Below, piece after piece: positions 1-64,000 of a stretch of DNA of 64,000 bases (position 1 is its first letter; every line of letters starts with the position of its first letter). Under the pieces are notes generated by a model. The model was not told the DNA's origin. It made no database searches and saw nothing but the letters and a program-made list of their open reading frames with translations. The position numbers and the translations under genes are program-made. The stretch comes from Mycoplasmatota bacterium (GTDB taxonomy: Bacteria > Bacillota_I > Bacilli_A > RF39 > UBA660). The DNA lies in the NCBI GenBank assembly GCA_022771205.1, contig JALFCF010000001.1:62001-126000 (forward strand), read 5' to 3'.

Positions 1-1
1 T

Positions 2-763
2 GGTGGATTTAAATATCATTTATGGTTTATGTATGAAATAATTAGAATATATTTTTTAATCCCATTTATAAGTGTATTAGTAAAGAATTTGACAAGAGAA
101 AAACTGAAAGATTTAATAATATTAATTTTTATATTAGGGAACATATTACAGTTTTCCCAATGGTTTACATACAAATATGAAATAAACTTATTTGCAGGAA
201 TTTCTTTTTCAAGTTTAGCTATTTGCACAAACTATTTACTATTAGGGTATTATTTATTCAAATATGACATATCTAAAAAGTCAAGAATAAAAATATATAT
301 TGTAGGAATAATTAGTATCTTTTTGATGCCAATAGCAGACATAATTTATTTGGGCAATGTTAGAAGTGGAGACGATGTAATTTATACTGTATCTTCCATT
401 TTTCCAATATTTCCTGCCATCGGAATATTTGTGCTCTTCAAGTATAATTATAATAAATTCCATGTTCCGGCCGTTATAGAAAAAGTAATGAGCAAAATTG
501 CCAAAAATAGTTTGTACATATATATGGTTCATGTAATCATATTAGAGTATTTAAATAGATTTCTTCAAAATCTTTTTAATATTGATAGTTTTATACAAGT
601 GATTTTACTAATATTTATTCTTCTAATTTTAACAACCATATTATCACTTATATGTAGTGTAATAATAAATTACATATATAATTTTGTAGAAGATAAAATA
701 AAAAAGATCATAAGAATGTGGAAAGGAAAAATATATGAAAAGCAAAAAAATAGACAAAACTAA
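2..763 (+). CDS. Acyltransferase 3 family membrane protein, C-terminal part (5' end outside window)
   Basis: The frame is open to the left edge, so this is the 3' part of a longer gene; the first internal Met is at base 29. The first visible residues (HLWFMYEI...YFLIPF) resemble the conserved helix of acyltransferase 3 proteins (HLWFLY..IGLYL..P). At least seven hydrophobic segments follow and the protein ends in a Lys/Arg-rich cytoplasmic tail. Members of this family move acyl groups onto surface polysaccharides or lipids. It overlaps the next gene by 29 bp, suggesting translational coupling in a polysaccharide operon. The family call is reasonable; the substrate is unknown. Confidence 0.7.
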   Translation, partial: GGFKYHLWFMYEIIRIYFLIPFISVLVKNLTREKLKDLIILIFILGNILQFSQWFTYKYEINLFAGISFSSLAICTNYLLLGYYLFKYDISKKSRIKIYIVGIISIFLMPIADIIYLGNVRSGDDVIYTVSSIFPIFPAIGIFVLFKYNYNKFHVPAVIEKVMSKIAKNSLYIYMVHVIILEYLNRFLQNLFNIDSFIQVILLIFILLILTTILSLICSVIINYIYNFVEDKIKKIIRMWKGKIYEKQKNRQN

Positions 764-2060
764 AATTAGCATAATAGTGATATTAGGATTAATATATATA
801 TCAATGCTAATTTTAAACTTTATAACCCCATTAATCATGGATGATTATAACTATGCATTTGGTTTAAATGGAAGATTAAATAGTATTAGTGACATTTTTA
901 ATTATCAAATTTGGTTTTACTTAAATTGGGGTGGTAGAAATGTAGCACATTTTATTGCTCAATTATTTTTAATGAATAATAAAATAATTTTTAATATTAT
1001 TAACCCAATTATTTATACACTGATGGTATATCTAATCTATAATCTAATTAAAGGGAAAAATAAACACAATCCCTTATATTTAATATTAATACATTTTGCT
1101 TTATGGTTTTTTACTCCTGTATTTGGTCAATCGTTTATCTGGTTAACAGGAGCAAGTAACTATTTATGGACCACTACAATAATTTTAATATTTTTAAATA
1201 TATTTATCCATTTAGAAACTTCATCAAAAAAGTATAATATAGTTCAAATTGTTTTATTTGGAATATTGGGAATAATAGCCGGATGGACAAATGAAAACTC
1301 AGGAGCAAGTTTGCTTTTTATGTTAATTGCTTATATAATTATGACTAAGCTAATCGAAAAAAGGAAATTAAAAAAAATACACGTAGCCGGAATAACAGGA
1401 GCCTTAATAGGTTTTATAATAATGATAGCAGCGCCAGGAAATTATGTAAGAAGTAGTGGCTTTGAAGATAATTCGTTTTTTATAATAAAATGGATCAAAC
1501 GAGCAATTTCTATTACACAAACAGGAGAAAGATATTTATTATGCTTGGCTATTATTAGCGTAGTTCTTATATCTATTTACATCTATAAAAAGCAAAAAAT
1601 TAATAAGAAAATATTTATTTACTTTATAGGATTAATTATTGCTATGTATTCAATGATTGCGTCACCAACATTTCCAGAAAGATCATGGACTATCATAATT
1701 ATATATGCAATTATAATAAATGGAATTTTATTATATAATTTAGAAATAAAAAACCAACTAAAAAAGTTCATATTAATAGACTGTATTATTGTAGCAATAT
1801 TTATTTTTGCTAATAGTTATATTTTAGCCTTTAAAGACTCATATCAATTTTATAATGTATGGAAGAGTAGAGCTGAAGAAATAGAAGAAGGAAAGAAGAA
1901 AAGGATAGAAGATTATCAATTTGAACCATATTTTACAACTAGAAAACAATCAGCATCATTTGCGTTAGGGGATATATATGAAAATAAAAAGGATATTAAT
2001 AATCAAATTTATGCTCGATTTTTTGATGTCAAATCCATTTCAGCCTCTACGAATGAATAA
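735..2060 (+). CDS. Polytopic membrane protein, DUF6056-like (possible GT-C type glycosyltransferase)
   Basis: 441 residues with about ten hydrophobic helices. An early acidic motif (PLIMDDYNYAFG, residues about 33-44) lies after the first helix, followed by a loop with WGGRNVAHF. This arrangement resembles DUF6056 proteins, which are thought to be polyprenyl-phosphate-sugar-dependent GT-C transferases, with the DD pair as the probable metal/catalytic site; both family and role are inference. It overlaps the upstream acyltransferase gene and precedes a TagGH-like exporter, which fits modification of a surface glycan. The start has AAAGGAAAAATAT before ATG. Confidence 0.6.
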   Translation: MKSKKIDKTKISIIVILGLIYISMLILNFITPLIMDDYNYAFGLNGRLNSISDIFNYQIWFYLNWGGRNVAHFIAQLFLMNNKIIFNIINPIIYTLMVYLIYNLIKGKNKHNPLYLILIHFALWFFTPVFGQSFIWLTGASNYLWTTTIILIFLNIFIHLETSSKKYNIVQIVLFGILGIIAGWTNENSGASLLFMLIAYIIMTKLIEKRKLKKIHVAGITGALIGFIIMIAAPGNYVRSSGFEDNSFFIIKWIKRAISITQTGERYLLCLAIISVVLISIYIYKKQKINKKIFIYFIGLIIAMYSMIASPTFPERSWTIIIIYAIIINGILLYNLEIKNQLKKFILIDCIIVAIFIFANSYILAFKDSYQFYNVWKSRAEEIEEGKKKRIEDYQFEPYFTTRKQSASFALGDIYENKKDINNQIYARFFDVKSISASTNE

Positions 2061-2082
2061 AAATATTCTTAGATTTATAAAT

Positions 2083-2111
2083 TTGTAGAAATGAATTTTA
2101 TATGCTATAAT
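2083..2111 (+). promoter_or_regulatory. Sigma-A-type promoter with extended -10
   Basis: TTGTAG at 2083-2088, a 17-nt spacer, then TATAAT at 2106-2111 preceded by TGC (extended -10). It sits about 48 bases before the GTG start of the ABC ATPase gene, in a short intergenic gap. Confidence 0.75.
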
Positions 2112-2158
2112 ATAATAACGAATAAAAGTATTTTCTATAAAAGAAACGAGGTATTGAT

Positions 2159-2902
2159 GTGGAAAAAGATATTGCAATCAAAGTAACACATGTATCAAAA
2201 ACATTTAAGCTTTATTATGATAAAGCAAATACATTAAAGGAAAAAATACTTTTCTTTTCTAAAAAAAGCAAAAGTAAAGATTCTATATTACATGTATTAA
2301 ACGATATTAATTTAACAATCAAAAAAGGTGAGAGTGTAGCCTTAATTGGTACCAATGGTAGTGGTAAATCAACATTATTAAAATTAATGACTAAAATTAT
2401 TTATCCCAATAAAGGAAGAATCACAACAAATGGAAAGTTAACATCATTATTAGAGCTAGGTGCTGGCTTCCATGAGGATTTTACAGGAAGAGAAAACATA
2501 TATTTTAATGCATCAATTTTTGGATTGACTAGAAAACAAATAGATGAAAAAATTGATGAAATTATTGAGTTTTCTGAACTTCATGATTTTATTGACAATC
2601 CAGTAAGAACTTATTCATCTGGTATGTATATGAGACTTGCTTTTTCAGTAGCAATTAATGTACAAGCAGATATCTTATTAATTGATGAAATTTTGGCAGT
2701 TGGAGATCAACACTTCCAAGAAAAATGTTTCAATAAGCTAAAAGAATTAAAAAAAGAAGGTAAAACAATTGTCATTGTTACACATAGTATGAACCAAGTA
2801 AAACAATTCTGTGATAGAGCAGTATGGCTATACAAAGGTGAAGTAAAAATGGATGGCAAAGTAGATGATGTATTAGAAGAATACTTGAAGGTGTGTGGAT
2901 AA
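2159..2902 (+). CDS. Polysaccharide/teichoic acid export ABC transporter, ATP-binding subunit (TagH/Wzt type)
   Basis: 247-residue ABC ATPase. Walker A is GTNGSGKST (about residues 63-71), the signature is YSSGMYMRLAF, and Walker B is ILLIDEILAVGD, followed by the switch His in VTHS. The LTSLLELGAGFHEDFTGREN stretch is typical of the polysaccharide/O-antigen/teichoic acid exporter subfamily. It lacks the C-terminal carbohydrate-binding domain of long Wzt proteins. The start is GTG at 2159 behind AACGAGG; the ATG two bases upstream is out of frame. The partner permease follows at once, so the pair probably flips or exports an undecaprenyl-linked polymer across the membrane. Confidence 0.9.
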   Translation: MEKDIAIKVTHVSKTFKLYYDKANTLKEKILFFSKKSKSKDSILHVLNDINLTIKKGESVALIGTNGSGKSTLLKLMTKIIYPNKGRITTNGKLTSLLELGAGFHEDFTGRENIYFNASIFGLTRKQIDEKIDEIIEFSELHDFIDNPVRTYSSGMYMRLAFSVAINVQADILLIDEILAVGDQHFQEKCFNKLKELKKEGKTIVIVTHSMNQVKQFCDRAVWLYKGEVKMDGKVDDVLEEYLKVCG

Positions 2903-2903
2903 G

Positions 2904-3677
2904 ATGAAAGTATTTAAAGAATTATATAACTACAGAGAACTATTAAAAACTAATATTAAAAAAGAAATTCGTGGAAAATATAAAGGATCATGGTTAGGAA
3001 TATTATGGACATTTTTAAATCCATTATTAATGTTAGCCGTATATTCCTTTGTATTCCCATATATCTTAAGAGTAAATGTAGAAAATTATACAATCTTCAT
3101 GATTGTAGCCTTAATTCCATGGAACTTCTTTACATCAGCGATTCAAATGGGAACAGGAAGTGTTGTTGCTAATGGAGCAATTTTGAAGAAGGTATATTTT
3201 CCAAGAGAAATTATTCCAATATCAGTAACAACAAGTCAGTTAGTAAACTTCCTAATTACATGTATTATCATGTTTGCTTTTATTATTTTTAGTGGAGTAG
3301 GATTTTCTATTCATTTATTACTATTCCCAGTATTAGTATTAATACAATATATGATAACTTTAGCATTTACATTTATTTTATCAGCTATTACAGTTTTTGT
3401 AAGAGACGTTGACCATTTTGTAAGTGTTATCTTAATGCTAGGTTTTTATGCAACACCAATTGTTTATCAAGCAAATATGTTACCACAAAAATTTCAATGG
3501 GTATTAAATTTAAACCCTATGGCTCAATTAGTAGAAGCATATAGATCAATTTTTTACTATCATCAAATGCCACATTGGTCAATACTTGGAATATGGGGAA
3601 TAGGAAGCATAGTTTTATTAGTGATTGGATATTTAATATTCAAAAAATTAGAAAAACGTTTTGTAGAAGAACTTTAA
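2904..3677 (+). CDS. Polysaccharide export ABC transporter permease (TagG/Wzm type)
   Basis: About 257 residues with six transmembrane segments and the ABC-2 N-terminal signature KYKGSWLGILWTFLNPLLML. FPREIIP and the ATPIVYQ...NPMAQLVEAYR region near the C-terminus are typical of TagG/RfbA permeases. I chose ATG at 2904, about 10 bases after AAGGTG. A GTG at 2895 overlapping the ATPase gene is in frame but too close to that site. It forms the membrane channel with the preceding ATPase. An intrinsic terminator follows directly, so this two-gene exporter unit ends here. Confidence 0.9.
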   Translation: MKVFKELYNYRELLKTNIKKEIRGKYKGSWLGILWTFLNPLLMLAVYSFVFPYILRVNVENYTIFMIVALIPWNFFTSAIQMGTGSVVANGAILKKVYFPREIIPISVTTSQLVNFLITCIIMFAFIIFSGVGFSIHLLLFPVLVLIQYMITLAFTFILSAITVFVRDVDHFVSVILMLGFYATPIVYQANMLPQKFQWVLNLNPMAQLVEAYRSIFYYHQMPHWSILGIWGIGSIVLLVIGYLIFKKLEKRFVEEL

Positions 3678-3699
3678 ACAACCGGAAGGTTGTTTTTTT
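3678..3699 (+). terminator. Intrinsic terminator after exporter permease
   Basis: Six-bp perfect stem ACAACC/GGTTGT with a GGAA loop, followed by seven T, directly after the permease stop codon. Confidence 0.85.
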
Positions 3700-3705
3700 G
3701 TTTCA

Positions 3706-3734
3706 TTGTATTAAGTGATGATATTTGTTATAAT
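3706..3734 (+). promoter_or_regulatory. Sigma-A-type promoter with extended -10
   Basis: TTGTAT at 3706-3711, 17-nt spacer, TATAAT at 3729-3734 preceded by TGT. It lies just past the terminator and about 34 bases before the next start codon. Confidence 0.75.
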
Positions 3735-3767
3735 AAAACTATAGAAAATTAGAAAAGGTTGAGTAAA

Positions 3768-6191
3768 ATGAAAAAAAAGATTTTATTGTATGGTGTAGGA
3801 ACATTTAAAAACAGGGGAGTAGAAGCAATAATTAATTCTACTTTAAAAGAAATGGATTTAAATAAATTTGAAGTTGCTATGGCAAGTCACGATTATGATT
3901 ACAATAGAAAATTATATAAGCAAACGAAACATATAAAACATTATTACAAAAGCGAAGAATTAACAGAAAAAGAAAAACAAGAAGAGGAGAAATTTAAAAA
4001 AATAAAGTTTGATTATCACAACTTTGAGAAACTTTATCAAAAAGATGTTATCAAAGAAATTGAAAATTCTGATATTTGCATTTCTGTTGGAGGAGATAAT
4101 TATTGTTATCCACATTGTACATGGTTATATACATTAGATGAATATGCACATAAGCTTGGTAAAAAGACCGTATTATGGGGAGCGTCTTTATTTGATGAAA
4201 TTACTGATGATGAATTAATAAATGATTTAAATAATTTTGATATTTTAGTAATTAGAGAAAGTCTTAGCTACAATGCTATAAAAAAATTTGTACCACAGGA
4301 GAGAATTATATATGCACCAGACCCAGCATTCTCTATGCAACCTAAGACTGTTAAACTAAATTCTTGGTATAAAGGTAGAAAAATAGTTGCGATTAATGTT
4401 AGTCCACTAACAATTCAAAATGAAATACAAGAAAAATCAATTTATGATTTAATAGATTACCTATTACAAGAAACGAAATATTCTATACTTTTGCTTCCAC
4501 ATGTAACAACAGATGATTGTAATGATTTAGATATATTAAAGAAAATAAAAGAAAACTATAGTAAAGAAGAGAGAGTCTACTTAGAACAAGAAAATTATAA
4601 CTGTAATGAATTAAAACATATAATTTCTCAATGTAATATTTTAATAGCAGCCAGAACACATGCATCAATTGCTGCTTATTCTACTTGTGTACCAACGTTA
4701 GTAATTGGATATAGTGTAAAGTCACGTGGAATAGCAAAAGATATATTTGGTAATTACGATAATTATGTAATTTCTAAAGATGATTTAAATAGTGAAAATC
4801 TTAAAGAGAAGTTTATCTATATTGAGAAAAATAAACAAAAAATAAAAAAACATTTAGAAGAAGTGATTCCATCTATAAAAGAAAAGTCAGCTAATTTATT
4901 TGATATGCTACTAGATAAAATAAATACTCAAAAACAAACTGAAGTCTGTACTAGAGGAAAATGTGTAGGGTGTGGAATTTGTATGACAAATTGTCCACAT
5001 CATGCAATTATCATGGAACAAGATTGTGATGGGTTTATGCATCCTAAAATCGATTTAGAAAAATGTACTCACTGTGATATATGTCGAAAGAACTGTCCAA
5101 TAAATAAAGAAACAGAGAAAAAAGCATTTGATAAAAAATGTTATGCCGCTATTAATTTAAACAAAGAAGAACAAGAACAAAGTACATCCGGTGGAATGTT
5201 CTCTTTACTTGCCCATACTATCTTAACAAAAAAGGGAATTGTGTATGGTTCTTACATGAAAGATAATAAAGCCAAACATATAAGAATTACTGAAGAACAA
5301 GATTTAGAAAAAATCAGAGGATCAAAATATATTCAAAGTGATATTTCAAACGTTTTAAGTCAAATAAAAAAAGATGTTTTATCAAAAAAAGATGTTTTAT
5401 TTTGTGGAACACCATGTCAAGTTGGAGCAATCAAAGCGTTATTAGGAAAAGACTATGATAATCTAATTTTGGTTTCAGTAGTTTGCCATGGAGTAATGAA
5501 TGAACAACTATTTCATAAATATTTAAAGGAATTAGAGAAAGAAAAAGATAGCCAAGTAACTGATTTTAAGTTTAGAACGAAAGATAATATATGGACGCAA
5601 TCAAGTATAAAATATAAGATTGGTGATGAAACTGTTATAAAAAAATTTATTGATGATCCATTCATGATGTTATATTTAAAAAATTATACTTTAAGAGAGT
5701 CTTGTTATGATTGTAAATATAAGGGAGATAATAATGTTGCTGACATTATATTAGGAGACTTTTGGGGAATAGAAATAACAGACCCTGATATGTTGGACCA
5801 AAAAGGAGTGTCAGCAATCATAATTAATTCTAAAAAAGGTGGAAAGTTTATACAGGGTAACAATATTCTAAAAAAGACAAAGTATAAACAAGAAAATATA
5901 GAAGATTTAATAAAATATAATCCAGCAATAATAGAATCTGTAAAAAGTCCTTTAGATAGACAAAAAGCATTAAATGATTTAAAATATAATGAGATAAGAA
6001 TGGTATCTAACTATTATTGCAAATATCATGAATTGACAAACATGGTAAAAAATCAAAACGAAAAAATTAATGGATTGATTTTAGAAAACTCAGAGCTAAG
6101 AAGTCAGCTAGATTCTATTATAAACAGTAAACGATGGAAGATTATGGATAAAGGATTAAATAAAATTAATCGATTATTAGGAAGAAAATAG
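3768..6191 (+). CDS. Polysaccharide pyruvyl transferase fused to 4Fe-4S ferredoxin and FrhB-like domain
   Basis: 807 residues from ATG 3768 (AAAAGG nine bases upstream; an in-frame TTG at 3759 overlaps that site). Residues 1-380 match the polysaccharide pyruvyl transferase fold (ICISVGGDNYCYP, LLPHVT, ARTHASIAAYS). About residues 388-445 carry two CxxCxxCxxxC clusters (CVGCGICMTNCP, CTHCDICRKNCP). The rest resembles coenzyme F420 hydrogenase/dehydrogenase beta subunit (STSGGMFSLLA, GTPCQVGAIKALLG, CHGV, ILGDFWGIE). A short coiled coil ends the protein. FrhB-like proteins of this type occur in polysaccharide loci as putative sugar oxidoreductases. The single-chain fusion suggests linked redox and pyruvylation steps, but the substrate is unknown. 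Confidence 0.85.
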   Translation: MKKKILLYGVGTFKNRGVEAIINSTLKEMDLNKFEVAMASHDYDYNRKLYKQTKHIKHYYKSEELTEKEKQEEEKFKKIKFDYHNFEKLYQKDVIKEIENSDICISVGGDNYCYPHCTWLYTLDEYAHKLGKKTVLWGASLFDEITDDELINDLNNFDILVIRESLSYNAIKKFVPQERIIYAPDPAFSMQPKTVKLNSWYKGRKIVAINVSPLTIQNEIQEKSIYDLIDYLLQETKYSILLLPHVTTDDCNDLDILKKIKENYSKEERVYLEQENYNCNELKHIISQCNILIAARTHASIAAYSTCVPTLVIGYSVKSRGIAKDIFGNYDNYVISKDDLNSENLKEKFIYIEKNKQKIKKHLEEVIPSIKEKSANLFDMLLDKINTQKQTEVCTRGKCVGCGICMTNCPHHAIIMEQDCDGFMHPKIDLEKCTHCDICRKNCPINKETEKKAFDKKCYAAINLNKEEQEQSTSGGMFSLLAHTILTKKGIVYGSYMKDNKAKHIRITEEQDLEKIRGSKYIQSDISNVLSQIKKDVLSKKDVLFCGTPCQVGAIKALLGKDYDNLILVSVVCHGVMNEQLFHKYLKELEKEKDSQVTDFKFRTKDNIWTQSSIKYKIGDETVIKKFIDDPFMMLYLKNYTLRESCYDCKYKGDNNVADIILGDFWGIEITDPDMLDQKGVSAIIINSKKGGKFIQGNNILKKTKYKQENIEDLIKYNPAIIESVKSPLDRQKALNDLKYNEIRMVSNYYCKYHELTNMVKNQNEKINGLILENSELRSQLDSIINSKRWKIMDKGLNKINRLLGRK

Positions 6192-6202
6192 AGGTGAAGT
6201 AA

Positions 6203-8530
6203 ATGGATTTTGATTATAGCAAACGACCAGGAAAAGAAGTAGAATTAATAGGAACATTAAAAAATAATGAGAAACCAACAATTAGTATTGTAACTCCATT
6301 TTATAATGGTGGAAAAACACTGCAAGAAACAGCTAATACTGTTTTTAGCCAGACATATCCATACTTTGAATGGATTATTGTAGATGATGGTTCAAAAGAT
6401 GAAGAATCTTTAAAAGAATTAGATAGAGTAGCCAAACTAGATGATAGAATCAAAGTGTTTCATAAAGAAAATGGAGGTCCATCCATTGCCAGAGATTATG
6501 GAGTAGAAAAGACTAGTAAGGATACAAAATATATTTTCTTCCTAGATTGTGATGATATTTTAGATAAAACAATGTTAGAATGTCTATACTGGACATTAGA
6601 AACACATCCAGAAGGTTCATTTGCCTATACTACTATGGTAAACTTTGGTGATAGAGAATTTTTATGGGAAAAATACCTAACAGTAGATGACCAAAAAGAA
6701 GAAAATCTAATCTGCATTAGTAGTATGATAAGAAAAGACGACTTCAATGAAGTTGGAGGATTCGGTATCAAGGAAAAAGCAATGTATGAAGATTGGAATT
6801 TATGGTTAAAATTAATCGAAAAAGGAAAAGTTCCTATCAGAGTAAATGCACCATTATTTTGGTATAGAACTAGTAATTCAGGAGAATTGTCTAGAGCTAA
6901 AAAGAATCATGAAAACGCTATGAGATATGTCAATGAAACAGCTGCCAAAATTACTAAAGATGTAGAAATTATCCAATTTCCAAGAGAAGGGAAAAGATTT
7001 GATGTCGTAAAAAATCATTCAGATATGGTTTTACCAAATTATAAAAGAGAAAAGAAAATTAATATATTATTTATGGTTCCTTGGGCAGTAACGGGTGGAG
7101 CTGACTTCTTCAATATAGATTTAATTAAAAGACTAGATAAAGATAAATATGATGTAACATTATTAATGACAACACCAAATGATAATCCTATTAGACAACA
7201 ATATGAAGAAATATGCTCAACTGTATACGATATGTCAACATTCCTAGAAAGAAGTGACTATATCAAATTTGCAGAATATATCATGGAATCAAGAAATATA
7301 GATTTAGTGTTTGTAACCAATACTCCATATGGTTACTATATGATTCCATACTTAAAAAGAAAATATCCACAAGTTCCATTTATTGATTATATTCATTCTG
7401 TTGATTTAAGAGATCCAAGAGAGAGTTTTGGCAGATGTACAATGGATGTAAACGATTACCTATATCACACATATTGCTGTAATAATTTTACTAAGAATCA
7501 ACTTATAGAAAGATATCATAAAGAAAAGATAGATACAATTTATATTGGAACGGATTCTGATAAATTTAATCCTGAAAAATATGATAAAAAAGAAATGCGC
7601 GAAAAATATCATGTTCCACAAGACAAGACTGTAATTTCTTTTATTGCAAGATTATCTGATGAAAAGCGTCCCGAAATGTTTGTAGAAATTGGTAAAAGAT
7701 TAGTTGCTAACAATCCTAATTTATTCTTTGTAATAGCTGGAGATGGATTCTTAGCTAATCCTGTAAGTAGTGCAATTGATGATAATTTTATCATGCTGGG
7801 AATGATAAAAGATACAGAAGAAATTTATGCTTTAAGTGATATGACTTTAAACTGTTCTTCATTAGAAGGATTAGCTCTTACTTCATATGAATCATTATCA
7901 ATGGGAGTTCCTGTTGTATCAACTGATGTAGGTGGTCAAACAGAATTGATTGATAACGAAGTTGGAGGAATAGTTCACTATCACAAAGATGCAACCCCAG
8001 AAGAATATGAAGAAGAAATCAATAACTATGTAAAAGAAACAGAAAGAGTAATCTCTAATTTAGATGAGATAAAGAAAAATTGTCGTAAGAAAATTCTTGG
8101 AGATTTTACATTAGATTTAATGGCAAAAAAATTTGATAAAATATTTACAGAAGCTATAAAAGAAGAAAAGAAAAACAAAATGGAATTTCCAATCAATGAT
8201 TATATGGAATATAATCTTTTAATAGAAAGTATTTATATTGATTATTTCTTTACTGTAAAAAATTATCTAGAATCAAAATTTGATCTTTACTATGACCCAG
8301 ATAGACCATCAAGAAAAAAAGGAAAAATATATTATCTAAAACGTCGATTCTCAAAAGTATTGATTAGAGCACATGCTAAACAAGAAGCATTAAAGATTCT
8401 AAATGCTTTACGCTGTCTATATAAAGTGATAATAAACATTGTATATTTTATAAAATACTTTATTATATCAATACCAGCTTTCTTTGTATTATTTTATAAA
8501 TTATTAATGAGAAATAGAAATAAAGGTTAA
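6203..8530 (+). CDS. Double glycosyltransferase: GT2 domain plus GT4 domain
   Basis: 775 residues, eleven bases after the preceding stop, with GAGGTGA as ribosome binding site. Residues about 27-260 form a GT-A/GT2 domain (SIVTPFYNGG, IIVDDGS, FLDCDD, YEDWNLWLKL). About 285-640 form a GT-B/GT4 domain (ILFMVPWAVTGGADFF, FIARLSDEKRPEMF, NCSSLEGLALTSYESLSMGVPVV with the E-x7-E region). The C-terminal 110 residues contain a hydrophobic, basic segment that may bind the membrane. It probably adds two successive sugars to a lipid-linked glycan in the cytoplasm. A long perfect terminator follows, closing the polysaccharide operon. Confidence 0.9.
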   Translation: MDFDYSKRPGKEVELIGTLKNNEKPTISIVTPFYNGGKTLQETANTVFSQTYPYFEWIIVDDGSKDEESLKELDRVAKLDDRIKVFHKENGGPSIARDYGVEKTSKDTKYIFFLDCDDILDKTMLECLYWTLETHPEGSFAYTTMVNFGDREFLWEKYLTVDDQKEENLICISSMIRKDDFNEVGGFGIKEKAMYEDWNLWLKLIEKGKVPIRVNAPLFWYRTSNSGELSRAKKNHENAMRYVNETAAKITKDVEIIQFPREGKRFDVVKNHSDMVLPNYKREKKINILFMVPWAVTGGADFFNIDLIKRLDKDKYDVTLLMTTPNDNPIRQQYEEICSTVYDMSTFLERSDYIKFAEYIMESRNIDLVFVTNTPYGYYMIPYLKRKYPQVPFIDYIHSVDLRDPRESFGRCTMDVNDYLYHTYCCNNFTKNQLIERYHKEKIDTIYIGTDSDKFNPEKYDKKEMREKYHVPQDKTVISFIARLSDEKRPEMFVEIGKRLVANNPNLFFVIAGDGFLANPVSSAIDDNFIMLGMIKDTEEIYALSDMTLNCSSLEGLALTSYESLSMGVPVVSTDVGGQTELIDNEVGGIVHYHKDATPEEYEEEINNYVKETERVISNLDEIKKNCRKKILGDFTLDLMAKKFDKIFTEAIKEEKKNKMEFPINDYMEYNLLIESIYIDYFFTVKNYLESKFDLYYDPDRPSRKKGKIYYLKRRFSKVLIRAHAKQEALKILNALRCLYKVIINIVYFIKYFIISIPAFFVLFYKLLMRNRNKG

Positions 8531-8554
8531 TTTATATCATAAATTAACCTTTTT
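8522..8554 (+). terminator. Intrinsic terminator after double glycosyltransferase
   Basis: Thirteen-bp perfect stem (AAAGGTTAATTTA, loop TATCA, complementary arm) running into a T tract. The stop codon lies inside the left arm. Confidence 0.9.
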
Positions 8555-8555
8555 A

Positions 8556-8564
8556 TGTTATAAT
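8556..8564 (+). promoter_or_regulatory. Extended -10 promoter element of GH25 gene
   Basis: TGTTATAAT lies 20 bases upstream of the ATG at 8584, directly after a terminator. No good -35 is visible. Confidence 0.6.
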
Positions 8565-8583
8565 CGAAAAGTAGGAGGATAAG

Positions 8584-10011
8584 ATGAAAAAGAAATTTAT
8601 TTTTTTAATACTTTTAATAACCGTTTTTTGTACACCATTATTAGTAACTAAAGCAGAAACTAAAAACGGATGGATTAAAGAAGATGGGAACACCTATTAT
8701 TATATCAATGGTGAGAGGGTAAAAGGATTCCAAGAAATTGAAGGGAAGACCTATTTTTTTAGTAATGTAAATTATGCATTAAAAACAGGAATTCAATACA
8801 TAGATGGACAACCATTTTATCTAAACGAAGATGGAACAGTATATCATGGTTGGAAAGAAGTAAACGGTAAAACCTACTATTTTGGAGATAATCATTATGC
8901 TTTAAATGAATTTCAAACAATAGATGGTAAAAATTATTATTTCAATAATTATGTATTGCAAACGGGAATAGTCATGATAAATGATAAGTTAATATATGCA
9001 AATGATAATGGAGAAATTCAATATGGATGGCAAACTATAAATAATAATAAATATTATTTTGGAGAAGATGGTTATGCAGTAAAAGGATTCCAAGAAATAG
9101 AGGGAAATACCTACTTTTTTAGTAATATAAATTATGTATTAAAAAGTGGATGGCAAACATTAAGCAACGACAACAGCCAAATATTTTATTTAAATATGGA
9201 TGGTTCCGTTGTATATGGAAATCAAACAATCGAAGGTAGAGATTATGCTTTTGGTGATGACGGGTTCCTAGACGGATTCAAAAATATAGGAAATACATTT
9301 GTATATTATAATCCGGATGGAACAATAGCAAAAGGGATTCAGAGAATGGCCGGAAAATATTATCAATTTAATGAGTATACAGGGGCTTTTGAAAAATATG
9401 TAAACCAGAGAATTGTGATTGATGTTTCCTCACATCAAGGAATGATTGATTGGGAAGCAGTAAAAAATAGTGGAATGGTAGATGCAGTTATTTTGAGAGC
9501 TGGTTATGGAGTTAGTTGGACAGATACTTACTTTCAACGTAATGTGCAAGAATTAAATAGATTAGGAATACCATATTCAGTTTACTTATTTAGTTATGCT
9601 GAAAATGCAAATGAGGCTAGTATGGAAGCTGGTAATCTAATAAATATTATTAAAAATAATGGTGCTAATATTGCCTCAAATATTTTTTCAATTTACTATG
9701 ACTTGGAAGATTGGACAATTTCCTCAACCGGAGAGAGTGATGATGGAATATCACCAGGAACATATCAAGAAATGTTTGACAGTTTTTCAAATAAAGTAGA
9801 AACATCTTTGGGAATAGATGTAAAGATATATGCTTCAAAGAATTTTATAGAAACAAGATTTCCAACTTCACTTAGACCAGAAGTAGGATGGGTCGCTCAA
9901 TGGGGGCCAGAATTAACTTATGATGGAACTTATGAAGGATGGCAATATACTAGTGATGGAAGTATCCCTGGCATTAACGGAAGAGTAGACATGAGTGTTT
10001 TCTATTACTAA
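8584..10011 (+). CDS. Secreted GH25 lysozyme with N-terminal cell-wall-binding repeats
   Basis: 475 residues. A signal peptide occupies residues 1-24 (hydrophobic core, TKAET cleavage region). About residues 28-275 contain roughly ten aromatic/Gly-rich repeats of the choline-binding/glucan-binding type (GWQTINNNKYYFGEDGYAVKG). From 278 on is a GH25 muramidase domain: IVIDVSSHQGMIDW at its start, ILRAGYG, and the catalytic D-x-E motif in YYDLEDW. The protein should be exported, bind wall polymer through the repeats, and cleave the MurNAc-GlcNAc backbone. The GAGGAT site precedes ATG. It stands alone between a terminator and a convergent gene. Confidence 0.93.
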   Translation: MKKKFIFLILLITVFCTPLLVTKAETKNGWIKEDGNTYYYINGERVKGFQEIEGKTYFFSNVNYALKTGIQYIDGQPFYLNEDGTVYHGWKEVNGKTYYFGDNHYALNEFQTIDGKNYYFNNYVLQTGIVMINDKLIYANDNGEIQYGWQTINNNKYYFGEDGYAVKGFQEIEGNTYFFSNINYVLKSGWQTLSNDNSQIFYLNMDGSVVYGNQTIEGRDYAFGDDGFLDGFKNIGNTFVYYNPDGTIAKGIQRMAGKYYQFNEYTGAFEKYVNQRIVIDVSSHQGMIDWEAVKNSGMVDAVILRAGYGVSWTDTYFQRNVQELNRLGIPYSVYLFSYAENANEASMEAGNLINIIKNNGANIASNIFSIYYDLEDWTISSTGESDDGISPGTYQEMFDSFSNKVETSLGIDVKIYASKNFIETRFPTSLRPEVGWVAQWGPELTYDGTYEGWQYTSDGSIPGINGRVDMSVFYY

Positions 10012-10013
10012 AA

Positions 10014-10040
10014 AAATTTCTCGATTAGGAGAAATTTTTT
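10014..10040. terminator. Terminator shared by convergent GH25 and LTA-synthase-like genes
   Basis: Nine-bp stem AAATTTCTC/GAGAAATTT with loop GATTAG, A-rich on one side and T-rich on the other, so it can act in both directions. Confidence 0.8.
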
Positions 10041-11616
10041 ATTTGCACTGATTAAGATTAATACATGCGTCATAATAAGTAGAACGCTTTGATAATTCAT
10101 CATTAATATAATCGTTACCATATTTTTCACTCAAAGTTTTTTTATCACTAAACAAGTTAGTACCAAGACCTAATCTATTGCCTTGAATTTTAACTCCAAG
10201 TGCAGCCAATGTGGTAGGGAAGTAATCAAATGTTGTGAACTCTCTATTTTTGTTGTTATCAGTTTCAACAGCTGAATTGATATATACATTATAAACACCA
10301 CGTTCATAATCTTCATCAATATCATCAAAAGAATAATTATTCATACTAATATGATCACCAGTTAAAACAATTGTAGTATCTTCATAGAAGTCTTGATCCT
10401 GTATCCATTCAATAAATTCTCCAAGTTGCATATCAGAACAATAAACTGAATTCAAATAAGGATCAGAAGAATAATCAGGACAAAAATCACTAGTATAGCC
10501 ATCAGCTGCATGAGTATCAACAGTTAACATAGAAAAGTTAAACGGCTCATCACTATCACTTAATTTTTCAAGTTCTTGTTTTGCATAATCAAACAACTTC
10601 TCATCTTCATATCCCCAAAAAACATAATAATCATCAGGAATAATACCATCATCTCTAGCAGTATATAAATCAAATACTTCATAGTCCCCATGTCCTTCAA
10701 AATAGGATCTACGCCCACCAAAAGACAAATCAGAACCAACCATAATAGATTGATGATAACCTTTATCTTCTAAGATATCACCAAGTGCATAAGCTCCGTT
10801 AACTAAACCGTTTTCATAACTATCCTCACTATTAGCACCAAATACATTTTTTATAGGTACTCCTGCTGTTTCAGCAACAAGACCACCCATGGTCCAAGTA
10901 GTTCCAATTGTCATATATGATCCACCAACATCTTCGTTAGAAGAGAAATTTATATAGTCATAAGCCAAATCAGTTAAGTTTGGAATATAATTATAAGGGT
11001 AAGCTCCACCATGATTTTCATCAGAATAAGTTGCTTCCATAGACTCTAAATAAATATAAATCAAATTTCTTTTCTCTTTTGGAAACTCTAATTCGACATT
11101 TCTTGGATTAACATAATTTTTTTCAAAAAACTCAGAACTTTTTGTATTAGCTTCTAAATAGTCTCCAATGTACAATTTATCCATAGCAAAATTAACAGAA
11201 TTAACAGTTGAAAAAACAGTAGCACTTAAGAATATTAGGAATAATATAGCCATGAAGTTAATCTTTATAGATAAATTTTTACTAAATATTTTGAATTTTA
11301 AATAGATATTACAATTTCTAAATATAATTCTATAAGTAACGTAAACCGTAATAAAAATAATAAATAAAATTAAAGTAGTCCACAAAGGAGGATAAACGTT
11401 ACATTCAAAAAAACTATCTAAAACCTCTTTACTAGCAGTAGTAACAGAAGTTCCTAAAGTATACAAAATTTCATCAAAAGATGAATAACTATAATTCTTC
11501 TTTGCCCACACAGTGCCTAATTGGATAACTTGTGATAAGAAAAGAAAAAAGAAAGTAAAAAAGATAAATAAAAATTTAATGCTTTCTTTTATAATTCTTA
11601 ATAGCTTTTTGATCAT
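10039..11616 (-). CDS. LTA synthase/MdoB-like sulfatase-family phosphoglycerol transferase
   Basis: 525 residues. About five N-terminal hydrophobic helices are followed by an extracellular alkaline-phosphatase/sulfatase domain. It begins NLIYIYLESMEATY and contains the nucleophile region GTTWTMGGLVAETAG, which resembles MdoB/LtaS (G-T-G-W-T), plus metal ligands in TVDTHAADG and TGDHISM. It probably transfers phosphoglycerol from phosphatidylglycerol onto a lipid-anchored acceptor outside the cell. The gene overlaps its upstream neighbour by 41 bp on the same strand. The diacylglycerol kinase gene divergently upstream fits recycling of the diacylglycerol this reaction releases. Confidence 0.88.
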   Translation of the reverse strand: MIKKLLRIIKESIKFLFIFFTFFFLFLSQVIQLGTVWAKKNYSYSSFDEILYTLGTSVTTASKEVLDSFFECNVYPPLWTTLILFIIFITVYVTYRIIFRNCNIYLKFKIFSKNLSIKINFMAILFLIFLSATVFSTVNSVNFAMDKLYIGDYLEANTKSSEFFEKNYVNPRNVELEFPKEKRNLIYIYLESMEATYSDENHGGAYPYNYIPNLTDLAYDYINFSSNEDVGGSYMTIGTTWTMGGLVAETAGVPIKNVFGANSEDSYENGLVNGAYALGDILEDKGYHQSIMVGSDLSFGGRRSYFEGHGDYEVFDLYTARDDGIIPDDYYVFWGYEDEKLFDYAKQELEKLSDSDEPFNFSMLTVDTHAADGYTSDFCPDYSSDPYLNSVYCSDMQLGEFIEWIQDQDFYEDTTIVLTGDHISMNNYSFDDIDEDYERGVYNVYINSAVETDNNKNREFTTFDYFPTTLAALGVKIQGNRLGLGTNLFSDKKTLSEKYGNDYINDELSKRSTYYDACINLNQCK

Positions 11617-11935
11617 TGACGGCTTTTTCCTTTACTAAAATATTAATCTGTACTGCTTTAGAAACAGCATATGTCAAACAAGGTAAAACAAGTGCTACAA
11701 TCAAACTTAACCACATGTACTCCATAGAAAATTGAAAAGTAAACATAGATTCAGCATACCAGGGAGTCTTTGAGTTACTAGTCATATTAATAATAGTATT
11801 CATAATAGCAGTAATTATAAAAGTATATCCAAGATATGGAACAATTAAATCACTGAGCTTTCTTTTTTCTTTTCTTAACTTCTCACTTACCAAAATAGAA
11901 ATGCTAGCTGGTAAGAAAAAGCAAACGTATAACAT
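11576..11935 (-). CDS. Small membrane protein coupled to the LTA-synthase-like gene
   Basis: 119 residues with three hydrophobic helices, a basic loop after the first, and a basic C-terminus. I do not recognise the family. Its 3' end overlaps the start of the LTA-synthase-like gene by 41 bp, so the two are probably translationally coupled and may form a membrane complex (inference). Upstream on the minus strand is an AAAGGATGGTGC-type ribosome binding site. Confidence 0.7.
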   Translation of the reverse strand: MLYVCFFLPASISILVSEKLRKEKRKLSDLIVPYLGYTFIITAIMNTIINMTSNSKTPWYAESMFTFQFSMEYMWLSLIVALVLPCLTYAVSKAVQINILVKEKAVNDQKAIKNYKRKH

Positions 11936-12075
11936 AAAGCACCATCCTTTATTATAAAAATATCTACATATGCAGATAAATCACTAAAGATTATAACTAA
12001 AAAATCAAAAAAAATCAATGTAGAACATATGAAACTTAGAAATAAGTAACAAATAGTAGTAATAAAAAAAGAATG

Positions 12076-12084
12076 TGGTATAAT
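12076..12084 (+). promoter_or_regulatory. Extended -10 promoter element of lipid kinase gene
   Basis: TGGTATAAT lies 24 bases upstream of the ATG at 12108, in the 172-bp divergent intergenic region. Confidence 0.6.
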
Positions 12085-12107
12085 ATAGCTATCAAGGAGC
12101 GAAGACT

Positions 12108-13028
12108 ATGAAGAAATGTATCATAATTATGAACCCAGAAAGTGGAAAAGTAAAAAGTTTAAGTACTAAAAATGAGTTTTATGATGTATTAAGAAAACAC
12201 GGATATGATGCTGAAATTAGATATACAAAAGGACCTAAAGATGCCACTAGAATTGTAGAAGAATTAGAAGATGATGTAGACCTAGTAATTAGTGCTGGTG
12301 GAGATGGAACATTAAATGAAGTAGTAACGGGTAATCTTAGACGTAACAAGAAATTAGTTTTAGCTAATTTACCAATGGGAACTACGAATGATGTTGCTAA
12401 TATGTATGGATATACAAAAGATTATCAAAAAAACATTGAATTATTATTAAATGGAGTAAGAAAAAAAGTAGATGTTTGCTATATTGACGATACCCCATTT
12501 GTATATGTTGCATGCTTAGGAGACTACATTGACATGGCCTATAATACTCCAAGAAATTTAAAAAAGAAATATGGAAAAATTGCTTACATATTATATGGTC
12601 TTAAACAATTACAAAATAAAATTCATAAATATCATGTAAAATATACAGTCGATGGAAAAGAATACGAAGGAGAATATTCATTTTTCTTTATTACTAATTC
12701 ATCGAGAGTAGCTGGTGTTGATGACATTTATTATGATGTCAAAATGGACGACAATATGTTTGAAGTTGCTTTAGCAAATCCAAAGACAAAACCAGATATT
12801 TTAAGAATGCTAGTACAAGTAACTATGAAAGATGTCAAAGAAGTACCAGGGATTACATATTATCAAACTGATAATTTTAAAATAGAATTTTTAGATAAAC
12901 CAAAAACATCATGGTGCATTGATGGAGAAGAATATAAAACTAATAAACCAGAATATGAATTTAAAGTAGAACAAAAAGTAAAAATGCTAATACCAAAAAC
13001 AAATGCTAAAAAGTTATTTAATAAGTAG
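12108..13028 (+). CDS. Diacylglycerol/lipid kinase, DgkB/YegS family
   Basis: 306 residues, the usual length of the family. It starts with IIIMNPESGK and has the ATP-binding motif SAGGDGTLNEVVTG (about residues 62-75) and LPMGTTNDVA. The second domain carries the WCIDGEE motif that ends the family fold. It phosphorylates diacylglycerol or a related lipid at the cytoplasmic membrane face, most likely recycling diacylglycerol from lipoteichoic acid synthesis, whose enzyme is encoded divergently next door. The AAGGAGCGA site lies upstream of ATG. The following gene is nine bases downstream. Confidence 0.9.
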   Translation: MKKCIIIMNPESGKVKSLSTKNEFYDVLRKHGYDAEIRYTKGPKDATRIVEELEDDVDLVISAGGDGTLNEVVTGNLRRNKKLVLANLPMGTTNDVANMYGYTKDYQKNIELLLNGVRKKVDVCYIDDTPFVYVACLGDYIDMAYNTPRNLKKKYGKIAYILYGLKQLQNKIHKYHVKYTVDGKEYEGEYSFFFITNSSRVAGVDDIYYDVKMDDNMFEVALANPKTKPDILRMLVQVTMKDVKEVPGITYYQTDNFKIEFLDKPKTSWCIDGEEYKTNKPEYEFKVEQKVKMLIPKTNAKKLFNK

Positions 13029-13037
13029 GGTGAAGTT

Positions 13038-13835
13038 ATGAAAAAAGAAAATAAAAAAGAAAAAAAACAAAAAAAGACCAATATTACAGTCTATTTAATA
13101 CTAAGATTTTTAGTAATCTTATGTATGGTAGAGCAAGCATTAAAAGGAAACTGGCACAGTGTAGCTTTATGTTTTTTAACTTTAATATTATTTACACTAC
13201 CAACAATAGCCTCAAGAACATTTAAAGTAAATTTACCAACAACATTAGAAATAATTATTTATTTATTCATATTTAGTGCAGAAATATTAGGAGAAATTCA
13301 AAATTTCTATGGAGTATTTAAACATTGGGATACTATGCTTCATACTTTAAATGGGTTCTTATCTGCTGCCATAGGATTTTCACTAATTGATATTTTAAAT
13401 AGAACAGAAAAGTTTCATATTAGAATGACACCTTTATTTGTAGCGTTAGTTGCATTTTGTTTTTCTATGACAATTGGTGTATTGTGGGAATTCTTTGAAT
13501 TTGGCGCAGATAGATATTTTAATACAGATATGCAAAAAGATAGGATTGTAAATACAGTTTCATCAGTCGAGTTAAATAAAGAGAATAAAAATGATCCTGT
13601 AATCATAAATGATATTAACAAAACAATTATCTATAGCGGTGATAACAAAGAAACTGTAATACAGAATGGTTACTTAGATATAGGAATAAATGATACAATG
13701 AAAGACTTAATAGTCAACTTTATTGGAGCAATAGTTTTCTCAGTTTTAGGATTTTTATATATTAAAGATCGTGATGAATACAAGTTCATTGAAAGATTTT
13801 TACCGGTTATGAAAAAGTTTAAAGAAGAAAGCTAA
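13038..13835 (+). CDS. YjdF/DUF2238-like integral membrane protein
   Basis: 265 residues with a very Lys-rich N-terminus and about six hydrophobic helices. It carries HWDTMLHTLNGFLSA and GVLWEFFEFGADR, which resemble DUF2238/YjdF membrane proteins (conserved D-x-x-x-H and W-E-x-x-E). A hydrophilic insertion of about 60 residues (about 180-240) lies before the last helix and is probably exposed. No function is established for the family. It lies in an operon with the lipid kinase gene (GGTGAAGTT before ATG). Confidence 0.65.
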   Translation: MKKENKKEKKQKKTNITVYLILRFLVILCMVEQALKGNWHSVALCFLTLILFTLPTIASRTFKVNLPTTLEIIIYLFIFSAEILGEIQNFYGVFKHWDTMLHTLNGFLSAAIGFSLIDILNRTEKFHIRMTPLFVALVAFCFSMTIGVLWEFFEFGADRYFNTDMQKDRIVNTVSSVELNKENKNDPVIINDINKTIIYSGDNKETVIQNGYLDIGINDTMKDLIVNFIGAIVFSVLGFLYIKDRDEYKFIERFLPVMKKFKEES

Positions 13836-13870
13836 ATATTGTAACTAAAATAGGGGACAAGGTGGTTGAA

Positions 13871-14443
13871 ATGACTAAAATAAATATGACAACAGTGAAA
13901 AAATTATTATCACTAGGATTTGAACCAATAGCCGAATATTATGAAAAACAAGATACAGAAGTTGTAGAAAAGTTAATTTTATATCAAAAATCTAACAAAA
14001 TATTATTACTATTACCAGAAAAAGGACAAATATTATATACAAGCCCATATTTATCTACTAATGAGGATACTCATGAATTAGAAAATTTAAGTAATGTTAT
14101 AGAATATATGGAAGCATTTCCAAAAATAATGAAGAGTAGACCTGTAACAACGCTAACAATATTAGATTTACCACTAATAACTGCAGAGAAAAGAATGATA
14201 GTCAAAAAAAGAGTACATGATAATATAACACAATATAATTTTAGACAATATATTAGAAATGTTGGTGATAGAAGAATCAACAGTAGGATTAGATTAGGAA
14301 AGAATATGGGATCAATTCAAGCAACACAATCAGACAAGAAACTAGAAGAAATGATATACCCATTATTTCAAGAATTACCGCAAGAAATCAAAAATGATTT
14401 AATTCTACCAGCATATCAAAAGATAAAAACTAAAAAATATTAG
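13871..14443 (+). CDS. Uncharacterised cytoplasmic protein
   Basis: 190 residues from ATG 13871. AAGGTGG at 13858-13864 sits six bases upstream and decides this start over the GTG at 13862. No signal peptide or membrane segment. The N-terminal half looks alpha/beta; the C-terminal half is basic (RQYIRNVGDRRINSRIRLGKN) and might bind nucleic acid or phospholipid, which is speculation. The protein is not recognised. Its stop codon is inside the left arm of a terminator, and the sporulation block begins just beyond. Confidence 0.7.
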   Translation: MTKINMTTVKKLLSLGFEPIAEYYEKQDTEVVEKLILYQKSNKILLLLPEKGQILYTSPYLSTNEDTHELENLSNVIEYMEAFPKIMKSRPVTTLTILDLPLITAEKRMIVKKRVHDNITQYNFRQYIRNVGDRRINSRIRLGKNMGSIQATQSDKKLEEMIYPLFQELPQEIKNDLILPAYQKIKTKKY

Positions 14444-14466
14444 TAAAAACACTAATATTTTTTTTG
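14435..14466 (+). terminator. Intrinsic terminator before sporulation block
   Basis: Ten-bp perfect stem AAATATTAGT/ACTAATATTT, loop AAAAAC, then a T tract. The first Spo0A-box-like site begins in the T tract. Confidence 0.85.
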
Positions 14467-14507
14467 TCGAATTTTGTCATACGAAATATTTGTCATGTTT
14501 TGTCGAA
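14465..14507 (+). promoter_or_regulatory. Array of Spo0A-box-like sites upstream of the spoIIA-like operon
   Basis: Two perfect 0A boxes (TGTCGAA) at 14465-14471 and 14501-14507. Two partial ones (TGTCATA at 14475, TGTCATG at 14491) each lie ten bases from a perfect box, one helical turn. The 0A box consensus TGTCGAA is established for Spo0A. Phosphorylated Spo0A activates spoIIA in Bacillus, so location and sequence agree. A possible -10 (TATATT, 14528-14533) is 22 bases from TTGTCG (14500-14505), similar to the long spacing described for Spo0A-dependent spoIIG. Confidence 0.7.
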
Positions 14508-14558
14508 ACACTAGAAAATATTAACTATATATTTTATAGTGCTAACAGAGGTGAAAAC

Positions 14559-14897
14559 ATGCTAACGGTATCATTACAAATAACCAAAGGAATTATGTTT
14601 ATAAGATTGGAGGGAGAATTAACACAAGAAAGTTTTCATAAAGTATCAGAAGAAATTAACTATTTGTTATATAAACAAGGAATAATAGCTTATGTTTTTA
14701 ACCTAGAAGAAGTAAAAAAAATAGATAACAATATCTTAGAAAATATTCAAAATAAGTTAACAGAAATATTTTTAAGATGTGGTAGTGTAGCATTTTGTGG
14801 TATATCCGAAACACTAAAGAAATTAATAGGAGAAAGAAAAGACGAATTATTTTATGTAACAGAAGAAAAAGAAGTATTTCAATATATAAGTATATAA
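14559..14897 (+). CDS. STAS-domain protein in the SpoIIAA position
   Basis: 112 residues from ATG 14559, with CAGAGGTGA upstream; an in-frame ATG at 14490 has no ribosome binding site and falls inside the 0A-box array. It aligns along its whole length with SpoIIAA-type anti-anti-sigma factors (FIRLEGELT, VFNLEEV, FCGISETLKKLIG). The residue phosphorylated in SpoIIAA, the first Ser of the D-S-S motif, is replaced: this protein reads D-N-N at residues 56-58. The next gene, 11 bases on, is the sigma factor; there is no spoIIAB between them. Regulation must therefore differ from the classic SpoIIAA/SpoIIAB switch, or the kinase is elsewhere. Confidence 0.75.
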   Translation: MLTVSLQITKGIMFIRLEGELTQESFHKVSEEINYLLYKQGIIAYVFNLEEVKKIDNNILENIQNKLTEIFLRCGSVAFCGISETLKKLIGERKDELFYVTEEKEVFQYISI

Positions 14898-14908
14898 AAG
14901 GAGAAAAA

Positions 14909-15541
14909 ATGGACAACGTATTGGAATATGAAAACCTTATTTATAAAATGATTTCAAAGTACAAAAACTTTGATCAAGAAGATTTATATCAAGTAGCAAT
15001 GTTAGGTTTAATGAATGCTAAAAGAAATTATAAACCAGATGAAAATACTAAATTTTCAACATATGCTTATTACTATATTTTAGGAGAAATTAATACTTAT
15101 ATTAAAGCAAGTAATCCAGTAAAAATAAGTCAAGATTTACTTCGGTTAAAAGGAAGCTTAACACATGCAAAAGAAGTAATGACACAAAGACTAAGAAGAG
15201 AACCAACAATAGAGGAGTTATCAGTATTTTTAGAAGTTCCTATGGATAAAATAGAAGAAGCAATGATTGCAACCAGTGCTGTAGAAAGTCTTGATTATAC
15301 TTATGATGATGAGAATGATTTGTACAATTCATTTGGTCAACCAGAAACACAAATGACAGAAGATTTCCTAGATTTAAAAAATGCTGTACAAAACCTTCCA
15401 AAAGAAGAGCAAGCTTTAATTGTTGCAAGATATTATGAAGGACTGACTCAGCAAGAGACGAGCGAAACCTTAGGAATGTCTCAAGTACAAGTATCAAGAA
15501 AGGAATTGAAAATACTACAAAAGTTAAAGACAAGTTTATAA
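14909..15541 (+). CDS. sigF: Sporulation sigma factor, SigF/SigG type
   Basis: 210 residues from ATG 14909 (AAAGGAG upstream). Sigma-70 region 2 is clear (FDQEDLYQVAMLGLMNAKRNYKPDENTKFSTYAYYYILGEI), then region 3 (RREPTIEELSVFLEVPMDKIEEA) and a region 4 helix-turn-helix (YYEGLTQQETSETLGMSQVQVSRKE). Length and architecture fit SigF/SigG/SigB-type factors. Position after a STAS gene and before spoVAC-spoVAD-spoVAE favours SigF, which directs forespore transcription. The missing SpoIIAB makes its control unclear. SigG is the main alternative identity. Confidence 0.82.
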   Translation: MDNVLEYENLIYKMISKYKNFDQEDLYQVAMLGLMNAKRNYKPDENTKFSTYAYYYILGEINTYIKASNPVKISQDLLRLKGSLTHAKEVMTQRLRREPTIEELSVFLEVPMDKIEEAMIATSAVESLDYTYDDENDLYNSFGQPETQMTEDFLDLKNAVQNLPKEEQALIVARYYEGLTQQETSETLGMSQVQVSRKELKILQKLKTSL

Positions 15542-15562
15542 AACCTAACTAAAATAATTTTA

Positions 15563-15590
15563 AAAGAAGTCATATGTACTTCTTTTTTTT
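15563..15590 (+). terminator. Intrinsic terminator after sigma factor gene
   Basis: Eight-bp stem AAAGAAGT/ACTTCTTT, loop CATATGT, long T tract. It separates the sigma factor gene from the spoVA genes. Confidence 0.85.
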
Positions 15591-15620
15591 GTATAAAATA
15601 AAAAAAACAGCAAAGAATAT
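15590..15620 (+). promoter_or_regulatory. Possible forespore-sigma promoter of spoVA genes
   Basis: TGTATA at 15590-15595 resembles the SigF/SigG -35 (GYATA), and AAGAATA at 15613-15619 lies 17 bases on. The -10 match to CATACTA is only partial, so this is a weak proposal supported mainly by context. Confidence 0.3.
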
Positions 15621-15635
15621 AAATGGTGATATGAA

Positions 15636-16079
15636 ATGAAACAACAAAAATACGAACTGATTGCAAAAGAACATGAAGCAGAAAATCCCAAACTAAAAAA
15701 TGCTGTTATTGCCTTTTTAATAGGTGGTCTAATTGGAATGTTAGGAGAAGGATTAATTGAATTATTGTGCAATATATTTCATATGTCAAGAAATAATGCT
15801 GGAACTATTATGATAGTAATAATGATTTTTATTGCATCACTTTCAACTGCCTTAGGATTCTTTGATAAATTAGTAACAAAGTTTAAATGTGGTCTTCTAA
15901 TACCAATCACAGGATTTGCACACTCTATGACAAGTGCTGCTTTAGATTATAAAAGAGAAGGACCAATATATGGAATAGGATCTAATATTTTTAAATTAGC
16001 AGGATCGGTAATTTTATATGGAATAGTTGCAGCCTGGTTTTTTGGCATGATTAGATATCTATTAGGAGGAAGAATATGA
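15636..16079 (+). CDS. spoVAC: Stage V sporulation protein AC
   Basis: 147 residues, the usual SpoVAC length, with four hydrophobic helices. Characteristic segments include FLIGGLIGMLGEGL, SLSTALGFFDKL and GLLIPITGFAHSMTSAALDYKREG. In Bacillus it forms, with SpoVAEb, the mechanosensitive part of the inner-membrane channel that moves dipicolinic acid into and out of the spore core. The ATG at 15631 runs straight into a stop, so 15636 behind GGTGAT is the start. It overlaps spoVAD by four bases. Confidence 0.93.
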   Translation: MKQQKYELIAKEHEAENPKLKNAVIAFLIGGLIGMLGEGLIELLCNIFHMSRNNAGTIMIVIMIFIASLSTALGFFDKLVTKFKCGLLIPITGFAHSMTSAALDYKREGPIYGIGSNIFKLAGSVILYGIVAAWFFGMIRYLLGGRI

Positions 16080-17068
16080 CATTTACTTATAACGATGTAT
16101 ACATACAAGACACTGCAACGGTTGCTGGACCATATGAAAAAAAAGGACCATTAAAAAGATATTTTGATAAAACATTTGATAATTTATATTATGATGAAGA
16201 ATCTTGGGAAAAAGCCGAAATAAAATCAGTAAAAGAAAGTTTAAAACTACTGTATAAAAAAGCAGGATTAAAAAGAAAAGAAGTAGATGTTATTTTAGGT
16301 GGAGATTTACAAAATCAAATAGCTGCTACTACTTATGGAGCATATAATTTTTCCAAATGTTTTCTAGGATTATATGGAGCTTGTTCAACATCGGTAGAAG
16401 CAATGATTATAGGAAGTATATTAATTGAATCTAAAAAAGTAAAAAATGCTATTGCGACAGTTTCATCACATAATATGTCAGCCGAAAAACAATTTAGAAA
16501 TCCAACTGAATATGGAGCACCAAAACCCAAATCAGCAACCTTTACATCTACTGGTAGTGCATCTATATTATTAACAAAAGAAAAGACTGACATTAAAGTA
16601 GAATCTTCAACTATAGGACAGATTATAGATTTAAACCAAAATGATCCCAATGATATGGGAAAAGTGATGGCACCAGCTGCTATAGATACAATTAAAAGGC
16701 ATCTAAAAGATTTAAACAGAAAACCTGACTATTATGATTTAATTGTGACTGGTGATTTAGGGTTATATGGAAAAGAAATATTAAAAGACTATATGTTAGA
16801 AGAATATGATATTAATTTAGAAAATAATTATAATGACTGTGGTGTAATGTTATATGATCTAACAAAACAAAAAGAATGTTTAGCTGGGGGCAGTGGACCA
16901 GTTTGTAGTGCTTTAGTATCATTCGGATATATCTATCATGAAATGAAAAAGAAAAATTTAAAGAAAGTATTAATAGTTGCAACAGGAGCGTTATTTTCTC
17001 CAACTATGGTTTATCAAAAAGAAAATATTTATTCAATTGCTAATGCAATTAGTTTGGAGGTAGTTTAA
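16076..17068 (+). CDS. spoVAD: Stage V sporulation protein AD
   Basis: 330 residues, near the family's usual length. Thiolase-like fold with the SpoVAD hallmarks VDVILGGDLQNQI, FLGLYGACSTSVEAM, SSHNMSAEKQFRNPTEYGA and GGSGPVCSA. SpoVAD is a soluble protein that binds dipicolinic acid at the spore inner membrane during sporulation. Start and stop overlap with spoVAC (ATGA) and spoVAE (TAATG), giving a tightly coupled operon. Confidence 0.95.
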   Translation: MTFTYNDVYIQDTATVAGPYEKKGPLKRYFDKTFDNLYYDEESWEKAEIKSVKESLKLLYKKAGLKRKEVDVILGGDLQNQIAATTYGAYNFSKCFLGLYGACSTSVEAMIIGSILIESKKVKNAIATVSSHNMSAEKQFRNPTEYGAPKPKSATFTSTGSASILLTKEKTDIKVESSTIGQIIDLNQNDPNDMGKVMAPAAIDTIKRHLKDLNRKPDYYDLIVTGDLGLYGKEILKDYMLEEYDINLENNYNDCGVMLYDLTKQKECLAGGSGPVCSALVSFGYIYHEMKKKNLKKVLIVATGALFSPTMVYQKENIYSIANAISLEVV

Positions 17069-17418
17069 TGTTAATACTAAAATCTTTCTTATTCTGCGGA
17101 ATTGTATGTATGATTGCACAGATTATATTAGATAATACTAAATTAAGTCCGGGTCATATAACAAGTATATTTGTAGTGTTGGGAGCATTTTTAGATTCAT
17201 TCAGTTTTTATGATAAAATTATTAAATCGGTAGGGGGAGGAGCGCTTTTACCAATCACCAGTTTTGGACATTCTCTAATCCATGGAGCTCTTGCAAAAGC
17301 AAATGAGTATGGAATAATAGGAATTTTAATGGGAATGTTTGATTTAACTGCTACAGGTATAACAGCAGCAATCATATTTGCTTTTGTCTTTTCTTTAATA
17401 TTTAAACCAAAAAATTAA
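17068..17418 (+). CDS. spoVAE: Stage V sporulation protein AE (SpoVAEb type)
   Basis: 116 residues with four hydrophobic helices. GGGALLPITSFGHSLIHGAL is the family signature and is related to the SpoVAC motif. It is the third component of the minimal SpoVAC-AD-AEb dipicolinate channel; spoVAA, AB and AF are not present here. It begins on the last base of the spoVAD stop codon. Confidence 0.93.
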   Translation: MLILKSFLFCGIVCMIAQIILDNTKLSPGHITSIFVVLGAFLDSFSFYDKIIKSVGGGALLPITSFGHSLIHGALAKANEYGIIGILMGMFDLTATGITAAIIFAFVFSLIFKPKN

Positions 17419-17449
17419 AATACTATGATAAAATAAATTTGGTGATTAT

Positions 17450-18082
17450 ATGAAAGAAGAAGTAGAAAGAATAATAGATAAAGAAAAAATAAATCCAAGA
17501 GAAACGTATGAATTCCCATTTGTTATTTTATTAACAGGAAATGTAGGCAGTGGAAAAAGCTTAGTTTCACAAATATTATCAAAAGAATTAAATCTATACT
17601 TAATTAGTGGAGACTATATAAGAAATATAATAAAAAGATTATATCCAGATATAGATTTACATGACGAAGAAGTGAAACAAATAAATAATCAATTATGCTT
17701 AAAAGAAATGAAGTATTGCATAGATAATAAGTATTCAATGATTTTAGACCGAAGTGTATCTAGTCAAAAAGATTTGTCTTTTATAAAAGATAAAGTAAAC
17801 TTACCAATTATCTTTATCAAAATAATATCTAATGATATAGAAAATATTAAAAGAGTAAAAAACAGACAAAATACCCAAGATATAAAAATAGAACACTATG
17901 GTCACCAAGAATCTAAAAGTGGTGTAGTAACAGAGGAAGAATACAATAAAATAAAGCAAAGAAAAATATATGATTTAGATGATAGTGTTTATGACTATTT
18001 CATAAATACTAATACGTCTCTTGATGAATTAAAAATAAGTTTAAATAATATCATAGAAGATATCAAGAAAAAATATAAATAA
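17450..18082 (+). CDS. P-loop kinase of the AAA_33/zeta-like type
   Basis: 210 residues. Walker A is TGNVGSGKS (residues 29-37), followed by LISGDYIR, MILDRSVSS as a lid/second-metal region, and FIKIISND. This is the layout of small nucleotide or metabolite kinases such as AAA_33. The substrate cannot be read from the sequence. It lies 32 bases after spoVAE and could belong to the spore operon. Its own terminator has been split by an insertion sequence immediately downstream. Confidence 0.7.
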   Translation: MKEEVERIIDKEKINPRETYEFPFVILLTGNVGSGKSLVSQILSKELNLYLISGDYIRNIIKRLYPDIDLHDEEVKQINNQLCLKEMKYCIDNKYSMILDRSVSSQKDLSFIKDKVNLPIIFIKIISNDIENIKRVKNRQNTQDIKIEHYGHQESKSGVVTEEEYNKIKQRKIYDLDDSVYDYFINTNTSLDELKISLNNIIEDIKKKYK

Positions 18083-18093
18083 AAAGAAATTGC
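18081..18093 (+). terminator. Left arm of an intrinsic terminator split by an insertion sequence
   Basis: AAAAAGAAATTG (18081-18092) is perfectly complementary to CAATTTCTTTTT at 19332-19343 on the far side of the IS element. If the element and one target copy are removed, the two form a 12-bp stem with a CAAA loop and a long T tract. Confidence 0.8.
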
Positions 18094-18144
18094 AAACTGA
18101 AGTGAACCCCAAATAGGAGACACCAATTAAAAAGAAGTCAGGAT

Positions 18145-18966
18145 TTATTTCCCCGACTTTTTTGACTTTAATCTAGTTGTGTTATAAAATAATATCCAAT
18201 CTTCTACAAGTTGAATATATTCTTGTAAAGATGTAATATTATTATTGTACAAAGTTTCTTTCTTTAGAAGAGCGTGCCAGCTTTCTATAGGAGAATCATC
18301 TATTGGAGTACCTTTTTTACTCATTGAAATTTGTATTCCATTTGATTCACAAATAGCTTTGTACTCATAAGATGTATATTGGAATCCTTGATCACTGTGA
18401 ATGATCAATCCTTGTACATCTTTTTCTTTGGCTAAAGCTTGATTTAAAGTATCCACAACTAGTTTTAAATCATTTCTTTTTGATATTACATAGGAAACCA
18501 CATGTCTATCATATAAGTCTATTATTGTAGACAAATATGCTCTTGAACCTTTAAATATCAAATAGGTTACATCTGTATCCCATACTTTATTTAGTTTATC
18601 AGTAGTAAAGTTTCTATTTAATAGATTAGGTTTAACATTATCTTCTATTCTTTGATTTTTATGTTTTATTTTAGCTTTTCTTACATATTCAGCCATCAAA
18701 TTATACTTCTTCATTATTCTTAATACCTTTTTACCATTCATAACTACACCATATTTTAGGAGTAGACCTTCAACAATCCTACGATATCCATATGTTCCTT
18801 TAGAATCATCAAATATTTCTTTAATTATTAAATAATCATAATAATCAGAATCTTCTTTATTTCTATACTTATAATAAGTTTTAGAACTTATATTAAGTAC
18901 TGTACACATGTTAGTAAGTTTATAATTATTTCTATATAAATTTATAAATGTTACTTTTTCTCTCAT
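18145..18966 (-). CDS. IS3-family transposase OrfB (DDE integrase)
   Basis: 273 residues. HTH_21-like N-terminal part, then an rve/DDE core with the three acidic residues in WDTDVTY, IIHSDQGFQYTS and PIDDSPIESWHALLKKE. The ATG overlaps the orfA stop as ATGA, and the frame is -1 relative to orfA. The full enzyme is probably the OrfAB fusion made by frameshifting at the slippery run at 18990-18996. It looks intact. Confidence 0.95.
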   Translation of the reverse strand: MREKVTFINLYRNNYKLTNMCTVLNISSKTYYKYRNKEDSDYYDYLIIKEIFDDSKGTYGYRRIVEGLLLKYGVVMNGKKVLRIMKKYNLMAEYVRKAKIKHKNQRIEDNVKPNLLNRNFTTDKLNKVWDTDVTYLIFKGSRAYLSTIIDLYDRHVVSYVISKRNDLKLVVDTLNQALAKEKDVQGLIIHSDQGFQYTSYEYKAICESNGIQISMSKKGTPIDDSPIESWHALLKKETLYNNNITSLQEYIQLVEDWILFYNTTRLKSKKSGK

Positions 18967-19244
18967 TGTGCCTTGAGGAAGGCCTGGTATTTTTTTAGTA
19001 TTTCATATCTTTCTTTCCAGTCTTCTTTAGTTAAATTAGATTCTTTCAATCTTCCGCGTTTTTGACCTTGATTAGGATATTTTTCCGGATGCCATAGTTT
19101 TTGTTGCCAAGTTGATATAGTTTTCTCAGATATATTATATTTTCTAGACAAAAATCTACACGAATACCCATTTTTTAATTCTTCTAATATTATATTTTTA
19201 ATTTCAGCCGAATATTTATTAAACTTTTGCTCTTTTAATGCCAT
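18963..19244 (-). CDS. IS3-family transposase OrfA (helix-turn-helix)
   Basis: 93 residues. The helix-turn-helix (EELKNGYSCRFLSRKYNISEKTISTWQQKLWHPE) is of the IS150-type OrfA, which binds the element's ends. AGGAGGTAGT precedes the ATG. Near its 3' end is an A7 slippery run followed by a GCCTT/AAGGC hairpin, a programmed -1 frameshift signal into orfB. Confidence 0.92.
   Translation of the reverse strand: MALKEQKFNKYSAEIKNIILEELKNGYSCRFLSRKYNISEKTISTWQQKLWHPEKYPNQGQKRGRLKESNLTKEDWKERYEILKKYQAFLKAQ
18970..18996 (-). promoter_or_regulatory. Programmed -1 frameshift signal in IS3 element
   Basis: On the minus strand, CTA-AAA-AAA (A7 run, 18990-18996) is followed after a few bases by the hairpin GCCTT-CCTC-AAGGC (18970-18983). 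After a -1 shift the frame continues without stop into orfB, giving the OrfAB transposase. Confidence 0.7.
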
Positions 19245-19344
19245 AAAAAATACTACCTCCTTTCTTGAGATAGTATTTTATCACAAAAGTTCTTTTTAAT
19301 TTATGTCTACTCTAAGGGGTGCATTTCAAAACAATTTCTTTTTT

Positions 19345-19650
19345 TTAATACTGGTTAGAAGAAAGAGAAATAATTAAATCCATATCGTCATCTTTAGCCA
19401 TAATATTTTTATGATATTCTCCACATTTTCTACAACGATAGACTATTTTGTAAGTAGCTTTAAATTTTTCAATACCAATAGGATCTAATATACCTAAACA
19501 AGTATTTTGTCTATCACCAGGCATAATATCTACATGCTTAGAGCAAAGGCAAAAAGGACAATGATCACGCGCACTGTATTTTAATAATGAAACCTTTTGG
19601 CCACAATTTTCACAAATAAATTCTTCATCTCTCATAGTAAATTGTTTCAT
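19345..19650 (-). CDS. RNHCP domain zinc-ribbon protein
   Basis: 101 residues from the ATG at 19650 (minus strand, GATGGTGAT upstream). The open frame continues 68 residues further upstream, but that extension lies over scpA and its promoter. Two CxxC pairs (CENCGQ, CPFCLCSKHVD) surround ARDHCPFC, the RNHCP-family signature with Arg-Asp in place of Arg-Asn, and a further CRKCGEY follows. These are probable Zn ribbons. Function is unknown; translation- or RNA-related roles have been suggested for such small ribbons (weak inference). Confidence 0.8.
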   Translation of the reverse strand: MKQFTMRDEEFICENCGQKVSLLKYSARDHCPFCLCSKHVDIMPGDRQNTCLGILDPIGIEKFKATYKIVYRCRKCGEYHKNIMAKDDDMDLIISLSSNQY

Positions 19651-19707
19651 AATATCACCATCTATTGTTATTATAGCAGGAAACAAATTGAAAAAAAAGA
19701 AGCTTTT

Positions 19708-19716
19708 TGCTATAAT
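19708..19716 (+). promoter_or_regulatory. Extended -10 promoter element of scpA-scpB
   Basis: TGCTATAAT about 35 bases upstream of the chosen scpA start. It overlaps the region divergent to the RNHCP gene. Confidence 0.6.
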
Positions 19717-19750
19717 GGTAAAGAAAATGACAAAGTTCGGAAGTGATGAT

Positions 19751-20470
19751 ATGCAATTTAAAATTAATGAGTTTGAAGGCCCACTAGATTTATTATTACA
19801 TTTGATTAAAGAAAACAAGATGGATATTATGAATATAGAAATAGAACATATCACAGAACAATATATTGCATACTTGAATGAACAAGAAAAAATGAATTTA
19901 GAAATTGCTAGTGAATATTTAGTAATGGCATCAGAATTAATTGAAATAAAATCAAAATTATTACTTCCAAATCAAAAGAATGAAAATACAGATGAAGAAG
20001 AAATAGATCCTAGAGAAGAATTAGTAAATAGACTTTTAGAATATCAAGCGTATAAAGAAATTACAAAAGTATTAAAAGAAAAAGAAGAATTAAGAAAAGA
20101 AATTTATACTAAATCACCAGAAAATGTCAAAAATTATGTAGATGAAAGTGCTAAACTATCTAGCGATATTACTTTAGATGATTTAGTAGAAGCTTTTAAA
20201 AAGTATTTAGAGAGAAAAAAAGAATCAAAGCCATTAAAAACAAAAGTAACTACAAATGAAATAAGTGTTTCATCTAGAAGGTTAGAAATTAAAAGTATTT
20301 TAAAAACAAAGCCAAAAGTATCTTTTTTTGAGCTATTCCCAGTTTTAAATAAAGAGTATGTAGTAGCAACATTTCTAGCTATCTTAGAAATGGCTAAGAA
20401 TAAAGAATTGAAAATAACACAAGATAAAAATTTTGATGATATTATATGTGAGGTGCGGGATGAAAAATAA
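19751..20470 (+). CDS. scpA: Segregation and condensation protein A (kleisin)
   Basis: 239 residues from ATG 19751, preceded by CGGAAGTGA; earlier in-frame ATGs lie too close to the promoter. It opens with the standard FEGPLDLLLHLIKENKMDIMNIEI motif that contacts the Smc neck. A helical middle carries IEIKSKLLLP, and the C-terminal winged helix (VSFFELFPVLNKEYVVATFLAILEMAKNKEL) binds the Smc head. It bridges Smc heads in chromosome condensation. scpB overlaps it by 11 bases, the usual arrangement. Confidence 0.95.
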   Translation: MQFKINEFEGPLDLLLHLIKENKMDIMNIEIEHITEQYIAYLNEQEKMNLEIASEYLVMASELIEIKSKLLLPNQKNENTDEEEIDPREELVNRLLEYQAYKEITKVLKEKEELRKEIYTKSPENVKNYVDESAKLSSDITLDDLVEAFKKYLERKKESKPLKTKVTTNEISVSSRRLEIKSILKTKPKVSFFELFPVLNKEYVVATFLAILEMAKNKELKITQDKNFDDIICEVRDEK

Positions 20471-21032
20471 AGCAGTATTGGAAGGTTTGTTATTCGTTGT
20501 GGGTGAGGATGGATTAACTCTAGACCAAATAGAAGAAGTATTAGAAATACCTGAAGAAGATGTAAAAAATCTAGTAAATGAATTAAAACATAATTATGAA
20601 AATGAAGACAGAGGATTAAGAATAGATTTTTTAGGTAATAGATTAAAATTAACAACAAAATTCGAACATAGAGAGTATTATCAAAAACTATTAGAAAATC
20701 CAGAAACTAATATATTGAGTCAAGCAGCTCTAGAAACTTTAGCCATTATTGCATATAATGAACCAATTACTAGAATGCAAATTGATAAAATCAGAGGGGT
20801 AGGAAGTAGCCAAATGATTAGGAAATTAGTTGCTAAAGGATTAATTAAGGAATCTGGCAGAAGTGATTTGCCTGGTCGCCCAATTCTCTATGAAACGACA
20901 AATGACTTTTTAGATTACTTTGGATTAAGTAATATACAAGAATTACCAGATATGGCAGCATATATTGAAGAAGCAGAGCAGGAACCAGATGATGAAAAAG
21001 ACTTATACACATCAAAGTATAAAGAAGAATAA
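20460..21032 (+). CDS. scpB: Segregation and condensation protein B
   Basis: 190 residues from ATG 20460 behind GTGAGGTGCGGG. Two winged-helix domains: KAVLEGLLFVVGEDGLTLDQIEEVL, then ALETLAIIAYNEPITRMQIDKIRGV with GRSDLPGRPILYETT. It dimerises and binds the ScpA middle region in the Smc-ScpAB complex. The C-terminal tail is acidic. The overlap with scpA confirms coupling. Confidence 0.95.
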   Translation: MKNKAVLEGLLFVVGEDGLTLDQIEEVLEIPEEDVKNLVNELKHNYENEDRGLRIDFLGNRLKLTTKFEHREYYQKLLENPETNILSQAALETLAIIAYNEPITRMQIDKIRGVGSSQMIRKLVAKGLIKESGRSDLPGRPILYETTNDFLDYFGLSNIQELPDMAAYIEEAEQEPDDEKDLYTSKYKEE

Positions 21033-21060
21033 AGACCGAGATATTATCTACGGCCTTTTT
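21031..21060 (+). terminator. Probable intrinsic terminator after scpB
   Basis: AAAGACCG pairs with CGGCCTTT with one A-C mismatch, loop of about 12, then five T. It is imperfect but well placed. Confidence 0.55.
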
Positions 21061-21133
21061 AAATCAAATATTCAATAAAAACAAAAAGTAATAAAAAAAA
21101 CACAAAAAATCTAGAAATTATAAAAATGTATGA

Positions 21134-21139
21134 TATAAT
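21134..21139 (+). promoter_or_regulatory. -10 element of tRNA-Leu promoter
   Basis: TATAAT preceded by TGA (extended -10), 12 bases before the mature tRNA 5' end. The -35 is not clear. Confidence 0.6.
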
Positions 21140-21151
21140 CTAATATGTAAT

Positions 21152-21238
21152 GCCTGCGTGGCGGAATTGGTAGACGCGCTGGACTCAAAATCCAGTGTTA
21201 GCGATAACGTGTCGGTTCGAGTCCGACCGCAGGCACCA
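21152..21238 (+). tRNA. tRNA-Leu(CAA)
   Basis: 87-nt class II tRNA. Acceptor arms GCCTGCG/CGCAGGC, D-loop with TTGGTAGA, anticodon stem CTGGA/TCCAG with loop CTCAAAA giving anticodon CAA (21186-21188, reads UUG). A long variable arm is typical of Leu, the T-arm contains GGTTCGAGTCC, and CCA is encoded at 21236-21238. Confidence 0.97.
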
Positions 21239-21269
21239 TATATAGAAAATTTATATTGATATATATAAT

Positions 21270-21302
21270 AAAAAAGAGTCTCATGTTTGAGACTCTTTTT
21301 TA
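21270..21302 (+). terminator. Intrinsic terminator after tRNA-Leu
   Basis: Perfect stem of about 13 bp (AAAAAGAGTCTCA and its complement) with a short loop, followed by a T tract. Confidence 0.92.
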
Positions 21303-21492
21303 TTATAACATTCACCATAAGTAATAGTAATAAAATTATTAAATGGAAATATAAGACAAAAACAAGGATTGTTTTAAGTTTTATTTACTTCAATAAATGA
21401 CATAATAAAAATAAGAATCAAAAATTAATTTCTATTATAACTAAATATTGTAGAAAGAAAACGTCAACAAATGTAAACCAAAAAAATACCCC
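21303..21492. other. AT-rich intergenic region upstream of fibre cluster
   Basis: Most of the 287-base gap between the tRNA terminator and the first cluster gene. I see no credible ORF. It may hold operator sites for the promoter at 21493, but no recognised operator is visible. The only local structure is a loose inverted repeat near 21463-21478 (GTCAAC...GTAAAC), which is too weak to name. Confidence 0.5.
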
Positions 21493-21521
21493 TTGTCAAT
21501 TAAAAAAAAACAAGATACAAT
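21493..21521 (+). promoter_or_regulatory. Sigma-A-type promoter of the TasA/SipW-like cluster
   Basis: TTGTCA at 21493-21498, 17-nt spacer containing an A9 tract, TACAAT at 21516-21521. It predicts a leader of about 60 bases before the first gene of the cluster. Confidence 0.75.
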
Positions 21522-21589
21522 AAATATGACATAGTAGGAAAGGGAACATAGTGATGTACTAGAAAATAAAAAACAAGTGGTGATAAAAA

Positions 21590-22294
21590 ATGGCAATTAA
21601 AACAGTAAATATAGAAGCTGAACGAGTCTATAAGAAAAAACTTTTTTCTAGACTGGTAAAAATAGCATTTTTACTATTAATTATTTTTGTATCCATTGTT
21701 TATTTATTTTTGTATATCGTCTACGACGGTGGAAGATTTACTGTTACTTTGGATAGAAATTTATCAAATAGAAAAAATATATTTTTATCTGAAGATGGAA
21801 AAGTAAAGTCGAAGACAAGACAGCTATCAGCAGACACCATAGATTATATGGATAACATTTCAATAAAATGGCTTCCAGCAGATATTGATAAAGAAGCAAC
21901 AGGTGCTCACAATGGAGATAACTATATTGCTTATACATTCTATGTCGTTAATGATGGAGAAGAGAAAGTTCATTATTGGTATGAAGTTGATGTGGATGAC
22001 ACAGTAAAAAACGTGGATGAAGCAATTAGAATTATGATATACCAAAATGGCAAGCCTACAGTCTATGCAAAGAAAAATAAAACAACTAAGAAAAAAGAAC
22101 TAGGTACAAAGAAATTTGTATCAAAAGATATTGCGGTACTAGAACAAAGAAAAAATATGAAGCCTGGTACCAAAGATCGCTATACCATAGTTATATGGAT
22201 AGAAGGTGATGATCCAGAATGCAAAAACGACTTATTAGGCGGAGAGATAAAAATGCACATGGACATAACCGAAGAACATATTGCACAAAGATAA
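21590..22294 (+). CDS. TasA/camelysin-like membrane-anchored beta-sandwich protein
   Basis: 234 residues. Basic N-terminus, one long hydrophobic segment (residues about 23-46), then an extracellular domain. The domain reads like the TasA/CalY fold: AYTFYVVNDGEEKVHYWYEVDVDD in the middle, and YTIVIWIEGDDPECKNDLLGGEIKMHMDI near the end, a typical final-strand motif of SipW-dependent proteins. No clear A-x-A cleavage site follows the hydrophobic segment, so it may stay anchored and act as a fibre base or nucleator (inference). First gene of the cluster, 16 bases before the next start. Confidence 0.7.
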   Translation: MAIKTVNIEAERVYKKKLFSRLVKIAFLLLIIFVSIVYLFLYIVYDGGRFTVTLDRNLSNRKNIFLSEDGKVKSKTRQLSADTIDYMDNISIKWLPADIDKEATGAHNGDNYIAYTFYVVNDGEEKVHYWYEVDVDDTVKNVDEAIRIMIYQNGKPTVYAKKNKTTKKKELGTKKFVSKDIAVLEQRKNMKPGTKDRYTIVIWIEGDDPECKNDLLGGEIKMHMDITEEHIAQR

Positions 22295-22310
22295 ATAAGG
22301 AGTGAGAAAA

Positions 22311-23348
22311 ATGAAAAAAGAAAACAAAAAGAAAAAAAGAAAAATATTGTTATCATTAATCATGATTTTGTTTGTAGGAGTCATTTTAACAGCATCAACT
22401 TATACATGGTTCACTGCTAATAAAACTGTTACAGTTGATTCATTAGATGTTAATGTATCTACTTCTACAGGTTTACAAATTTCAACAGATGCGATTAATT
22501 GGAAAACTATCGTTACAAAAGTTGATATTTTAAATGCAAAGACTACAGGTTATAATGCCGCTGTAAATCAAATACCAGCTGGTCAAACAAACCCAGTATC
22601 AACAGCTGGAGGAGTTGATTCTGGAACAGGATATATGAACATGTTCCGTGGATTATTATCAGATGATTCAGGATTAGGAAACTTAAAACTAACCGCTGCT
22701 AAATCAACTGAAAAAGATGGAACTGAAGGAGATTTTATTGCTTTCGACTTATTTTTTAATACAAATGAAGCACAAGATATTTATCTAACATCTGGTTCTA
22801 ATGTTATTGGTGGAAATTCTGAAGGTGGCGGAACTGATACATCTATTCAAAATGCTGCTCGTATAGCTTTTCTACCACAAGGAACAAACCCAGAAGCAAG
22901 TAATTCATCAGCTAGTCAAGCTTTAAAAGCAACAGACGCTACAGGATTAAGAATTTGGGAACCAAATGCAGATACACATACTGCTAATGGTGTAAATAAT
23001 GCTCAATTAAACTATGGTAAGAGTGGTCTAACTCCAGGCGAAGGTAATGCACCAGTAGAATACTATGGAGTTAAAGCTGTATTTGGTACTGAAAATGCAC
23101 AAGATGTAAATTCTCAAAATCCAACTTACTTTACAAAAATAGAGGCAGGAACTCAAGGATTATTTACAACAAACAAATCAGGAATTCCAACAACTGCATA
23201 TCAACAAGTATTCCACTTAGACAAAGGTGTTACTAAGATTAGAATTTATATGTGGGTTGAAGGACAAGATGTTGATTGTGAAGATTATGCATCAGGTGGA
23301 GATTTAACATATAACTTACAATTTAGTTCATTATCAAAACAAGCATAA
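22311..23348 (+). CDS. TasA-like secreted protein, candidate major fibre subunit
   Basis: 345 residues from ATG 22311; AAGGAGTGA at 22297-22304 is one of the strongest ribosome binding sites in the window. The Lys/Arg-rich N-terminus and hydrophobic segment end in the SipW-type motif ASTYTWFTANKTVTVDSLDV. The ectodomain contains FIAFDLFFNT and ends IRIYMWVEGQDVDCEDYASGGDLTYNLQFS, the TasA/camelysin closing strands. Composition is rich in Asn, Ser, Thr and Gly. The strong site and a partial terminator just after suggest it is the most abundant product (inference). It is probably processed by the SipW-type peptidase encoded two genes on. Confidence 0.8.
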   Translation: MKKENKKKKRKILLSLIMILFVGVILTASTYTWFTANKTVTVDSLDVNVSTSTGLQISTDAINWKTIVTKVDILNAKTTGYNAAVNQIPAGQTNPVSTAGGVDSGTGYMNMFRGLLSDDSGLGNLKLTAAKSTEKDGTEGDFIAFDLFFNTNEAQDIYLTSGSNVIGGNSEGGGTDTSIQNAARIAFLPQGTNPEASNSSASQALKATDATGLRIWEPNADTHTANGVNNAQLNYGKSGLTPGEGNAPVEYYGVKAVFGTENAQDVNSQNPTYFTKIEAGTQGLFTTNKSGIPTTAYQQVFHLDKGVTKIRIYMWVEGQDVDCEDYASGGDLTYNLQFSSLSKQA

Positions 23349-23385
23349 TTATGATCAATAAGTTGGTCATTTAACAAAACAAAAC

Positions 23386-23410
23386 AGGCCTTCAATGAAG
23401 GCCTTTTGTT
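23386..23410 (+). terminator. Hairpin after candidate major subunit gene (possible leaky terminator)
   Basis: Eight-bp perfect GC-containing stem AGGCCTTC/GAAGGCCT with loop AAT, followed by only four T and then GTT. It could attenuate transcription into downstream genes and so raise the ratio of the major subunit. Confidence 0.7.
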
Positions 23411-23425
23411 ATAATAGGAGGGTTT

Positions 23426-23527
23426 ATGGAACAAGCACAAGAACTACTAAAATTATATTTGCAAATCGAAAAGCATATTCGTTATCTAGAAGAAAATATT
23501 ATAAGTGAGGAAGAAACAAATGACTAG
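23426..23527 (+). CDS. 33-residue acidic/helical small protein
   Basis: A short ORF with an excellent site (TAGGAGG five bases before ATG) encodes 33 residues, with one amphipathic helix (ELLKLYLQIEKHIRYLEENI) and an acidic end. It overlaps the next gene by eight bases, so it may be a leader that couples translation or a genuine small protein. The position right after a hairpin also allows a regulatory role. No homolog is recognised. Confidence 0.55.
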   Translation: MEQAQELLKLYLQIEKHIRYLEENIISEEETND

Positions 23528-25175
23528 GGAAGTACAAGATAAAATAAAAAAAGAAATAGAAGTTAACGAAAATCATATTGATAATTTTCCCCTAGAAACA
23601 GAAACAGGAACAAAAAAATTAAAAGAAAAGTTTCACAAGAAAGCAGTGGAAGAACGAAATGCTTATATAAAAAAAGAAATACCAAAATTCAAAGATTATC
23701 AAAGAGAAACCTATCAACAATTAGATAATTATGTAAAATCAGTATTTCCAATAGATAAAACACAAGAATACGAAGATACAAGTAAAAAAATAGAAGAAAT
23801 TTTTAACATAATTCCATATGTAGATGATAAGATAGCTCTGGAAATAAAATTAGGATTTGCTCATATATTTTATGAATTATCAGAAAGAATAGAAGCGTCA
23901 CTAACTGTAATTAATCAAAGTATAAAATCATTTATCAATATTATGAAAAGTGCTAATATTGAGTTAACTGCTGAGAACTTTAATTATAGCCCATTCGTAA
24001 ATGATTATATGAAGTCTTTTTTAGTAAATAGCGATAAAGAAAATTTTGAAGAGATCATGCAAACAACTTTTAAAGAAATTTATTGGGAATGCCCAGAACT
24101 AATTATGCACATCAAAAGGAACTTGATTATGATTTTTAAAAATAATTATCAAGGATTAAAATCATACTGTGATAAAATAACAATTGAAAAATTACAGGAA
24201 AAAGGATTGTCCAAGGAAAATGCTTTAAATACTTATCAGCAAGAACTACTATCTTTACAAGATAAAATTGATCAAGATGAATTTTTGAATCTTCAAATGT
24301 TCTTAGGTAAAAAGAGAAATGTCGATGATTATACAGAGGGAGCTCCTCTAAGAAGTAAGAGCTTTAATCAATTAGTGATTGGAGGATCATATGCAGAACT
24401 AAGAGATGAGCAAAAGAAAGTATTTGACATCGAAAGTATTAATTTAGGAAGACATTTAGAAGTGTTAAAAGAATACTATAATTATGAAAGTATAATTAAG
24501 GATTTAGTTACAAGATTCAAGAAAAAAGAAGAATCTAAAACAAAGTATGAAGCAAAGAAAAAAGAAGTTGATACAGAAGAAAAAGTTCGCGAAAAACTAT
24601 ATAAAGAATATCTTAGAGCAAATGGGATTGGATTTTTAGCAAAGAGAAATGATAATAAGATATCAGAAATAAAAGTTAAAATAAAAGACCAAATAAATAA
24701 GCTTTCTAATTTATACAAAGAACTAGAAGAGTTAGAAATTGATATTAATGTTGGTAAATATTTAACAGAAGGTAGTAGTGTTTATGATGTTTTAACAACA
24801 AGCTTAAGCTCCTATATATACATTGAAAATGTTTTAGTAGAAAAATTCCAAGATATAGATGTAGATTTTAATTTATCAAATTATGTTAGTAGATACTTAA
24901 AATTTATATATAATCCAAATGCTGATTTCCTACACAAAATAACAGCTTTGTCAGATTATGATATATCTGAAGTAATATCAGAAAAATATGCTTTACTTGG
25001 TATAAATGTAGAAAAAGAAGAAATTAATCAAGACAGTATAGATGGTACAATTTCTTCAGTCAAAGTTACGACATTAGTAAATAATATAAAAAAATCAAAT
25101 ATGACAATTGACCAAATGAAACTAATATGTGATATCAATAAGATTGATTACACTATCGAAGATGAAATTCTATAA
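23520..25175 (+). CDS. Large cytoplasmic coiled-coil protein of the fibre cluster
   Basis: 551 residues from ATG 23520; a GTG at 23505 is in frame but overlaps the GAGG ribosome binding site region. There is no signal peptide or membrane helix. Charged, mostly helical, with a strongly coiled-coil stretch at about residues 320-410 (KKKEESKTKYEAKKKEVDTEEKVREKLYKEYL). I do not recognise a domain. Its position between the candidate major subunit and the signal peptidase suggests a cytoplasmic assembly or targeting factor (inference). Confidence 0.7.
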   Translation: MTREVQDKIKKEIEVNENHIDNFPLETETGTKKLKEKFHKKAVEERNAYIKKEIPKFKDYQRETYQQLDNYVKSVFPIDKTQEYEDTSKKIEEIFNIIPYVDDKIALEIKLGFAHIFYELSERIEASLTVINQSIKSFINIMKSANIELTAENFNYSPFVNDYMKSFLVNSDKENFEEIMQTTFKEIYWECPELIMHIKRNLIMIFKNNYQGLKSYCDKITIEKLQEKGLSKENALNTYQQELLSLQDKIDQDEFLNLQMFLGKKRNVDDYTEGAPLRSKSFNQLVIGGSYAELRDEQKKVFDIESINLGRHLEVLKEYYNYESIIKDLVTRFKKKEESKTKYEAKKKEVDTEEKVREKLYKEYLRANGIGFLAKRNDNKISEIKVKIKDQINKLSNLYKELEELEIDINVGKYLTEGSSVYDVLTTSLSSYIYIENVLVEKFQDIDVDFNLSNYVSRYLKFIYNPNADFLHKITALSDYDISEVISEKYALLGINVEKEEINQDSIDGTISSVKVTTLVNNIKKSNMTIDQMKLICDINKIDYTIEDEIL

Positions 25176-25215
25176 AAACTATTTATGAAAATTTTTCAAA
25201 GAATAGTTTTTTTTT
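25175..25215 (+). terminator. Intrinsic terminator after coiled-coil protein gene
   Basis: AAAACTATT/AATAGTTTT with an inner GAAAATTTTTC stem and nine T following. Confidence 0.75.
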
Positions 25216-25223
25216 CGATAATA

Positions 25224-25232
25224 TGCTATAAT
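25224..25232 (+). promoter_or_regulatory. Extended -10 promoter element of first SipW-like gene
   Basis: TGCTATAAT 36 bases before the ATG at 25268, directly after a terminator, so the peptidase/giant-protein unit can be transcribed separately. Confidence 0.65.
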
Positions 25233-25267
25233 AAATTATAAAAGAATAAAGATGGCGTGGTGAGAAG

Positions 25268-26524
25268 ATGAGTGCAGCGAAAAATATATTAAAATCAATT
25301 GGATACTTATTCATTGGTATGCTTGTTGCCTTATGTGTATACACATTCATTATGACAGATATTTTAAAGAAAGATTATGCAAATGTGTTTGGATATACAT
25401 ATTTTGTAGTTGCAACAGGATCTATGTCTGGAACGATTGAAGTTAATGATGTAGTAATAGTAAAGTTGGGTAATGAAGCAGAAGTTGGAGATATTATTAC
25501 TTACAAGACAGAAGATGGTGCTTTTATTACACATCGTGTTGTAAAAGAAATTGGTAGTCAATTAATTACTCAAGGTGATGTAAATAATACGGAAGATGAA
25601 CCTATTAGTAAAGACGATATGGTTGGAACCGTAGAAATGGTTATTTCTCCAAGCTTCGTATTAAAATTAATTGCAGTAATATTGATAATATTCATTTTAT
25701 TAGCTTTCTTGAATTTCGATAAAATCTTCAAAAGATTTATATTTGCAGATTCTACAACTTCTAAAAAAACAACTCAAGGAACTGTACCAGAAGAACTTTT
25801 TTCAACAACACCAACCAAAAAAGAAGAAAAATCAACTGGAAATACAGTCAATATACCAATCAGTGAAGTACTTCAAATACAAAAAGATCAAGAACTTGCT
25901 GAAGTAGAAGATGAAATAGAAGTTTTAGAAGTAGAAGATATTATTGATATTGATGATAATAACATTGTAAGAAAAGAAAAAAATAGTGCTAAAGAAAGAG
26001 AAAAAGAACTATTAGAGCAAGTATTAAATTTATTAAGAATAAAAAATGATACATTAACAATTACTAAGATGAATAAAAAATGGTTAACCAAATATCAGTA
26101 TGTTTATAAACTAGCGCAAATTTTATCTATGGGAGACACAAAAGAATTAGAAGACACAATCATGCATCCTACATTTAAAGAAATCTACGATTATGATTTA
26201 GAACGTGCTGGCTTATACGAAAATTTAAGAAATAAGATTTATGATATGCCAATTTACGTATTTTTAAGAATTTTAACTTTTGCCATTTTATATAATGATC
26301 CAACTTTCTTTGATGGAGTATATAAAATATTAAAATATAAAGTTCAAATTGATAAAGAAAACCATTTTAAAGTTTTAAAGAAAAATGATACTTATGCAAA
26401 AAAACAAATAAAGTCTTTAATAACATTTATGCAAAAGATATCAATAAAATTTGATAATAAAAAAGTTTTTGAATTAGATAGAATAGAACGTTATGTAAAA
26501 CTTAAAAACTATGTAAATCATTAA
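25268..26524 (+). CDS. sipW: SipW-type signal peptidase I with long cytoplasmic C-terminal domain
   Basis: 418 residues. Residues 1-155 are a signal peptidase of the ER/SipW type: N-terminal membrane helix, VATGSM with nucleophile Ser52, FITHRVV with His89 in place of the bacterial Lys, and acidic residues in GDVNNTEDEP (Asp104/Asp110). A second membrane helix follows (about 129-150). Residues about 165-418 are unusual: an acidic linker, then a helical domain I do not recognise (LTKYQYVYKLAQILSMGD, MPIYVFLRILTFAILYNDP). Topology puts that domain in the cytoplasm. It probably cleaves the TasA-like proteins encoded around it; the tail may couple cleavage to a cytoplasmic assembly factor (inference). 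Confidence 0.88.
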   Translation: MSAAKNILKSIGYLFIGMLVALCVYTFIMTDILKKDYANVFGYTYFVVATGSMSGTIEVNDVVIVKLGNEAEVGDIITYKTEDGAFITHRVVKEIGSQLITQGDVNNTEDEPISKDDMVGTVEMVISPSFVLKLIAVILIIFILLAFLNFDKIFKRFIFADSTTSKKTTQGTVPEELFSTTPTKKEEKSTGNTVNIPISEVLQIQKDQELAEVEDEIEVLEVEDIIDIDDNNIVRKEKNSAKEREKELLEQVLNLLRIKNDTLTITKMNKKWLTKYQYVYKLAQILSMGDTKELEDTIMHPTFKEIYDYDLERAGLYENLRNKIYDMPIYVFLRILTFAILYNDPTFFDGVYKILKYKVQIDKENHFKVLKKNDTYAKKQIKSLITFMQKISIKFDNKKVFELDRIERYVKLKNYVNH

Positions 26525-26539
26525 AAGGAGGGACTCGCG

Positions 26540-29500
26540 GTGAAGAAGCTAGTAGTAAGAAAAACAGCAATATTAAAAATCACTTGTGCTTTTCTTGTGT
26601 TAATTGCCTCTTTCATGATTATTAACTTATTCACTGCAACAACGACTTTAAGTAACATAGAATCAGCATGGGATGGAGTAGAAATAGCTACTTCTTTTTC
26701 TGGTGGTAATGGAACGAAAGATAACCCTTACCAAATTTCAAAAGGAAGTGAGTTGGCATATTTAAAACAAGTCGTTGAAAATAATGAAATATCTGATTTA
26801 AAAGATAAATACTTTATATTAACAACAGATATTGATTTAGGAGGAAATAATTGGCAAGGTATAGGAACTGTAATAAATGATGAAATAAAACCGTTTACAG
26901 GACATTTAGATGGTCAAGGTTACAGTATTAAAAATTTTAGAATAGAAACACCGACAGTAATCAATGATACAGACTATTATGCCTTTTTTAATCTTATATC
27001 TAATGCTGAGATTAAAAACATAAATTTTTATAATATAACAATAAAAACAAATAACACTAATAATCCATCAAATATTGGGTTAGTTGCTGGATCAATAACA
27101 GGAAAATCAAATATTAATAATATTGCTGTCCAAGAAGCAACATTAGATTTATCTAAAACATTTGGTAATCAAGATAATAAAATTGGAGGTCTTTTTGCTG
27201 AAATAGATGAAGAAGTTACGATTGAAAATATATATAACCAAATTAATATAATAGATATCAATGGTAACACATTTGGTAATGTATTTGGAATATTAAGAGG
27301 AAAAGCCAATAATATCATAGTACAACCAACATATACTAACTTCTTATCAATTAATATTTCATATGCTGAAGAAATAACTAAAACAGGAAAGTTAAATAAT
27401 AGTTACAAATTAACAAGTGACAATAATAATATATATATAGTGGATAATCACGAAATAACAATAGATTCATTATTAATCAATTTAAATAAATCTATTGAAG
27501 AAAAATATAAATGGAACATAGACTCCCTACGATTAAGAATTAGTCGAGTTGAAGATTTAGAAATGGCAAAAGACGATTCTAAAGTATCTGTTCCAGCTCT
27601 ATTTAGCTTTGGAACAAGTATAGCTATTCCATTACACGATACAGGAATAGAAGGAAGTACAGTATATATCAATGATTTAGATAGTGATTATAATTATTAT
27701 ATAGGATTAAATTATACTGAATCCTCAACAGGAACTTTACCAACAGGAGCAAATCAAAATAAATATAATGATACAAATCTAGTAAAAGTATATATGAAAT
27801 ATAGTGGAACTGATATTTCTGATTCAACATTAACTGGATATATTAGCTTAGAAGAACAACAAAGTGACCTTGTATATTACAAATATTATCCTGTAGAAAA
27901 TGGTTATGTAAATATTGAGTTAATTGATAACCCATATGCTGATAGACCAGATGATAAGGTTTTTAATGGTTGGATAACAGATTATACAAGTGCTCAAATT
28001 AGTTATGACGATGATACATACACAAGATATGTACAAATACCAGTAACATATTCTGATGGAATGCCAAATACAATTAATATTACAATGTACGCATCATGGA
28101 TTAGTTCTACAACCGTAAATGCTACTAGTTCGAATAGCTGGGATAGTGTGTTTGGTGGTTTAAAAGATGCAGGTATGGACTCAATCAGAAGCATTACATA
28201 TGAATATGAAGATATGAGTAAGTACTACACAAAAGAAAATATTGCAAGAGATTATTATCCTGATGGTGCAGTTGATTCAAGAGGACGAGATATCAGTGGT
28301 AATTATTGTAGTCAATGGTCTTTCTTCGGTGGCTGTGATTTTTACATGCCTAGTGTTCCAGAATATGATCCGTCAAAAGACTATTATAGGTTTACTGGAA
28401 CAACAATGACTTCTTATACCCCACAACCAGGAGAAGAGAAAATAGAAATTATGATACCAGAAGGTTCAAGTGCAGCTGGATTATATGAACAAGTAAGTAT
28501 AAGTAGATATCAAAGTATTGCAGGTTATTACGATGAAACAGGAAACTATATAGAAAGTGGTACATGTAATAGTAGCAGTTGTACATATTATAAATTGCAA
28601 CAGTTCTACGATGACAATGGAAATTTAAATGTTGTAACACAAGATAGAGCTTTATACTATTTAGTAACTAGAGACACTAATATAGTAGTGCTTAAAGCCG
28701 ATAAATCAGGAGGTATGTATACTGAAAAACCATTTACTTTAACAGGAATAAACAATGGAGAAGATTATAGTGATAATCGATTAAATATTAGTAGTGATGA
28801 AGCTTCTTTAGATGCAGATGCCAGAATAGAATGGCTTGAAATTTATAGTAATAGAAGAAAGTCAACAAATGCAAGTACAACACCAGGATCAAGTCAAACA
28901 TCTGGTGGAATTTATGCAAATTGGAACAATTTAAAAATTGGTAGAGGTATTAAAGAAGTATCAAACCAAGTAAATGCCACAACAGTAGTAGAAGGAAGTG
29001 GAAACTCTACTGGAAGTGCTAGTAATCTAACAAGATATAAACTGATTATAGAATCTGGTATCTATAATACAACTTCAGCAACCAATGGAGAGAGAAGCAG
29101 ACGTATATATGTAGATGGAACTGTAGTGTATGGAAATGATTATGATAGAATATTAAATAATAATGATAACTTACAGATTGTATTTTGTGCATCAGGAAGT
29201 TGGGGGGATAATGTATATTCTTCAACTCAAACAGGTATAGCACTACATACTATTGTAAAAAGTGGATCATTTGGAACAAATAAATATGATTATTCAACAG
29301 GAATTTACATCGGAGGTCGTCAAGGTGGTACCCATTATGCAGCAAGAGATGCTATTATTGAGGGCGGATATATATATAACTTAATTGGTGGACCACTAAC
29401 AGCAACCAGCAGAAGAAATATCAATGATACTTTTATTAATATAAAAGGTGGAACTATTGATATGGTAATTGGTGGAGCCGGTGCATCTACTACATATGGA

Positions 29501-32500
29501 AATAGAATTATCAATTTTACAGACGGAACAGTAAATTATGGAGTCTTTGGTGGAAGTAACGGAACTACAGGATCAGATAGTGGTAGTTACCAAGGAATCT
29601 TGAGTGGTTCGACATTAATATATGTAGGAGGAAGTGCTCAAGTAGGAAATGATAGTTTGATTACAAATGGTAATACATTATATGGAGTTGAATCAGGATC
29701 AGTATTTGGTGCTGGAAACGGAAACTCAACATCTTCAAGAATCGGTACAGTAGATAATACTAACATCATCGTTGATAAAAATGCCGTAGTTAAGCAAAAT
29801 GTCTATGGTGGTGGTAATTATGGAACTACCGGAATTAATATGAGCAGTGGATCAACCACTAATACCAAGATTGAAGTATTAGGAGGAACTATTGAAGGTG
29901 CTGTGTACGGAGGAGGTAACAATAACGGTTCAGGAACAAGTAATGTAGACTCTAATGTGTCTATTGAAATGCTTGAAGGAACCATAGGAAATATCTATGG
30001 TGGTTCAAGAACAAAGGGAACTGTATACGGAAGTACTACTCTTAATATCCTATCTGGAACAATCAAAGATTCAGTTTATGGTGGTGGAGAAGGTGGTTAC
30101 ACTAGTAGTAGTGAGCCAGGTACATTTATTCGAGATAATGTATATCTAACAATAGGAAATGCAGTAGTAGGACCAACAATAGAAGGCTCCGTCTATGGAG
30201 GAAGTGCTTATGGTTCTGTAAATGGTACGACATCTAGTGGTAGTGCCAATAATAATATTACTCAAGTAACGATAGAAAATGGAATTATAAAAAACTCTGT
30301 ATTTGGTGGAGGAAAAGGAAGTACAAGATATACTCCAAAAGTATATGGAAACATAACTGTAACTGTTAATAATGGAAATATTGGTAATGTCTATGGAGGA
30401 AATGATGCTGCTGGAAGCCCAAGTAATAAAGATGTTGTTTATTTAAATAATGGAACAATTGGTAATGCTTATGGTGGTGGAAATAAAACCGGACAAACTA
30501 AAACAGAAATATATCTTCAAGGAGCCCAAGTAACAAACAAATTATTTGGAGGTTCAAATGAATCAGGAACTGTTAACACAACAAATGTTTATATAACATC
30601 AGGAACAGCTGCTAATGTATATGGAGGAAACAACTTAGGTGGAAAAACAACAACTGATAACATCCAAATTACTGGAGGTACAATAACTGGTGATGTATAC
30701 GGTGGTGGAAGTCAAGCAGACACCGAGAATACAAACTTATATTTAGGAATTGCCAAAATAAATAATGTTTATGGTGGTGGAGAAAGAGCTAGCGCAACCA
30801 CTACAAATTTACAGATAGAAAATAGTGATATTGGAAATGTCTACGGTGGTTCAAATATTAGTGGAATAGTAAATACTGCAACCATTAATATGACAGATGG
30901 AACAGTTGGTACTATCTATGGTGGAAATAATTCTGGAGGAACAACGAATACTTCTGAAATTACAATAAATAACGGGGTTATAGATGCCATATACGGTGGT
31001 GGAAATAAAGCAACTTCAACATATACAACTATTAATATTAATAATGCCAATGTTAATAATATTTATGGTGGAGGAAATCAAGCCGGCCTTGATACGGCAA
31101 CTATAACTATTGGCCAAGGAGATATTGGCAACATTTATGGTGGTTCAAATCAATCTGGTAATATTGTCAAAACAACAATAAATATTTCAAATAATCCTTT
31201 GATATCTGTTGATAATATTTATGGAGGAAATAATAAAGGTGGATCAACGAATGACTCAACTGTAGATGTAAGAGGTGGAACAATTGGTAACATTTATGGT
31301 GGAGGAAATGAAGCTGTTGTAGATATGCCAAATGTTCAAGTTCAAAATGCCACTGTAAATAATATTTATGGTGGAGGTAACATGGCTGGTATCAATGGAG
31401 ATACCAAAGTTACTATAAAAAATAGTAATATTAATACTAATATTTATGGTGGAGGTAACTACGGAACTGTTGCTGGTAACACCAAAGTAGTAATTACTTC
31501 AAGTACAATTTTAGGAAGTGCTTATGGTGGTGGTAATGGATCGAGCGCCATTGTAGATAGAAATACAGAAATCACAGTTGAAGGTAATACAGTAATTGGA
31601 TCTACAACTTCAAAAGCACCACATCAAGGATGCCTATTTGGTGGTGGAAATGCTGCTGCTACAGGAACAGAAGAAAAGAATAATTCTATTGCTACAGTAA
31701 ATGTAGTAGGTGCCAAAGTTTATGGCAATGTTTATGGAGGAGCTAATACCTCCGTAGTATATGGAAAAACAGATACAAACATTGGAATGAATGCAGTAAA
31801 AGATAATACTCTAGAAGAAACTTCTATCGATATTGGTGGAACTGTGTTTGGTGGAGGAGAAGCTAATGCTGCTGGAGATGAAAACTATGACTTCTCATTC
31901 ATCTCTGTAACGGGAGCAATTGATATTGATATTGACGGTAAAGGATATATAGATAATAATCATGAGTTTATTATTTCAGGATCAATCTTTGGTTCTGGAA
32001 ATGCATCATCTTCAAGTGGTACAAGTAATATCTATATTGCCAATCTTGGAACAAGAGAAAAACCAAGTGAAAATATCTCTATTCAAAGAGCTAATAAAGT
32101 AGTAATAGATAATGCAGTAATGGAATTAGAAGGAACAACCGATAGAACAAATGAATACTCTGATATTGAATATTCATTTAACAGAATTGATGAATTAAAT
32201 ATAAAAAATAACACAATGTTACTATTACAAAGAAATGCCAACTTACTACGAAGCTTAAAAAGTACAGTAGATATAGACGGAAAAGAAGTAAAAGCTGCTG
32301 TAATTATCGATGATGATACAAAAACAGTAACTAAAAATGTCGATAACCGTATTTATATGTTGGCTAATAGAAACTTAAATGTAACAACCAATGAAGCTGC
32401 AACAGAGTACGGTGAAATAAGTGGAATGACATTCTTTGGAATGTATCAAAAATATGGAAATGGTTCTTTCTCATATGGTTTATATGATGATGGAGTCAAC

Positions 32501-34651
32501 TATGGAGATGCCGGTGATGCAGGTGATATTATCATTGGTGGTTCGTATGTATTAAGTCTTCATAAAGTAGATCATGATATCACGGTAGATGGTTTTTATA
32601 GTAATTTTATCAATGATGAATATACAGAAATCTCTACTCAATATATTAATCCAACACCACCTGATTCTAACTACTATATGTGGACAATTGGTATTTCTGC
32701 TATCAATTATAACTTTACAATGACAGCATCTAAATACTCATCTCTTGGTACATATGAATTATCTATGAGAGAATTTTCAAAAGGAGACACCACATTTGAA
32801 GTTATTGGATTTAATTCAGAAGGCTTAACTCCAGGTGTAGGCTTGATTGATTCTAATAACGTTCCAAAAGTAGCAGATACTGAAGAAGACGCTAATAGTT
32901 TATTAGGACTTTCTATGAAGTCCGAAACAAGTGAATGGACATCTTATGGAACGACTAAATTCTTAAGTGACAACGGTGGTACTTATACTGGAGATAAACA
33001 ATATAAAACCGATAGTCAAGCTTTAGCTCCATCTATAATGTTTTACTTATATCATGCAAAAAACATTTCCCTAAATCAAGATTTAGGAACTGTAGTTATT
33101 ACAATGCAAGCATTAACTCCAAAGAATGAAATTGAAGTAGATGTTCAGTTAATTACAATAACTATCGATTTAACAGCTAAAAACTATAATGATGGAAATG
33201 CATATGATGCTAGTATCACATATGATAAAAAATATGAAATGCCAGCAGCAACCTCAGTTCATATAACAAATCAAAGTCAATTTACGGCATATTATGATTT
33301 ATATGCAGAAGATACCTTTGATAACTTGTATGGTAGAAATAATGATAATTATCATGCATTAGTAACAGACTATGCATTACCAGTTGGAACTCAAATAACT
33401 ATGTTAGATTATAGTTCTCAAGATGGAGTTCCAGAGTATTACTACTATACAATTACAGAAGAAGATTATAATCAAGCTTTAGCCCAGTTAGCGACAGATA
33501 ATGAGATAACCTATAAAATTAATAAATTCATCAAAATGGGAAGTACAGATCCAAATAATACTTATGATGAGCAAGCAGCTAATGAAAAGTATTACGACGA
33601 TGAAAAAAATAGGGCTATAGAAGAAATCTTATTTATTTTCGATTTCAAAGAAACAAATACTACAGGAAATAATCTAAATAAATATATAAGATTTGAATTA
33701 CGAAATAATGAAGATAGAACTGTTGTTACAGTACTAGGTATTAGACAAAACTATATGTATTTTAACTTATATGATAGTAGTAATATGGTTTTAAAACAAC
33801 AAGTTAATTTTGATAGTACTTATATCTATCCAAATACTTCAAGACATATAAGTTATGAAACTGCAGTTACATATGATCAAACAGCAAATCGTGAATCTCT
33901 TATTAATACAAACTATGAATCAACTAGTATGGGAGTCAATGTTACTCTGTATGATGCATCAGGAAATCAAGTAAGTTCCAGTATGTTAACTGGTACGAGT
34001 ATCAGAGTTGATGGAGTAGAATACTTTACTGATAGTGAAGGTGTATTTAGAATAAAATTGGCTGGAAAAGTATCTAATTTGAAAAAAGATTTATATTTCT
34101 TAACAGATGAATCATTACCAGCCGGGAATTATACAATGAAATTTTCATTATTTGCATCATCAGATGGTCTACATAATTCTGGTGGCTTACAAGAAACAAG
34201 TGAAGAAATAAATATTACAGTGGTAGCATCAGGTAATGCTATTGATGCAACTAGCCAAGATGAATATAAAGTAGTAGATGGTAATAAAAGATTAAATGAA
34301 CTAGGCACAAGTGAAGAAAAACTAAGAGTAAAAATAAATGAAAACTTAGAATCACCAAATTTACGTGTCAGTATATATAAAAGAGATATTGATAACAAAG
34401 AAACAACAACATATACAGAAATTGATTTTAATCAACTATTTAATGTAGAATTACCACAACCAAGTATGAATGGCTTAACAAATGGAAGTACTTATGAAAA
34501 ACTAATTACTACAAATATTACTTCACAAAATGATTTGACTTGGCCTTATGCAGAAAATATGATTAGTGGTACTTATCGTATAGTATTGAAGCTATATGAT
34601 GGTAATCAATGGATAGATGAAGATATGGAATATATTATTGTTAAAAAGTAA
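26540..34651 (+). CDS. Giant surface protein with YGGGN-type beta-solenoid repeats
   Basis: 2703 residues, GTG start behind AAAGGAGGG. A hydrophobic segment (residues about 12-34) serves as signal or anchor. Next is a domain typical of bacterial surface proteins (GNGTKDNPYQISKGSELAYL, FTGHLDGQGYSIKNF), then an InlB-like region (KVFNGWITDY...INITMYASW) and a Cys-containing stretch. From about 1000 to 1820 lie about 28 units with the core [VIA][YF]GG[GSN]N spaced roughly 20-30 residues apart, as in right-handed beta-helices. The C-terminal 850 residues look like several beta-sandwich domains. No LPXTG or other wall anchor is visible. Likely an adhesin or fibre tip/shaft exported by this cluster (inference). 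Confidence 0.85.
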   Translation: MKKLVVRKTAILKITCAFLVLIASFMIINLFTATTTLSNIESAWDGVEIATSFSGGNGTKDNPYQISKGSELAYLKQVVENNEISDLKDKYFILTTDIDLGGNNWQGIGTVINDEIKPFTGHLDGQGYSIKNFRIETPTVINDTDYYAFFNLISNAEIKNINFYNITIKTNNTNNPSNIGLVAGSITGKSNINNIAVQEATLDLSKTFGNQDNKIGGLFAEIDEEVTIENIYNQINIIDINGNTFGNVFGILRGKANNIIVQPTYTNFLSINISYAEEITKTGKLNNSYKLTSDNNNIYIVDNHEITIDSLLINLNKSIEEKYKWNIDSLRLRISRVEDLEMAKDDSKVSVPALFSFGTSIAIPLHDTGIEGSTVYINDLDSDYNYYIGLNYTESSTGTLPTGANQNKYNDTNLVKVYMKYSGTDISDSTLTGYISLEEQQSDLVYYKYYPVENGYVNIELIDNPYADRPDDKVFNGWITDYTSAQISYDDDTYTRYVQIPVTYSDGMPNTINITMYASWISSTTVNATSSNSWDSVFGGLKDAGMDSIRSITYEYEDMSKYYTKENIARDYYPDGAVDSRGRDISGNYCSQWSFFGGCDFYMPSVPEYDPSKDYYRFTGTTMTSYTPQPGEEKIEIMIPEGSSAAGLYEQVSISRYQSIAGYYDETGNYIESGTCNSSSCTYYKLQQFYDDNGNLNVVTQDRALYYLVTRDTNIVVLKADKSGGMYTEKPFTLTGINNGEDYSDNRLNISSDEASLDADARIEWLEIYSNRRKSTNASTTPGSSQTSGGIYANWNNLKIGRGIKEVSNQVNATTVVEGSGNSTGSASNLTRYKLIIESGIYNTTSATNGERSRRIYVDGTVVYGNDYDRILNNNDNLQIVFCASGSWGDNVYSSTQTGIALHTIVKSGSFGTNKYDYSTGIYIGGRQGGTHYAARDAIIEGGYIYNLIGGPLTATSRRNINDTFINIKGGTIDMVIGGAGASTTYGNRIINFTDGTVNYGVFGGSNGTTGSDSGSYQGILSGSTLIYVGGSAQVGNDSLITNGNTLYGVESGSVFGAGNGNSTSSRIGTVDNTNIIVDKNAVVKQNVYGGGNYGTTGINMSSGSTTNTKIEVLGGTIEGAVYGGGNNNGSGTSNVDSNVSIEMLEGTIGNIYGGSRTKGTVYGSTTLNILSGTIKDSVYGGGEGGYTSSSEPGTFIRDNVYLTIGNAVVGPTIEGSVYGGSAYGSVNGTTSSGSANNNITQVTIENGIIKNSVFGGGKGSTRYTPKVYGNITVTVNNGNIGNVYGGNDAAGSPSNKDVVYLNNGTIGNAYGGGNKTGQTKTEIYLQGAQVTNKLFGGSNESGTVNTTNVYITSGTAANVYGGNNLGGKTTTDNIQITGGTITGDVYGGGSQADTENTNLYLGIAKINNVYGGGERASATTTNLQIENSDIGNVYGGSNISGIVNTATINMTDGTVGTIYGGNNSGGTTNTSEITINNGVIDAIYGGGNKATSTYTTININNANVNNIYGGGNQAGLDTATITIGQGDIGNIYGGSNQSGNIVKTTINISNNPLISVDNIYGGNNKGGSTNDSTVDVRGGTIGNIYGGGNEAVVDMPNVQVQNATVNNIYGGGNMAGINGDTKVTIKNSNINTNIYGGGNYGTVAGNTKVVITSSTILGSAYGGGNGSSAIVDRNTEITVEGNTVIGSTTSKAPHQGCLFGGGNAAATGTEEKNNSIATVNVVGAKVYGNVYGGANTSVVYGKTDTNIGMNAVKDNTLEETSIDIGGTVFGGGEANAAGDENYDFSFISVTGAIDIDIDGKGYIDNNHEFIISGSIFGSGNASSSSGTSNIYIANLGTREKPSENISIQRANKVVIDNAVMELEGTTDRTNEYSDIEYSFNRIDELNIKNNTMLLLQRNANLLRSLKSTVDIDGKEVKAAVIIDDDTKTVTKNVDNRIYMLANRNLNVTTNEAATEYGEISGMTFFGMYQKYGNGSFSYGLYDDGVNYGDAGDAGDIIIGGSYVLSLHKVDHDITVDGFYSNFINDEYTEISTQYINPTPPDSNYYMWTIGISAINYNFTMTASKYSSLGTYELSMREFSKGDTTFEVIGFNSEGLTPGVGLIDSNNVPKVADTEEDANSLLGLSMKSETSEWTSYGTTKFLSDNGGTYTGDKQYKTDSQALAPSIMFYLYHAKNISLNQDLGTVVITMQALTPKNEIEVDVQLITITIDLTAKNYNDGNAYDASITYDKKYEMPAATSVHITNQSQFTAYYDLYAEDTFDNLYGRNNDNYHALVTDYALPVGTQITMLDYSSQDGVPEYYYYTITEEDYNQALAQLATDNEITYKINKFIKMGSTDPNNTYDEQAANEKYYDDEKNRAIEEILFIFDFKETNTTGNNLNKYIRFELRNNEDRTVVTVLGIRQNYMYFNLYDSSNMVLKQQVNFDSTYIYPNTSRHISYETAVTYDQTANRESLINTNYESTSMGVNVTLYDASGNQVSSSMLTGTSIRVDGVEYFTDSEGVFRIKLAGKVSNLKKDLYFLTDESLPAGNYTMKFSLFASSDGLHNSGGLQETSEEINITVVASGNAIDATSQDEYKVVDGNKRLNELGTSEEKLRVKINENLESPNLRVSIYKRDIDNKETTTYTEIDFNQLFNVELPQPSMNGLTNGSTYEKLITTNITSQNDLTWPYAENMISGTYRIVLKLYDGNQWIDEDMEYIIVKK

Positions 34652-34655
34652 AAAT

Positions 34656-34686
34656 AAAGGAGTACATTTTATACTCCTTTTTTATT
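34656..34686 (+). terminator. Intrinsic terminator after giant protein gene
   Basis: Nine-bp perfect stem AAAGGAGTA/TACTCCTTT, loop CATTTTA, T tract. Confidence 0.88.
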
Positions 34687-34746
34687 GAAAAAAAGAGTGT
34701 TTTATGATACTCTAAAATAGAATACAAAATAGAAGTGGGTGGACAG

Positions 34747-35358
34747 ATGAAAAGCTTTTTAAAAGGTCTATGGGGATTTGTAGAAGTAGTAATTATTATT
34801 TATGTAATTTGTATTACAGCATGTTTATTAAGTACTAATAAGTTTGGTTTTACACAGTTTGATGATACAACTTTATTAACAATTAGTAGCCATATGGAAC
34901 AATTTCTACCAGAATCAAAAGAACACGACTTGATTATTGTAAAAAATACTCCAAGGGAAATAGTAGTAGGAGACAAAATTTATTATTATGCTACAGCAGA
35001 TAATAAATATATAGTAAAGACAGCTCATGTAAAAGAAATAGTATCACAAGATGGTACAACAGCATTATACAAATTAGATGATGAAGCATCTTCTACTATT
35101 GCAACAACAAGAGTAATAGGAAAATATTCTGCAATCTATCATAATATTGGTGGAATATTAGATATATTAGAGTCTAAAATAGGATTTTTATTATTAGTAA
35201 TACTACCAATATTATTAATATTTATGTATCAAATTTATGCACTAATTATAGTAATTAAATATGGTGAAGAAGAAATCGAAAACGAACCAAGAAAAAAAGA
35301 AACACCAAAGAAAAAAGAATCAACAAAAAAAGAAAAAGAAGAGATTGAATTATTATAA
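34747..35358 (+). CDS. Degenerate SipW-like signal peptidase (probable pseudoenzyme)
   Basis: 203 residues from ATG 34747, directly behind GGTGGA; a GTG at 34735 overlaps that site. Overall layout matches the SipW family: N-terminal helix, peptidase-like beta domain, second helix near residue 140, Lys/Glu-rich cytoplasmic tail. However, the GSM motif is replaced by SHM (SSHMEQFLPE), so the nucleophile Ser appears to be lost or shifted. The His motif is TAHVKEI rather than THRV, and the Asp motif is LDDEASS. It is probably inactive, perhaps a chaperone or regulator of the active enzymes; activity with shifted residues cannot be ruled out. Confidence 0.65.
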   Translation: MKSFLKGLWGFVEVVIIIYVICITACLLSTNKFGFTQFDDTTLLTISSHMEQFLPESKEHDLIIVKNTPREIVVGDKIYYYATADNKYIVKTAHVKEIVSQDGTTALYKLDDEASSTIATTRVIGKYSAIYHNIGGILDILESKIGFLLLVILPILLIFMYQIYALIIVIKYGEEEIENEPRKKETPKKKESTKKEKEEIELL

Positions 35359-35394
35359 TAATTTAATCTTTTTCTTTAGGAAAGAAAATAGGTA

Positions 35395-35403
35395 TGGTAT
35401 AAT
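35395..35403 (+). promoter_or_regulatory. Extended -10 promoter element
   Basis: TGGTATAAT 25 bases before the ATG at 35428; likely drives the three following TasA-like genes. Confidence 0.6.
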
Positions 35404-35427
35404 AATAATGGAAAGGTAGGCGTAAAC

Positions 35428-36003
35428 ATGATAAAAAAGAAAAAAAGATTAGTAATCACATTATTAATTGTTATTAGCTGTTTTATCTATTTACGTCAAA
35501 ACAGTACCTATACATCATATGAATCGGAAGTAGAAGGCAGAGTAGAAGCAAGTGTTGCTAATTGGAAAATAAAAGTAAATAATACTCTAATAACAGGAGA
35601 AGAAAATCAAGCAATTGATATTAATACCGTAGAATGGAAAACTGACCATACCATGGAAGGAACAGCATCTCCAGGAACAGGAGGAACAATTACAATAACA
35701 ATCGATCCAACAACCACAGGAGTCCCATTTGACTATACACTAACAATTATTGATCATACTGTTAACCCAGATAAAATTTTAACAGTGACAGGAGTAGAAA
35801 ACACATTAAGTCCCTTAATTAAAGAAAATAATACTTATCAAGGAACAATGACTTTAAACGATATAAAAGATAAAAAAACGGATACAATAAAAATTCACGT
35901 TTTCTGGGATGATGGAGGACAAGACATTGAAGTAAATCCAGATGAAGATACAGAAAGTATTGATATGATAGAAATAGATTTTAAGGCAAGTCAAAAAAAG
36001 TAA
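35428..36003 (+). CDS. TasA-like secreted protein (minor subunit)
   Basis: 191 residues. Basic N-terminus, hydrophobic core (about 8-21), then TSYESEVEGRVEASVANWKIKVNN, a SipW-type signal region followed by the first strand of the fold. The ectodomain has GTGGTITITIDPTTTGVPFDYTLTI and IKIHVFWDD. It resembles the protein encoded on the minus strand at 42770-43372 in the same places, so the two are paralogs. Presumed substrate of the SipW-type peptidases and part of the surface fibre (inference). Confidence 0.72.
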   Translation: MIKKKKRLVITLLIVISCFIYLRQNSTYTSYESEVEGRVEASVANWKIKVNNTLITGEENQAIDINTVEWKTDHTMEGTASPGTGGTITITIDPTTTGVPFDYTLTIIDHTVNPDKILTVTGVENTLSPLIKENNTYQGTMTLNDIKDKKTDTIKIHVFWDDGGQDIEVNPDEDTESIDMIEIDFKASQKK

Positions 36004-36013
36004 GGTGAAAATA

Positions 36014-36643
36014 ATGGCTAGAAGACTAAAAATATTAAGTAAACTGAAAAAAGAAAATATTACATACTATGAAGAGAAAAAAAGGTTATTAATTGTAGTA
36101 GTAGGGATGTTTTTATTAATCGTACTAGCCTTAAAACTATTTCAAGTGGCCTATGCATCTTATGAATCAGAAGCTAAGTTAAATGCTAATATTAATAAAG
36201 CTATATATATTTTAGAAGAGGGCGGAATGGATTTTAATATTGATTTAAACAAAATTGAACCATCTGATAAACCATATGTCTATAAATTCAGTATATCTAA
36301 TTATAAAGGAAGTAAACATAGTCAAGTTGATATAGAATATAAAATAGATTTAAAAACAACAACCAATCTACCATTAACGTATGAATTATATCGAAATGAA
36401 AATTATGATGATCCCAATAGTACGGATTTATTTAATGAAGTTAAGACTGTACAAGATATTGATGGTGCTTGGTATAACAGTTTAGAGGAAACGGAAAAAC
36501 ATTTATTTCCATATATTGAAGATAAAACAGATATTTATACGTTAGTGATACATTTTCCAAAAGAGTATAAAACTAATACCGAATATGCAGAAAATATAGA
36601 AAATATAGAGGTGGCTATCAAATCTAACCAAGTAACAGAGTAG
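36014..36643 (+). CDS. TasA-like secreted protein (minor subunit)
   Basis: 209 residues from ATG 36014, with AAGGTG ten bases upstream (at 36002-36007). The long basic N-terminal tail (about 24 residues) precedes the membrane segment, then QVAYASYESEAKLNANINKAIYIL, a SipW-type cleavage region. The ectodomain contains VYKFSISNYKGSKHSQVDIEYKIDL and ends with IYTLVIHFPKEY...IEVAIKSNQ. No Cys. It starts ten bases after the previous gene, forming a three-gene run of related exported proteins. Confidence 0.7.
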   Translation: MARRLKILSKLKKENITYYEEKKRLLIVVVGMFLLIVLALKLFQVAYASYESEAKLNANINKAIYILEEGGMDFNIDLNKIEPSDKPYVYKFSISNYKGSKHSQVDIEYKIDLKTTTNLPLTYELYRNENYDDPNSTDLFNEVKTVQDIDGAWYNSLEETEKHLFPYIEDKTDIYTLVIHFPKEYKTNTEYAENIENIEVAIKSNQVTE

Positions 36644-36653
36644 AGGTGTTTCT

Positions 36654-37586
36654 ATGGATTTTATAAGAGATCATAAAAAAATTAGTATTTGTATCTTAGC
36701 AATAGCAGTTCTAATTCTCTTATTTGGAACGACATTTGCTCGCTACATCTATAATATTGTTCACAATCATATCCTAGAAAGTAATGAATTTTATTTCAAT
36801 AGTTCAGTACTAGCAATGAATGGAAAACAATATAAAATTAACAATTGGGATGGAGTAAATAATTATATTTTAACAGTAGATGTTAATAATAAAAAAAATA
36901 CCTTAAAATCTACCAAAAGTGATATTACATACAATACAGAAGTGACTTGTCCTGATACCGTATCTTGTACGCTTAGTAAAACAAGTGGAGTAATTTATAA
37001 ACAAGCAGGAACAGATAGTTACCGAATTACTGTAACTCCAAAAAGTGAGTTTCACGAAGGTGATGAAATAGAAGTGACAACAAAGGCTATCTCAACATCT
37101 CCATATGAAAAAGAGTTATCAGCAACTTATACAATTGGTATTGAAACCAGTAAGTTTTCTTATAATATTGAAGATAATGTTGGAGATAAGTACTTTACAC
37201 TGAACTTAACCAATACAGCAACTTATTATGAAGTAGAAACAGCTTTTGCTTCATATGAAGTAGGAGATAGATTAACCCCAGATGAATACCAAGCTCTAAC
37301 AGAAACAGAAAAAGAAAAATGCTACTCAGCAAAAGTAACAATATCTTTTAAACCAAATAAAATATTTCTAGACATGACTAATAAAAAATATCTTCATAGA
37401 ATTAAAAATAGTGAAAACACCGAGAATGTAAATGGGTATCCATATATCAATGAATTTAGTTTCAAAATGGACGCATCATCCAGTGAAAAAATAATGTTTT
37501 ATAAGAAAGATCCAAAACAAAACTACACATATCCTATTATAAATGAAAACTCTATTATCACTGTAAATGTAAAAACTGCAGATTAA
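36654..37586 (+). CDS. TasA-like secreted protein, longer variant
   Basis: 310 residues. Short N-terminus, hydrophobic core, then LFGTTFARYIYNIVHNHILES, a SipW-type signal followed by the mature start. The ectodomain seems to hold two beta-sandwich parts: an Ig-like region with two Cys (VTCPDTVSCTLS, about residues 97-106) and a second part after residue 165. GAGGTG lies upstream. It closes the three-gene run; a separate promoter follows. Confidence 0.68.
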   Translation: MDFIRDHKKISICILAIAVLILLFGTTFARYIYNIVHNHILESNEFYFNSSVLAMNGKQYKINNWDGVNNYILTVDVNNKKNTLKSTKSDITYNTEVTCPDTVSCTLSKTSGVIYKQAGTDSYRITVTPKSEFHEGDEIEVTTKAISTSPYEKELSATYTIGIETSKFSYNIEDNVGDKYFTLNLTNTATYYEVETAFASYEVGDRLTPDEYQALTETEKEKCYSAKVTISFKPNKIFLDMTNKKYLHRIKNSENTENVNGYPYINEFSFKMDASSSEKIMFYKKDPKQNYTYPIINENSIITVNVKTAD

Positions 37587-37609
37587 AGATAGGAAAGCCA
37601 AAAAAAATA

Positions 37610-37618
37610 TGCTATAAT
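37610..37618 (+). promoter_or_regulatory. Extended -10 promoter element upstream of AAA+ gene group
   Basis: TGCTATAAT 30 bases before the ATG at 37648; likely start of the transcript that includes the AAA+ ATPase. Confidence 0.65.
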
Positions 37619-37647
37619 TTACCTAGCATAAGATAAGGAGGGATTTT

Positions 37648-38712
37648 ATGACAACTAATTTAATTACAAGATATCTTGAATATAAAAAGAAACATTTAAC
37701 CTCCTATACACTTTCTTTATTTACAGATAAGGAGTATAAAAATTATGAAATAGAATGTTTAAAAAAATATATAGACAACTATGTCGAAGTATTTTATCAT
37801 CAAAGATTTGAAACCTTAGGAAATGGAGTTAAACCAGATCAAAATACCATTGAAATAGAACAAGAAGGTATGCGATTAGAATTACTAGATGCACTACAAG
37901 CTAGAGAAATTATTGAAAGTAATAGTAGCTACACAAGAAAAAAAGAAATAATAGAAGAGACTAAAGAGTATGCTAAAGCAGTAATTACTTTCGATCAAAA
38001 AAAAGTAGTTGAAGAAAAGATAGAAGAAGTAATAACTGACATTACAATAAATGTTAGTAAAAAGTTCCCAGTATTACAGAATGCTATTACAACATGGATA
38101 AAGAAATATAAAGAAGAACAAAAAATAATAAAAAAACTGTTAGAAGAAAATAAAACCTTTGTATTAAACCAAGCCCCATATCAAGAAAATTTATGGGAGC
38201 TTACACTTTTGACAAATATAAAGCAACTAAATACATATAAACATAGTTTAGTAAAAAGAGTAGAAGTAGATCAAAAAGTAGAAGTAGAAAAACTAAAAGT
38301 AATAGCTATGATAGTAAACCAAATAATTTTAGGACAAATAATAAGAAAAGAAAGTATAGGTAACTATATTATTCCTATCAAAGAAGAAATATGGCAAGAA
38401 AAAACAGATATAGAAGAAGTCCTAAATCTATTGAATGACAAAATTTTAAAAGAACACATATACTTAGGAGTTAGTTACAATATATTAAGTAATAGTAAAA
38501 AACTTCAAGAAAAAAAACAAGAAGGATATCGATTCGCTTGCTACCAAGATTTTACACATATTTTAGATATTCCTACTAAAATTAGTACAATTGATACTTC
38601 AAATTTATTTAGCTATTTAGTGGTAACAGGTTGTAAAGCTAAAGATGTTAGTACAATAGAAAAAGAAGAACCTAGTATCATCAAACAGATATTTTTTAGA
38701 AAGGATAGATAG
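37648..38712 (+). CDS. Uncharacterised cytoplasmic helical protein next to the AAA+ ATPase
   Basis: 354 residues, AAGGAGGG ribosome binding site. No signal peptide or membrane segment. Charged and helix-rich, with long Glu/Lys stretches (KKEIIEETKEYAKAVITFDQKKVVEEKIEEV). The family is not recognised. It is five bases from the AAA+ ATPase gene and shares its promoter, so it is probably part of the same complex (inference). Its charged, helical character resembles the coiled-coil protein at 23520-25175, but I cannot show homology by eye. Confidence 0.65.
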   Translation: MTTNLITRYLEYKKKHLTSYTLSLFTDKEYKNYEIECLKKYIDNYVEVFYHQRFETLGNGVKPDQNTIEIEQEGMRLELLDALQAREIIESNSSYTRKKEIIEETKEYAKAVITFDQKKVVEEKIEEVITDITINVSKKFPVLQNAITTWIKKYKEEQKIIKKLLEENKTFVLNQAPYQENLWELTLLTNIKQLNTYKHSLVKRVEVDQKVEVEKLKVIAMIVNQIILGQIIRKESIGNYIIPIKEEIWQEKTDIEEVLNLLNDKILKEHIYLGVSYNILSNSKKLQEKKQEGYRFACYQDFTHILDIPTKISTIDTSNLFSYLVVTGCKAKDVSTIEKEEPSIIKQIFFRKDR

Positions 38713-38717
38713 GTAGT

Positions 38718-40262
38718 ATGGATACATTTATCAGATTTTTATATGAATTTATGTCTGTATTTTTTAATGGGCTATTGACTATTTTTAAAGGAATAGCATC
38801 AGGATTTATACAGATGTTTAATTTTAGTGAATATTTATATATCATACAATTTTATAAAAACGATTTTGAAGTATCAGAATGGATTTTAGTTATTATTGCT
38901 ATCGTAGTGTTAGCAATATTACTAGGATTAATCATTGTTTTATTATGGTTAGTTATTAGAAAATATATTCGTTTTAGAAAAACTTTAGTAGAACAAGAAT
39001 CTATGCTAAATGAAATAGGAGAATTAAATAAGAAAGTTGCAAGCTTAGTAAAAGAAAAAGAAGATATTTTAGCTATGAAGGTATCACAGTTAGGATTAAA
39101 GCCAGATGAAGCAAATATAATTAGTGAAGAAGAAAACCCTACAAAAGAAGGAGAGGATCCTACACTTGATGAAGATGAGAGCAAATATCGTTTCTCAAAA
39201 TTACATGCAATTGACTTACAATATAGAGACTATAAAGTTCAAGTTTATAATAATACTTTTACATTAGAAGAATTAGTAGAAGAATTTAGAAACTTTGCTG
39301 CATCTAAATTAAAGTTATATTACACAACTAAAATGATTAGACTTTTTATATCAGCTTTATCAGCAACAAAACTTGTAATTTTACAAGGTATTTCTGGTAC
39401 TGGTAAAACATCTCTTGCTTATGCTTGGGGTAAATTTATAAAAAGAGATGCTATTATCGCATCTGTACAACCGTCATGGAGAGACCGTACCGAGTTATTT
39501 GGATATTTCAATGAATTTACAAAAAAATTCAATGAAACAGATGTGTTAAAAGGAATGTATATTGCGGGATACACTGATGATGTATATGTAACTGTACTAG
39601 ATGAAATGAACATAGCGCGTGTAGAATACTATTTTGCCGAAATGTTATCTATTCTAGAAATGCCATCTCGTGATGAGTGGGTAATTGAATTAGTTCCTAG
39701 TAGTTGGGATACCGACCCCAAAAAGTTAAAGAATGGAAAACTACAAATTCCAGGAAACATGTGGTACATTGGTACAATCAATAACGATGATTCAACATTC
39801 GCTGTAACAGATAAAGTATACGACCGTGCTATGCCAATCGATATTAATGACAAAGGACAACCATTTACTCCAACAGAAACAGAAGCTATGAATATCAATA
39901 GTTCATATTTAGAAGGACTATTTGCAGAAGCTAAACAAAAACATCCACTATCAGAAGAAATGGAACAAAAAATTAATGAAATGGATGACTATGTAATTAA
40001 ACATTTCCGTATTGCTTTTGGTAACCGTATCGTTAAACAAATGAGAGATTTTGTTGCAACTTATGTAGAATGTGGAGGAACAGAAGTAGATGGAGTAGAT
40101 TATTATATAGCAAGAAAAATACTACGTAAGTTTGAACAATTAAACTTAGCTTATATTAGAGATGAAATTGATGGCTTTGTAGAATTTTTAAATAAAGAAT
40201 TTGGTAAAGATAATTTTACAGAATGTAAAGATTACTTATTAAGACTTAAGAAACTAGTATAA
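38718..40262 (+). CDS. Membrane-tethered McrB-like AAA+ ATPase
   Basis: 514 residues. Two N-terminal hydrophobic helices (about 15-30 and 50-75), then a coiled coil (LVEQESMLNEIGELNKKVASLVKEKEDIL). The AAA+ module has Walker A GISGTGKTS (from residue 224), Walker B VTVLDEMNIARVEYYFAEMLSILE (Asp295/Glu296) and the sensor-like GTINNDDSTFAVTDKVYDRAM. The DEMN-x-ARVEYYF signature is that of the McrB branch. McrB normally works with McrC nuclease in restriction, but here the ATPase is membrane-anchored inside a secretion/fibre gene group. A role as motor or remodeller in export or assembly is inferred. Confidence 0.85.
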   Translation: MDTFIRFLYEFMSVFFNGLLTIFKGIASGFIQMFNFSEYLYIIQFYKNDFEVSEWILVIIAIVVLAILLGLIIVLLWLVIRKYIRFRKTLVEQESMLNEIGELNKKVASLVKEKEDILAMKVSQLGLKPDEANIISEEENPTKEGEDPTLDEDESKYRFSKLHAIDLQYRDYKVQVYNNTFTLEELVEEFRNFAASKLKLYYTTKMIRLFISALSATKLVILQGISGTGKTSLAYAWGKFIKRDAIIASVQPSWRDRTELFGYFNEFTKKFNETDVLKGMYIAGYTDDVYVTVLDEMNIARVEYYFAEMLSILEMPSRDEWVIELVPSSWDTDPKKLKNGKLQIPGNMWYIGTINNDDSTFAVTDKVYDRAMPIDINDKGQPFTPTETEAMNINSSYLEGLFAEAKQKHPLSEEMEQKINEMDDYVIKHFRIAFGNRIVKQMRDFVATYVECGGTEVDGVDYYIARKILRKFEQLNLAYIRDEIDGFVEFLNKEFGKDNFTECKDYLLRLKKLV

Positions 40263-40280
40263 TGAAAAGGATGTGAAAGT

Positions 40281-41408
40281 ATGGAAAAAGAAGAACAAGA
40301 AGTATATGATGAATCAATAAAACAAGATACTTTTTTAGAAAATATGAATTCTATACTTTCCGTAAAAACAGATTACGAAAGAAGAGAATATGATTATGAA
40401 TGGATTGATATTATTGATGAAACCCTTCCATACATTGATAATATTCTAAGAAATCCTAAGAGATTTATCGTTAATGAAGAAGAAGTTGTACAAGTAGAAA
40501 AATCTAAAAAAGTAACTGTAGAAAGTATTATTCATTTAACACAACATACCAACTATATTCAAAAAATAGAAGATAATGGTGATGTAAAACCATCTAAAAT
40601 CTTAAATATTAATAAAGAGGAAAGCCTAGATACCTATGAAAATAGATTTGTTTATACATTAATTAATAATACTAGAACTTTTTTTGAAAAAAGGAAAAAG
40701 GAAACTGGAGACTTTTCTTACTTTAAGGATAAAAAAGAGTTAAAGTTTGAAGCTAATACTATTATTGATACAGAAGAAGTAGATGTATCATTAAATATTT
40801 CTTCACGTAATGAAGCTAAATTAGAAGGAAAAACAACATCAAGTGAAGAATCTATTGCTGATAGATTAAAAAGAATAAAAGTTCAACTAGATGGATTTAC
40901 TATGTCAGAATTAATGCAGACATTATCAAAACTACATGTTCCAGCTGTTCGTTCTCCAATCAGAAAAACAAATGTTATTTTAAAAAATCCAAACTTCCAA
41001 AAAGCAGAAGCACTATGGAATTATATTCAAGCATATGAAGAAAAAGACAGAAATGAAAATGAACATAAAGATTATTATGATGAAGGAAAATTAAAAGAAT
41101 CATATAATCAAGCATTTTTATCTTTATACATAGCAAATAAGATGTTAAATCATGAAACTACTCCAGCAACAGAAGAAAAACTACTAAGTCAAACTATGTC
41201 TCGCTTAATTGAAAACATTTTAGATAGTAATTACGAAATAACAGAGCAAGAAATAAAAGATTTATTCAATAAACAACTAAAATTAATTAAAACAGCAAAT
41301 GAAGAAAAGAAACGTAAAATTAAAAAAATCTTATTGGATAAATTAGAAGAGGAAAAACATAATTTTATAAAACAATGGGCTATACTAGAGGAGAATGACA
41401 TATGTTAA
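40281..41408 (+). CDS. DUF2357/McrC-like partner of the AAA+ ATPase, no nuclease motif seen
   Basis: 375 residues, 18 bases after the ATPase gene. The middle contains SLDTYENRFVYTLINNTRTFFEKR, which resembles the T-x-E-N-R-F core of DUF2357 proteins that partner McrB-type ATPases. It is followed by AKLEGKTTSSEESIADRLKRI. DUF2357/McrC proteins usually have a C-terminal PD-(D/E)xK nuclease; the C-terminus here is a helical, Lys/Glu-rich segment with no D...ExK pattern that I can see. It may be an adaptor for the ATPase. The family assignment is moderate, and absence of nuclease is by eye only. Confidence 0.6.
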   Translation: MEKEEQEVYDESIKQDTFLENMNSILSVKTDYERREYDYEWIDIIDETLPYIDNILRNPKRFIVNEEEVVQVEKSKKVTVESIIHLTQHTNYIQKIEDNGDVKPSKILNINKEESLDTYENRFVYTLINNTRTFFEKRKKETGDFSYFKDKKELKFEANTIIDTEEVDVSLNISSRNEAKLEGKTTSSEESIADRLKRIKVQLDGFTMSELMQTLSKLHVPAVRSPIRKTNVILKNPNFQKAEALWNYIQAYEEKDRNENEHKDYYDEGKLKESYNQAFLSLYIANKMLNHETTPATEEKLLSQTMSRLIENILDSNYEITEQEIKDLFNKQLKLIKTANEEKKRKIKKILLDKLEEEKHNFIKQWAILEENDIC

Positions 41409-42016
41409 GAAAAATACTAGATAGTAAATATTTTCAAATTCCATATAAGATTATCAAAGCAATAATCTTTATAGTACTACTTTTATATGTGGTATTTACT
41501 ATTATTCAACGAGTATCTGGAAATCAGAGTATATTTGGATATAGATTGTTCGCTGTTGCAACAGGATCAATGGTACCAGACTATAATATTAATGATGTAC
41601 TAGCAATTAAAGAAGTAAATCATAATGAAATAAAAGTTGGAGACGATATTACTTATTTAGGAAAAAAACAAGATGTAAGTGGCAAAATTGTAACCCATAG
41701 AATTATTGATATAGAAGAAAAAAATGGCAAAAAGACCTATTTAACAAAAGGTATTAATAATGATGTTGAAGATCCTACAATAGGTGATAATCAAATATAT
41801 GGAAAAGTAGTAGGAAAAGTACCAGTTGTAACGCAAATAAATCATATCGTAAAAAATCAATATGGATTTTTCTTTCTAATTTTTCTACCACTAGTAATAG
41901 TTATCTTTTTAGAAATAGCAGATACTGTAACAGAAATGAAACAGGATAAAATAGAAAAAGATAAGAAAGAAGATGAAGTCAATGAAAATACTGAAGATGA
42001 AGAAGAAATTATCTAA
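41402..42016 (+). CDS. sipW: SipW-type signal peptidase I, second active copy
   Basis: 204 residues, overlapping the previous gene by seven bases (GAGGAGAATGAC before ATG). N-terminal helix (about 16-36), FAVATGSMVPDY with Ser56, VTHRIID with His99, NNDVEDP with Asp124, then a C-terminal helix and an acidic cytoplasmic tail. All three catalytic residues of the Ser-His-Asp type are in place. It lacks the long extra domain of the copy at 25268. Probably processes the TasA-like protein encoded by the overlapping next gene and its relatives. Confidence 0.9.
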   Translation: MLRKILDSKYFQIPYKIIKAIIFIVLLLYVVFTIIQRVSGNQSIFGYRLFAVATGSMVPDYNINDVLAIKEVNHNEIKVGDDITYLGKKQDVSGKIVTHRIIDIEEKNGKKTYLTKGINNDVEDPTIGDNQIYGKVVGKVPVVTQINHIVKNQYGFFFLIFLPLVIVIFLEIADTVTEMKQDKIEKDKKEDEVNENTEDEEEII

Positions 42017-42746
42017 TGAGTTAGACGAAACAATTCAGAAAAAAAGAAAATCACGAAAAAAAGTTATTGTTCGTAGTGTATTATTAGTTGCTTTTTTATT
42101 AGCAATAAACACTTTTGCTTGGTTCACATATATTTCAAAAGCTGGTGTTACTTTGAGTGGAAGTGTAGTTAACTGGGATGTAACATTTTTAGAAGAAACA
42201 AATGTGATTAAAGAGATTAATGTAGATATAAAGGATATGAAACCAGGTATGGTTCCATATGAAAAAGAAATAGTGATCAATAATGGTGGAGATATTGCTG
42301 CTAAATTAAACTATAGAGTAGAGTCACTTACTTTATTAGGACAAGAATTATTACAAGGAAATCAAAATGCAACATTAGAAAGCATAAAAAAGGACTATCC
42401 ATTTAAATTACTATTAGATGCTTCATCTTCTGTCATACCAGTTCGTGGTTCAGCTAATGTAAAAATAGGATTAACCTGGGATTTTGAAGAAAGTGAATAT
42501 TATAAGTTAAACAACTTATATTCATTTGACTCTGGAGTATATTACTATAATCTAATAGGAAGTACATATCAAGTAGATAATACAGTGACAGAAGAAAACT
42601 TTTCTGAAAAAGTAGCTAATGGTTTGTATTTAGAAAAAGATGATGCAGATAGTTATTGGGGTTATGCTTGTGGAAAATATGAAACTGAAACTGGAAAATC
42701 ATGTTTGCATATGAGATTAGTATTAAACGTAACACAAATAAATTAA
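41973..42746 (+). CDS. TasA-like secreted protein coupled to SipW
   Basis: 257 residues if the ATG at 41973 is used; ATGs at 41982 and 41997 are also in frame and none has a strong ribosome binding site, so translation is probably coupled to the overlapping sipW. Basic N-terminus, hydrophobic segment, then LAINTFAWFTYISKAGVTLSGSV, a classic SipW-dependent motif. The ectodomain has MVPYEKEIVINNGGDIAAKLNYRVE and ANVKIGLTWDFEES, the alternating-strand pattern of the camelysin/TasA fold. It ends the plus-strand cluster before a bidirectional terminator. Confidence 0.78.
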   Translation: MKSMKILKMKKKLSNELDETIQKKRKSRKKVIVRSVLLVAFLLAINTFAWFTYISKAGVTLSGSVVNWDVTFLEETNVIKEINVDIKDMKPGMVPYEKEIVINNGGDIAAKLNYRVESLTLLGQELLQGNQNATLESIKKDYPFKLLLDASSSVIPVRGSANVKIGLTWDFEESEYYKLNNLYSFDSGVYYYNLIGSTYQVDNTVTEENFSEKVANGLYLEKDDADSYWGYACGKYETETGKSCLHMRLVLNVTQIN

Positions 42747-42772
42747 AAGAAGGACAAGTCCTTCTTTTTTTA
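42745..42772. terminator. Bidirectional terminator between convergent TasA-like genes
   Basis: Eleven-bp perfect stem AAAAGAAGGAC/GTCCTTCTTTT with two-base loop AA. A-rich on the left and T-rich on the right, it serves both strands. Confidence 0.9.
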
Positions 42773-43372
42773 TTGATTCAATTGTGAGAAATGCAAAGTT
42801 ACAGTCATCAAAGCTTTGCTATCACTATTAACTCCAGCAACCGTATCTGCTTGGTTATCCATAGTACCAGTCTCATCATCCCATTTTAAATATATTTTAA
42901 AAACAGTCTGTTTTGTATTCCTAGAAATTTGTTGAACAATACCTGTATCTGGAACATATTCAACTTTCTTTTCTTCATCCGTAGGATTTATCTCATAAGA
43001 AAGAGTTTTTAAATCACTAATACTAGATTCAGGAGAAACATTAGATAAAATACTACATTCGAATGGAACATCTACTTGGCTAGAATCAACAGTAATGGTA
43101 TAGTAGCCCTCAATGCCAGGAGCAATAACACCTTCTTTATTATATTCAGACTCTGGAAAAAATGCTTCTATTGTTGTAGTTAGTGTTTTTTTATTAGCTA
43201 TATCTTCATTATTAACTTTAATATTCCATTGAGCAATATCAGAAGAAACATTGCCCGAAACAGCTCTACGATATTTAGCATAAGAAGATTGAAATAAATA
43301 TATTAATGAAAAAGACACAACTACTACAAACAATATAATGAATCGAAAGTCTTTCTTTTCACTCGTTTTCAT
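42770..43372 (-). CDS. TasA-like secreted protein on the opposite strand
   Basis: 200 residues. Hydrophobic N-terminal segment then YLFQSSYAKYRRAVSGNVSSDIAQWNIKVNNEDI, a SipW-type signal followed by a first strand that matches the paralog at 35428 (VANWKIKVNN). Further on: GIEGYYTITVDSSQVDVPFECSILSN and VFKIYLKWDDETG, again parallel to that paralog. GTAGGTGTCTT precedes the ATG. It is the only cluster member on the minus strand and so is regulated separately; a relocated copy or an alternative subunit is possible. Confidence 0.72.
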   Translation of the reverse strand: MKTSEKKDFRFIILFVVVVSFSLIYLFQSSYAKYRRAVSGNVSSDIAQWNIKVNNEDIANKKTLTTTIEAFFPESEYNKEGVIAPGIEGYYTITVDSSQVDVPFECSILSNVSPESSISDLKTLSYEINPTDEEKKVEYVPDTGIVQQISRNTKQTVFKIYLKWDDETGTMDNQADTVAGVNSDSKALMTVTLHFSQLNQ

Positions 43373-43512
43373 AAGACACCTACCTTATATTTAGATTCTA
43401 TCATAAATACAAAAAATATTAAATACTAATAAGTGTCAAAATAAAAAACTATGATGAAAAACATTTCCAAAACAAATAAAACTATGATATATTCATAATA
43501 GGATGTGATAAT

Positions 43513-44349
43513 ATGAAAAAAGTTATTTTACTATCAGGAATAGCAGTAATTACTTTATTGCTAACAGGATGTGACGGGAATGTTACTAGAGATTTAAGAC
43601 ATGCAGGATTTTCTCTATCTACAGAAGAATTTAAATGTAGTACACTATTACCAGCTAGTGAAGATAGTAAGCCAACAGATACCATTCTCTATAGTAACGG
43701 ATCATATGCTATTACAGACGACGGAAAGTTATATGAATTATCTTTATCTCAACCATATAGTAATAATGAAAACTGTAAAAAAATAAGTTTCTCTGTAAAA
43801 GTAATAGCTTATATGGATGATAATATATTAAAAGGAGAAGATAACAAATTTTACTATGCTCCAGGAACTACAAGTACACAACCATTAACTAAAGTTACTA
43901 CAAATGATAGTAATTATCAATTATATACTTTATTATTAGGTGGACAACAAGTGAAAAAAGTAATAACAGTGGATTCTAATGCCGGTATTTACTACGCTTT
44001 AGAAGATGATGGAAACGTATATAAATATACTATGACGAGACAAGATTATAATGCTCCATATACTATATCCGAAAAAGTTCCAGTATATAAAAAGTCAGAA
44101 TATGGAGAAATAATTGATTTTAATTATGCTGGAGACAGTTCAGCAACATATATAAAAACAAAAACAAAAATATATCGTATGAAAGCAACCAACGAAGAAG
44201 AATGTACTAAATATGCAGATGTTGCCTGTAAATATAAAATAAAGCTAGATGAAACTTTAACAGAATATAACAACACTAAGAAAATAATATATTATGGACC
44301 AAATCTATTATTAACAGACTATGGAAAACAATTTACAGTAGGAAGTTAA
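43513..44349 (+). CDS. Lipoprotein of unknown function, possible beta-propeller-like repeats
   Basis: 278 residues with a lipoprotein signal ending in LLLTGC (Cys at residue 19). The mature part is beta-rich, with recurring ITDDGKLYEL, LEDDGNVYKYT and IKTKTKIYRM segments, suggesting repeated blades. Four or more Cys after the lipobox. It should sit on the outer face of the membrane. Divergent from the minus-strand TasA-like gene and next to the fibre cluster, so an accessory role there is possible but unproven. Confidence 0.7.
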   Translation: MKKVILLSGIAVITLLLTGCDGNVTRDLRHAGFSLSTEEFKCSTLLPASEDSKPTDTILYSNGSYAITDDGKLYELSLSQPYSNNENCKKISFSVKVIAYMDDNILKGEDNKFYYAPGTTSTQPLTKVTTNDSNYQLYTLLLGGQQVKKVITVDSNAGIYYALEDDGNVYKYTMTRQDYNAPYTISEKVPVYKKSEYGEIIDFNYAGDSSATYIKTKTKIYRMKATNEEECTKYADVACKYKIKLDETLTEYNNTKKIIYYGPNLLLTDYGKQFTVGS

Positions 44350-44352
44350 AAG

Positions 44353-44378
44353 AAGCCTTGAATATCAGGCTTTTTTTT
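44353..44378 (+). terminator. Intrinsic terminator after lipoprotein gene
   Basis: AAGCCT-T-GA pairs with TC-AGGCTT (one bulged T), loop ATA, then eight T. Confidence 0.85.
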
Positions 44379-44432
44379 GACTTTTAAAGGAAAATATGAT
44401 AAAATAATAAGCTAATTTAAGGGGGCGTAATA

Positions 44433-45578
44433 ATGAAATCAAAAATGAAATATTTAGAAGAAATAAAAAAAGAATATTCTGAAATAAAAAGACAGTTAAA
44501 TGAAAGTAATAATGAATTAGAACAGATAGAAATAAGAAAAAAATTAAAGGCTACCATAAACAAAATATTAAAACTAGAAAAAAAAGATATGCCATTAAGA
44601 CAGCTAAATGTTTATCATAGAGAATTGAGAAAAATAGATTATGAAAATAATGAGCCAGTTAAAGGTATAGAAATTAGGAAAAAAACTCAAAAAATACTAC
44701 GTCAATTTTTAAAACTTGAACAAATACCTAGTAAATATTCTATAGAGACTTTATCTGATGAACGCACAAAGAGTGATAAACCTAAAGTATATGTAGTAAC
44801 ACATGTAGCAAGATATGATATAGAGGCATCTATAGAAGCAATAAAAGAAAATGCTCATATACTATGGGGAGATGTAGGAGAATTATATAGAAGTCCTGAA
44901 ATATTATTGTTAAAAGCCCTTGGAATAGTCCCGGTTGATGTAGAAATTCCAGATGAAGCTAGCGATGAAGAGTTAAAGTCAATTAAAGAAGACAGACATA
45001 TTTCTTTAGAAACTGTTATAAAAATATTAAAACAAAATGGAAATGTTTTAATATTTTCAGAGGGAGCTTGGAATACGACTGATAATATAGTAGTTACTAA
45101 ATTATTTACTGGTGCAGTAGAAGCTGCAATTAGAGGAGAGGCAGATATAGTTCCAGTAGCAGTAGATAAAGATAAAAATAATAGATATTACGTAAAAATC
45201 GGAAGAAACATTGATACTTCAAGCATGAAGTTAGAAGATAAAAAAGAAGAGTCAGAAAAAATTCGTTCTATCTTAGCTGGATTAAAATATGATATTTGGG
45301 AACATATAGAAAAAGTAGAAGGTCCTACAAGAAGAAGTGAAATGCCGGATAATGCCAAAGAAGAATATTTAAATGGAATTATGAAAGATTCAGACAATGG
45401 TTATACGCTAGAGGTCATAGAAAAAACCAGATATAGAGAAAAGGGAATAACTACTCCAGAAGAAGCCTTTAATCATTTAGGTCAAATAAAAGTAAACAAA
45501 GAGAATGCTTTCCTATTTGAAGGGTTAAACCCACATGAACGTAGAGAACAAGCAAAGCGGTTGATAAAAAATAGATAA
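44433..45578 (+). CDS. PlsC-like phospholipid acyltransferase with helical N-terminal extension
   Basis: 381 residues. The first 110 are charged and helical. The acyltransferase core has an HX4D motif (THVARYD, about residues 128-134), WGDVGELYRSPEILLLKALGIVPVD, LIFSEGAWN in the place of FPEGTR, and IVPVAVD. The cytoplasmic-side reaction would be acyl transfer to a glycerophosphate or related acceptor. The FSEGAWN variant and the extension mark it as a divergent member, so it may not be the main PlsC. AAGGGGGCG precedes the ATG. Confidence 0.78.
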   Translation: MKSKMKYLEEIKKEYSEIKRQLNESNNELEQIEIRKKLKATINKILKLEKKDMPLRQLNVYHRELRKIDYENNEPVKGIEIRKKTQKILRQFLKLEQIPSKYSIETLSDERTKSDKPKVYVVTHVARYDIEASIEAIKENAHILWGDVGELYRSPEILLLKALGIVPVDVEIPDEASDEELKSIKEDRHISLETVIKILKQNGNVLIFSEGAWNTTDNIVVTKLFTGAVEAAIRGEADIVPVAVDKDKNNRYYVKIGRNIDTSSMKLEDKKEESEKIRSILAGLKYDIWEHIEKVEGPTRRSEMPDNAKEEYLNGIMKDSDNGYTLEVIEKTRYREKGITTPEEAFNHLGQIKVNKENAFLFEGLNPHERREQAKRLIKNR

Positions 45579-45613
45579 AATGATATCCTATAAATAATAG
45601 GAGTGATTGTATT

Positions 45614-47482
45614 ATGAGTGGTATTTGGCTTCCAATGGCAGCTGTAACAATAAGTGTTTTCTTAGTAATAATTTTCTTTGTCAAACAAAATGTAAAAACA
45701 AAAGAAGTAAGATTGTATAAGTATACTTTATTACTCAACCTACTTTTTTGTTTAAATGCAGCTCTTGCCTATATTATTGCAGAGACAACAAACACAATAT
45801 GGATAGTAAGTATATTACAAAGATTTCATTTTATGTATTTAATAACCATCGCTTGCTGCTTAATAATCTATAACTTTATAATCAATAAATTTAATGAACA
45901 ACAATACAAAAAAGCTAAGAAAACAGTAATTATATTTAACAGTATTTTAACATTTTTAATTTTTATAACTCCATTAAAAACTATTGTTAATGGAGAAATA
46001 TTAGATGTAGATGGCATATCATATTATATTATGATGTTTGGGATAATTGTCTACTTTATAATGCTAATCATATTAAATGTAGTTTATTTTATAAAACAAA
46101 AAAATGGAATAAAAAAATCATTACCATTCATCGTATTATTATCAATGTTTTGTGCTGGTCTAATCTTAAGAGCCTATTTTCCAGAAGTAACAACAGAAAC
46201 TTATTGTATATCATTTGCCCTTTTAGTTATGTTTTTTACAATCGAGAACCCAGATGTAAAAATGATTACAGAATTAAATATTGCTAAAGACCAAGCAGAG
46301 AGAGCTAATCGTGCTAAAAGCGACTTTCTATCTAGTATGTCACATGAAATACGTACTCCATTAAACGCTATTGTAGGATTATCTGAGAATGCTAAAGATA
46401 ATAAAGAATGTCCTGAAAGTATGAAAGAAGATTTAGAAGATATTCTTTCAGCTTCTAAAACTCTTTTGGAAATTGTAGGAAATATCATGGATATAAATAA
46501 GATTGAAAGTAACAAGTTAGAGATAATAGAAGTATCTTATAACCCAAGAAAAGAAATAGAGACTTTAGCAAGAGTAGAAGAAACAAGAATAGGAAATAAA
46601 GATATAGACTATAGAATAAATATTGCAGATGATATACCATATCATTTGATTGGTGATAAAATTCATGTAAAACAAATAATAAATAATTTATTATCAAATG
46701 CCTTAAAATATACAGAAAAAGGTTTTGTAGAATTAAATGTAAAATGTATAAATAAAGATGACATTTGCTTACTAATAATTAGTGTTAGAGATAGTGGAAG
46801 AGGAATTAAAGCTGAAGATATCAATAAATTATTTACTAAATTTGAACGACTTGAGATAGAAAAAAGTACAACAACAGAAGGAACTGGTTTAGGTCTAGCT
46901 ATAACTAAACGTTTAGTAGAGTTAATGAATGGTACCATTAATGTGGAAAGTAGATATAAAGAAGGTACTATCTTTATGGTTCAACTACCACAAAAAATTG
47001 ATAGTCAAGCAAAACCAATCAGTAGAAATGATATAGAAAATACTAGACAACTATTGATAAAAAAAGACATTAGTTTTAAAGATAAAAGAGTTTTAGTAGT
47101 AGATGATAATAAATTGAATTTAAAAGTGGCAAAAAGAACTTTAGATTCATTAAATCTTCCTATGGATCAATGCGAAAGTGGACAAGAATGTATTGATAAA
47201 ATTAATTTGGGACAAAATTATGATGTGATTTTAATGGATATCATGATGCCAGAGATGAGTGGAATCACAACATTAAAAGAGTTACAAAAAGATGAAAGTT
47301 TTATAACTCCAGTAATAGCAGTAACAGCAGATGCCGTATCTGGAGCAGAAGAAAAATATTTAGAAAATGGTTTTTGTGATTATATTTCTAAACCATTTAC
47401 TAAAGAACAAATTGAAAAAAAATTAATTAAAATATTTGATGAACAAGAAAAAAACAACAATAATAGTATAGAGATTTTGTAA
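45614..47482 (+). CDS. Hybrid histidine kinase with 7-TM N-terminal sensor
   Basis: 622 residues. Six to seven hydrophobic helices in the first 210 residues resemble the histidine kinase N-terminal 7TM region. HisKA is at about 234-300 with the phosphorylated His244 ([12 protein letters not shown]). HATPase has [16 protein letters not shown] and GTGLGLAI. A receiver domain from about 488 has VDDN and the phospho-acceptor Asp542 ([11 protein letters not shown]) plus the conserved Lys (ISKPF). There is no HPt domain or separate response regulator next to it, so the output partner is unknown. The ligand is also unknown. Confidence 0.92.
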
Positions 47483-47496
47483 TAAGAGGTGAGATT

Positions 47497-48375
47497 ATGA
47501 AAGTTGCAGAAACTTGGAAAGATTATGAATTAATTGCAACATCACGTGGTCAAAAGTTAGAACGCTGGAAAGATATTTATTTACTTAGACCAGATCCACA
47601 AGTTATTTGGGATGAAGGTGATTTATTAGAAAAATATCATTCTTTAATTCATGCGGTATATCATAGAAGCAATAAAGGTGGAGGCTCATGGGATAATTTA
47701 AAAAATGTACCAAATGCCTGGAAGATTGACTATAAAAATTTAACCTTTAACATTAAGCAAATGGGATTTAAACATACGGGACTATTCCCAGAACAAGCAG
47801 TAAACTGGGATTTTATGATAGAAAAAATCAAAAAAGAAAATCGTAAAATAAAAGTTCTAAATCTATTTGCTTATACAGGAGGAGCAACAGTAGCTTGTCT
47901 TTCAGCTGGAGCGTCTGTAACTCATGTAGATGCCTCTCGTGGAATGGTAGATTGGTGTAAAGAAAATGTAAAATCAAGCGGATATGAAAATGCAGAAGTT
48001 AGATATTTAGTAGATGATGTTATTAAATTTGTTAAGCGTGAAATAAGAAGAGGAAATCATTACGATGCAATTATTATGGATCCTCCTAGTTATGGGCGAG
48101 GAGCAAATAAAGAAGTTTGGGATATTGAAAAAAATTTAAATTATTTAGTATCACTATGTACAGAAATATTATCTGATGACCCATTATTTTTTCTAATTAA
48201 TTCATACACAACAGGACTTTCGTCAACAGTTTTAAAAAACATTTTAACACTTACTGTTGATAAACATAAAAAAGGAAAAATAACTTGTGGAGAAATCGGT
48301 CTAAGAGGAACTGAAGATAACCTAATTTTACCTTGTGGAATCTATGGAAGATGGGAAAAAGAAGATGAAGATTAA
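47497..48375 (+). CDS. Class I SAM-dependent RNA methyltransferase, RlmI-related
   Basis: 292 residues. SAM-binding motif NLFAYTGGATVACLSAGASVTHVDAS (about residues 128-153) and catalytic MDPPSYGRG (about 199-207), which fit 23S rRNA m5C methyltransferases of the RlmI/RlmK type. It lacks the N-terminal PUA domain of full-length RlmI, as do the shorter homologs in many Bacillota. RNA target not known. AGAGGTGAG precedes ATG, 15 bases after the kinase gene; it overlaps the next gene by 11 bases. Confidence 0.85.
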   Translation: MKVAETWKDYELIATSRGQKLERWKDIYLLRPDPQVIWDEGDLLEKYHSLIHAVYHRSNKGGGSWDNLKNVPNAWKIDYKNLTFNIKQMGFKHTGLFPEQAVNWDFMIEKIKKENRKIKVLNLFAYTGGATVACLSAGASVTHVDASRGMVDWCKENVKSSGYENAEVRYLVDDVIKFVKREIRRGNHYDAIIMDPPSYGRGANKEVWDIEKNLNYLVSLCTEILSDDPLFFLINSYTTGLSSTVLKNILTLTVDKHKKGKITCGEIGLRGTEDNLILPCGIYGRWEKEDED

Positions 48376-49036
48376 TGTTTTATATGAAGATAATCATGTA
48401 CTAGTAGTAGAAAAGCCCTTAAATGTATTAAGTCAAGGTGATAATACCAAAGATAAAGATTTATTAACCATGGTAAAAGAATATATAAAAGAAAAATATA
48501 ATAAACCAGGAAATGTTTATGTAGGGTTAGTACACAGATTAGATAGACCAGTAGGTGGAATAATGGTGTTTGCTAAAACATCAAAAGCAGCAACAAGATT
48601 ATCCAAAGAAATAAGAGAACATCAAATAAAAAAATATTATTTAGCAATTGTAGAAGGAATCATAGAAGAAGATAGAGGAACATATTGTGATAAAATAAAG
48701 CGCCTTACTAATGGGAATAGTATTATTAGTAAAGACGGAAAAGAATCTATTCTTGATTACGAAGTATTAGAAAGAAATGAGAAAGCCAATAAAACACTTG
48801 TAAAAATTTCTTTAAAGACAGGGCGTCATCATCAAATAAGAGTACAATTTTCTGCCCATTCTCATCCATTGTGTGGGGATCAACGTTATGGAAAGGAAGA
48901 TAAAAAGCAAATTGCTCTTTATGCATATCATTTGGAGTTTATTCATCCAACAACAAAACAAGAGTTAATATTTGAAAAATTACCACCCAAAATTGATCAT
49001 TGGACAGAATTTACAGTGTCAAAATATGTACATTAG
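48365..49036 (+). CDS. RluA-family pseudouridine synthase
   Basis: 223 residues from ATG 48365 (upstream GGGAAAAAGAAG; the open frame runs further up inside the methyltransferase gene). The catalytic motif HRLDRPVGGIMVFAKTSKAA contains the nucleophilic Asp; KKYYLAIVEG and LKTGRHHQIRVQF are other family motifs. There is no S4 domain, so it is the short RluA-like type. It isomerises uridine in rRNA or tRNA; the site is unknown. Coupled to the RNA methyltransferase gene, giving a small RNA-modification operon. Confidence 0.92.
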   Translation: MKINVLYEDNHVLVVEKPLNVLSQGDNTKDKDLLTMVKEYIKEKYNKPGNVYVGLVHRLDRPVGGIMVFAKTSKAATRLSKEIREHQIKKYYLAIVEGIIEEDRGTYCDKIKRLTNGNSIISKDGKESILDYEVLERNEKANKTLVKISLKTGRHHQIRVQFSAHSHPLCGDQRYGKEDKKQIALYAYHLEFIHPTTKQELIFEKLPPKIDHWTEFTVSKYVH

Positions 49037-49044
49037 ATAAAATG

Positions 49045-49066
49045 TTTGCAATTGCAAATTTTTTTT
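49045..49066 (+). terminator. Probable intrinsic terminator after pseudouridine synthase gene
   Basis: Short stem TTTGC/GCAAA with AATT loop followed by about eight T. Weak stem but long T tract. Confidence 0.5.
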
Positions 49067-49109
49067 GTTATCATAATATTAGAATAAAAGTAGAGGGAGT
49101 CGATATCGT

Positions 49110-50078
49110 ATGAATTTTAGTTTAGACTGGTTTTTATCAATACCAGGATTATTAATTACCGGAGGAGTTTTATTATTATTTATAGCTCTAATTATTTTAA
49201 TTGTAACAGGCAAAAAGAAGAAAGAAGATGTGAGTGCAAGTACTGAAACAACTACAACTGCACCTGTACAAAATGAAACAGCAACAGTTGCACCAACTGC
49301 AACGCCTACAAATGGAGCAGTTCCAGAGATGAACTCTCCAGCATTATCAACAGGAACTATTATGGATATACCGGCTCCAGTAGGAACAGGGCCAATGGTA
49401 GATGCAAATGCAAATATGAATATGAATATGGGAGTGAATAATGCAATGCCAACTGCAGAAGTAAGCCCAGTAAATCCAATGGTTGCACCAACAGTGCAAG
49501 CAACACCTGAAATGGCTCCTACAATGCAGACACCAGCTGTAGAACCAGTTGCTCCAGTGATGGAAACACCTGCAGCACCAGCTGTAGAGCCAATTGCTCC
49601 AGTAATGGATACGCCTGCAGCACCAGTTGTAGAACCAATTGCTCCAGTAATGGAAACACCTGCAGCACCAGCTGTAGAACCAATTGCTCCAGTAATGGAA
49701 ACACCTGCAGCACCAGTTGTAGAAGCAATTGCTCCGGTGATGGAAACACCTGCAGCACCAGTTGTAGAAGCAATCGCTCCAGTAATGGAAACACCTGTAG
49801 CACCTGTAGCTCCAGAACCAGTGGTTCAACAACCTGCTCAAGCAGAACCAGTAATTTATGGAGGTGCAAATCCAATTGTTCCAGAAATTAATATACCTGA
49901 AACACAACATCAAATTTATGGAGGCGCAAATCCATTAGAAAATACACAATCTATTCCAATTTCTAATCTTGTAGGTCAAAATCAACAAACTGTAGTACAA
50001 ACACCTACTCCAGAACCAACAATTGTAGTAGAACAACAACCTCCAGTAGCTGGACAACCTACAAATATAGGACAATAA
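49110..50078 (+). CDS. Single-pass membrane protein with Pro/Ala/Val/Glu-rich repeat tail
   Basis: 322 residues. One N-terminal helix (about 9-34) followed by GKKKKED, so by the positive-inside rule the rest is probably cytoplasmic. Residues about 144-233 are six near-perfect 15-residue repeats (VEPIAPVMETPAAPA) encoded by a 45-bp tandem repeat. Towards the C-terminus the motif IYGGANP occurs twice. The rest is low-complexity Thr/Pro/Met/Asn. The family is not recognised. A flexible spacer ending in two short docking motifs is a fair reading (inference). GAGGGAG precedes the ATG. Confidence 0.65.
   Translation: MNFSLDWFLSIPGLLITGGVLLLFIALIILIVTGKKKKEDVSASTETTTTAPVQNETATVAPTATPTNGAVPEMNSPALSTGTIMDIPAPVGTGPMVDANANMNMNMGVNNAMPTAEVSPVNPMVAPTVQATPEMAPTMQTPAVEPVAPVMETPAAPAVEPIAPVMDTPAAPVVEPIAPVMETPAAPAVEPIAPVMETPAAPVVEAIAPVMETPAAPVVEAIAPVMETPVAPVAPEPVVQQPAQAEPVIYGGANPIVPEINIPETQHQIYGGANPLENTQSIPISNLVGQNQQTVVQTPTPEPTIVVEQQPPVAGQPTNIGQ
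49539..49808 (+). repeat. Six tandem copies of a 45-bp coding repeat
   Basis: Units begin GTAGAACCAATTGCTCCAGT at 49539, 49584, 49629, 49674, 49719 and 49764. Each encodes 15 residues. Differences between units are mostly single bases, so copy number may vary between strains. Confidence 0.9.
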
Positions 50079-50084
50079 AAGGAT

Positions 50085-50107
50085 AAAAAAGCTAATAGCT
50101 TTTTTTC
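50085..50107 (+). terminator. Intrinsic terminator after repeat protein gene
   Basis: Nine-bp stem AAAAAAGCT/AGCTTTTTT, loop AAT, followed by C and more T. It ends only about 12 bases before the next ATG. Confidence 0.75.
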
Positions 50108-50118
50108 TTTATAACTAG

Positions 50119-50637
50119 ATGTTACGAAATCTTATTTTAACAATATATGCCGTTATTATTGTAATAGCAATCACTGTCCTAATATTATCAAATCATACAA
50201 CAGAAACTGGAATAATAGAAATTGGAAATTATGCATTAGTAGAAGTAGAAAGTAATATTTTAGAACCAAAAACAGTAAAAGGAGATTTAGTAATCTCTGA
50301 TAAAACAGACAAGGATGTAAAGTTAAAGGATATTATTTCTTATGTAACTTTACAAAATGGAACTACAATAATTCGCACTAATAAAATTGTAGCTATTACA
50401 AAAGATAAAAATCAAAAAAACATTTATTCCTTAAAAAAAGAGGATGGAACTATAGAAAATATTGATGATAGTTGCATTTTAGGAGCTTATAAGATGACCA
50501 TACCATTAGCTGGAACAATTATCACATACCTTCTATCACAGCAAGGATTTTATATGGTGGTTTTACTACCAGCAATGGCACTAGCAGTATTCTTCTTAAC
50601 AGATTTTTTATTAGATTTAAAAAAAAGACGTAAATAA
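50119..50637 (+). CDS. SipW-like protein lacking catalytic residues (probable pseudoenzyme)
   Basis: 172 residues. N-terminal helix, a small beta domain, two hydrophobic stretches near residues 122-160 and a basic tail, as in SipW. The segment aligned with ATGSM reads VESNI, the THR motif is replaced by IRTNKIV with no His, and the Asp region is IDDSC. VKGDLVIS and VKLKDIISYVTLQNGTTIIRTNKIV keep the strand pattern of the fold. Probably a non-catalytic relative, maybe with a scaffold role. There is no ribosome binding site, and a terminator ends 12 bases upstream, so its expression is puzzling. Confidence 0.6.
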   Translation: MLRNLILTIYAVIIVIAITVLILSNHTTETGIIEIGNYALVEVESNILEPKTVKGDLVISDKTDKDVKLKDIISYVTLQNGTTIIRTNKIVAITKDKNQKNIYSLKKEDGTIENIDDSCILGAYKMTIPLAGTIITYLLSQQGFYMVVLLPAMALAVFFLTDFLLDLKKRRK

Positions 50638-50638
50638 T

Positions 50639-50669
50639 AGACCTAAACAGAGGTCTTTTCTTTTTTTTT
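50639..50669 (+). terminator. Intrinsic terminator after SipW-like gene
   Basis: Stem AGACCT/AGGTCT with loop AAACAG, followed by a long T-rich tract. Confidence 0.85.
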
Positions 50670-50680
50670 CAAGGAAATAA

Positions 50681-50689
50681 TGATATAAT
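50681..50689 (+). promoter_or_regulatory. Extended -10 promoter element of glycosyltransferase operon
   Basis: TGATATAAT 17 bases before the ATG at 50706, directly after a terminator. Confidence 0.6.
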
Positions 50690-50705
50690 AAAGCTGGGTG
50701 GTACG

Positions 50706-51905
50706 ATGAAAAAAATAGCAATATTAGCATTACATTTAGGTTATGGTGGAGTAGAAAAATCAATCGCAGCTCTAGCCAATATTTTATGTGAAAAATATAA
50801 AGTAGAAATCATTTGTATTTACAAATTGTATGATAAACCAGCATTTACAATTGATGAACGCGTTAAAATAACATATTTAATAGATAGTGATTTACCAGTA
50901 AGAGTAGCAAGTTATAAAACACTACTATTCCATGGCCATTTTATTAAATTAGCCAAGAAATTAACAACGGATTATTTTTCTAAATTAAAAATAGTAAGTT
51001 TTTTCAAAGATGGACTTTCTGGAATATTTATGTATCCAAAACGTTTTTCAGTTATGAAAAAAGCTATTAGTGAAAGTGATGCAGATATCATGATTTCTAC
51101 AAGAACATTTTTAAATGAATGGCTATCAGTCTATGGAAGTCAAGATATGTTAAAAATAGGGTGGGAACATAACCATCATCATAATAATGAAAAATATGCT
51201 GTTGATGTTGTAAGAAGTAGTAAAAACTTAGATTACTTTGTATTGGTATCAAAAGACTTGAAAAAATATTATGCTAAGAAACTTAGAAAATATAAATGTC
51301 AGTGTGTATATATTCCTAATATGTTAGATAACATTCCTAAAAGATTAGCGCCATTAGAGAGCAAGAATATCATATCTGTTGGTAGATTATCTACAGAAAA
51401 GGGTTATATAGACCTACTAAAAATATTTAAGCAATTAGCAAAAAGACATAAAGATTGGCATCTGGATATCATTGGTGATGGACCAGAACGAGACAAATTA
51501 GAAGAATATATAAAGACAAGACAATTAGAAGATAAAGTAACTTTACATGGATTTAGGTCAAAAGATTATATAGATAAAATGCTTCATCAAGCTTCTCTTT
51601 ACGTTATGACTTCTTTAACAGAATCATTTGGTATTGTTCTTCTAGAAGCAATGTCACATGGGATTCCTTGTGTAGCTTTTTCATCAGCAGAAGGAGCAAG
51701 AGAAATTATTAGTAGTGGAAAAAATGGCTATCTAATAAAGAATAGAAATGCTTCTGCTATGATAAAGAAGATAGAAGACTTAATGAAAAAAGAAGATGTA
51801 AGAAAACAAATGGGAAAAGAAGCTAGAAAAAGTATAAAACAATATACAAAAGAAGTAGTGCAAGAAGATTGGTATAATCTATTAGAAAAGAAGGTAAAAA
51901 GATGA
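50706..51905 (+). CDS. GT4-family glycosyltransferase
   Basis: 399 residues, GT-B fold. N-terminal glycine-rich acceptor motif LHLGYGGVEKSIAALANIL; C-terminal nucleotide-sugar half with IISVGRLSTEKGYIDLL, LDIIGDGPERDKLE, LHGFRSK and the E-x7-E motif in SLTESFGIVLLEAMSHGIPCVA. It adds a sugar to a lipid-linked glycan in the cytoplasm; donor unknown. CTGGGTGGTACG precedes ATG. It overlaps the next gene by four bases (ATGA), founding a three-gene glycosylation operon. Confidence 0.92.
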   Translation: MKKIAILALHLGYGGVEKSIAALANILCEKYKVEIICIYKLYDKPAFTIDERVKITYLIDSDLPVRVASYKTLLFHGHFIKLAKKLTTDYFSKLKIVSFFKDGLSGIFMYPKRFSVMKKAISESDADIMISTRTFLNEWLSVYGSQDMLKIGWEHNHHHNNEKYAVDVVRSSKNLDYFVLVSKDLKKYYAKKLRKYKCQCVYIPNMLDNIPKRLAPLESKNIISVGRLSTEKGYIDLLKIFKQLAKRHKDWHLDIIGDGPERDKLEEYIKTRQLEDKVTLHGFRSKDYIDKMLHQASLYVMTSLTESFGIVLLEAMSHGIPCVAFSSAEGAREIISSGKNGYLIKNRNASAMIKKIEDLMKKEDVRKQMGKEARKSIKQYTKEVVQEDWYNLLEKKVKR

Positions 51906-52375
51906 AAAGAAATGTATTATTTATCTCATCAACAGGAGGACACTTAAATGAACTTATGCAATTAAGTCCAATGTTTGAGAAGTATGACTACCACATCATT
52001 ACAGAAAAAACAAAATCTAATTTAAAATTAAAAGAAAAGTATCCTGGAAAAGTAGGCTATTTAGTTTATGGAACAAAACTACACATATTTACTTATATTT
52101 TCAAGTTGTTATACAACTGCTTTAAGAGCCTATATTACTACATAAAATTTCATCCAGACTATATTATTACAACAGGAACGCATACAGCTGGTCCAATGTG
52201 CTGTATAGGAAAAATTTTAGGTAGTAAGATTATTTATATTGAAACTTTTGCTAATATAAAAACTAAAACTTCAACAGGAAAATTAATCTATCATTTCGCA
52301 GATCACTTTATTGTTCAATGGCCTTCAATGAAAAAATTATATCCAAAAGCAATAGATGGGGGATGGATTTATTAA
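51902..52375 (+). CDS. Alg14/PssD-type glycosyltransferase membrane subunit
   Basis: 157 residues. Starts with VLFISSTGGHLNELMQLSPMF, the PssD/CpsF/Alg14 signature, and has TTGTHTAGPMCCIGKILGSKIIYIETFANIKT. This subunit anchors the catalytic Alg13/PssE-type partner at the membrane; the partner domain is encoded by the next gene. The stop codon TAA overlaps the next start (TAATG). Confidence 0.92.
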   Translation: MKRNVLFISSTGGHLNELMQLSPMFEKYDYHIITEKTKSNLKLKEKYPGKVGYLVYGTKLHIFTYIFKLLYNCFKSLYYYIKFHPDYIITTGTHTAGPMCCIGKILGSKIIYIETFANIKTKTSTGKLIYHFADHFIVQWPSMKKLYPKAIDGGWIY

Positions 52376-53259
52376 TGATATTTGTAACATTAGGAACACA
52401 AGATAAAAAGTTTCCAAGATTATTACAAGCACTAGATAAAGCAATTGAAAAGGGAGAAATAGAAGAAAAAGTAATAGTACAAGCAGGAAATACAAAATAT
52501 GAATCAGAAAATATGGATATTTTTGATTTAATTAGTCCAGATGAATTTAATAAATATATAGATGATTGTGATATATTAATTACTCACGGTGGTGTAGGAT
52601 CAATTATAACTGCTGTAAAAAAAGGAAAAAAAGTAATAGCAGCAGCAAGACTACAAAAATATAAAGAACATGTAAATGACCATCAAAAACAAATTATAAA
52701 AGAATTTGAAAAAGAAGGATACTTATTAGAATTAAAAGACTTTAATCAGATAGGAAAAACACTTAATAAAGCCAAAAAATTTAAACCAAAAAAATTTAAA
52801 TCAAATACAGAAAATATGATAAACTTATTAGATAATTTAATAGAAGAAGATAATCATATATCTTGGTACAATAAAATAAAAGAGATTTTATGGTATGGCT
52901 TTTTCGGAGTGTTAACAACCTTAGTAAACATTATAAGTTTTTATTTATTAGATAAGACTGGAATGAATGTATATATTAATAACTTCATTGCATGGTTTTT
53001 ATCAGTATTATTTGCTTTTGTAACAAATAAATTATTTGTATTTAATTCAAAATCATTAGATAAAAAAGTAATAATAAAAGAAATATTTTCGTTCTTCTTC
53101 TTTAGAATATTATCTTTAGGAATAGATATGGCAGGAATGTATATCTGCATTAGTTTAATGAATCTAGGAAAGATGTTATCTAAAGTATTAATGAATGTAA
53201 TAGTCATCGTAGCGAATTATGTATTTAGTAAAATATTTATATTTAAAAAGAATGCCTAA
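52375..53259 (+). CDS. PssE/Alg13-type glycosyltransferase fused to GtrA-like membrane domain
   Basis: 294 residues from ATG 52375 (the start MIFVTLGTQDKKFPRLL is standard for PssE; the open frame upstream lies inside pssD). Residues 1-150 are the catalytic Alg13-like domain with DCDILITHGGVGSII and the KVIAAARLQKYKEHVNDHQ donor-binding motif. From about 164 four hydrophobic helices form a GtrA domain (WYGFFGVLTTLVNIISFYLLD, FVTNKLFVF, NYVFSKIFIF). GtrA proteins are linked to flipping polyprenyl-phosphate sugars. Fusing both would place sugar transfer and translocation in one complex (inference). Confidence 0.88.
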   Translation: MIFVTLGTQDKKFPRLLQALDKAIEKGEIEEKVIVQAGNTKYESENMDIFDLISPDEFNKYIDDCDILITHGGVGSIITAVKKGKKVIAAARLQKYKEHVNDHQKQIIKEFEKEGYLLELKDFNQIGKTLNKAKKFKPKKFKSNTENMINLLDNLIEEDNHISWYNKIKEILWYGFFGVLTTLVNIISFYLLDKTGMNVYINNFIAWFLSVLFAFVTNKLFVFNSKSLDKKVIIKEIFSFFFFRILSLGIDMAGMYICISLMNLGKMLSKVLMNVIVIVANYVFSKIFIFKKNA

Positions 53260-53273
53260 TGGCATTTTTTTTT
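53251..53273 (+). terminator. Intrinsic terminator after PssE-GtrA gene
   Basis: Stem AATGCC/GGCATT, loop TAAT, then nine T. The gene's stop codon is inside the hairpin. Confidence 0.85.
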
Positions 53274-53359
53274 GACTAAACTTGTCAATTGTCTGGTAAT
53301 CTCTCTATACAAAAAAGTAAAAAAATGTTACGATATAAAATGATAAGGTAGGAGATAAG

Positions 53360-53926
53360 ATGACAAAGCAAGTAAAAATATTATTTAGTTTAGGAATCTT
53401 TTTAATCATTGCTGGTCTTATTACAAATTTTACAATGAGTTTTAGTGCTGATAAAGAAGAAGTTTCTAAGAGAATGAAAAAAGTTGATAAAACATATGAA
53501 ATATTTAAAAGAGAAGCCAGTAATTTTAGTACTACTAGAGATAATCTATATGATAATGTCTTTGCCGAACTTTATTTTGAAACTTTAAACTTAAGTATAA
53601 ATAATTGTTTAATAGAGTTAGAAAAGTATGAACAAAAATTAGATGAAATGGCAAAAATAGCTGAAGAGTTAAAAGAAAGTTGTGGAGATATTTATTTTCC
53701 AGAAGCAGATACAAATAATAAATGTCAAACTTATGCTTTATCTTATGAAGAAATGGTAAATTATTTTATGAATGATATTGTACAAGTAAATCAAAATATA
53801 GAAGAGTACAATAAATATAACGAAGAAAATCAAACAGGGATTGCCCCATTACAAAAATATAATACAACAAAAAAATATATTGATTTTAATAATGATAAAG
53901 AATATGCAGGAAAGGAAGACTTTTAG
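53360..53926 (+). CDS. Membrane-anchored extracellular coiled-coil protein
   Basis: 188 residues. One N-terminal hydrophobic helix (about 6-27), then an outward-facing helical region (EEVSKRMKKVDKTYEIFKREA, LIELEKYEQKLDEMAKIAEEL) with three Cys. No family recognised. Four bases before the phosphodiester glycosidase gene, so the two are probably co-expressed and act at the cell surface. TAGGAGATAAG precedes the ATG. Confidence 0.65.
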   Translation: MTKQVKILFSLGIFLIIAGLITNFTMSFSADKEEVSKRMKKVDKTYEIFKREASNFSTTRDNLYDNVFAELYFETLNLSINNCLIELEKYEQKLDEMAKIAEELKESCGDIYFPEADTNNKCQTYALSYEEMVNYFMNDIVQVNQNIEEYNKYNEENQTGIAPLQKYNTTKKYIDFNNDKEYAGKEDF

Positions 53927-53929
53927 TGT

Positions 53930-55048
53930 ATGAAAAAAAGAAGTAAAGTAAAAGAAGTAACACCACTATATAGTATTCCACCTACTAAGGAACTAGAAAT
54001 TAAAAATAAGAAACAAAAAAAGAAAAAATGGAGTTTCAACAAGAAATTTGCTATCATTGGCGGAAGCACTTTCATAGTTGGACTTTCAACTTTCTTATTT
54101 TTATTTTATGGTCCATGGCCAGGATTTAGAAATTTTTGGATTACCAGTGCAATGACTACTATGTCACATAAATATTTAGCAACTTGGTTCTATAGTGATG
54201 AAACCATCCAAAAAGTACTGGAAGCAAATAAGATTATTGAAGTAGGAGAAGTAAGTGATCCAGATTTTATTACTTTTAGAAAATATGGAAGTAATATGAT
54301 GATTTATAAAAACAAATATGAAAAAGAAATATTAACTAAAGATCCAGGAAATGATTTATACAAAGTAATTAATGTTAGTGGTAAGACATATCAAGGATTT
54401 TTAGTAGCAATCTATGATCCTTCAAAAATATCAATTGCAACAACAAAATATCTAGGACAAAGAGGAGAAGCAATTACTGATGTAGCAAAAAGAGAAAATG
54501 CTATAATAGCAATGAATGCTGGAGGCTTTTATGACCCAGATTGGAATTCTAATGGAGCTCTTCCTCATGGTACAGTAATTCAAAATGGACAAATTGTTAG
54601 TGATTTTCAAGATGCTAACATGGGTGGAGGATTCATTGGATTTACTAAGGATAATAAGCTAGTATTAGGTAAAATGTCTAAAGAAGAAGCTCTAGAAGTA
54701 GGATATAGAGATGCTGTTGAATTCGGACCATTCCTAATTGTAAATGGTAAAAGCTCATTTATAAAAGGAAATGGTGGTTGGGGAATTGCACCAAGAACTG
54801 CAATTGGCCAAAGAAAAGATGGAATTGTCTTATTCCTAGTAATAAATGGACGTATTCCAAGTAGTATTGGTGCTGATATGGTAGATTTAACAGAGATTAT
54901 GGAAAACTATGGAGCATATAATGCTGCTAACTTAGATGGAGGTTCATCAAGTGAATTGGTTATTAATAATAAAATAATTAATACACCAGTAGCTGGTGGA
55001 GAAAATGGATTAAGGAATATGTCAACCTTCTGGATTGTAAAAGAATAA
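53930..55048 (+). CDS. Membrane-anchored phosphodiester glycosidase (NAGPA domain)
   Basis: 372 residues. A 36-residue basic cytoplasmic tail, one membrane helix (about 38-60), then an extracellular domain of the phosphodiester glycosidase/NAGPA family. Motifs are AIIAMNAGGFYDPDWNSNG, GFIGFTKDNKLVLGKM, APRTAIGQRKDGIVLFLVINGR and NLDGGSSSELV. This family removes or trims sugars joined by phosphodiester bonds, e.g. on exopolysaccharide or teichoic acid. The nearby glycosyltransferase operon fits. The start is an ATG four bases after the previous stop. Confidence 0.88.
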   Translation: MKKRSKVKEVTPLYSIPPTKELEIKNKKQKKKKWSFNKKFAIIGGSTFIVGLSTFLFLFYGPWPGFRNFWITSAMTTMSHKYLATWFYSDETIQKVLEANKIIEVGEVSDPDFITFRKYGSNMMIYKNKYEKEILTKDPGNDLYKVINVSGKTYQGFLVAIYDPSKISIATTKYLGQRGEAITDVAKRENAIIAMNAGGFYDPDWNSNGALPHGTVIQNGQIVSDFQDANMGGGFIGFTKDNKLVLGKMSKEEALEVGYRDAVEFGPFLIVNGKSSFIKGNGGWGIAPRTAIGQRKDGIVLFLVINGRIPSSIGADMVDLTEIMENYGAYNAANLDGGSSSELVINNKIINTPVAGGENGLRNMSTFWIVKE

Positions 55049-55051
55049 ATA

Positions 55052-55060
55052 TGATATAAT
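55052..55060 (+). promoter_or_regulatory. Extended -10 promoter element of GNAT gene
   Basis: TGATATAAT 17 bases before ATG 55077. Confidence 0.55.
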
Positions 55061-55076
55061 AAAGAAGAGGGATAAA

Positions 55077-55628
55077 ATGGAATTATATATACGCCCAGTA
55101 ACTATCTTTGATAATGACATCGTAACAGACTTCAATAAGGAACATCATGCTTTAAATGAGAAAATAGAAGCAGGGGATGGTTCGTTGATTTTAGGAAAGT
55201 CATACGATGAATATGATGACTTTTATGACTGGTTTCAAGCCATAGAAAAATTAGATCAAGAAGAAAAATTAAAAAAGAATCAAGTCGGTTGTACAACATA
55301 CCTAGTATTAACAAAAGAAGAGGATAAACTGATTGCTTTATTAGATATTAGACATTCCTTGAATTATCCTCATGGAGAAGTATATGGACATATAGGTGTA
55401 GATATAAGACCACTAGAAAGAAATAAAGGATTTTATAAAGAAATATTAAAACTTGCTTTAGAAGCAATAAAAGAATATAGTATTAGCAAAGTGGTAATAG
55501 CTTGCGAATATAGTAATATTCCATCAAAAAGAGGAATAGAGCATATTTTTAAAAAAGAATATAAAACTATCCCTGTAGAAGGAACATACTATTTAGTGTA
55601 TGAAAAGGAATTAGGAAAGAAGGAATAA
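55077..55628 (+). CDS. GNAT-family N-acetyltransferase
   Basis: 183 residues, the family's usual size. The acetyl-CoA-binding region resembles IGVDIRPLERNKGFYKEILKLAL, with the Q/R-x-x-G-x-G/A loop modified to R-N-K-G-F. Later comes VVIACEYSNIPSKRGIEHIF, the usual CDxxNxxS strand in divergent form. The substrate cannot be inferred. AAGAGGGATA precedes the ATG; the next gene starts one base after its stop. Confidence 0.78.
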   Translation: MELYIRPVTIFDNDIVTDFNKEHHALNEKIEAGDGSLILGKSYDEYDDFYDWFQAIEKLDQEEKLKKNQVGCTTYLVLTKEEDKLIALLDIRHSLNYPHGEVYGHIGVDIRPLERNKGFYKEILKLALEAIKEYSISKVVIACEYSNIPSKRGIEHIFKKEYKTIPVEGTYYLVYEKELGKKE

Positions 55629-55629
55629 T

Positions 55630-56046
55630 ATGTATATTTTGACATACGAAAGAATAAGTGAAGATATAATTAATGCTTGTGGAAATGCTGGAATTGCCAA
55701 TCTATTAAGTATTACAAAAACAATTGTAAATTTAATTCAAATTGTAGGACCAATTCTTGCTATGGTAGCCTTAGCTATTTGTTTCACAAAATTAATGACA
55801 AATCCAGATGAAAAAAAATATAAGGCTGGATTAAAAAATAGTTTAATAGCACTTGGTGTGCTATTTGCTGTACCTTTCTTAATAAACTTAACTATGTCTT
55901 TAGCCGATGAATCCTTTGATTTAGCAAAATGTTGGAATAATGCTGAAAAAGTAGCAAAAATAGGTGAAAACAGTTCTTATGTAGATACATCAAACGGTAA
56001 TAGAAAACCAGTAATAACAGATTCAGATGATTTTGATAATCCCTGA
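55630..56046 (+). CDS. Two-TM protein, VirB2/TrbC-like, probable N-terminal part of a frameshifted fusion
   Basis: 138 residues in the zero frame. Two hydrophobic helices (about 28-54 and 70-89) separated by a short basic loop (TNPDEKKYKAGLKN), a layout like VirB2/TrbC small membrane proteins. A Ser/Asn/Asp-rich hydrophilic tail follows and ends N-P at a TGA stop. The stop is reached through CCC-TGA, a good +1 shift site. The +1 frame continues the same linker composition and runs into an SGNH hydrolase domain that has no start of its own. AAAGAAGGAAT precedes the ATG. Confidence 0.7.
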   Translation: MYILTYERISEDIINACGNAGIANLLSITKTIVNLIQIVGPILAMVALAICFTKLMTNPDEKKYKAGLKNSLIALGVLFAVPFLINLTMSLADESFDLAKCWNNAEKVAKIGENSSYVDTSNGNRKPVITDSDDFDNP

Positions 56047-56560
56047 TGCGGCTACCCAGGGAGGTAGCAATAGTCAATCTAATATTAGTAACTTAGTATT
56101 TGTAGGAGATTCAAGAACCGTCGGAATGCAATCAGCGGTAGGAAGTAATGATACTTGGAGTGGAAAAGTATCAGCTGGATTAGACTGGATGAAGTCTAGT
56201 GGAGTGCCAAATGTAGAAGGAAAAATTGGAAACGGATCAGCAGTCATTATCCTAATGGGAGTAAATGACTTATATCGTTCAGATGGTTATATATCATATA
56301 TTAATGAAAAAGCTTCTACTTGGGCATCAAAAGGAGCATACACTTATTTTGTTTCAGTAAATCCTACAGAAGGAAGTTATAATCATTTAAATAGTGATAT
56401 ATATAGTTTTAATCAAAAATTAAAAGGTGGATTATCAAACGTAACCTATATTGATACGAACTCGTATCTAAAATCCAGTGGATTTTCAACAACAGATGGC
56501 CTACATTATACAAGTGATACATATAATAAAATATATAATTATATAAAATCACATTTATAA
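56027..56560 (+). CDS. SGNH/GDSL hydrolase domain, probably expressed by +1 frameshift
   Basis: The longest open frame is given; its ATG at 56027 has no ribosome binding site and lies inside the previous coding region. GGGAGG at 56059-56064 is not followed by a start codon in this frame. The hydrolase core spans about residues 22-177: VFVGDSRTVG (Ser nucleophile), IILMGVNDLY (oxyanion Asn) and DGLHYT (Asp/His). Such enzymes remove acyl groups from wall glycans. With the upstream two-TM part it would be a membrane-anchored surface esterase. A true frameshift mutation or assembly error is the alternative. Confidence 0.75.
   Translation: MILIIPDAATQGGSNSQSNISNLVFVGDSRTVGMQSAVGSNDTWSGKVSAGLDWMKSSGVPNVEGKIGNGSAVIILMGVNDLYRSDGYISYINEKASTWASKGAYTYFVSVNPTEGSYNHLNSDIYSFNQKLKGGLSNVTYIDTNSYLKSSGFSTTDGLHYTSDTYNKIYNYIKSHL
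56041..56068 (+). promoter_or_regulatory. Candidate programmed +1 frameshift signal
   Basis: CCC (56041-56043) in the zero frame is followed directly by the stop TGA. Slippage of Pro-tRNA from CCC to CCT continues as GAT-GCG-GCT. Four bases after the stop is a perfect six-bp hairpin GCTACC/GGTAGC (56051-56056, 56063-56068) with loop CAGGGA. This layout resembles known stop-associated +1 frameshift sites. Confidence 0.55.
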
Positions 56561-56575
56561 AATAAAATATAAAGG

Positions 56576-56603
56576 CTGTATAGCAAAAACTATACAGTTT
56601 TTT
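56576..56603 (+). terminator. Intrinsic terminator after SGNH hydrolase
   Basis: Eight-bp perfect stem CTGTATAG/CTATACAG, loop CAAAAA, six T. Confidence 0.9.
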
Positions 56604-56656
56604 AATGAAAAAGAAACAAAAATGCGATATAATGAAAAAGTAAGGGAGGAAACACG

Positions 56657-59600
56657 ATGAAAAAAATAATGGATGGAAATGAAGCTTGTAGCTATGTATC
56701 ATATAATTTTACAGATGTTGCTGGAATTTATCCTATAACACCTGCATCTCCAATGGCAGAACTAACAGATAAATGGGCTAATGAAGGTAAAAAGAATTAT
56801 TTTGATATGCCTGTAAAAGTAGTGGAAATGGAGTCAGAATCTGGAGCTGCTGGTATGGTTCATGGGTCACTTCAAGCCGGATGTTTAACAACAACTTATA
56901 CAGCTAGTCAAGGATTATTATTAATGATACCAAATATGTATAAAATAGCAGGAGAACTATTACCTTGTGTAATTAATGTTGCTGCACGCTCACTAGCAAC
57001 ACATGCATTATCAATTTTTGGTGATCACCAAGATATTTATGCTGTAAGAGGAACTGGATTTGCCATGCTTGCATCATCTTCTGTACAACAAGTTATGGAT
57101 TTAACAGGAGTAGCACATCTTTCAGCAATTAAAGGAAGTGTGCCATTTGTAAACTTTTTTGACGGATTTAGAACAAGTCATGAATTACAAAAAGTAGAAG
57201 TAATGGATACAGATAAATTAAAAGATTTAATTGATAAAAAAGCATTACAAGAATTTAGAGATAAAGCATTAAATCCAGCTTCACCAGTAACAAGAGGAAC
57301 ATCACAAAATGAAGATATTTATTTCCAAGCAACAGAAGTAAGAAACACTTATTATGACAAAATCCCAGATATAGTAAATGATTATATGCAAGAAATTAAT
57401 AAGATAACTGGAGAAGACTATGCGCCATTTAATTATTATGGAAGTGAAACAGCTAATAAAGTAATCGTTGCTATGGGAAGTGTATGTGAAACAATAAAAG
57501 AAACACTAGACTATCTAGGTAAGAAAAGAAATGATTTAGGTTTATTAGAAGTTCATCTATATCGTCCATTTAGTGCCAAATACTTTTTAAAAGCATTACC
57601 AAAGTCAGTAAAGAAAATAGTAGTATTAGATCGTACAAAAGAACCAGGATCTGCTGGAGAACCTTTATATTTAGATGTTGTAAAAACAATTAAAGAAGTA
57701 GAAGGAAAAGTAAAGGTATTAGGAGGAAGATATGGTCTTTCTAGTAAAAATACTACTCCAGCCATGATTAAAGGAATTTATGATTACATGGATAAAAAAG
57801 ATGCTCATACAAACTTTACTGTAGGAATTAATGATGATGTAACTAATCTTTCTATTGATTATGATAAAGATTTCCGCCTACCAAGTCAAAATGTAGAATT
57901 TTTAGTTTATGGTTATGGTAGTGATGGTATGGTAAGTGCTTGTAAAGATATTATGAAATTAACAGGATCTCATACAAGAGCTTATGTTCAGGGATACTTC
58001 CAATATGATTCTAAAAAATCTGGTGGTATTACTATATCACACCTAAGAATGGGAAATAAACCAATTAAAGCAACTTACTACGTAGAAAATCCAAGCATGG
58101 TAGTTTGTACAAAAGAATCTTATCTTCAAAAAATGAAGATGCTAGATAAGATTAAAAAGAATGGTATATTCTTACTTAATACAAATAAAAACAAAGATGA
58201 AATATTAAAAGAAATGACATCTCATGATAAGAAAATTTTACAATCTAGAAATATCAAATTCTATATCGTAAATGCTGGAAGAATTGCAGCTGATAATGGA
58301 CTATCAGGTAAAATTAGTGCTATTATGGAAACTTTAATTTTCAAGTTAGGAAAGATTATGGATTTTGATTTTACAGTCCAAAAGATAAAAGAAAGTCTAG
58401 CTGTAAAATTTGCTAATAAAAGTGGTGGAATTGTAGAGAAAAATATCAAAGCAATTGACTGCAGTATCAATAGTTTAGTACAAGTAAAACTTCCAGTAGT
58501 AGACTATGTAGAAGAATTTCCAAAGAAAAAAGATATGTTTGAACTAATTAGTAGTATGGAAGGAGATTTACTACCAGTAAGTAGTTTCATGAAAAATCCA
58601 GATGGTACATTCGAAGCCGGTACTACAAAAAGAGAAAAAAGAAATATTTCCGATGTTGTTCCATGCTTTAATAGTGAAAACTGTATCTCTTGTAATTTAT
58701 GTTCACTAGTATGTCCACATGCAGTAATTAGACCTTTCTTGTTAGATGAAAAAGAAGTCATGGATGCACCAGATAGTTTAAGAGAAAAGTTAATCCCAGC
58801 AAACATAAAAGATCAAAATCTTATGTATACAATTGGTATTAGCCTTCCAGATTGTACTGGTTGTGGACTTTGTGAAAATATTTGTCCAGGAAAAAAAGGT
58901 GCTAAAGCCTTAATCATGAAACTAAAAGAAGAATTAGATGAAGAAAAATTAAAAGAAGAATATAATTATTTATTTAATGAAGTAACTGAAAAAGATGTAA
59001 TGCCAACGACAACTGTAAAAGGTAGTCAATTTAAAACTCCAAAATTTGAATTTTCTGGAGCCTGTGCAGGCTGTGGTGAAACTCCATATCTAAAACTTCT
59101 TACTCAATTATTTGGAGATAGAATGATAGTTGCAAATGCTACTGGATGTTCATCAATTTATGGAGCATCAACACCAGCAATGCCATATTCTATACCTTGG
59201 GCTAACTCTCTATTTGAAGATAATGCTGAATTTGGATACGGTATGAAAATTGCTGATGAAACAGTAAAAGCTAGAATCAAAAAATTAATTACAGAAAATA
59301 TTAAAGATGTAAAAAAATCACAACAAGAAACATATAAAAACTATGCAGAAAATCCAAATATGGAAAATGCTAAAGAATTATTAAAAGTAATTGATGAGAC
59401 TAAAATAAAGGAATTACTACCATTAAAGAACTTTATCAAACCAAAATCAGTTTGGATGATAGGTGGAGACGGATGGGCATATGATATTGGTTATAATGGA
59501 ATTGATCATGTACTAGCCAATAATGAAAATGTAAACATTTTAGTATTAGATACAGAAGTATATTCAAATACTGGTGGCCAAGCATCTAAATCAACTAGAG

Positions 59601-60088
59601 CAGGAGCAGTTGCAAAATTTGCATCACACGGAAAAGAAACAGCTAAAAAAGATCTTGCTAAAATCGCATTAACTTATCCACATGTATATGTCGCAACAAT
59701 CTCTCTAGGAGCTAATCCACAACAAGCAGTAAAAATATTACAAGAAGCAGAAAGTTATAATGGACCATCAATTATTATTGCTTACGCTCCATGTATTGCT
59801 CAAGGAATTATCAAAGGAATGAAAAATTCTATTGTCGAAGAAAAAGAAGCAACCAAATCAGGCTACTTCCCAATTTTCCATTACAATCCAGAAACTAAAG
59901 AATTTAAAATGGATAGTAAAGGAGACTTCTCACAATATGAAGAATTTATCCTAGGTGAAGATAGATATCGTTCTCTAGAAAAAATATCAAAAGATCATAA
60001 GCAACTACTAGCAAAGAACAAAAAAGAAGCAGAAGAACGTTATGAATACTATGAGAGTCTAGCAAATAAATCAAAAAATGAAGAATAA
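56657..60088 (+). CDS. nifJ: Pyruvate:ferredoxin (flavodoxin) oxidoreductase, single chain
   Basis: 1143 residues, close to the usual size of the one-piece enzyme. N-terminal pyrimidine domain opens DGNEACSYVSYNFTDVAGIYPITPASPM. The gamma domain and LVYGYGSDGMVSACKDIM follow. Two 4Fe-4S motifs are CISCNLCSLVCPHAVIRP and CTGCGLCENICPGKKGAKAL, and the TPP domain has ACAGCGETPYLKL, NATGCSSIYG and GGDGWAYDIGYNGIDHVL. A partial inter-domain CoA region is present. It oxidises pyruvate to acetyl-CoA with reduction of ferredoxin, indicating anaerobic metabolism. Terminators on both sides make it monocistronic. Confidence 0.97.
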   Translation: MKKIMDGNEACSYVSYNFTDVAGIYPITPASPMAELTDKWANEGKKNYFDMPVKVVEMESESGAAGMVHGSLQAGCLTTTYTASQGLLLMIPNMYKIAGELLPCVINVAARSLATHALSIFGDHQDIYAVRGTGFAMLASSSVQQVMDLTGVAHLSAIKGSVPFVNFFDGFRTSHELQKVEVMDTDKLKDLIDKKALQEFRDKALNPASPVTRGTSQNEDIYFQATEVRNTYYDKIPDIVNDYMQEINKITGEDYAPFNYYGSETANKVIVAMGSVCETIKETLDYLGKKRNDLGLLEVHLYRPFSAKYFLKALPKSVKKIVVLDRTKEPGSAGEPLYLDVVKTIKEVEGKVKVLGGRYGLSSKNTTPAMIKGIYDYMDKKDAHTNFTVGINDDVTNLSIDYDKDFRLPSQNVEFLVYGYGSDGMVSACKDIMKLTGSHTRAYVQGYFQYDSKKSGGITISHLRMGNKPIKATYYVENPSMVVCTKESYLQKMKMLDKIKKNGIFLLNTNKNKDEILKEMTSHDKKILQSRNIKFYIVNAGRIAADNGLSGKISAIMETLIFKLGKIMDFDFTVQKIKESLAVKFANKSGGIVEKNIKAIDCSINSLVQVKLPVVDYVEEFPKKKDMFELISSMEGDLLPVSSFMKNPDGTFEAGTTKREKRNISDVVPCFNSENCISCNLCSLVCPHAVIRPFLLDEKEVMDAPDSLREKLIPANIKDQNLMYTIGISLPDCTGCGLCENICPGKKGAKALIMKLKEELDEEKLKEEYNYLFNEVTEKDVMPTTTVKGSQFKTPKFEFSGACAGCGETPYLKLLTQLFGDRMIVANATGCSSIYGASTPAMPYSIPWANSLFEDNAEFGYGMKIADETVKARIKKLITENIKDVKKSQQETYKNYAENPNMENAKELLKVIDETKIKELLPLKNFIKPKSVWMIGGDGWAYDIGYNGIDHVLANNENVNILVLDTEVYSNTGGQASKSTRAGAVAKFASHGKETAKKDLAKIALTYPHVYVATISLGANPQQAVKILQEAESYNGPSIIIAYAPCIAQGIIKGMKNSIVEEKEATKSGYFPIFHYNPETKEFKMDSKGDFSQYEEFILGEDRYRSLEKISKDHKQLLAKNKKEAEERYEYYESLANKSKNEE

Positions 60089-60118
60089 AATAAAGTAGTT
60101 ATCTACTTTATTTTTTTC
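60087..60118 (+). terminator. Intrinsic terminator after nifJ
   Basis: Twelve-bp perfect stem AAAATAAAGTAG/CTACTTTATTTT, loop TTAT, further T. Confidence 0.9.
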
Positions 60119-60156
60119 ATAAAAAATAGTGTATAATAAAAAAAGAAGGAGTTATT

Positions 60157-61389
60157 ATGGAAAAACTATTAGAAAAATATGCTAAGGTATTATTAGAAAA
60201 CTGTTTAAAGGTAGAAAAAGACCAACCATTATTTATTAGTGTAAATGTCGAAAGAATAGACTTCGCAAGAATTGTAAATAGAATTGCTCTAGAAATGGGA
60301 ATAAAAGAAATATATGTTGATATTGCTGATCCATATCTAAAGCATGAAGCATTAAAACATCTAGAAATAGAAGAATTAAAGAAACTTAGCCTTTGGAATA
60401 AAGAAATATGGAATGTTTATGCCAAAAAAAATGCAGCCTTTTTGATGTTAGCATCAGAAACACCAGGATTAATGAAAGATATTGACTCTAAAAAATTAAG
60501 TGCTATGACTAAATATTCATTAGAAACAAGAAAAGAATTTGACAACATGAGAGATAGATCTGAATTAGCTTGGTGTATTGCAGCTGTACCAACTACAACT
60601 TGGGCAAAAGAATTATATCCAAATGTAGAAAATCCAGTAGAAAAATTATGGGATAAAATATTAGAAGTATGTTGTATTAAAGAAGAAGACCCTAGTGCAA
60701 TCTGGGCTGAAAAAATCGAAAAATTAAAATATAGAGCAGGGAAACTAACAAGCTATCAATTTAAAGAATTAAGATATGAAAGTAGTAATGGTACATCTTT
60801 TAAAATAGGTTTACCTAAAAAACATCTTTTTGCATCAGGAAATGAAACTCTAGCTAATGGACAAGAAGTATTAGTAAACTTTCCAACAGAAGAAGTATTT
60901 ACATCACCAGATTGTAAAACCGCAGAAGGAATTGTCTATTCTTCAAAACCACTAGCTTATCAAGATATAATTATAGATAATTTTAATATTAGTTTTAAAA
61001 ATGGAAAAGTAACTGAATTTCATGCTGAAACAGGAGAAGAAACATTAAAAGAATTAATAAATATTTGTGAAAACTCAGAAATGTTAGGAGAAGTAGCTTT
61101 AGTACCATATGATTCTCCAATATCAAATAGTAACCAAGTATTCTTAGAAACATTATTTGATGAGAATGCTGCATGCCACTTAGCCTTAGGAGATTCATTC
61201 CCAGAGTGTGTAGAACATGGACCAACTATAGATAAAAAAGTTTTATTTGATGAATATCATTTAAATAAATGTGATTCCCATGTAGACTTTATGATTGGTA
61301 CAAAAGATTTAAATATTACTGGTATAACAAAAGACAATAAAGAAATACCAATATTTATTAATGGAAACTTTACAGACGAATTTAAATAA
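60157..61389 (+). CDS. M29-family metalloaminopeptidase (AmpS/PepS type)
   Basis: 410 residues, the family's usual length. Metal-binding region features include NFPTEEVFTSPDCKTAEGIVYSSKPL, FHAETGEETLKELI, GEVALVPYDSPIS, FDENAACHLALGDSFPE and HVDFMIGTKDLNITGI, which match M29 aminopeptidases. Cytosolic enzyme that removes N-terminal residues from peptides. AGAAGGAG precedes the ATG. A bidirectional terminator hairpin follows; beyond it a minus-strand RNA is transcribed toward this gene. Confidence 0.93.
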   Translation: MEKLLEKYAKVLLENCLKVEKDQPLFISVNVERIDFARIVNRIALEMGIKEIYVDIADPYLKHEALKHLEIEELKKLSLWNKEIWNVYAKKNAAFLMLASETPGLMKDIDSKKLSAMTKYSLETRKEFDNMRDRSELAWCIAAVPTTTWAKELYPNVENPVEKLWDKILEVCCIKEEDPSAIWAEKIEKLKYRAGKLTSYQFKELRYESSNGTSFKIGLPKKHLFASGNETLANGQEVLVNFPTEEVFTSPDCKTAEGIVYSSKPLAYQDIIIDNFNISFKNGKVTEFHAETGEETLKELINICENSEMLGEVALVPYDSPISNSNQVFLETLFDENAACHLALGDSFPECVEHGPTIDKKVLFDEYHLNKCDSHVDFMIGTKDLNITGITKDNKEIPIFINGNFTDEFK

Positions 61390-61528
61390 AAAAAGAAGCC
61401 CCCGGCAAAGGGCTTCTTTTGCTTTTCATCTAAGAGGTTGCACCCCCTGAAGGGCAACCTCTAAAAAGAATAAAAAGGGGTTGGCTAGTGTGATACTAGC
61501 GACCAATTCGCCTAATTCCGAATTGGTA
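61387..61528 (-). ncRNA. Candidate small RNA with own promoter and terminator, family not recognised
   Basis: Minus-strand unit of about 142 bases without ORF support. A near-consensus promoter lies just upstream (see 61535-61563). The predicted transcript has four hairpins: ACCAATTCG/CGAATTGGT (61502-61527); CTAGT/ACTAG (61486-61500); AGAGGTTGC/GCAACCTCT (61432-61461) with an inner CCC/GGG; and an 11-bp terminator stem (61391-61420) followed by seven T. Between the second and third is an unpaired ACCCC that could pair with the GGGGG near the loop of the third. It is not tRNA, 5S, SRP or tmRNA, and its separate hairpins do not fit 6S RNA. Transcription start is inferred. Confidence 0.65.
61391..61420. 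terminator. Bidirectional terminator: aminopeptidase gene and small RNA
   Basis: Eleven-bp stem AAAAGAAGCCC/GGGCTTCTTTT, loop CCGGCAAA. On the minus strand it runs into seven T then ATTT, which is the stronger direction; on the plus strand only four T follow. Confidence 0.88.
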
Positions 61529-61534
61529 GTTCTT

Positions 61535-61563
61535 ATACTAACCGAAAGTGTTCTATTTGTCAA
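61535..61563 (-). promoter_or_regulatory. Consensus promoter of the minus-strand small RNA
   Basis: On the minus strand: TTGACA (61558-61563), 17-nt spacer, TAGTAT (61535-61540). This is the only perfect TTGACA -35 I found in the window. Confidence 0.78.
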
Positions 61564-61632
61564 TAAAAAAATGCAAAAAAGAGTAAAAAAGAACAAATTG
61601 TCAAAAAACATTGGAAAAAGAAGAACGAAATA

Positions 61633-61641
61633 TGTTATAAT
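61633..61641 (+). promoter_or_regulatory. Extended -10 promoter element of recG
   Basis: TGTTATAAT 22 bases before the GTG start of recG. Possible -35 TTGGAA at 61611-61616 with a long 19-nt spacing. Confidence 0.6.
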
Positions 61642-61663
61642 ATGCCAAGAAGGAAGTGATCGA

Positions 61664-63658
61664 GTGGCAGAATTAAAAGACGTAAAAGGTATTGGTCCGA
61701 AGTCTCTTACTTTACTAAATAAAATAGGTATTTATACAATAGAAGACCTAGTAACTCATTATCCATTTCGTTATGAAATATTAGAAAGAAATAATTTACA
61801 AGAAGTAGCGGACGGTGAAAAAATAGTAATTGATGGAAGAGTAGAAAGTGTTCCTATTTTAATGCGTTTTAAAGCAGGTCTTAATAAAATGAACTTTAGA
61901 CTAGTTACTCCATCTGGAGTAGTAGGAGTATCAATCTTTAATAGAGCATTCTTAAAAAGTCAATTAACAGTTGGTACCGGCGTTACCGTTATTGGTAAAC
62001 TTGATAAACAAAAAAATGTAATAACAGCCGCAGATATAAAATTAGAAACACTATCTAACAAAGTAAAAATAGAACCAGTATATCATGCAACAAGCGGACT
62101 AACTAATAAAAATATTGCTACATACATTAATATGGCTTTATTGATGTATGGAAAAGAAATACCAGATTACATTCCAGAAGAATATATAGAAAGATATAAT
62201 TTTTCTAATAAGAAAACGTCTTTAAATTTAATTCATAACCCATCGACACAAGAAAAACTAAAAGAAGTAACGATACGTCTAAAGTATGAAGAATTATTTG
62301 CTTTTATGTTTAAGATAAACTATCTAAAACTTGAAAATAAAAAGAAAAAGCAAGGATTAGAAAGAGTTATTGATCGTGATAAATTACAAGAATTTATCAA
62401 AAATCTGCCATTTGAATTAACTAATGATCAATTAACTGCTACTAATGAAATTGTAGATGATTTAGAAGAAAACCACAGAATGAATCGTTTATTACAAGGT
62501 GATGTAGGTAGTGGTAAAACAATAGTTTCTTTTTTAGCCATGGTTGCTAATCATTTAAGTGGTTTCCAAAGTGCATTAATGGCACCAACAGAAATTCTAG
62601 CAACACAACACTATCATAATCTAGAAGAGTTTGTTAAAGGAACAGATATTAAGATTGCATTACTTACTGGTTCTACAACGAAAAAAGATAAACAAAAAAT
62701 TTATGAAGATTTAAAAAATGGAACAATCAGTATGATAGTTGGAACTCATGCTTTAATCCAAGAAGAAGTAGAATATCACAACTTAGGTTTAGTTATTACA
62801 GATGAACAACATCGTTTTGGAGTACACCAAAGAGCAAATCTTCAAAATAAAGGTAAAAAGCCAGATGTATTATATATGAGTGCAACACCAATCCCAAGAA
62901 CTTATGCTTTAACAATCTTTGGTGATATGGATGTATCAACGATTAAAGAACGACCAAAAGGAAGACAGAAAATTGATACTGTCGTAAAGAAAAATAGTGA
63001 AATAAAAGATGTACTTGAAATGATGTATAAAGAATTAAAGCAAAATCACCAAGTATATGTAATTGCTCCACTAATAGAAGAAAGTGAAAACTCAGACTTA
63101 ACAACAGTATGTCAACTAAGAGATCAAATGAAATTAGCTTTTGGAGAACATTATAAGATTGATATCGTTCATGGAAAAATGGCAAGTGCTGCAAAAGATA
63201 TGATAATGGATCAATTTAAAGAAAATAAAATTCAAATATTAATATCTACAACTGTAATAGAAGTAGGAGTAGATGTACCTAACGCAACTACTATGGTAAT
63301 ATTTGATGCTGATAGATTTGGATTATCTACACTACACCAATTACGAGGAAGAGTAGGAAGAGGTAGTTCTAAATCTCAATGTATCCTAGTAAGTGATAGT
63401 GATGCAGAGAGATTAAAAATTATGGAACAAGTAGATGATGGATTTAAAATCAGTGAAGAAGACTTTAAATTAAGAGGTCATGGAGATTTATTTGGTACAA
63501 AACAAAGTGGAGATATGTCATTTAAAATTGCTAATGTTAGATCAGATTATAAAATTTTACTCCAAGCAAAAAAAGATTCTAAAGAATATCTTCAAAATAA
63601 AGAAACAGATAATGACCCATTAAAGATAAAACTAATAGAATCAATTACTAAAGGATAA
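61664..63658 (+). CDS. recG: ATP-dependent DNA helicase RecG
   Basis: 664 residues from GTG 61664, preceded by AAGGAAGTGA. The open frame extends 61 codons upstream but crosses the promoter and the small RNA region. N-terminal helix-hairpin-helix and OB wedge (LKDVKGIGPKSLTLLNKIGI). Helicase motifs: LTNDQLTATNEI, GDVGSGKT (Walker A), TDEQHRFG (DEQH box), MSATPIPRTYAL, then TTVIEVGVDVPNATTMVI and HQLRGRVGRG. It remodels stalled forks and Holliday junctions. A terminator follows. Confidence 0.97.
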   Translation: MAELKDVKGIGPKSLTLLNKIGIYTIEDLVTHYPFRYEILERNNLQEVADGEKIVIDGRVESVPILMRFKAGLNKMNFRLVTPSGVVGVSIFNRAFLKSQLTVGTGVTVIGKLDKQKNVITAADIKLETLSNKVKIEPVYHATSGLTNKNIATYINMALLMYGKEIPDYIPEEYIERYNFSNKKTSLNLIHNPSTQEKLKEVTIRLKYEELFAFMFKINYLKLENKKKKQGLERVIDRDKLQEFIKNLPFELTNDQLTATNEIVDDLEENHRMNRLLQGDVGSGKTIVSFLAMVANHLSGFQSALMAPTEILATQHYHNLEEFVKGTDIKIALLTGSTTKKDKQKIYEDLKNGTISMIVGTHALIQEEVEYHNLGLVITDEQHRFGVHQRANLQNKGKKPDVLYMSATPIPRTYALTIFGDMDVSTIKERPKGRQKIDTVVKKNSEIKDVLEMMYKELKQNHQVYVIAPLIEESENSDLTTVCQLRDQMKLAFGEHYKIDIVHGKMASAAKDMIMDQFKENKIQILISTTVIEVGVDVPNATTMVIFDADRFGLSTLHQLRGRVGRGSSKSQCILVSDSDAERLKIMEQVDDGFKISEEDFKLRGHGDLFGTKQSGDMSFKIANVRSDYKILLQAKKDSKEYLQNKETDNDPLKIKLIESITKG

Positions 63659-63687
63659 ATAGATTTTCTATTCATCCTTTTTTTGTT
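63650..63687 (+). terminator. Intrinsic terminator after recG
   Basis: AAAGGAT/ATCCTTT with an inner AATAGA/TCTATT stem separated by one A-C mismatch, loop TTT, then a T tract. Confidence 0.85.
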
Positions 63688-63692
63688 ATAAT
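63684..63692 (+). promoter_or_regulatory. Extended -10 promoter element of last gene
   Basis: TGTTATAAT 17 bases before the GTG at 63710. Confidence 0.6.
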
Positions 63693-63709
63693 AAAAGCAG
63701 GTGGTAAAC

Positions 63710-64000
63710 GTGATTGTGGAAATAAAAACCAGTGATAATCTTATAGAAGCAGTAAGACAAAAATTAGGTCTATCAAAAAGAACTAAATATAGAAATGTAT
63801 TTGAAAAAAAAGACTATAACACAATTATATTTTTATATACCAAAAATCTAAAAGATAGCATACTACAAGAGTTTCCATCACATGAAATAGAATTAAAAGA
63901 AGAAAGAATAGATGACAAACAAAAAATAATAATAGAAAAACTAAACCAAGAAGAAAAAATAAAAGCTTATTCTTTTCTTCCTACTGGACTAGGTCACTAT
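63710..64000 (+). CDS. Uncharacterised protein, N-terminal 97 residues (3' end outside window)
   Basis: The frame opens at GTG 63710 behind GCAGGTGGTAA and stays open to the window edge. The visible part begins MIVEIKTSDNLIEAVRQKLG, is charged and has no signal peptide or membrane helix. About residues 40-57 (YNTIIFLYTKNLKDSILQ) suggest an alpha/beta domain, and PTGLGHY is the last visible motif. Not recognised. Confidence 0.6.
   Translation, partial: MIVEIKTSDNLIEAVRQKLGLSKRTKYRNVFEKKDYNTIIFLYTKNLKDSILQEFPSHEIELKEERIDDKQKIIIEKLNQEEKIKAYSFLPTGLGHY

Follow-up and report, generated by a model that had tools for sequence, protein, structure and literature searches.

By current understanding, nothing beyond a signal peptidase and a minor subunit resembling a chaperone is required for TasA-type fibres, and GTPases of the McrBC type are known from restriction. 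The name CoCoPALM has been given to McrB-like GTPases that carry membrane/coiled-coil fusions and occur with signal peptidases (Bell et al. 2024, eLife RP94800, PMC11090510). As described in the main text of that paper, their traits are an NxD motif (usually NxDD/E) replacing NxxD, an FtsB-like helix plus coiled coil, an association with signal peptidases and a coiled coil in the McrC homolog; the same NxD McrB clade also includes CoCoNuT predicted defence systems (PMC11090510). That main text gives CoCoPALM its name and a few sentences, among which exported subunits, a dead SipW, a two-module layout, a mechanism and cultured carriers do not appear (PMC11090510).

In this study, a gene cluster was analysed within a 64,000-nucleotide stretch of Mycoplasmatota DNA, hereafter the window. 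Checking against the sequence of the window confirmed the location of all ORFs (Table 1). A sequence-only reading had known of no described system with this composition. By NxD motif, membrane helix with coiled coil and signal peptidases, however, the predicted proteins match CoCoPALM, already named by Bell et al. (PMC11090510), and the composition is therefore not wholly undescribed.

Table 1. Genes and terminator-like hairpins of the cluster, numbered from the first nucleotide of the window
Feature	Position	Strand	Description
A	21590..22294	+	Membrane-anchored exported protein, without SipW-type signal
B	22302..23348	+	Candidate major TasA-like subunit, SipW-type signal STYTWFT
Hairpin	23386..23404	+	Terminator-like, 3' of A-B, 8-bp stem
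C	23505..25175	+	Cytoplasmic protein, no recognised family
D	25268..26524	+	SipW-type signal peptidase with catalytic residues, long C-terminal extension
E	26540..34651	+	2703-aa exported protein, 21 YGG repeats, candidate fibre/adhesin
Hairpin	34656..34680	+	Terminator-like, 3' of C-D-E
F	34735..35358	+	SipW-like pseudo-peptidase, neither catalytic Ser nor His left
G	35428..36003	+	Exported subunit, same family as O
H	36005..36643	+	Exported subunit
I	36654..37586	+	Exported protein, predicted membrane helix and beta-sandwich domains
J	37648..38712	+	Cytoplasmic protein, fast-evolving
K	38718..40262	+	Membrane helix (56-74), coiled coil and McrB-like AAA+ domain with NxD motif
L	40281..41408	+	DUF2357 (McrC N-terminal-like) protein
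M	41402..42016	+	SipW-type signal peptidase with catalytic residues
N	41973..42746	+	Exported subunit, SipW-type signal NTFAWF
Hairpin	42745..42768	.	Bidirectional terminator-like, between convergent N and O
O	42770..43372	-	Exported subunit, SipW-type signal SYAKY, same family as G
P	43513..44349	+	Lipoprotein, accessory, outside core

Terminator-like sites numbered 3 in the region of the A-B hairpin against 0.9 in shuffled sequences, and 9 against 1.7 in the scan that included the C-D-E and N/O hairpins. Promoter-like matches in 21000-27000 were at chance level (39, with 38.2 expected), and the site at 21493 was therefore left uncounted.

K was aligned with McrB (PDB 6hz4, E = 5.3e-5), with Walker A at residues 224-232. 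Residues N355-N356-D357-D358 were invariant in 31 homologs, and distant homologs also had an NxD motif, e.g. TANKDDS. The hydrophobic membrane helix is followed by a stretch judged from sequence to be heptad-like. Thus, the earlier description of K as membrane-tethered and McrB-like stands, whereas its label as an ATPase is probably wrong, since N-x-D-D is the signature of McrB-type GTPases; by this motif, K is probably an NxD-type McrB-like GTPase. The proposed DUF2357-like partner was recovered in L (PF09823, E = 8.9e-12). In profile searches, DUF2357 was the sole model matched by L, with no nuclease domain recognised and no PD-(D/E)xK model matching this McrC homolog; its C-terminal region has low conservation and is rich in charged residues. 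An active restriction system was rejected, as no nuclease was recognised. J and C were also considered as homologs of each other, and this was rejected (hhalign 0.1%).

By model score and catalytic residues, D and M are SipW/ER-type signal peptidases, as had been read from the sequence. Both were above the cut-off of TIGR02228 (E = 9.5e-17 and 1.9e-25, respectively), and the catalytic Ser and His were retained in 25/25 D homologs and 82/82 M homologs. F matched NF046067 (4.2e-8) and the Ser/His pair was retained in 0/65 of its homologs, so that the term degenerate SipW is correct and describes a conserved state.

The exported proteins had all been called TasA/camelysin-like, and structure prediction had been suggested as a check. 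The TasA-like label held in part. The best PDB fold match of B was the TasA fibre 8aur, albeit a weak one (E = 0.031, prob 0.20, TM 0.18-0.25), which makes B the best TasA candidate among the exported proteins. The predicted structure of I gave no TasA match in a fold search, and A has no SipW-type signal. No PDB entry was matched when B, G and N were searched as sequence profiles, and PF12389 (camelysin) matched no protein of the window or of its own genome. The locus of one relative encodes seven exported proteins whose signals are of the A-W-F/L type, and one of the seven was above the Pfam camelysin cut-off. The WF of the SipW-type signal was invariant in B homologs, as was AWF in N homologs. 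A and B have a C-terminal W-EG-D-DC-GG motif in common; A homologs adjoin B in distant families, and B is present in 1-3 copies in relatives. The minus-strand paralogy was upheld, G and O forming a single family (hhalign 99.7%). In the giant repeat protein E, also correctly recognised, the repeats are mostly 24-26 aa apart, and its homologs either precede F or follow O-A-B. Sortase pili were rejected, because the exported proteins and E are without an LPxTG-type C-terminal signal, though the genome encodes sortases.

Conservation was assessed in the 80 nearest loci selected by K similarity, with relatives having enough sequence at the locus as the denominator for each gene. L was beside K in 79/79 near relatives and a catalytic SipW in 72/72; I and J were each present in 73/73 loci, N in 69/72, H in 47/57 and O in 46/51. 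In the window, the A-B(-C-D-E) module lies upstream, whereas at other loci it follows O; it was nonetheless retained with the F-O module. Distant families of the class shared the order A-B(1-3)-SipW-K-L-(N)-SipW-large protein, in which A-B-SipW-K-L-SipW are immediately adjacent. Of 193 genomes, 34 had both K and A, 17 K only and 2 A only, in a test that ignores phylogeny. Such conservation over dozens of genomes excludes chance; the cluster is real and forms one system. Linkage, module retention, distant synteny and K/A co-occurrence support the earlier proposal of a single dedicated system of surface proteins to which the McrB-like/DUF2357 pair belongs, with the exception of lipoprotein P, which was found at 26 loci and is not core. 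An accidental adjacency or local hitchhiking of a TasA-type matrix operon and an McrBC-like pair, to which a SipW/TasA-type locus without K (L162) and K-L without SipW elsewhere would lend themselves, was rejected as highly improbable, being largely refuted by K-SipW linkage in near relatives, the same order across distant families and the K tree.

GGDEF/EAL genes adjoin 21/32 distant SipW-linked loci. Carriers include the cultured Acholeplasma laidlawii, Acholeplasma brassicae and Acholeplasma palmae. In A. laidlawii PG-8, the SipW-linked locus lies at about 1.026-1.037 Mb and a second K-L locus at about 1.151-1.164 Mb. The A. laidlawii locus linked to SipW has two GGDEF/EAL genes, and its last gene encodes a protein with an AWF signal and a carbohydrate-binding module; the main text of an A. 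laidlawii vesicle proteome paper does not name the system's proteins. With this wall-less carrier in culture, the named but unexplored CoCoPALM group is testable. The balance of evidence tips towards a CoCoPALM-type envelope system that makes and controls a surface fibre or adhesin.

A wider role may be considered, in which K-L-J would be a general machine for remodelling or quality control of envelope membrane proteins and the SipW/TasA fibre one of several clients. K-L was found in four settings, three of them without SipW: a J-K-L-X cassette lacking SipW and exported subunits, beside rsmH-like and penicillin-binding-like genes; K-L with EAL/GGDEF and a giant protein having 12 cadherin-like domains; and K-K-L-K beside a transglutaminase/AgI-II surface protein. 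The last two adjoin large surface proteins, so that K-L resembles a module for surface proteins that serves several clients, and not an unrelated neighbour, and the J-K-L-X cassettes imply a K-L function not always dependent on a fibre. J remains with K-L also in loci without SipW. K is much better conserved than J (65-92% vs 17-50% identity), and genome G055 has one SipW-linked and one free K-L copy; both points fit a general machine. However, K-L copies have become specialised to their settings, a pattern that points to dedicated clients. SipW was nearby in 64/93 K rows, its label clustering on the K tree, and in 28/28 rows of the clade to which the window belongs in the first tree. We regard a general machine as unlikely, though with an appreciable chance. 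The movement of the K-L pair independent of sipW/tasA, named beforehand as fatal to a single system, was thus seen in the three settings but not in the near relatives; the proposed co-occurrence search likewise gave SipW in every near relative and a shared order in distant ones, but also K-L without SipW.

K-L could instead serve against phages, as an McrBC-derived GTPase that detects phage attack at the envelope and then stops the cell by way of J or C as effector; the fibre would be a sensor or decoy. By motif, K falls in the NxD McrB clade, which includes CoCoNuT (PMC11090510); the PADLOC candidate defence model PDC-M26A matched K (2.2e-34), and plasmids, as well as two phage records, contain distant K-like domains. 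However, the plasmid and phage matches were partial and confined to the AAA domain, none covering 80% of K. Profile searches recognised no nuclease or toxin in K, L, J or C, chromosomal synteny is conserved, and the neighbours in relatives are c-di-GMP and surface-adhesin genes rather than defence genes. Only a small chance is given to this explanation.

The favoured interpretation is a machine that assembles surface fibres, is linked to c-di-GMP and draws its energy from the cytoplasm, with a putative motor step. Sec would export the pre-subunits B, G, H, N and O and the membrane-helix proteins A and I, and D and M would trim subunits with SipW-type signals just before the aromatic residue. 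Mature B-like subunits would polymerise in a TasA-like manner with minor subunits, possibly by donor strands, and E would act as an adhesin, either bound to the cell or at the tip. F, as a dead peptidase, may hold unprocessed or end-capping subunits uncut. K, helix-fixed in the membrane, would form an McrB-like ring at the cytoplasmic face, activated by L, with J as a putative client adaptor. GTP hydrolysis may then pull, extract or gate membrane-embedded subunit ends and in this way set fibre start, growth and release. Several observations count against a fibre machine: the substrates are extracellular and the GTPase cytoplasmic, on opposite sides of the membrane; the fold match of B is weak, I has no TasA match and J-K-L-X cassettes occur without SipW; and K matches PDC-M26A. 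More specifically, and rather doubtfully, the locus may represent a previously uncharacterised class of appendage machine found in gut Bacilli with a wall as well as in Acholeplasma, which has none. In it, the assembly of SipW-processed TasA-like fibres would be powered or gated from the cytoplasmic side by a GTPase ring (K-L-J) that derives from McrBC and is tethered to the membrane. Machinery familiar from virus defence seems to have been taken over for making or controlling a surface appendage; the conserved TasA/McrBC union, if true, would offer a novel means of powering or regulating surface fibres and a clear example of defence proteins put to use in the envelope.

Of the known systems, Bacillus subtilis tapA-sipW-tasA/camelysin shares a SipW-type peptidase and exported subunits with SipW signals, the TasA likeness lying in the weak fold match of B and the camelysin match in a relative. 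The present locus differs in having several subunit families, a giant repeat protein and three SipW proteins, two of active type and one dead, and to our knowledge the GTPase/DUF2357/J cytoplasmic module is absent from Bacillus operons. BsaA/SipW matrix loci (TIGR04090), e.g. L162, also have SipW-dependent exported matrix proteins; L162 is without the K-L-J module within the stretch examined. With E. coli McrBC type IV restriction, the locus has in common a DUF2357 activator and an AAA+ domain that aligns with McrB (5e-5), whereas here neither a nuclease nor a DNA-recognition domain was found, the protein is membrane-anchored and NxD replaces NxxD. With CoCoPALM, as outlined in its main text, the locus shares a predicted McrB-like GTPase of the NxD type that carries a fused membrane helix and coiled coil, a DUF2357 partner and signal peptidases, whose association recurred in 72/72 near loci and most distant loci. 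To that outline, the exported subunits with their possible relation to TasA, the conserved and catalytically dead SipW, the two-module layout and the cultured carriers are added here as new.

The ORFs of the cluster (genes A, at 21590, to P, at 43513) were found in the window at the places assigned by the sequence-only reading. The window has a GC content of 28.5% and belongs to a Bacilli MAG of 1.36 Mb; to judge from gene content, the host would be walled, since six transpeptidase matches were present in its genome. Terminator-like hairpins, more numerous in the cluster than in shuffled sequence, were located at 4 places: 3′ of B, 3′ of E, between the convergent N and O, and 3′ of P. Their positions suggest the transcription units A-B, C-D-E, F-to-N, O, and P.

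Positions of the window, of features near the cluster and of further SipW-like genes of the same genome
Feature	Location	Strand	Remark
Window	contig C8:62001-126000		
Transposase with rve integrase core (HTH_21 + rve)	window 18145-18966	-	upstream of scpA/scpB and cluster
tRNA-Leu (CAA)	window 21152-21238		between scpB and cluster
Second SipW-like pseudo-peptidase	window 50119-50637		both catalytic residues lost; adjoins PssD/PssE
Exopolysaccharide glycosyltransferase genes PssD/PssE	window 50706-53259		
Further SipW-like gene	contig C7:113907-114413		
Further SipW-like gene	contig C2:134354-134659		

By profile match, D and M are SipW/ER-type signal peptidases, and the catalytic Ser and His were intact in all homologs (25/25 for D, 82/82 for M). 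The Ser/His pair was absent from all homologs of the SipW-like F (0/65); by its sequence, F is therefore a conserved pseudo-peptidase. Signals of the exported subunits B, N, and O ended in A-x-aromatic, conserved within each family, which fits the expectation for SipW substrates, the P2′ residue of TasA being described as aromatic (PMC10269814). The exported G and O formed a single family, and the membrane-helix protein A shared a C-terminal motif with B. The large protein E had 21 YGG repeats, spaced mostly 24-26 aa apart. In a PDB fold search with the B model (pLDDT 84.9), the top hit was the TasA fibre, and the archaeal 0406 filament came in fourth place; both matches were weak. The model of I (pLDDT 91), with a membrane helix and beta-sandwich domains, gave no TasA match in the fold search. 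At a relative locus (L127), 1 of seven exported proteins with an A-W-F/L type signal was above the Pfam camelysin cut-off. On these models and proteins, the description of the exported set as TasA-like is supported for part of it.

The McrB-like AAA+ protein K could be aligned to E. coli McrB (PDB 6hz4, E 5.3e-5), and an N-x-D-D motif was invariant in its homologs. The stretch RKYIRFRK comes directly after a strong predicted membrane helix (56-74) and, under the positive-inside rule, would place the AAA+ domain on the cytoplasmic side. L matched DUF2357 (8.9e-12), and no nuclease model matched it in the profile search. The cytoplasmic J and C matched no known family in that search, and no kinship between them was found.

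Gene linkage supports a reading of the cluster as one system. Scanning bacterial genomes for K gave 448 relatives, and the loci of the best 80 were mapped. Among loci with enough flank, L was adjacent to K in 79/79, and K was accompanied by SipW in 72/72, I and J in 73/73, N in 69/72, F in 52/57, and O in 46/51. The position of the A-B(-C-E) module varied: some loci had it upstream, and others had it downstream of O. Across the order, 193 genomes were compared: 34 had both K and A, 17 K only, 2 A only, and 140 neither, a co-occurrence far above chance by a Fisher test that ignores kinship (9e-23).

K relatives occurred in 139 of 395 genomes of the class. Fetched loci of distant families had the order A-B(1-3)-SipW-K-L-(N)-SipW-large protein, which we take as the putative ancestral order. 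In a K-domain tree (93 rows, arbitrary root), one part held all 64 SipW-linked rows plus 9 unlinked, and the other 20 unlinked rows, with support of 90/94 for the split. Unlinked K-L took three forms. In the first (L100, L131), a protein of ~2,500 aa and a GGDEF/EAL-type protein preceded K-L; 12 cadherin-like domains were seen in the giant protein of L131, a locus taken as A. laidlawii, where K, L, and an EAL-like protein stood without SipW. The second (L147) was K-K-L-K with a transglutaminase/AgI-II surface protein. Tandem K-K-L-K also occurred at L108, L109, and L151; in these four loci, two K genes from the same genome had near-identical C-terminal domains, as if homogenised by gene conversion. 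The third comprised J-K-L-X cassettes without SipW in the window's own family (L167, L168, L169, L171, L178, L179), X being a cytoplasmic protein of no recognised kind. Several adjoined rsmH-like and penicillin-binding-like genes (names read from sequence), their K copies formed a separate branch beside the window clade, and one genome (G055) also carried SipW-linked K-L. The AAA+/DUF2357 pair, assigned by the sequence-only reading to a single system with the sipW/tasA-like genes, was found apart from them in three forms. This counts in part against the single-system view, but shows K-L as a probable surface-linked module of several settings, rather than independent within the SipW clade.

Three carriers (G293, G364, G352) were taken as Acholeplasma laidlawii PG-8, A. 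palmae J233, and A. brassicae O502. The A. laidlawii locus comprised two EAL/GGDEF genes, A, two B (signals VYAWF and LAWF), SipW, K, L, SipW, and two more proteins with AWF signals, of which the last also has a carbohydrate-binding module. GGDEF/EAL homologs stood beside 21 of 32 distant SipW-linked loci (raw count); none were found in fetched loci of the window's family, and the window's genome had one GGDEF gene, away from the cluster.

Given such neighbours, of c-di-GMP and adhesin type, we prefer a fibre or adhesin machine to a role of the K-L system in defence. The less favoured defence reading is kept because defence systems are predicted in K's clade and K is matched by a candidate model of PADLOC. 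In the fibre or adhesin machine, subunits would leave the cell via Sec, be cut by SipW, and polymerise TasA-like outside; K, as a membrane-tethered GTPase ring, would act with L and J on their cytoplasmic ends; the step at which the GTPase would act is inferred.

Bell et al. 2024 (PMC11090510) described, in a few sentences deferring to later work, a group named CoCoPALM: McrB-like GTPases of NxD type that carry a fused FtsB-like domain and occur with signal peptidases. In the literature library searched, the name in this sense appeared only there and in the preprint; the remaining hits concerned palms and lung disease. In a comparison by features, the window system has those CoCoPALM features that could be tested.
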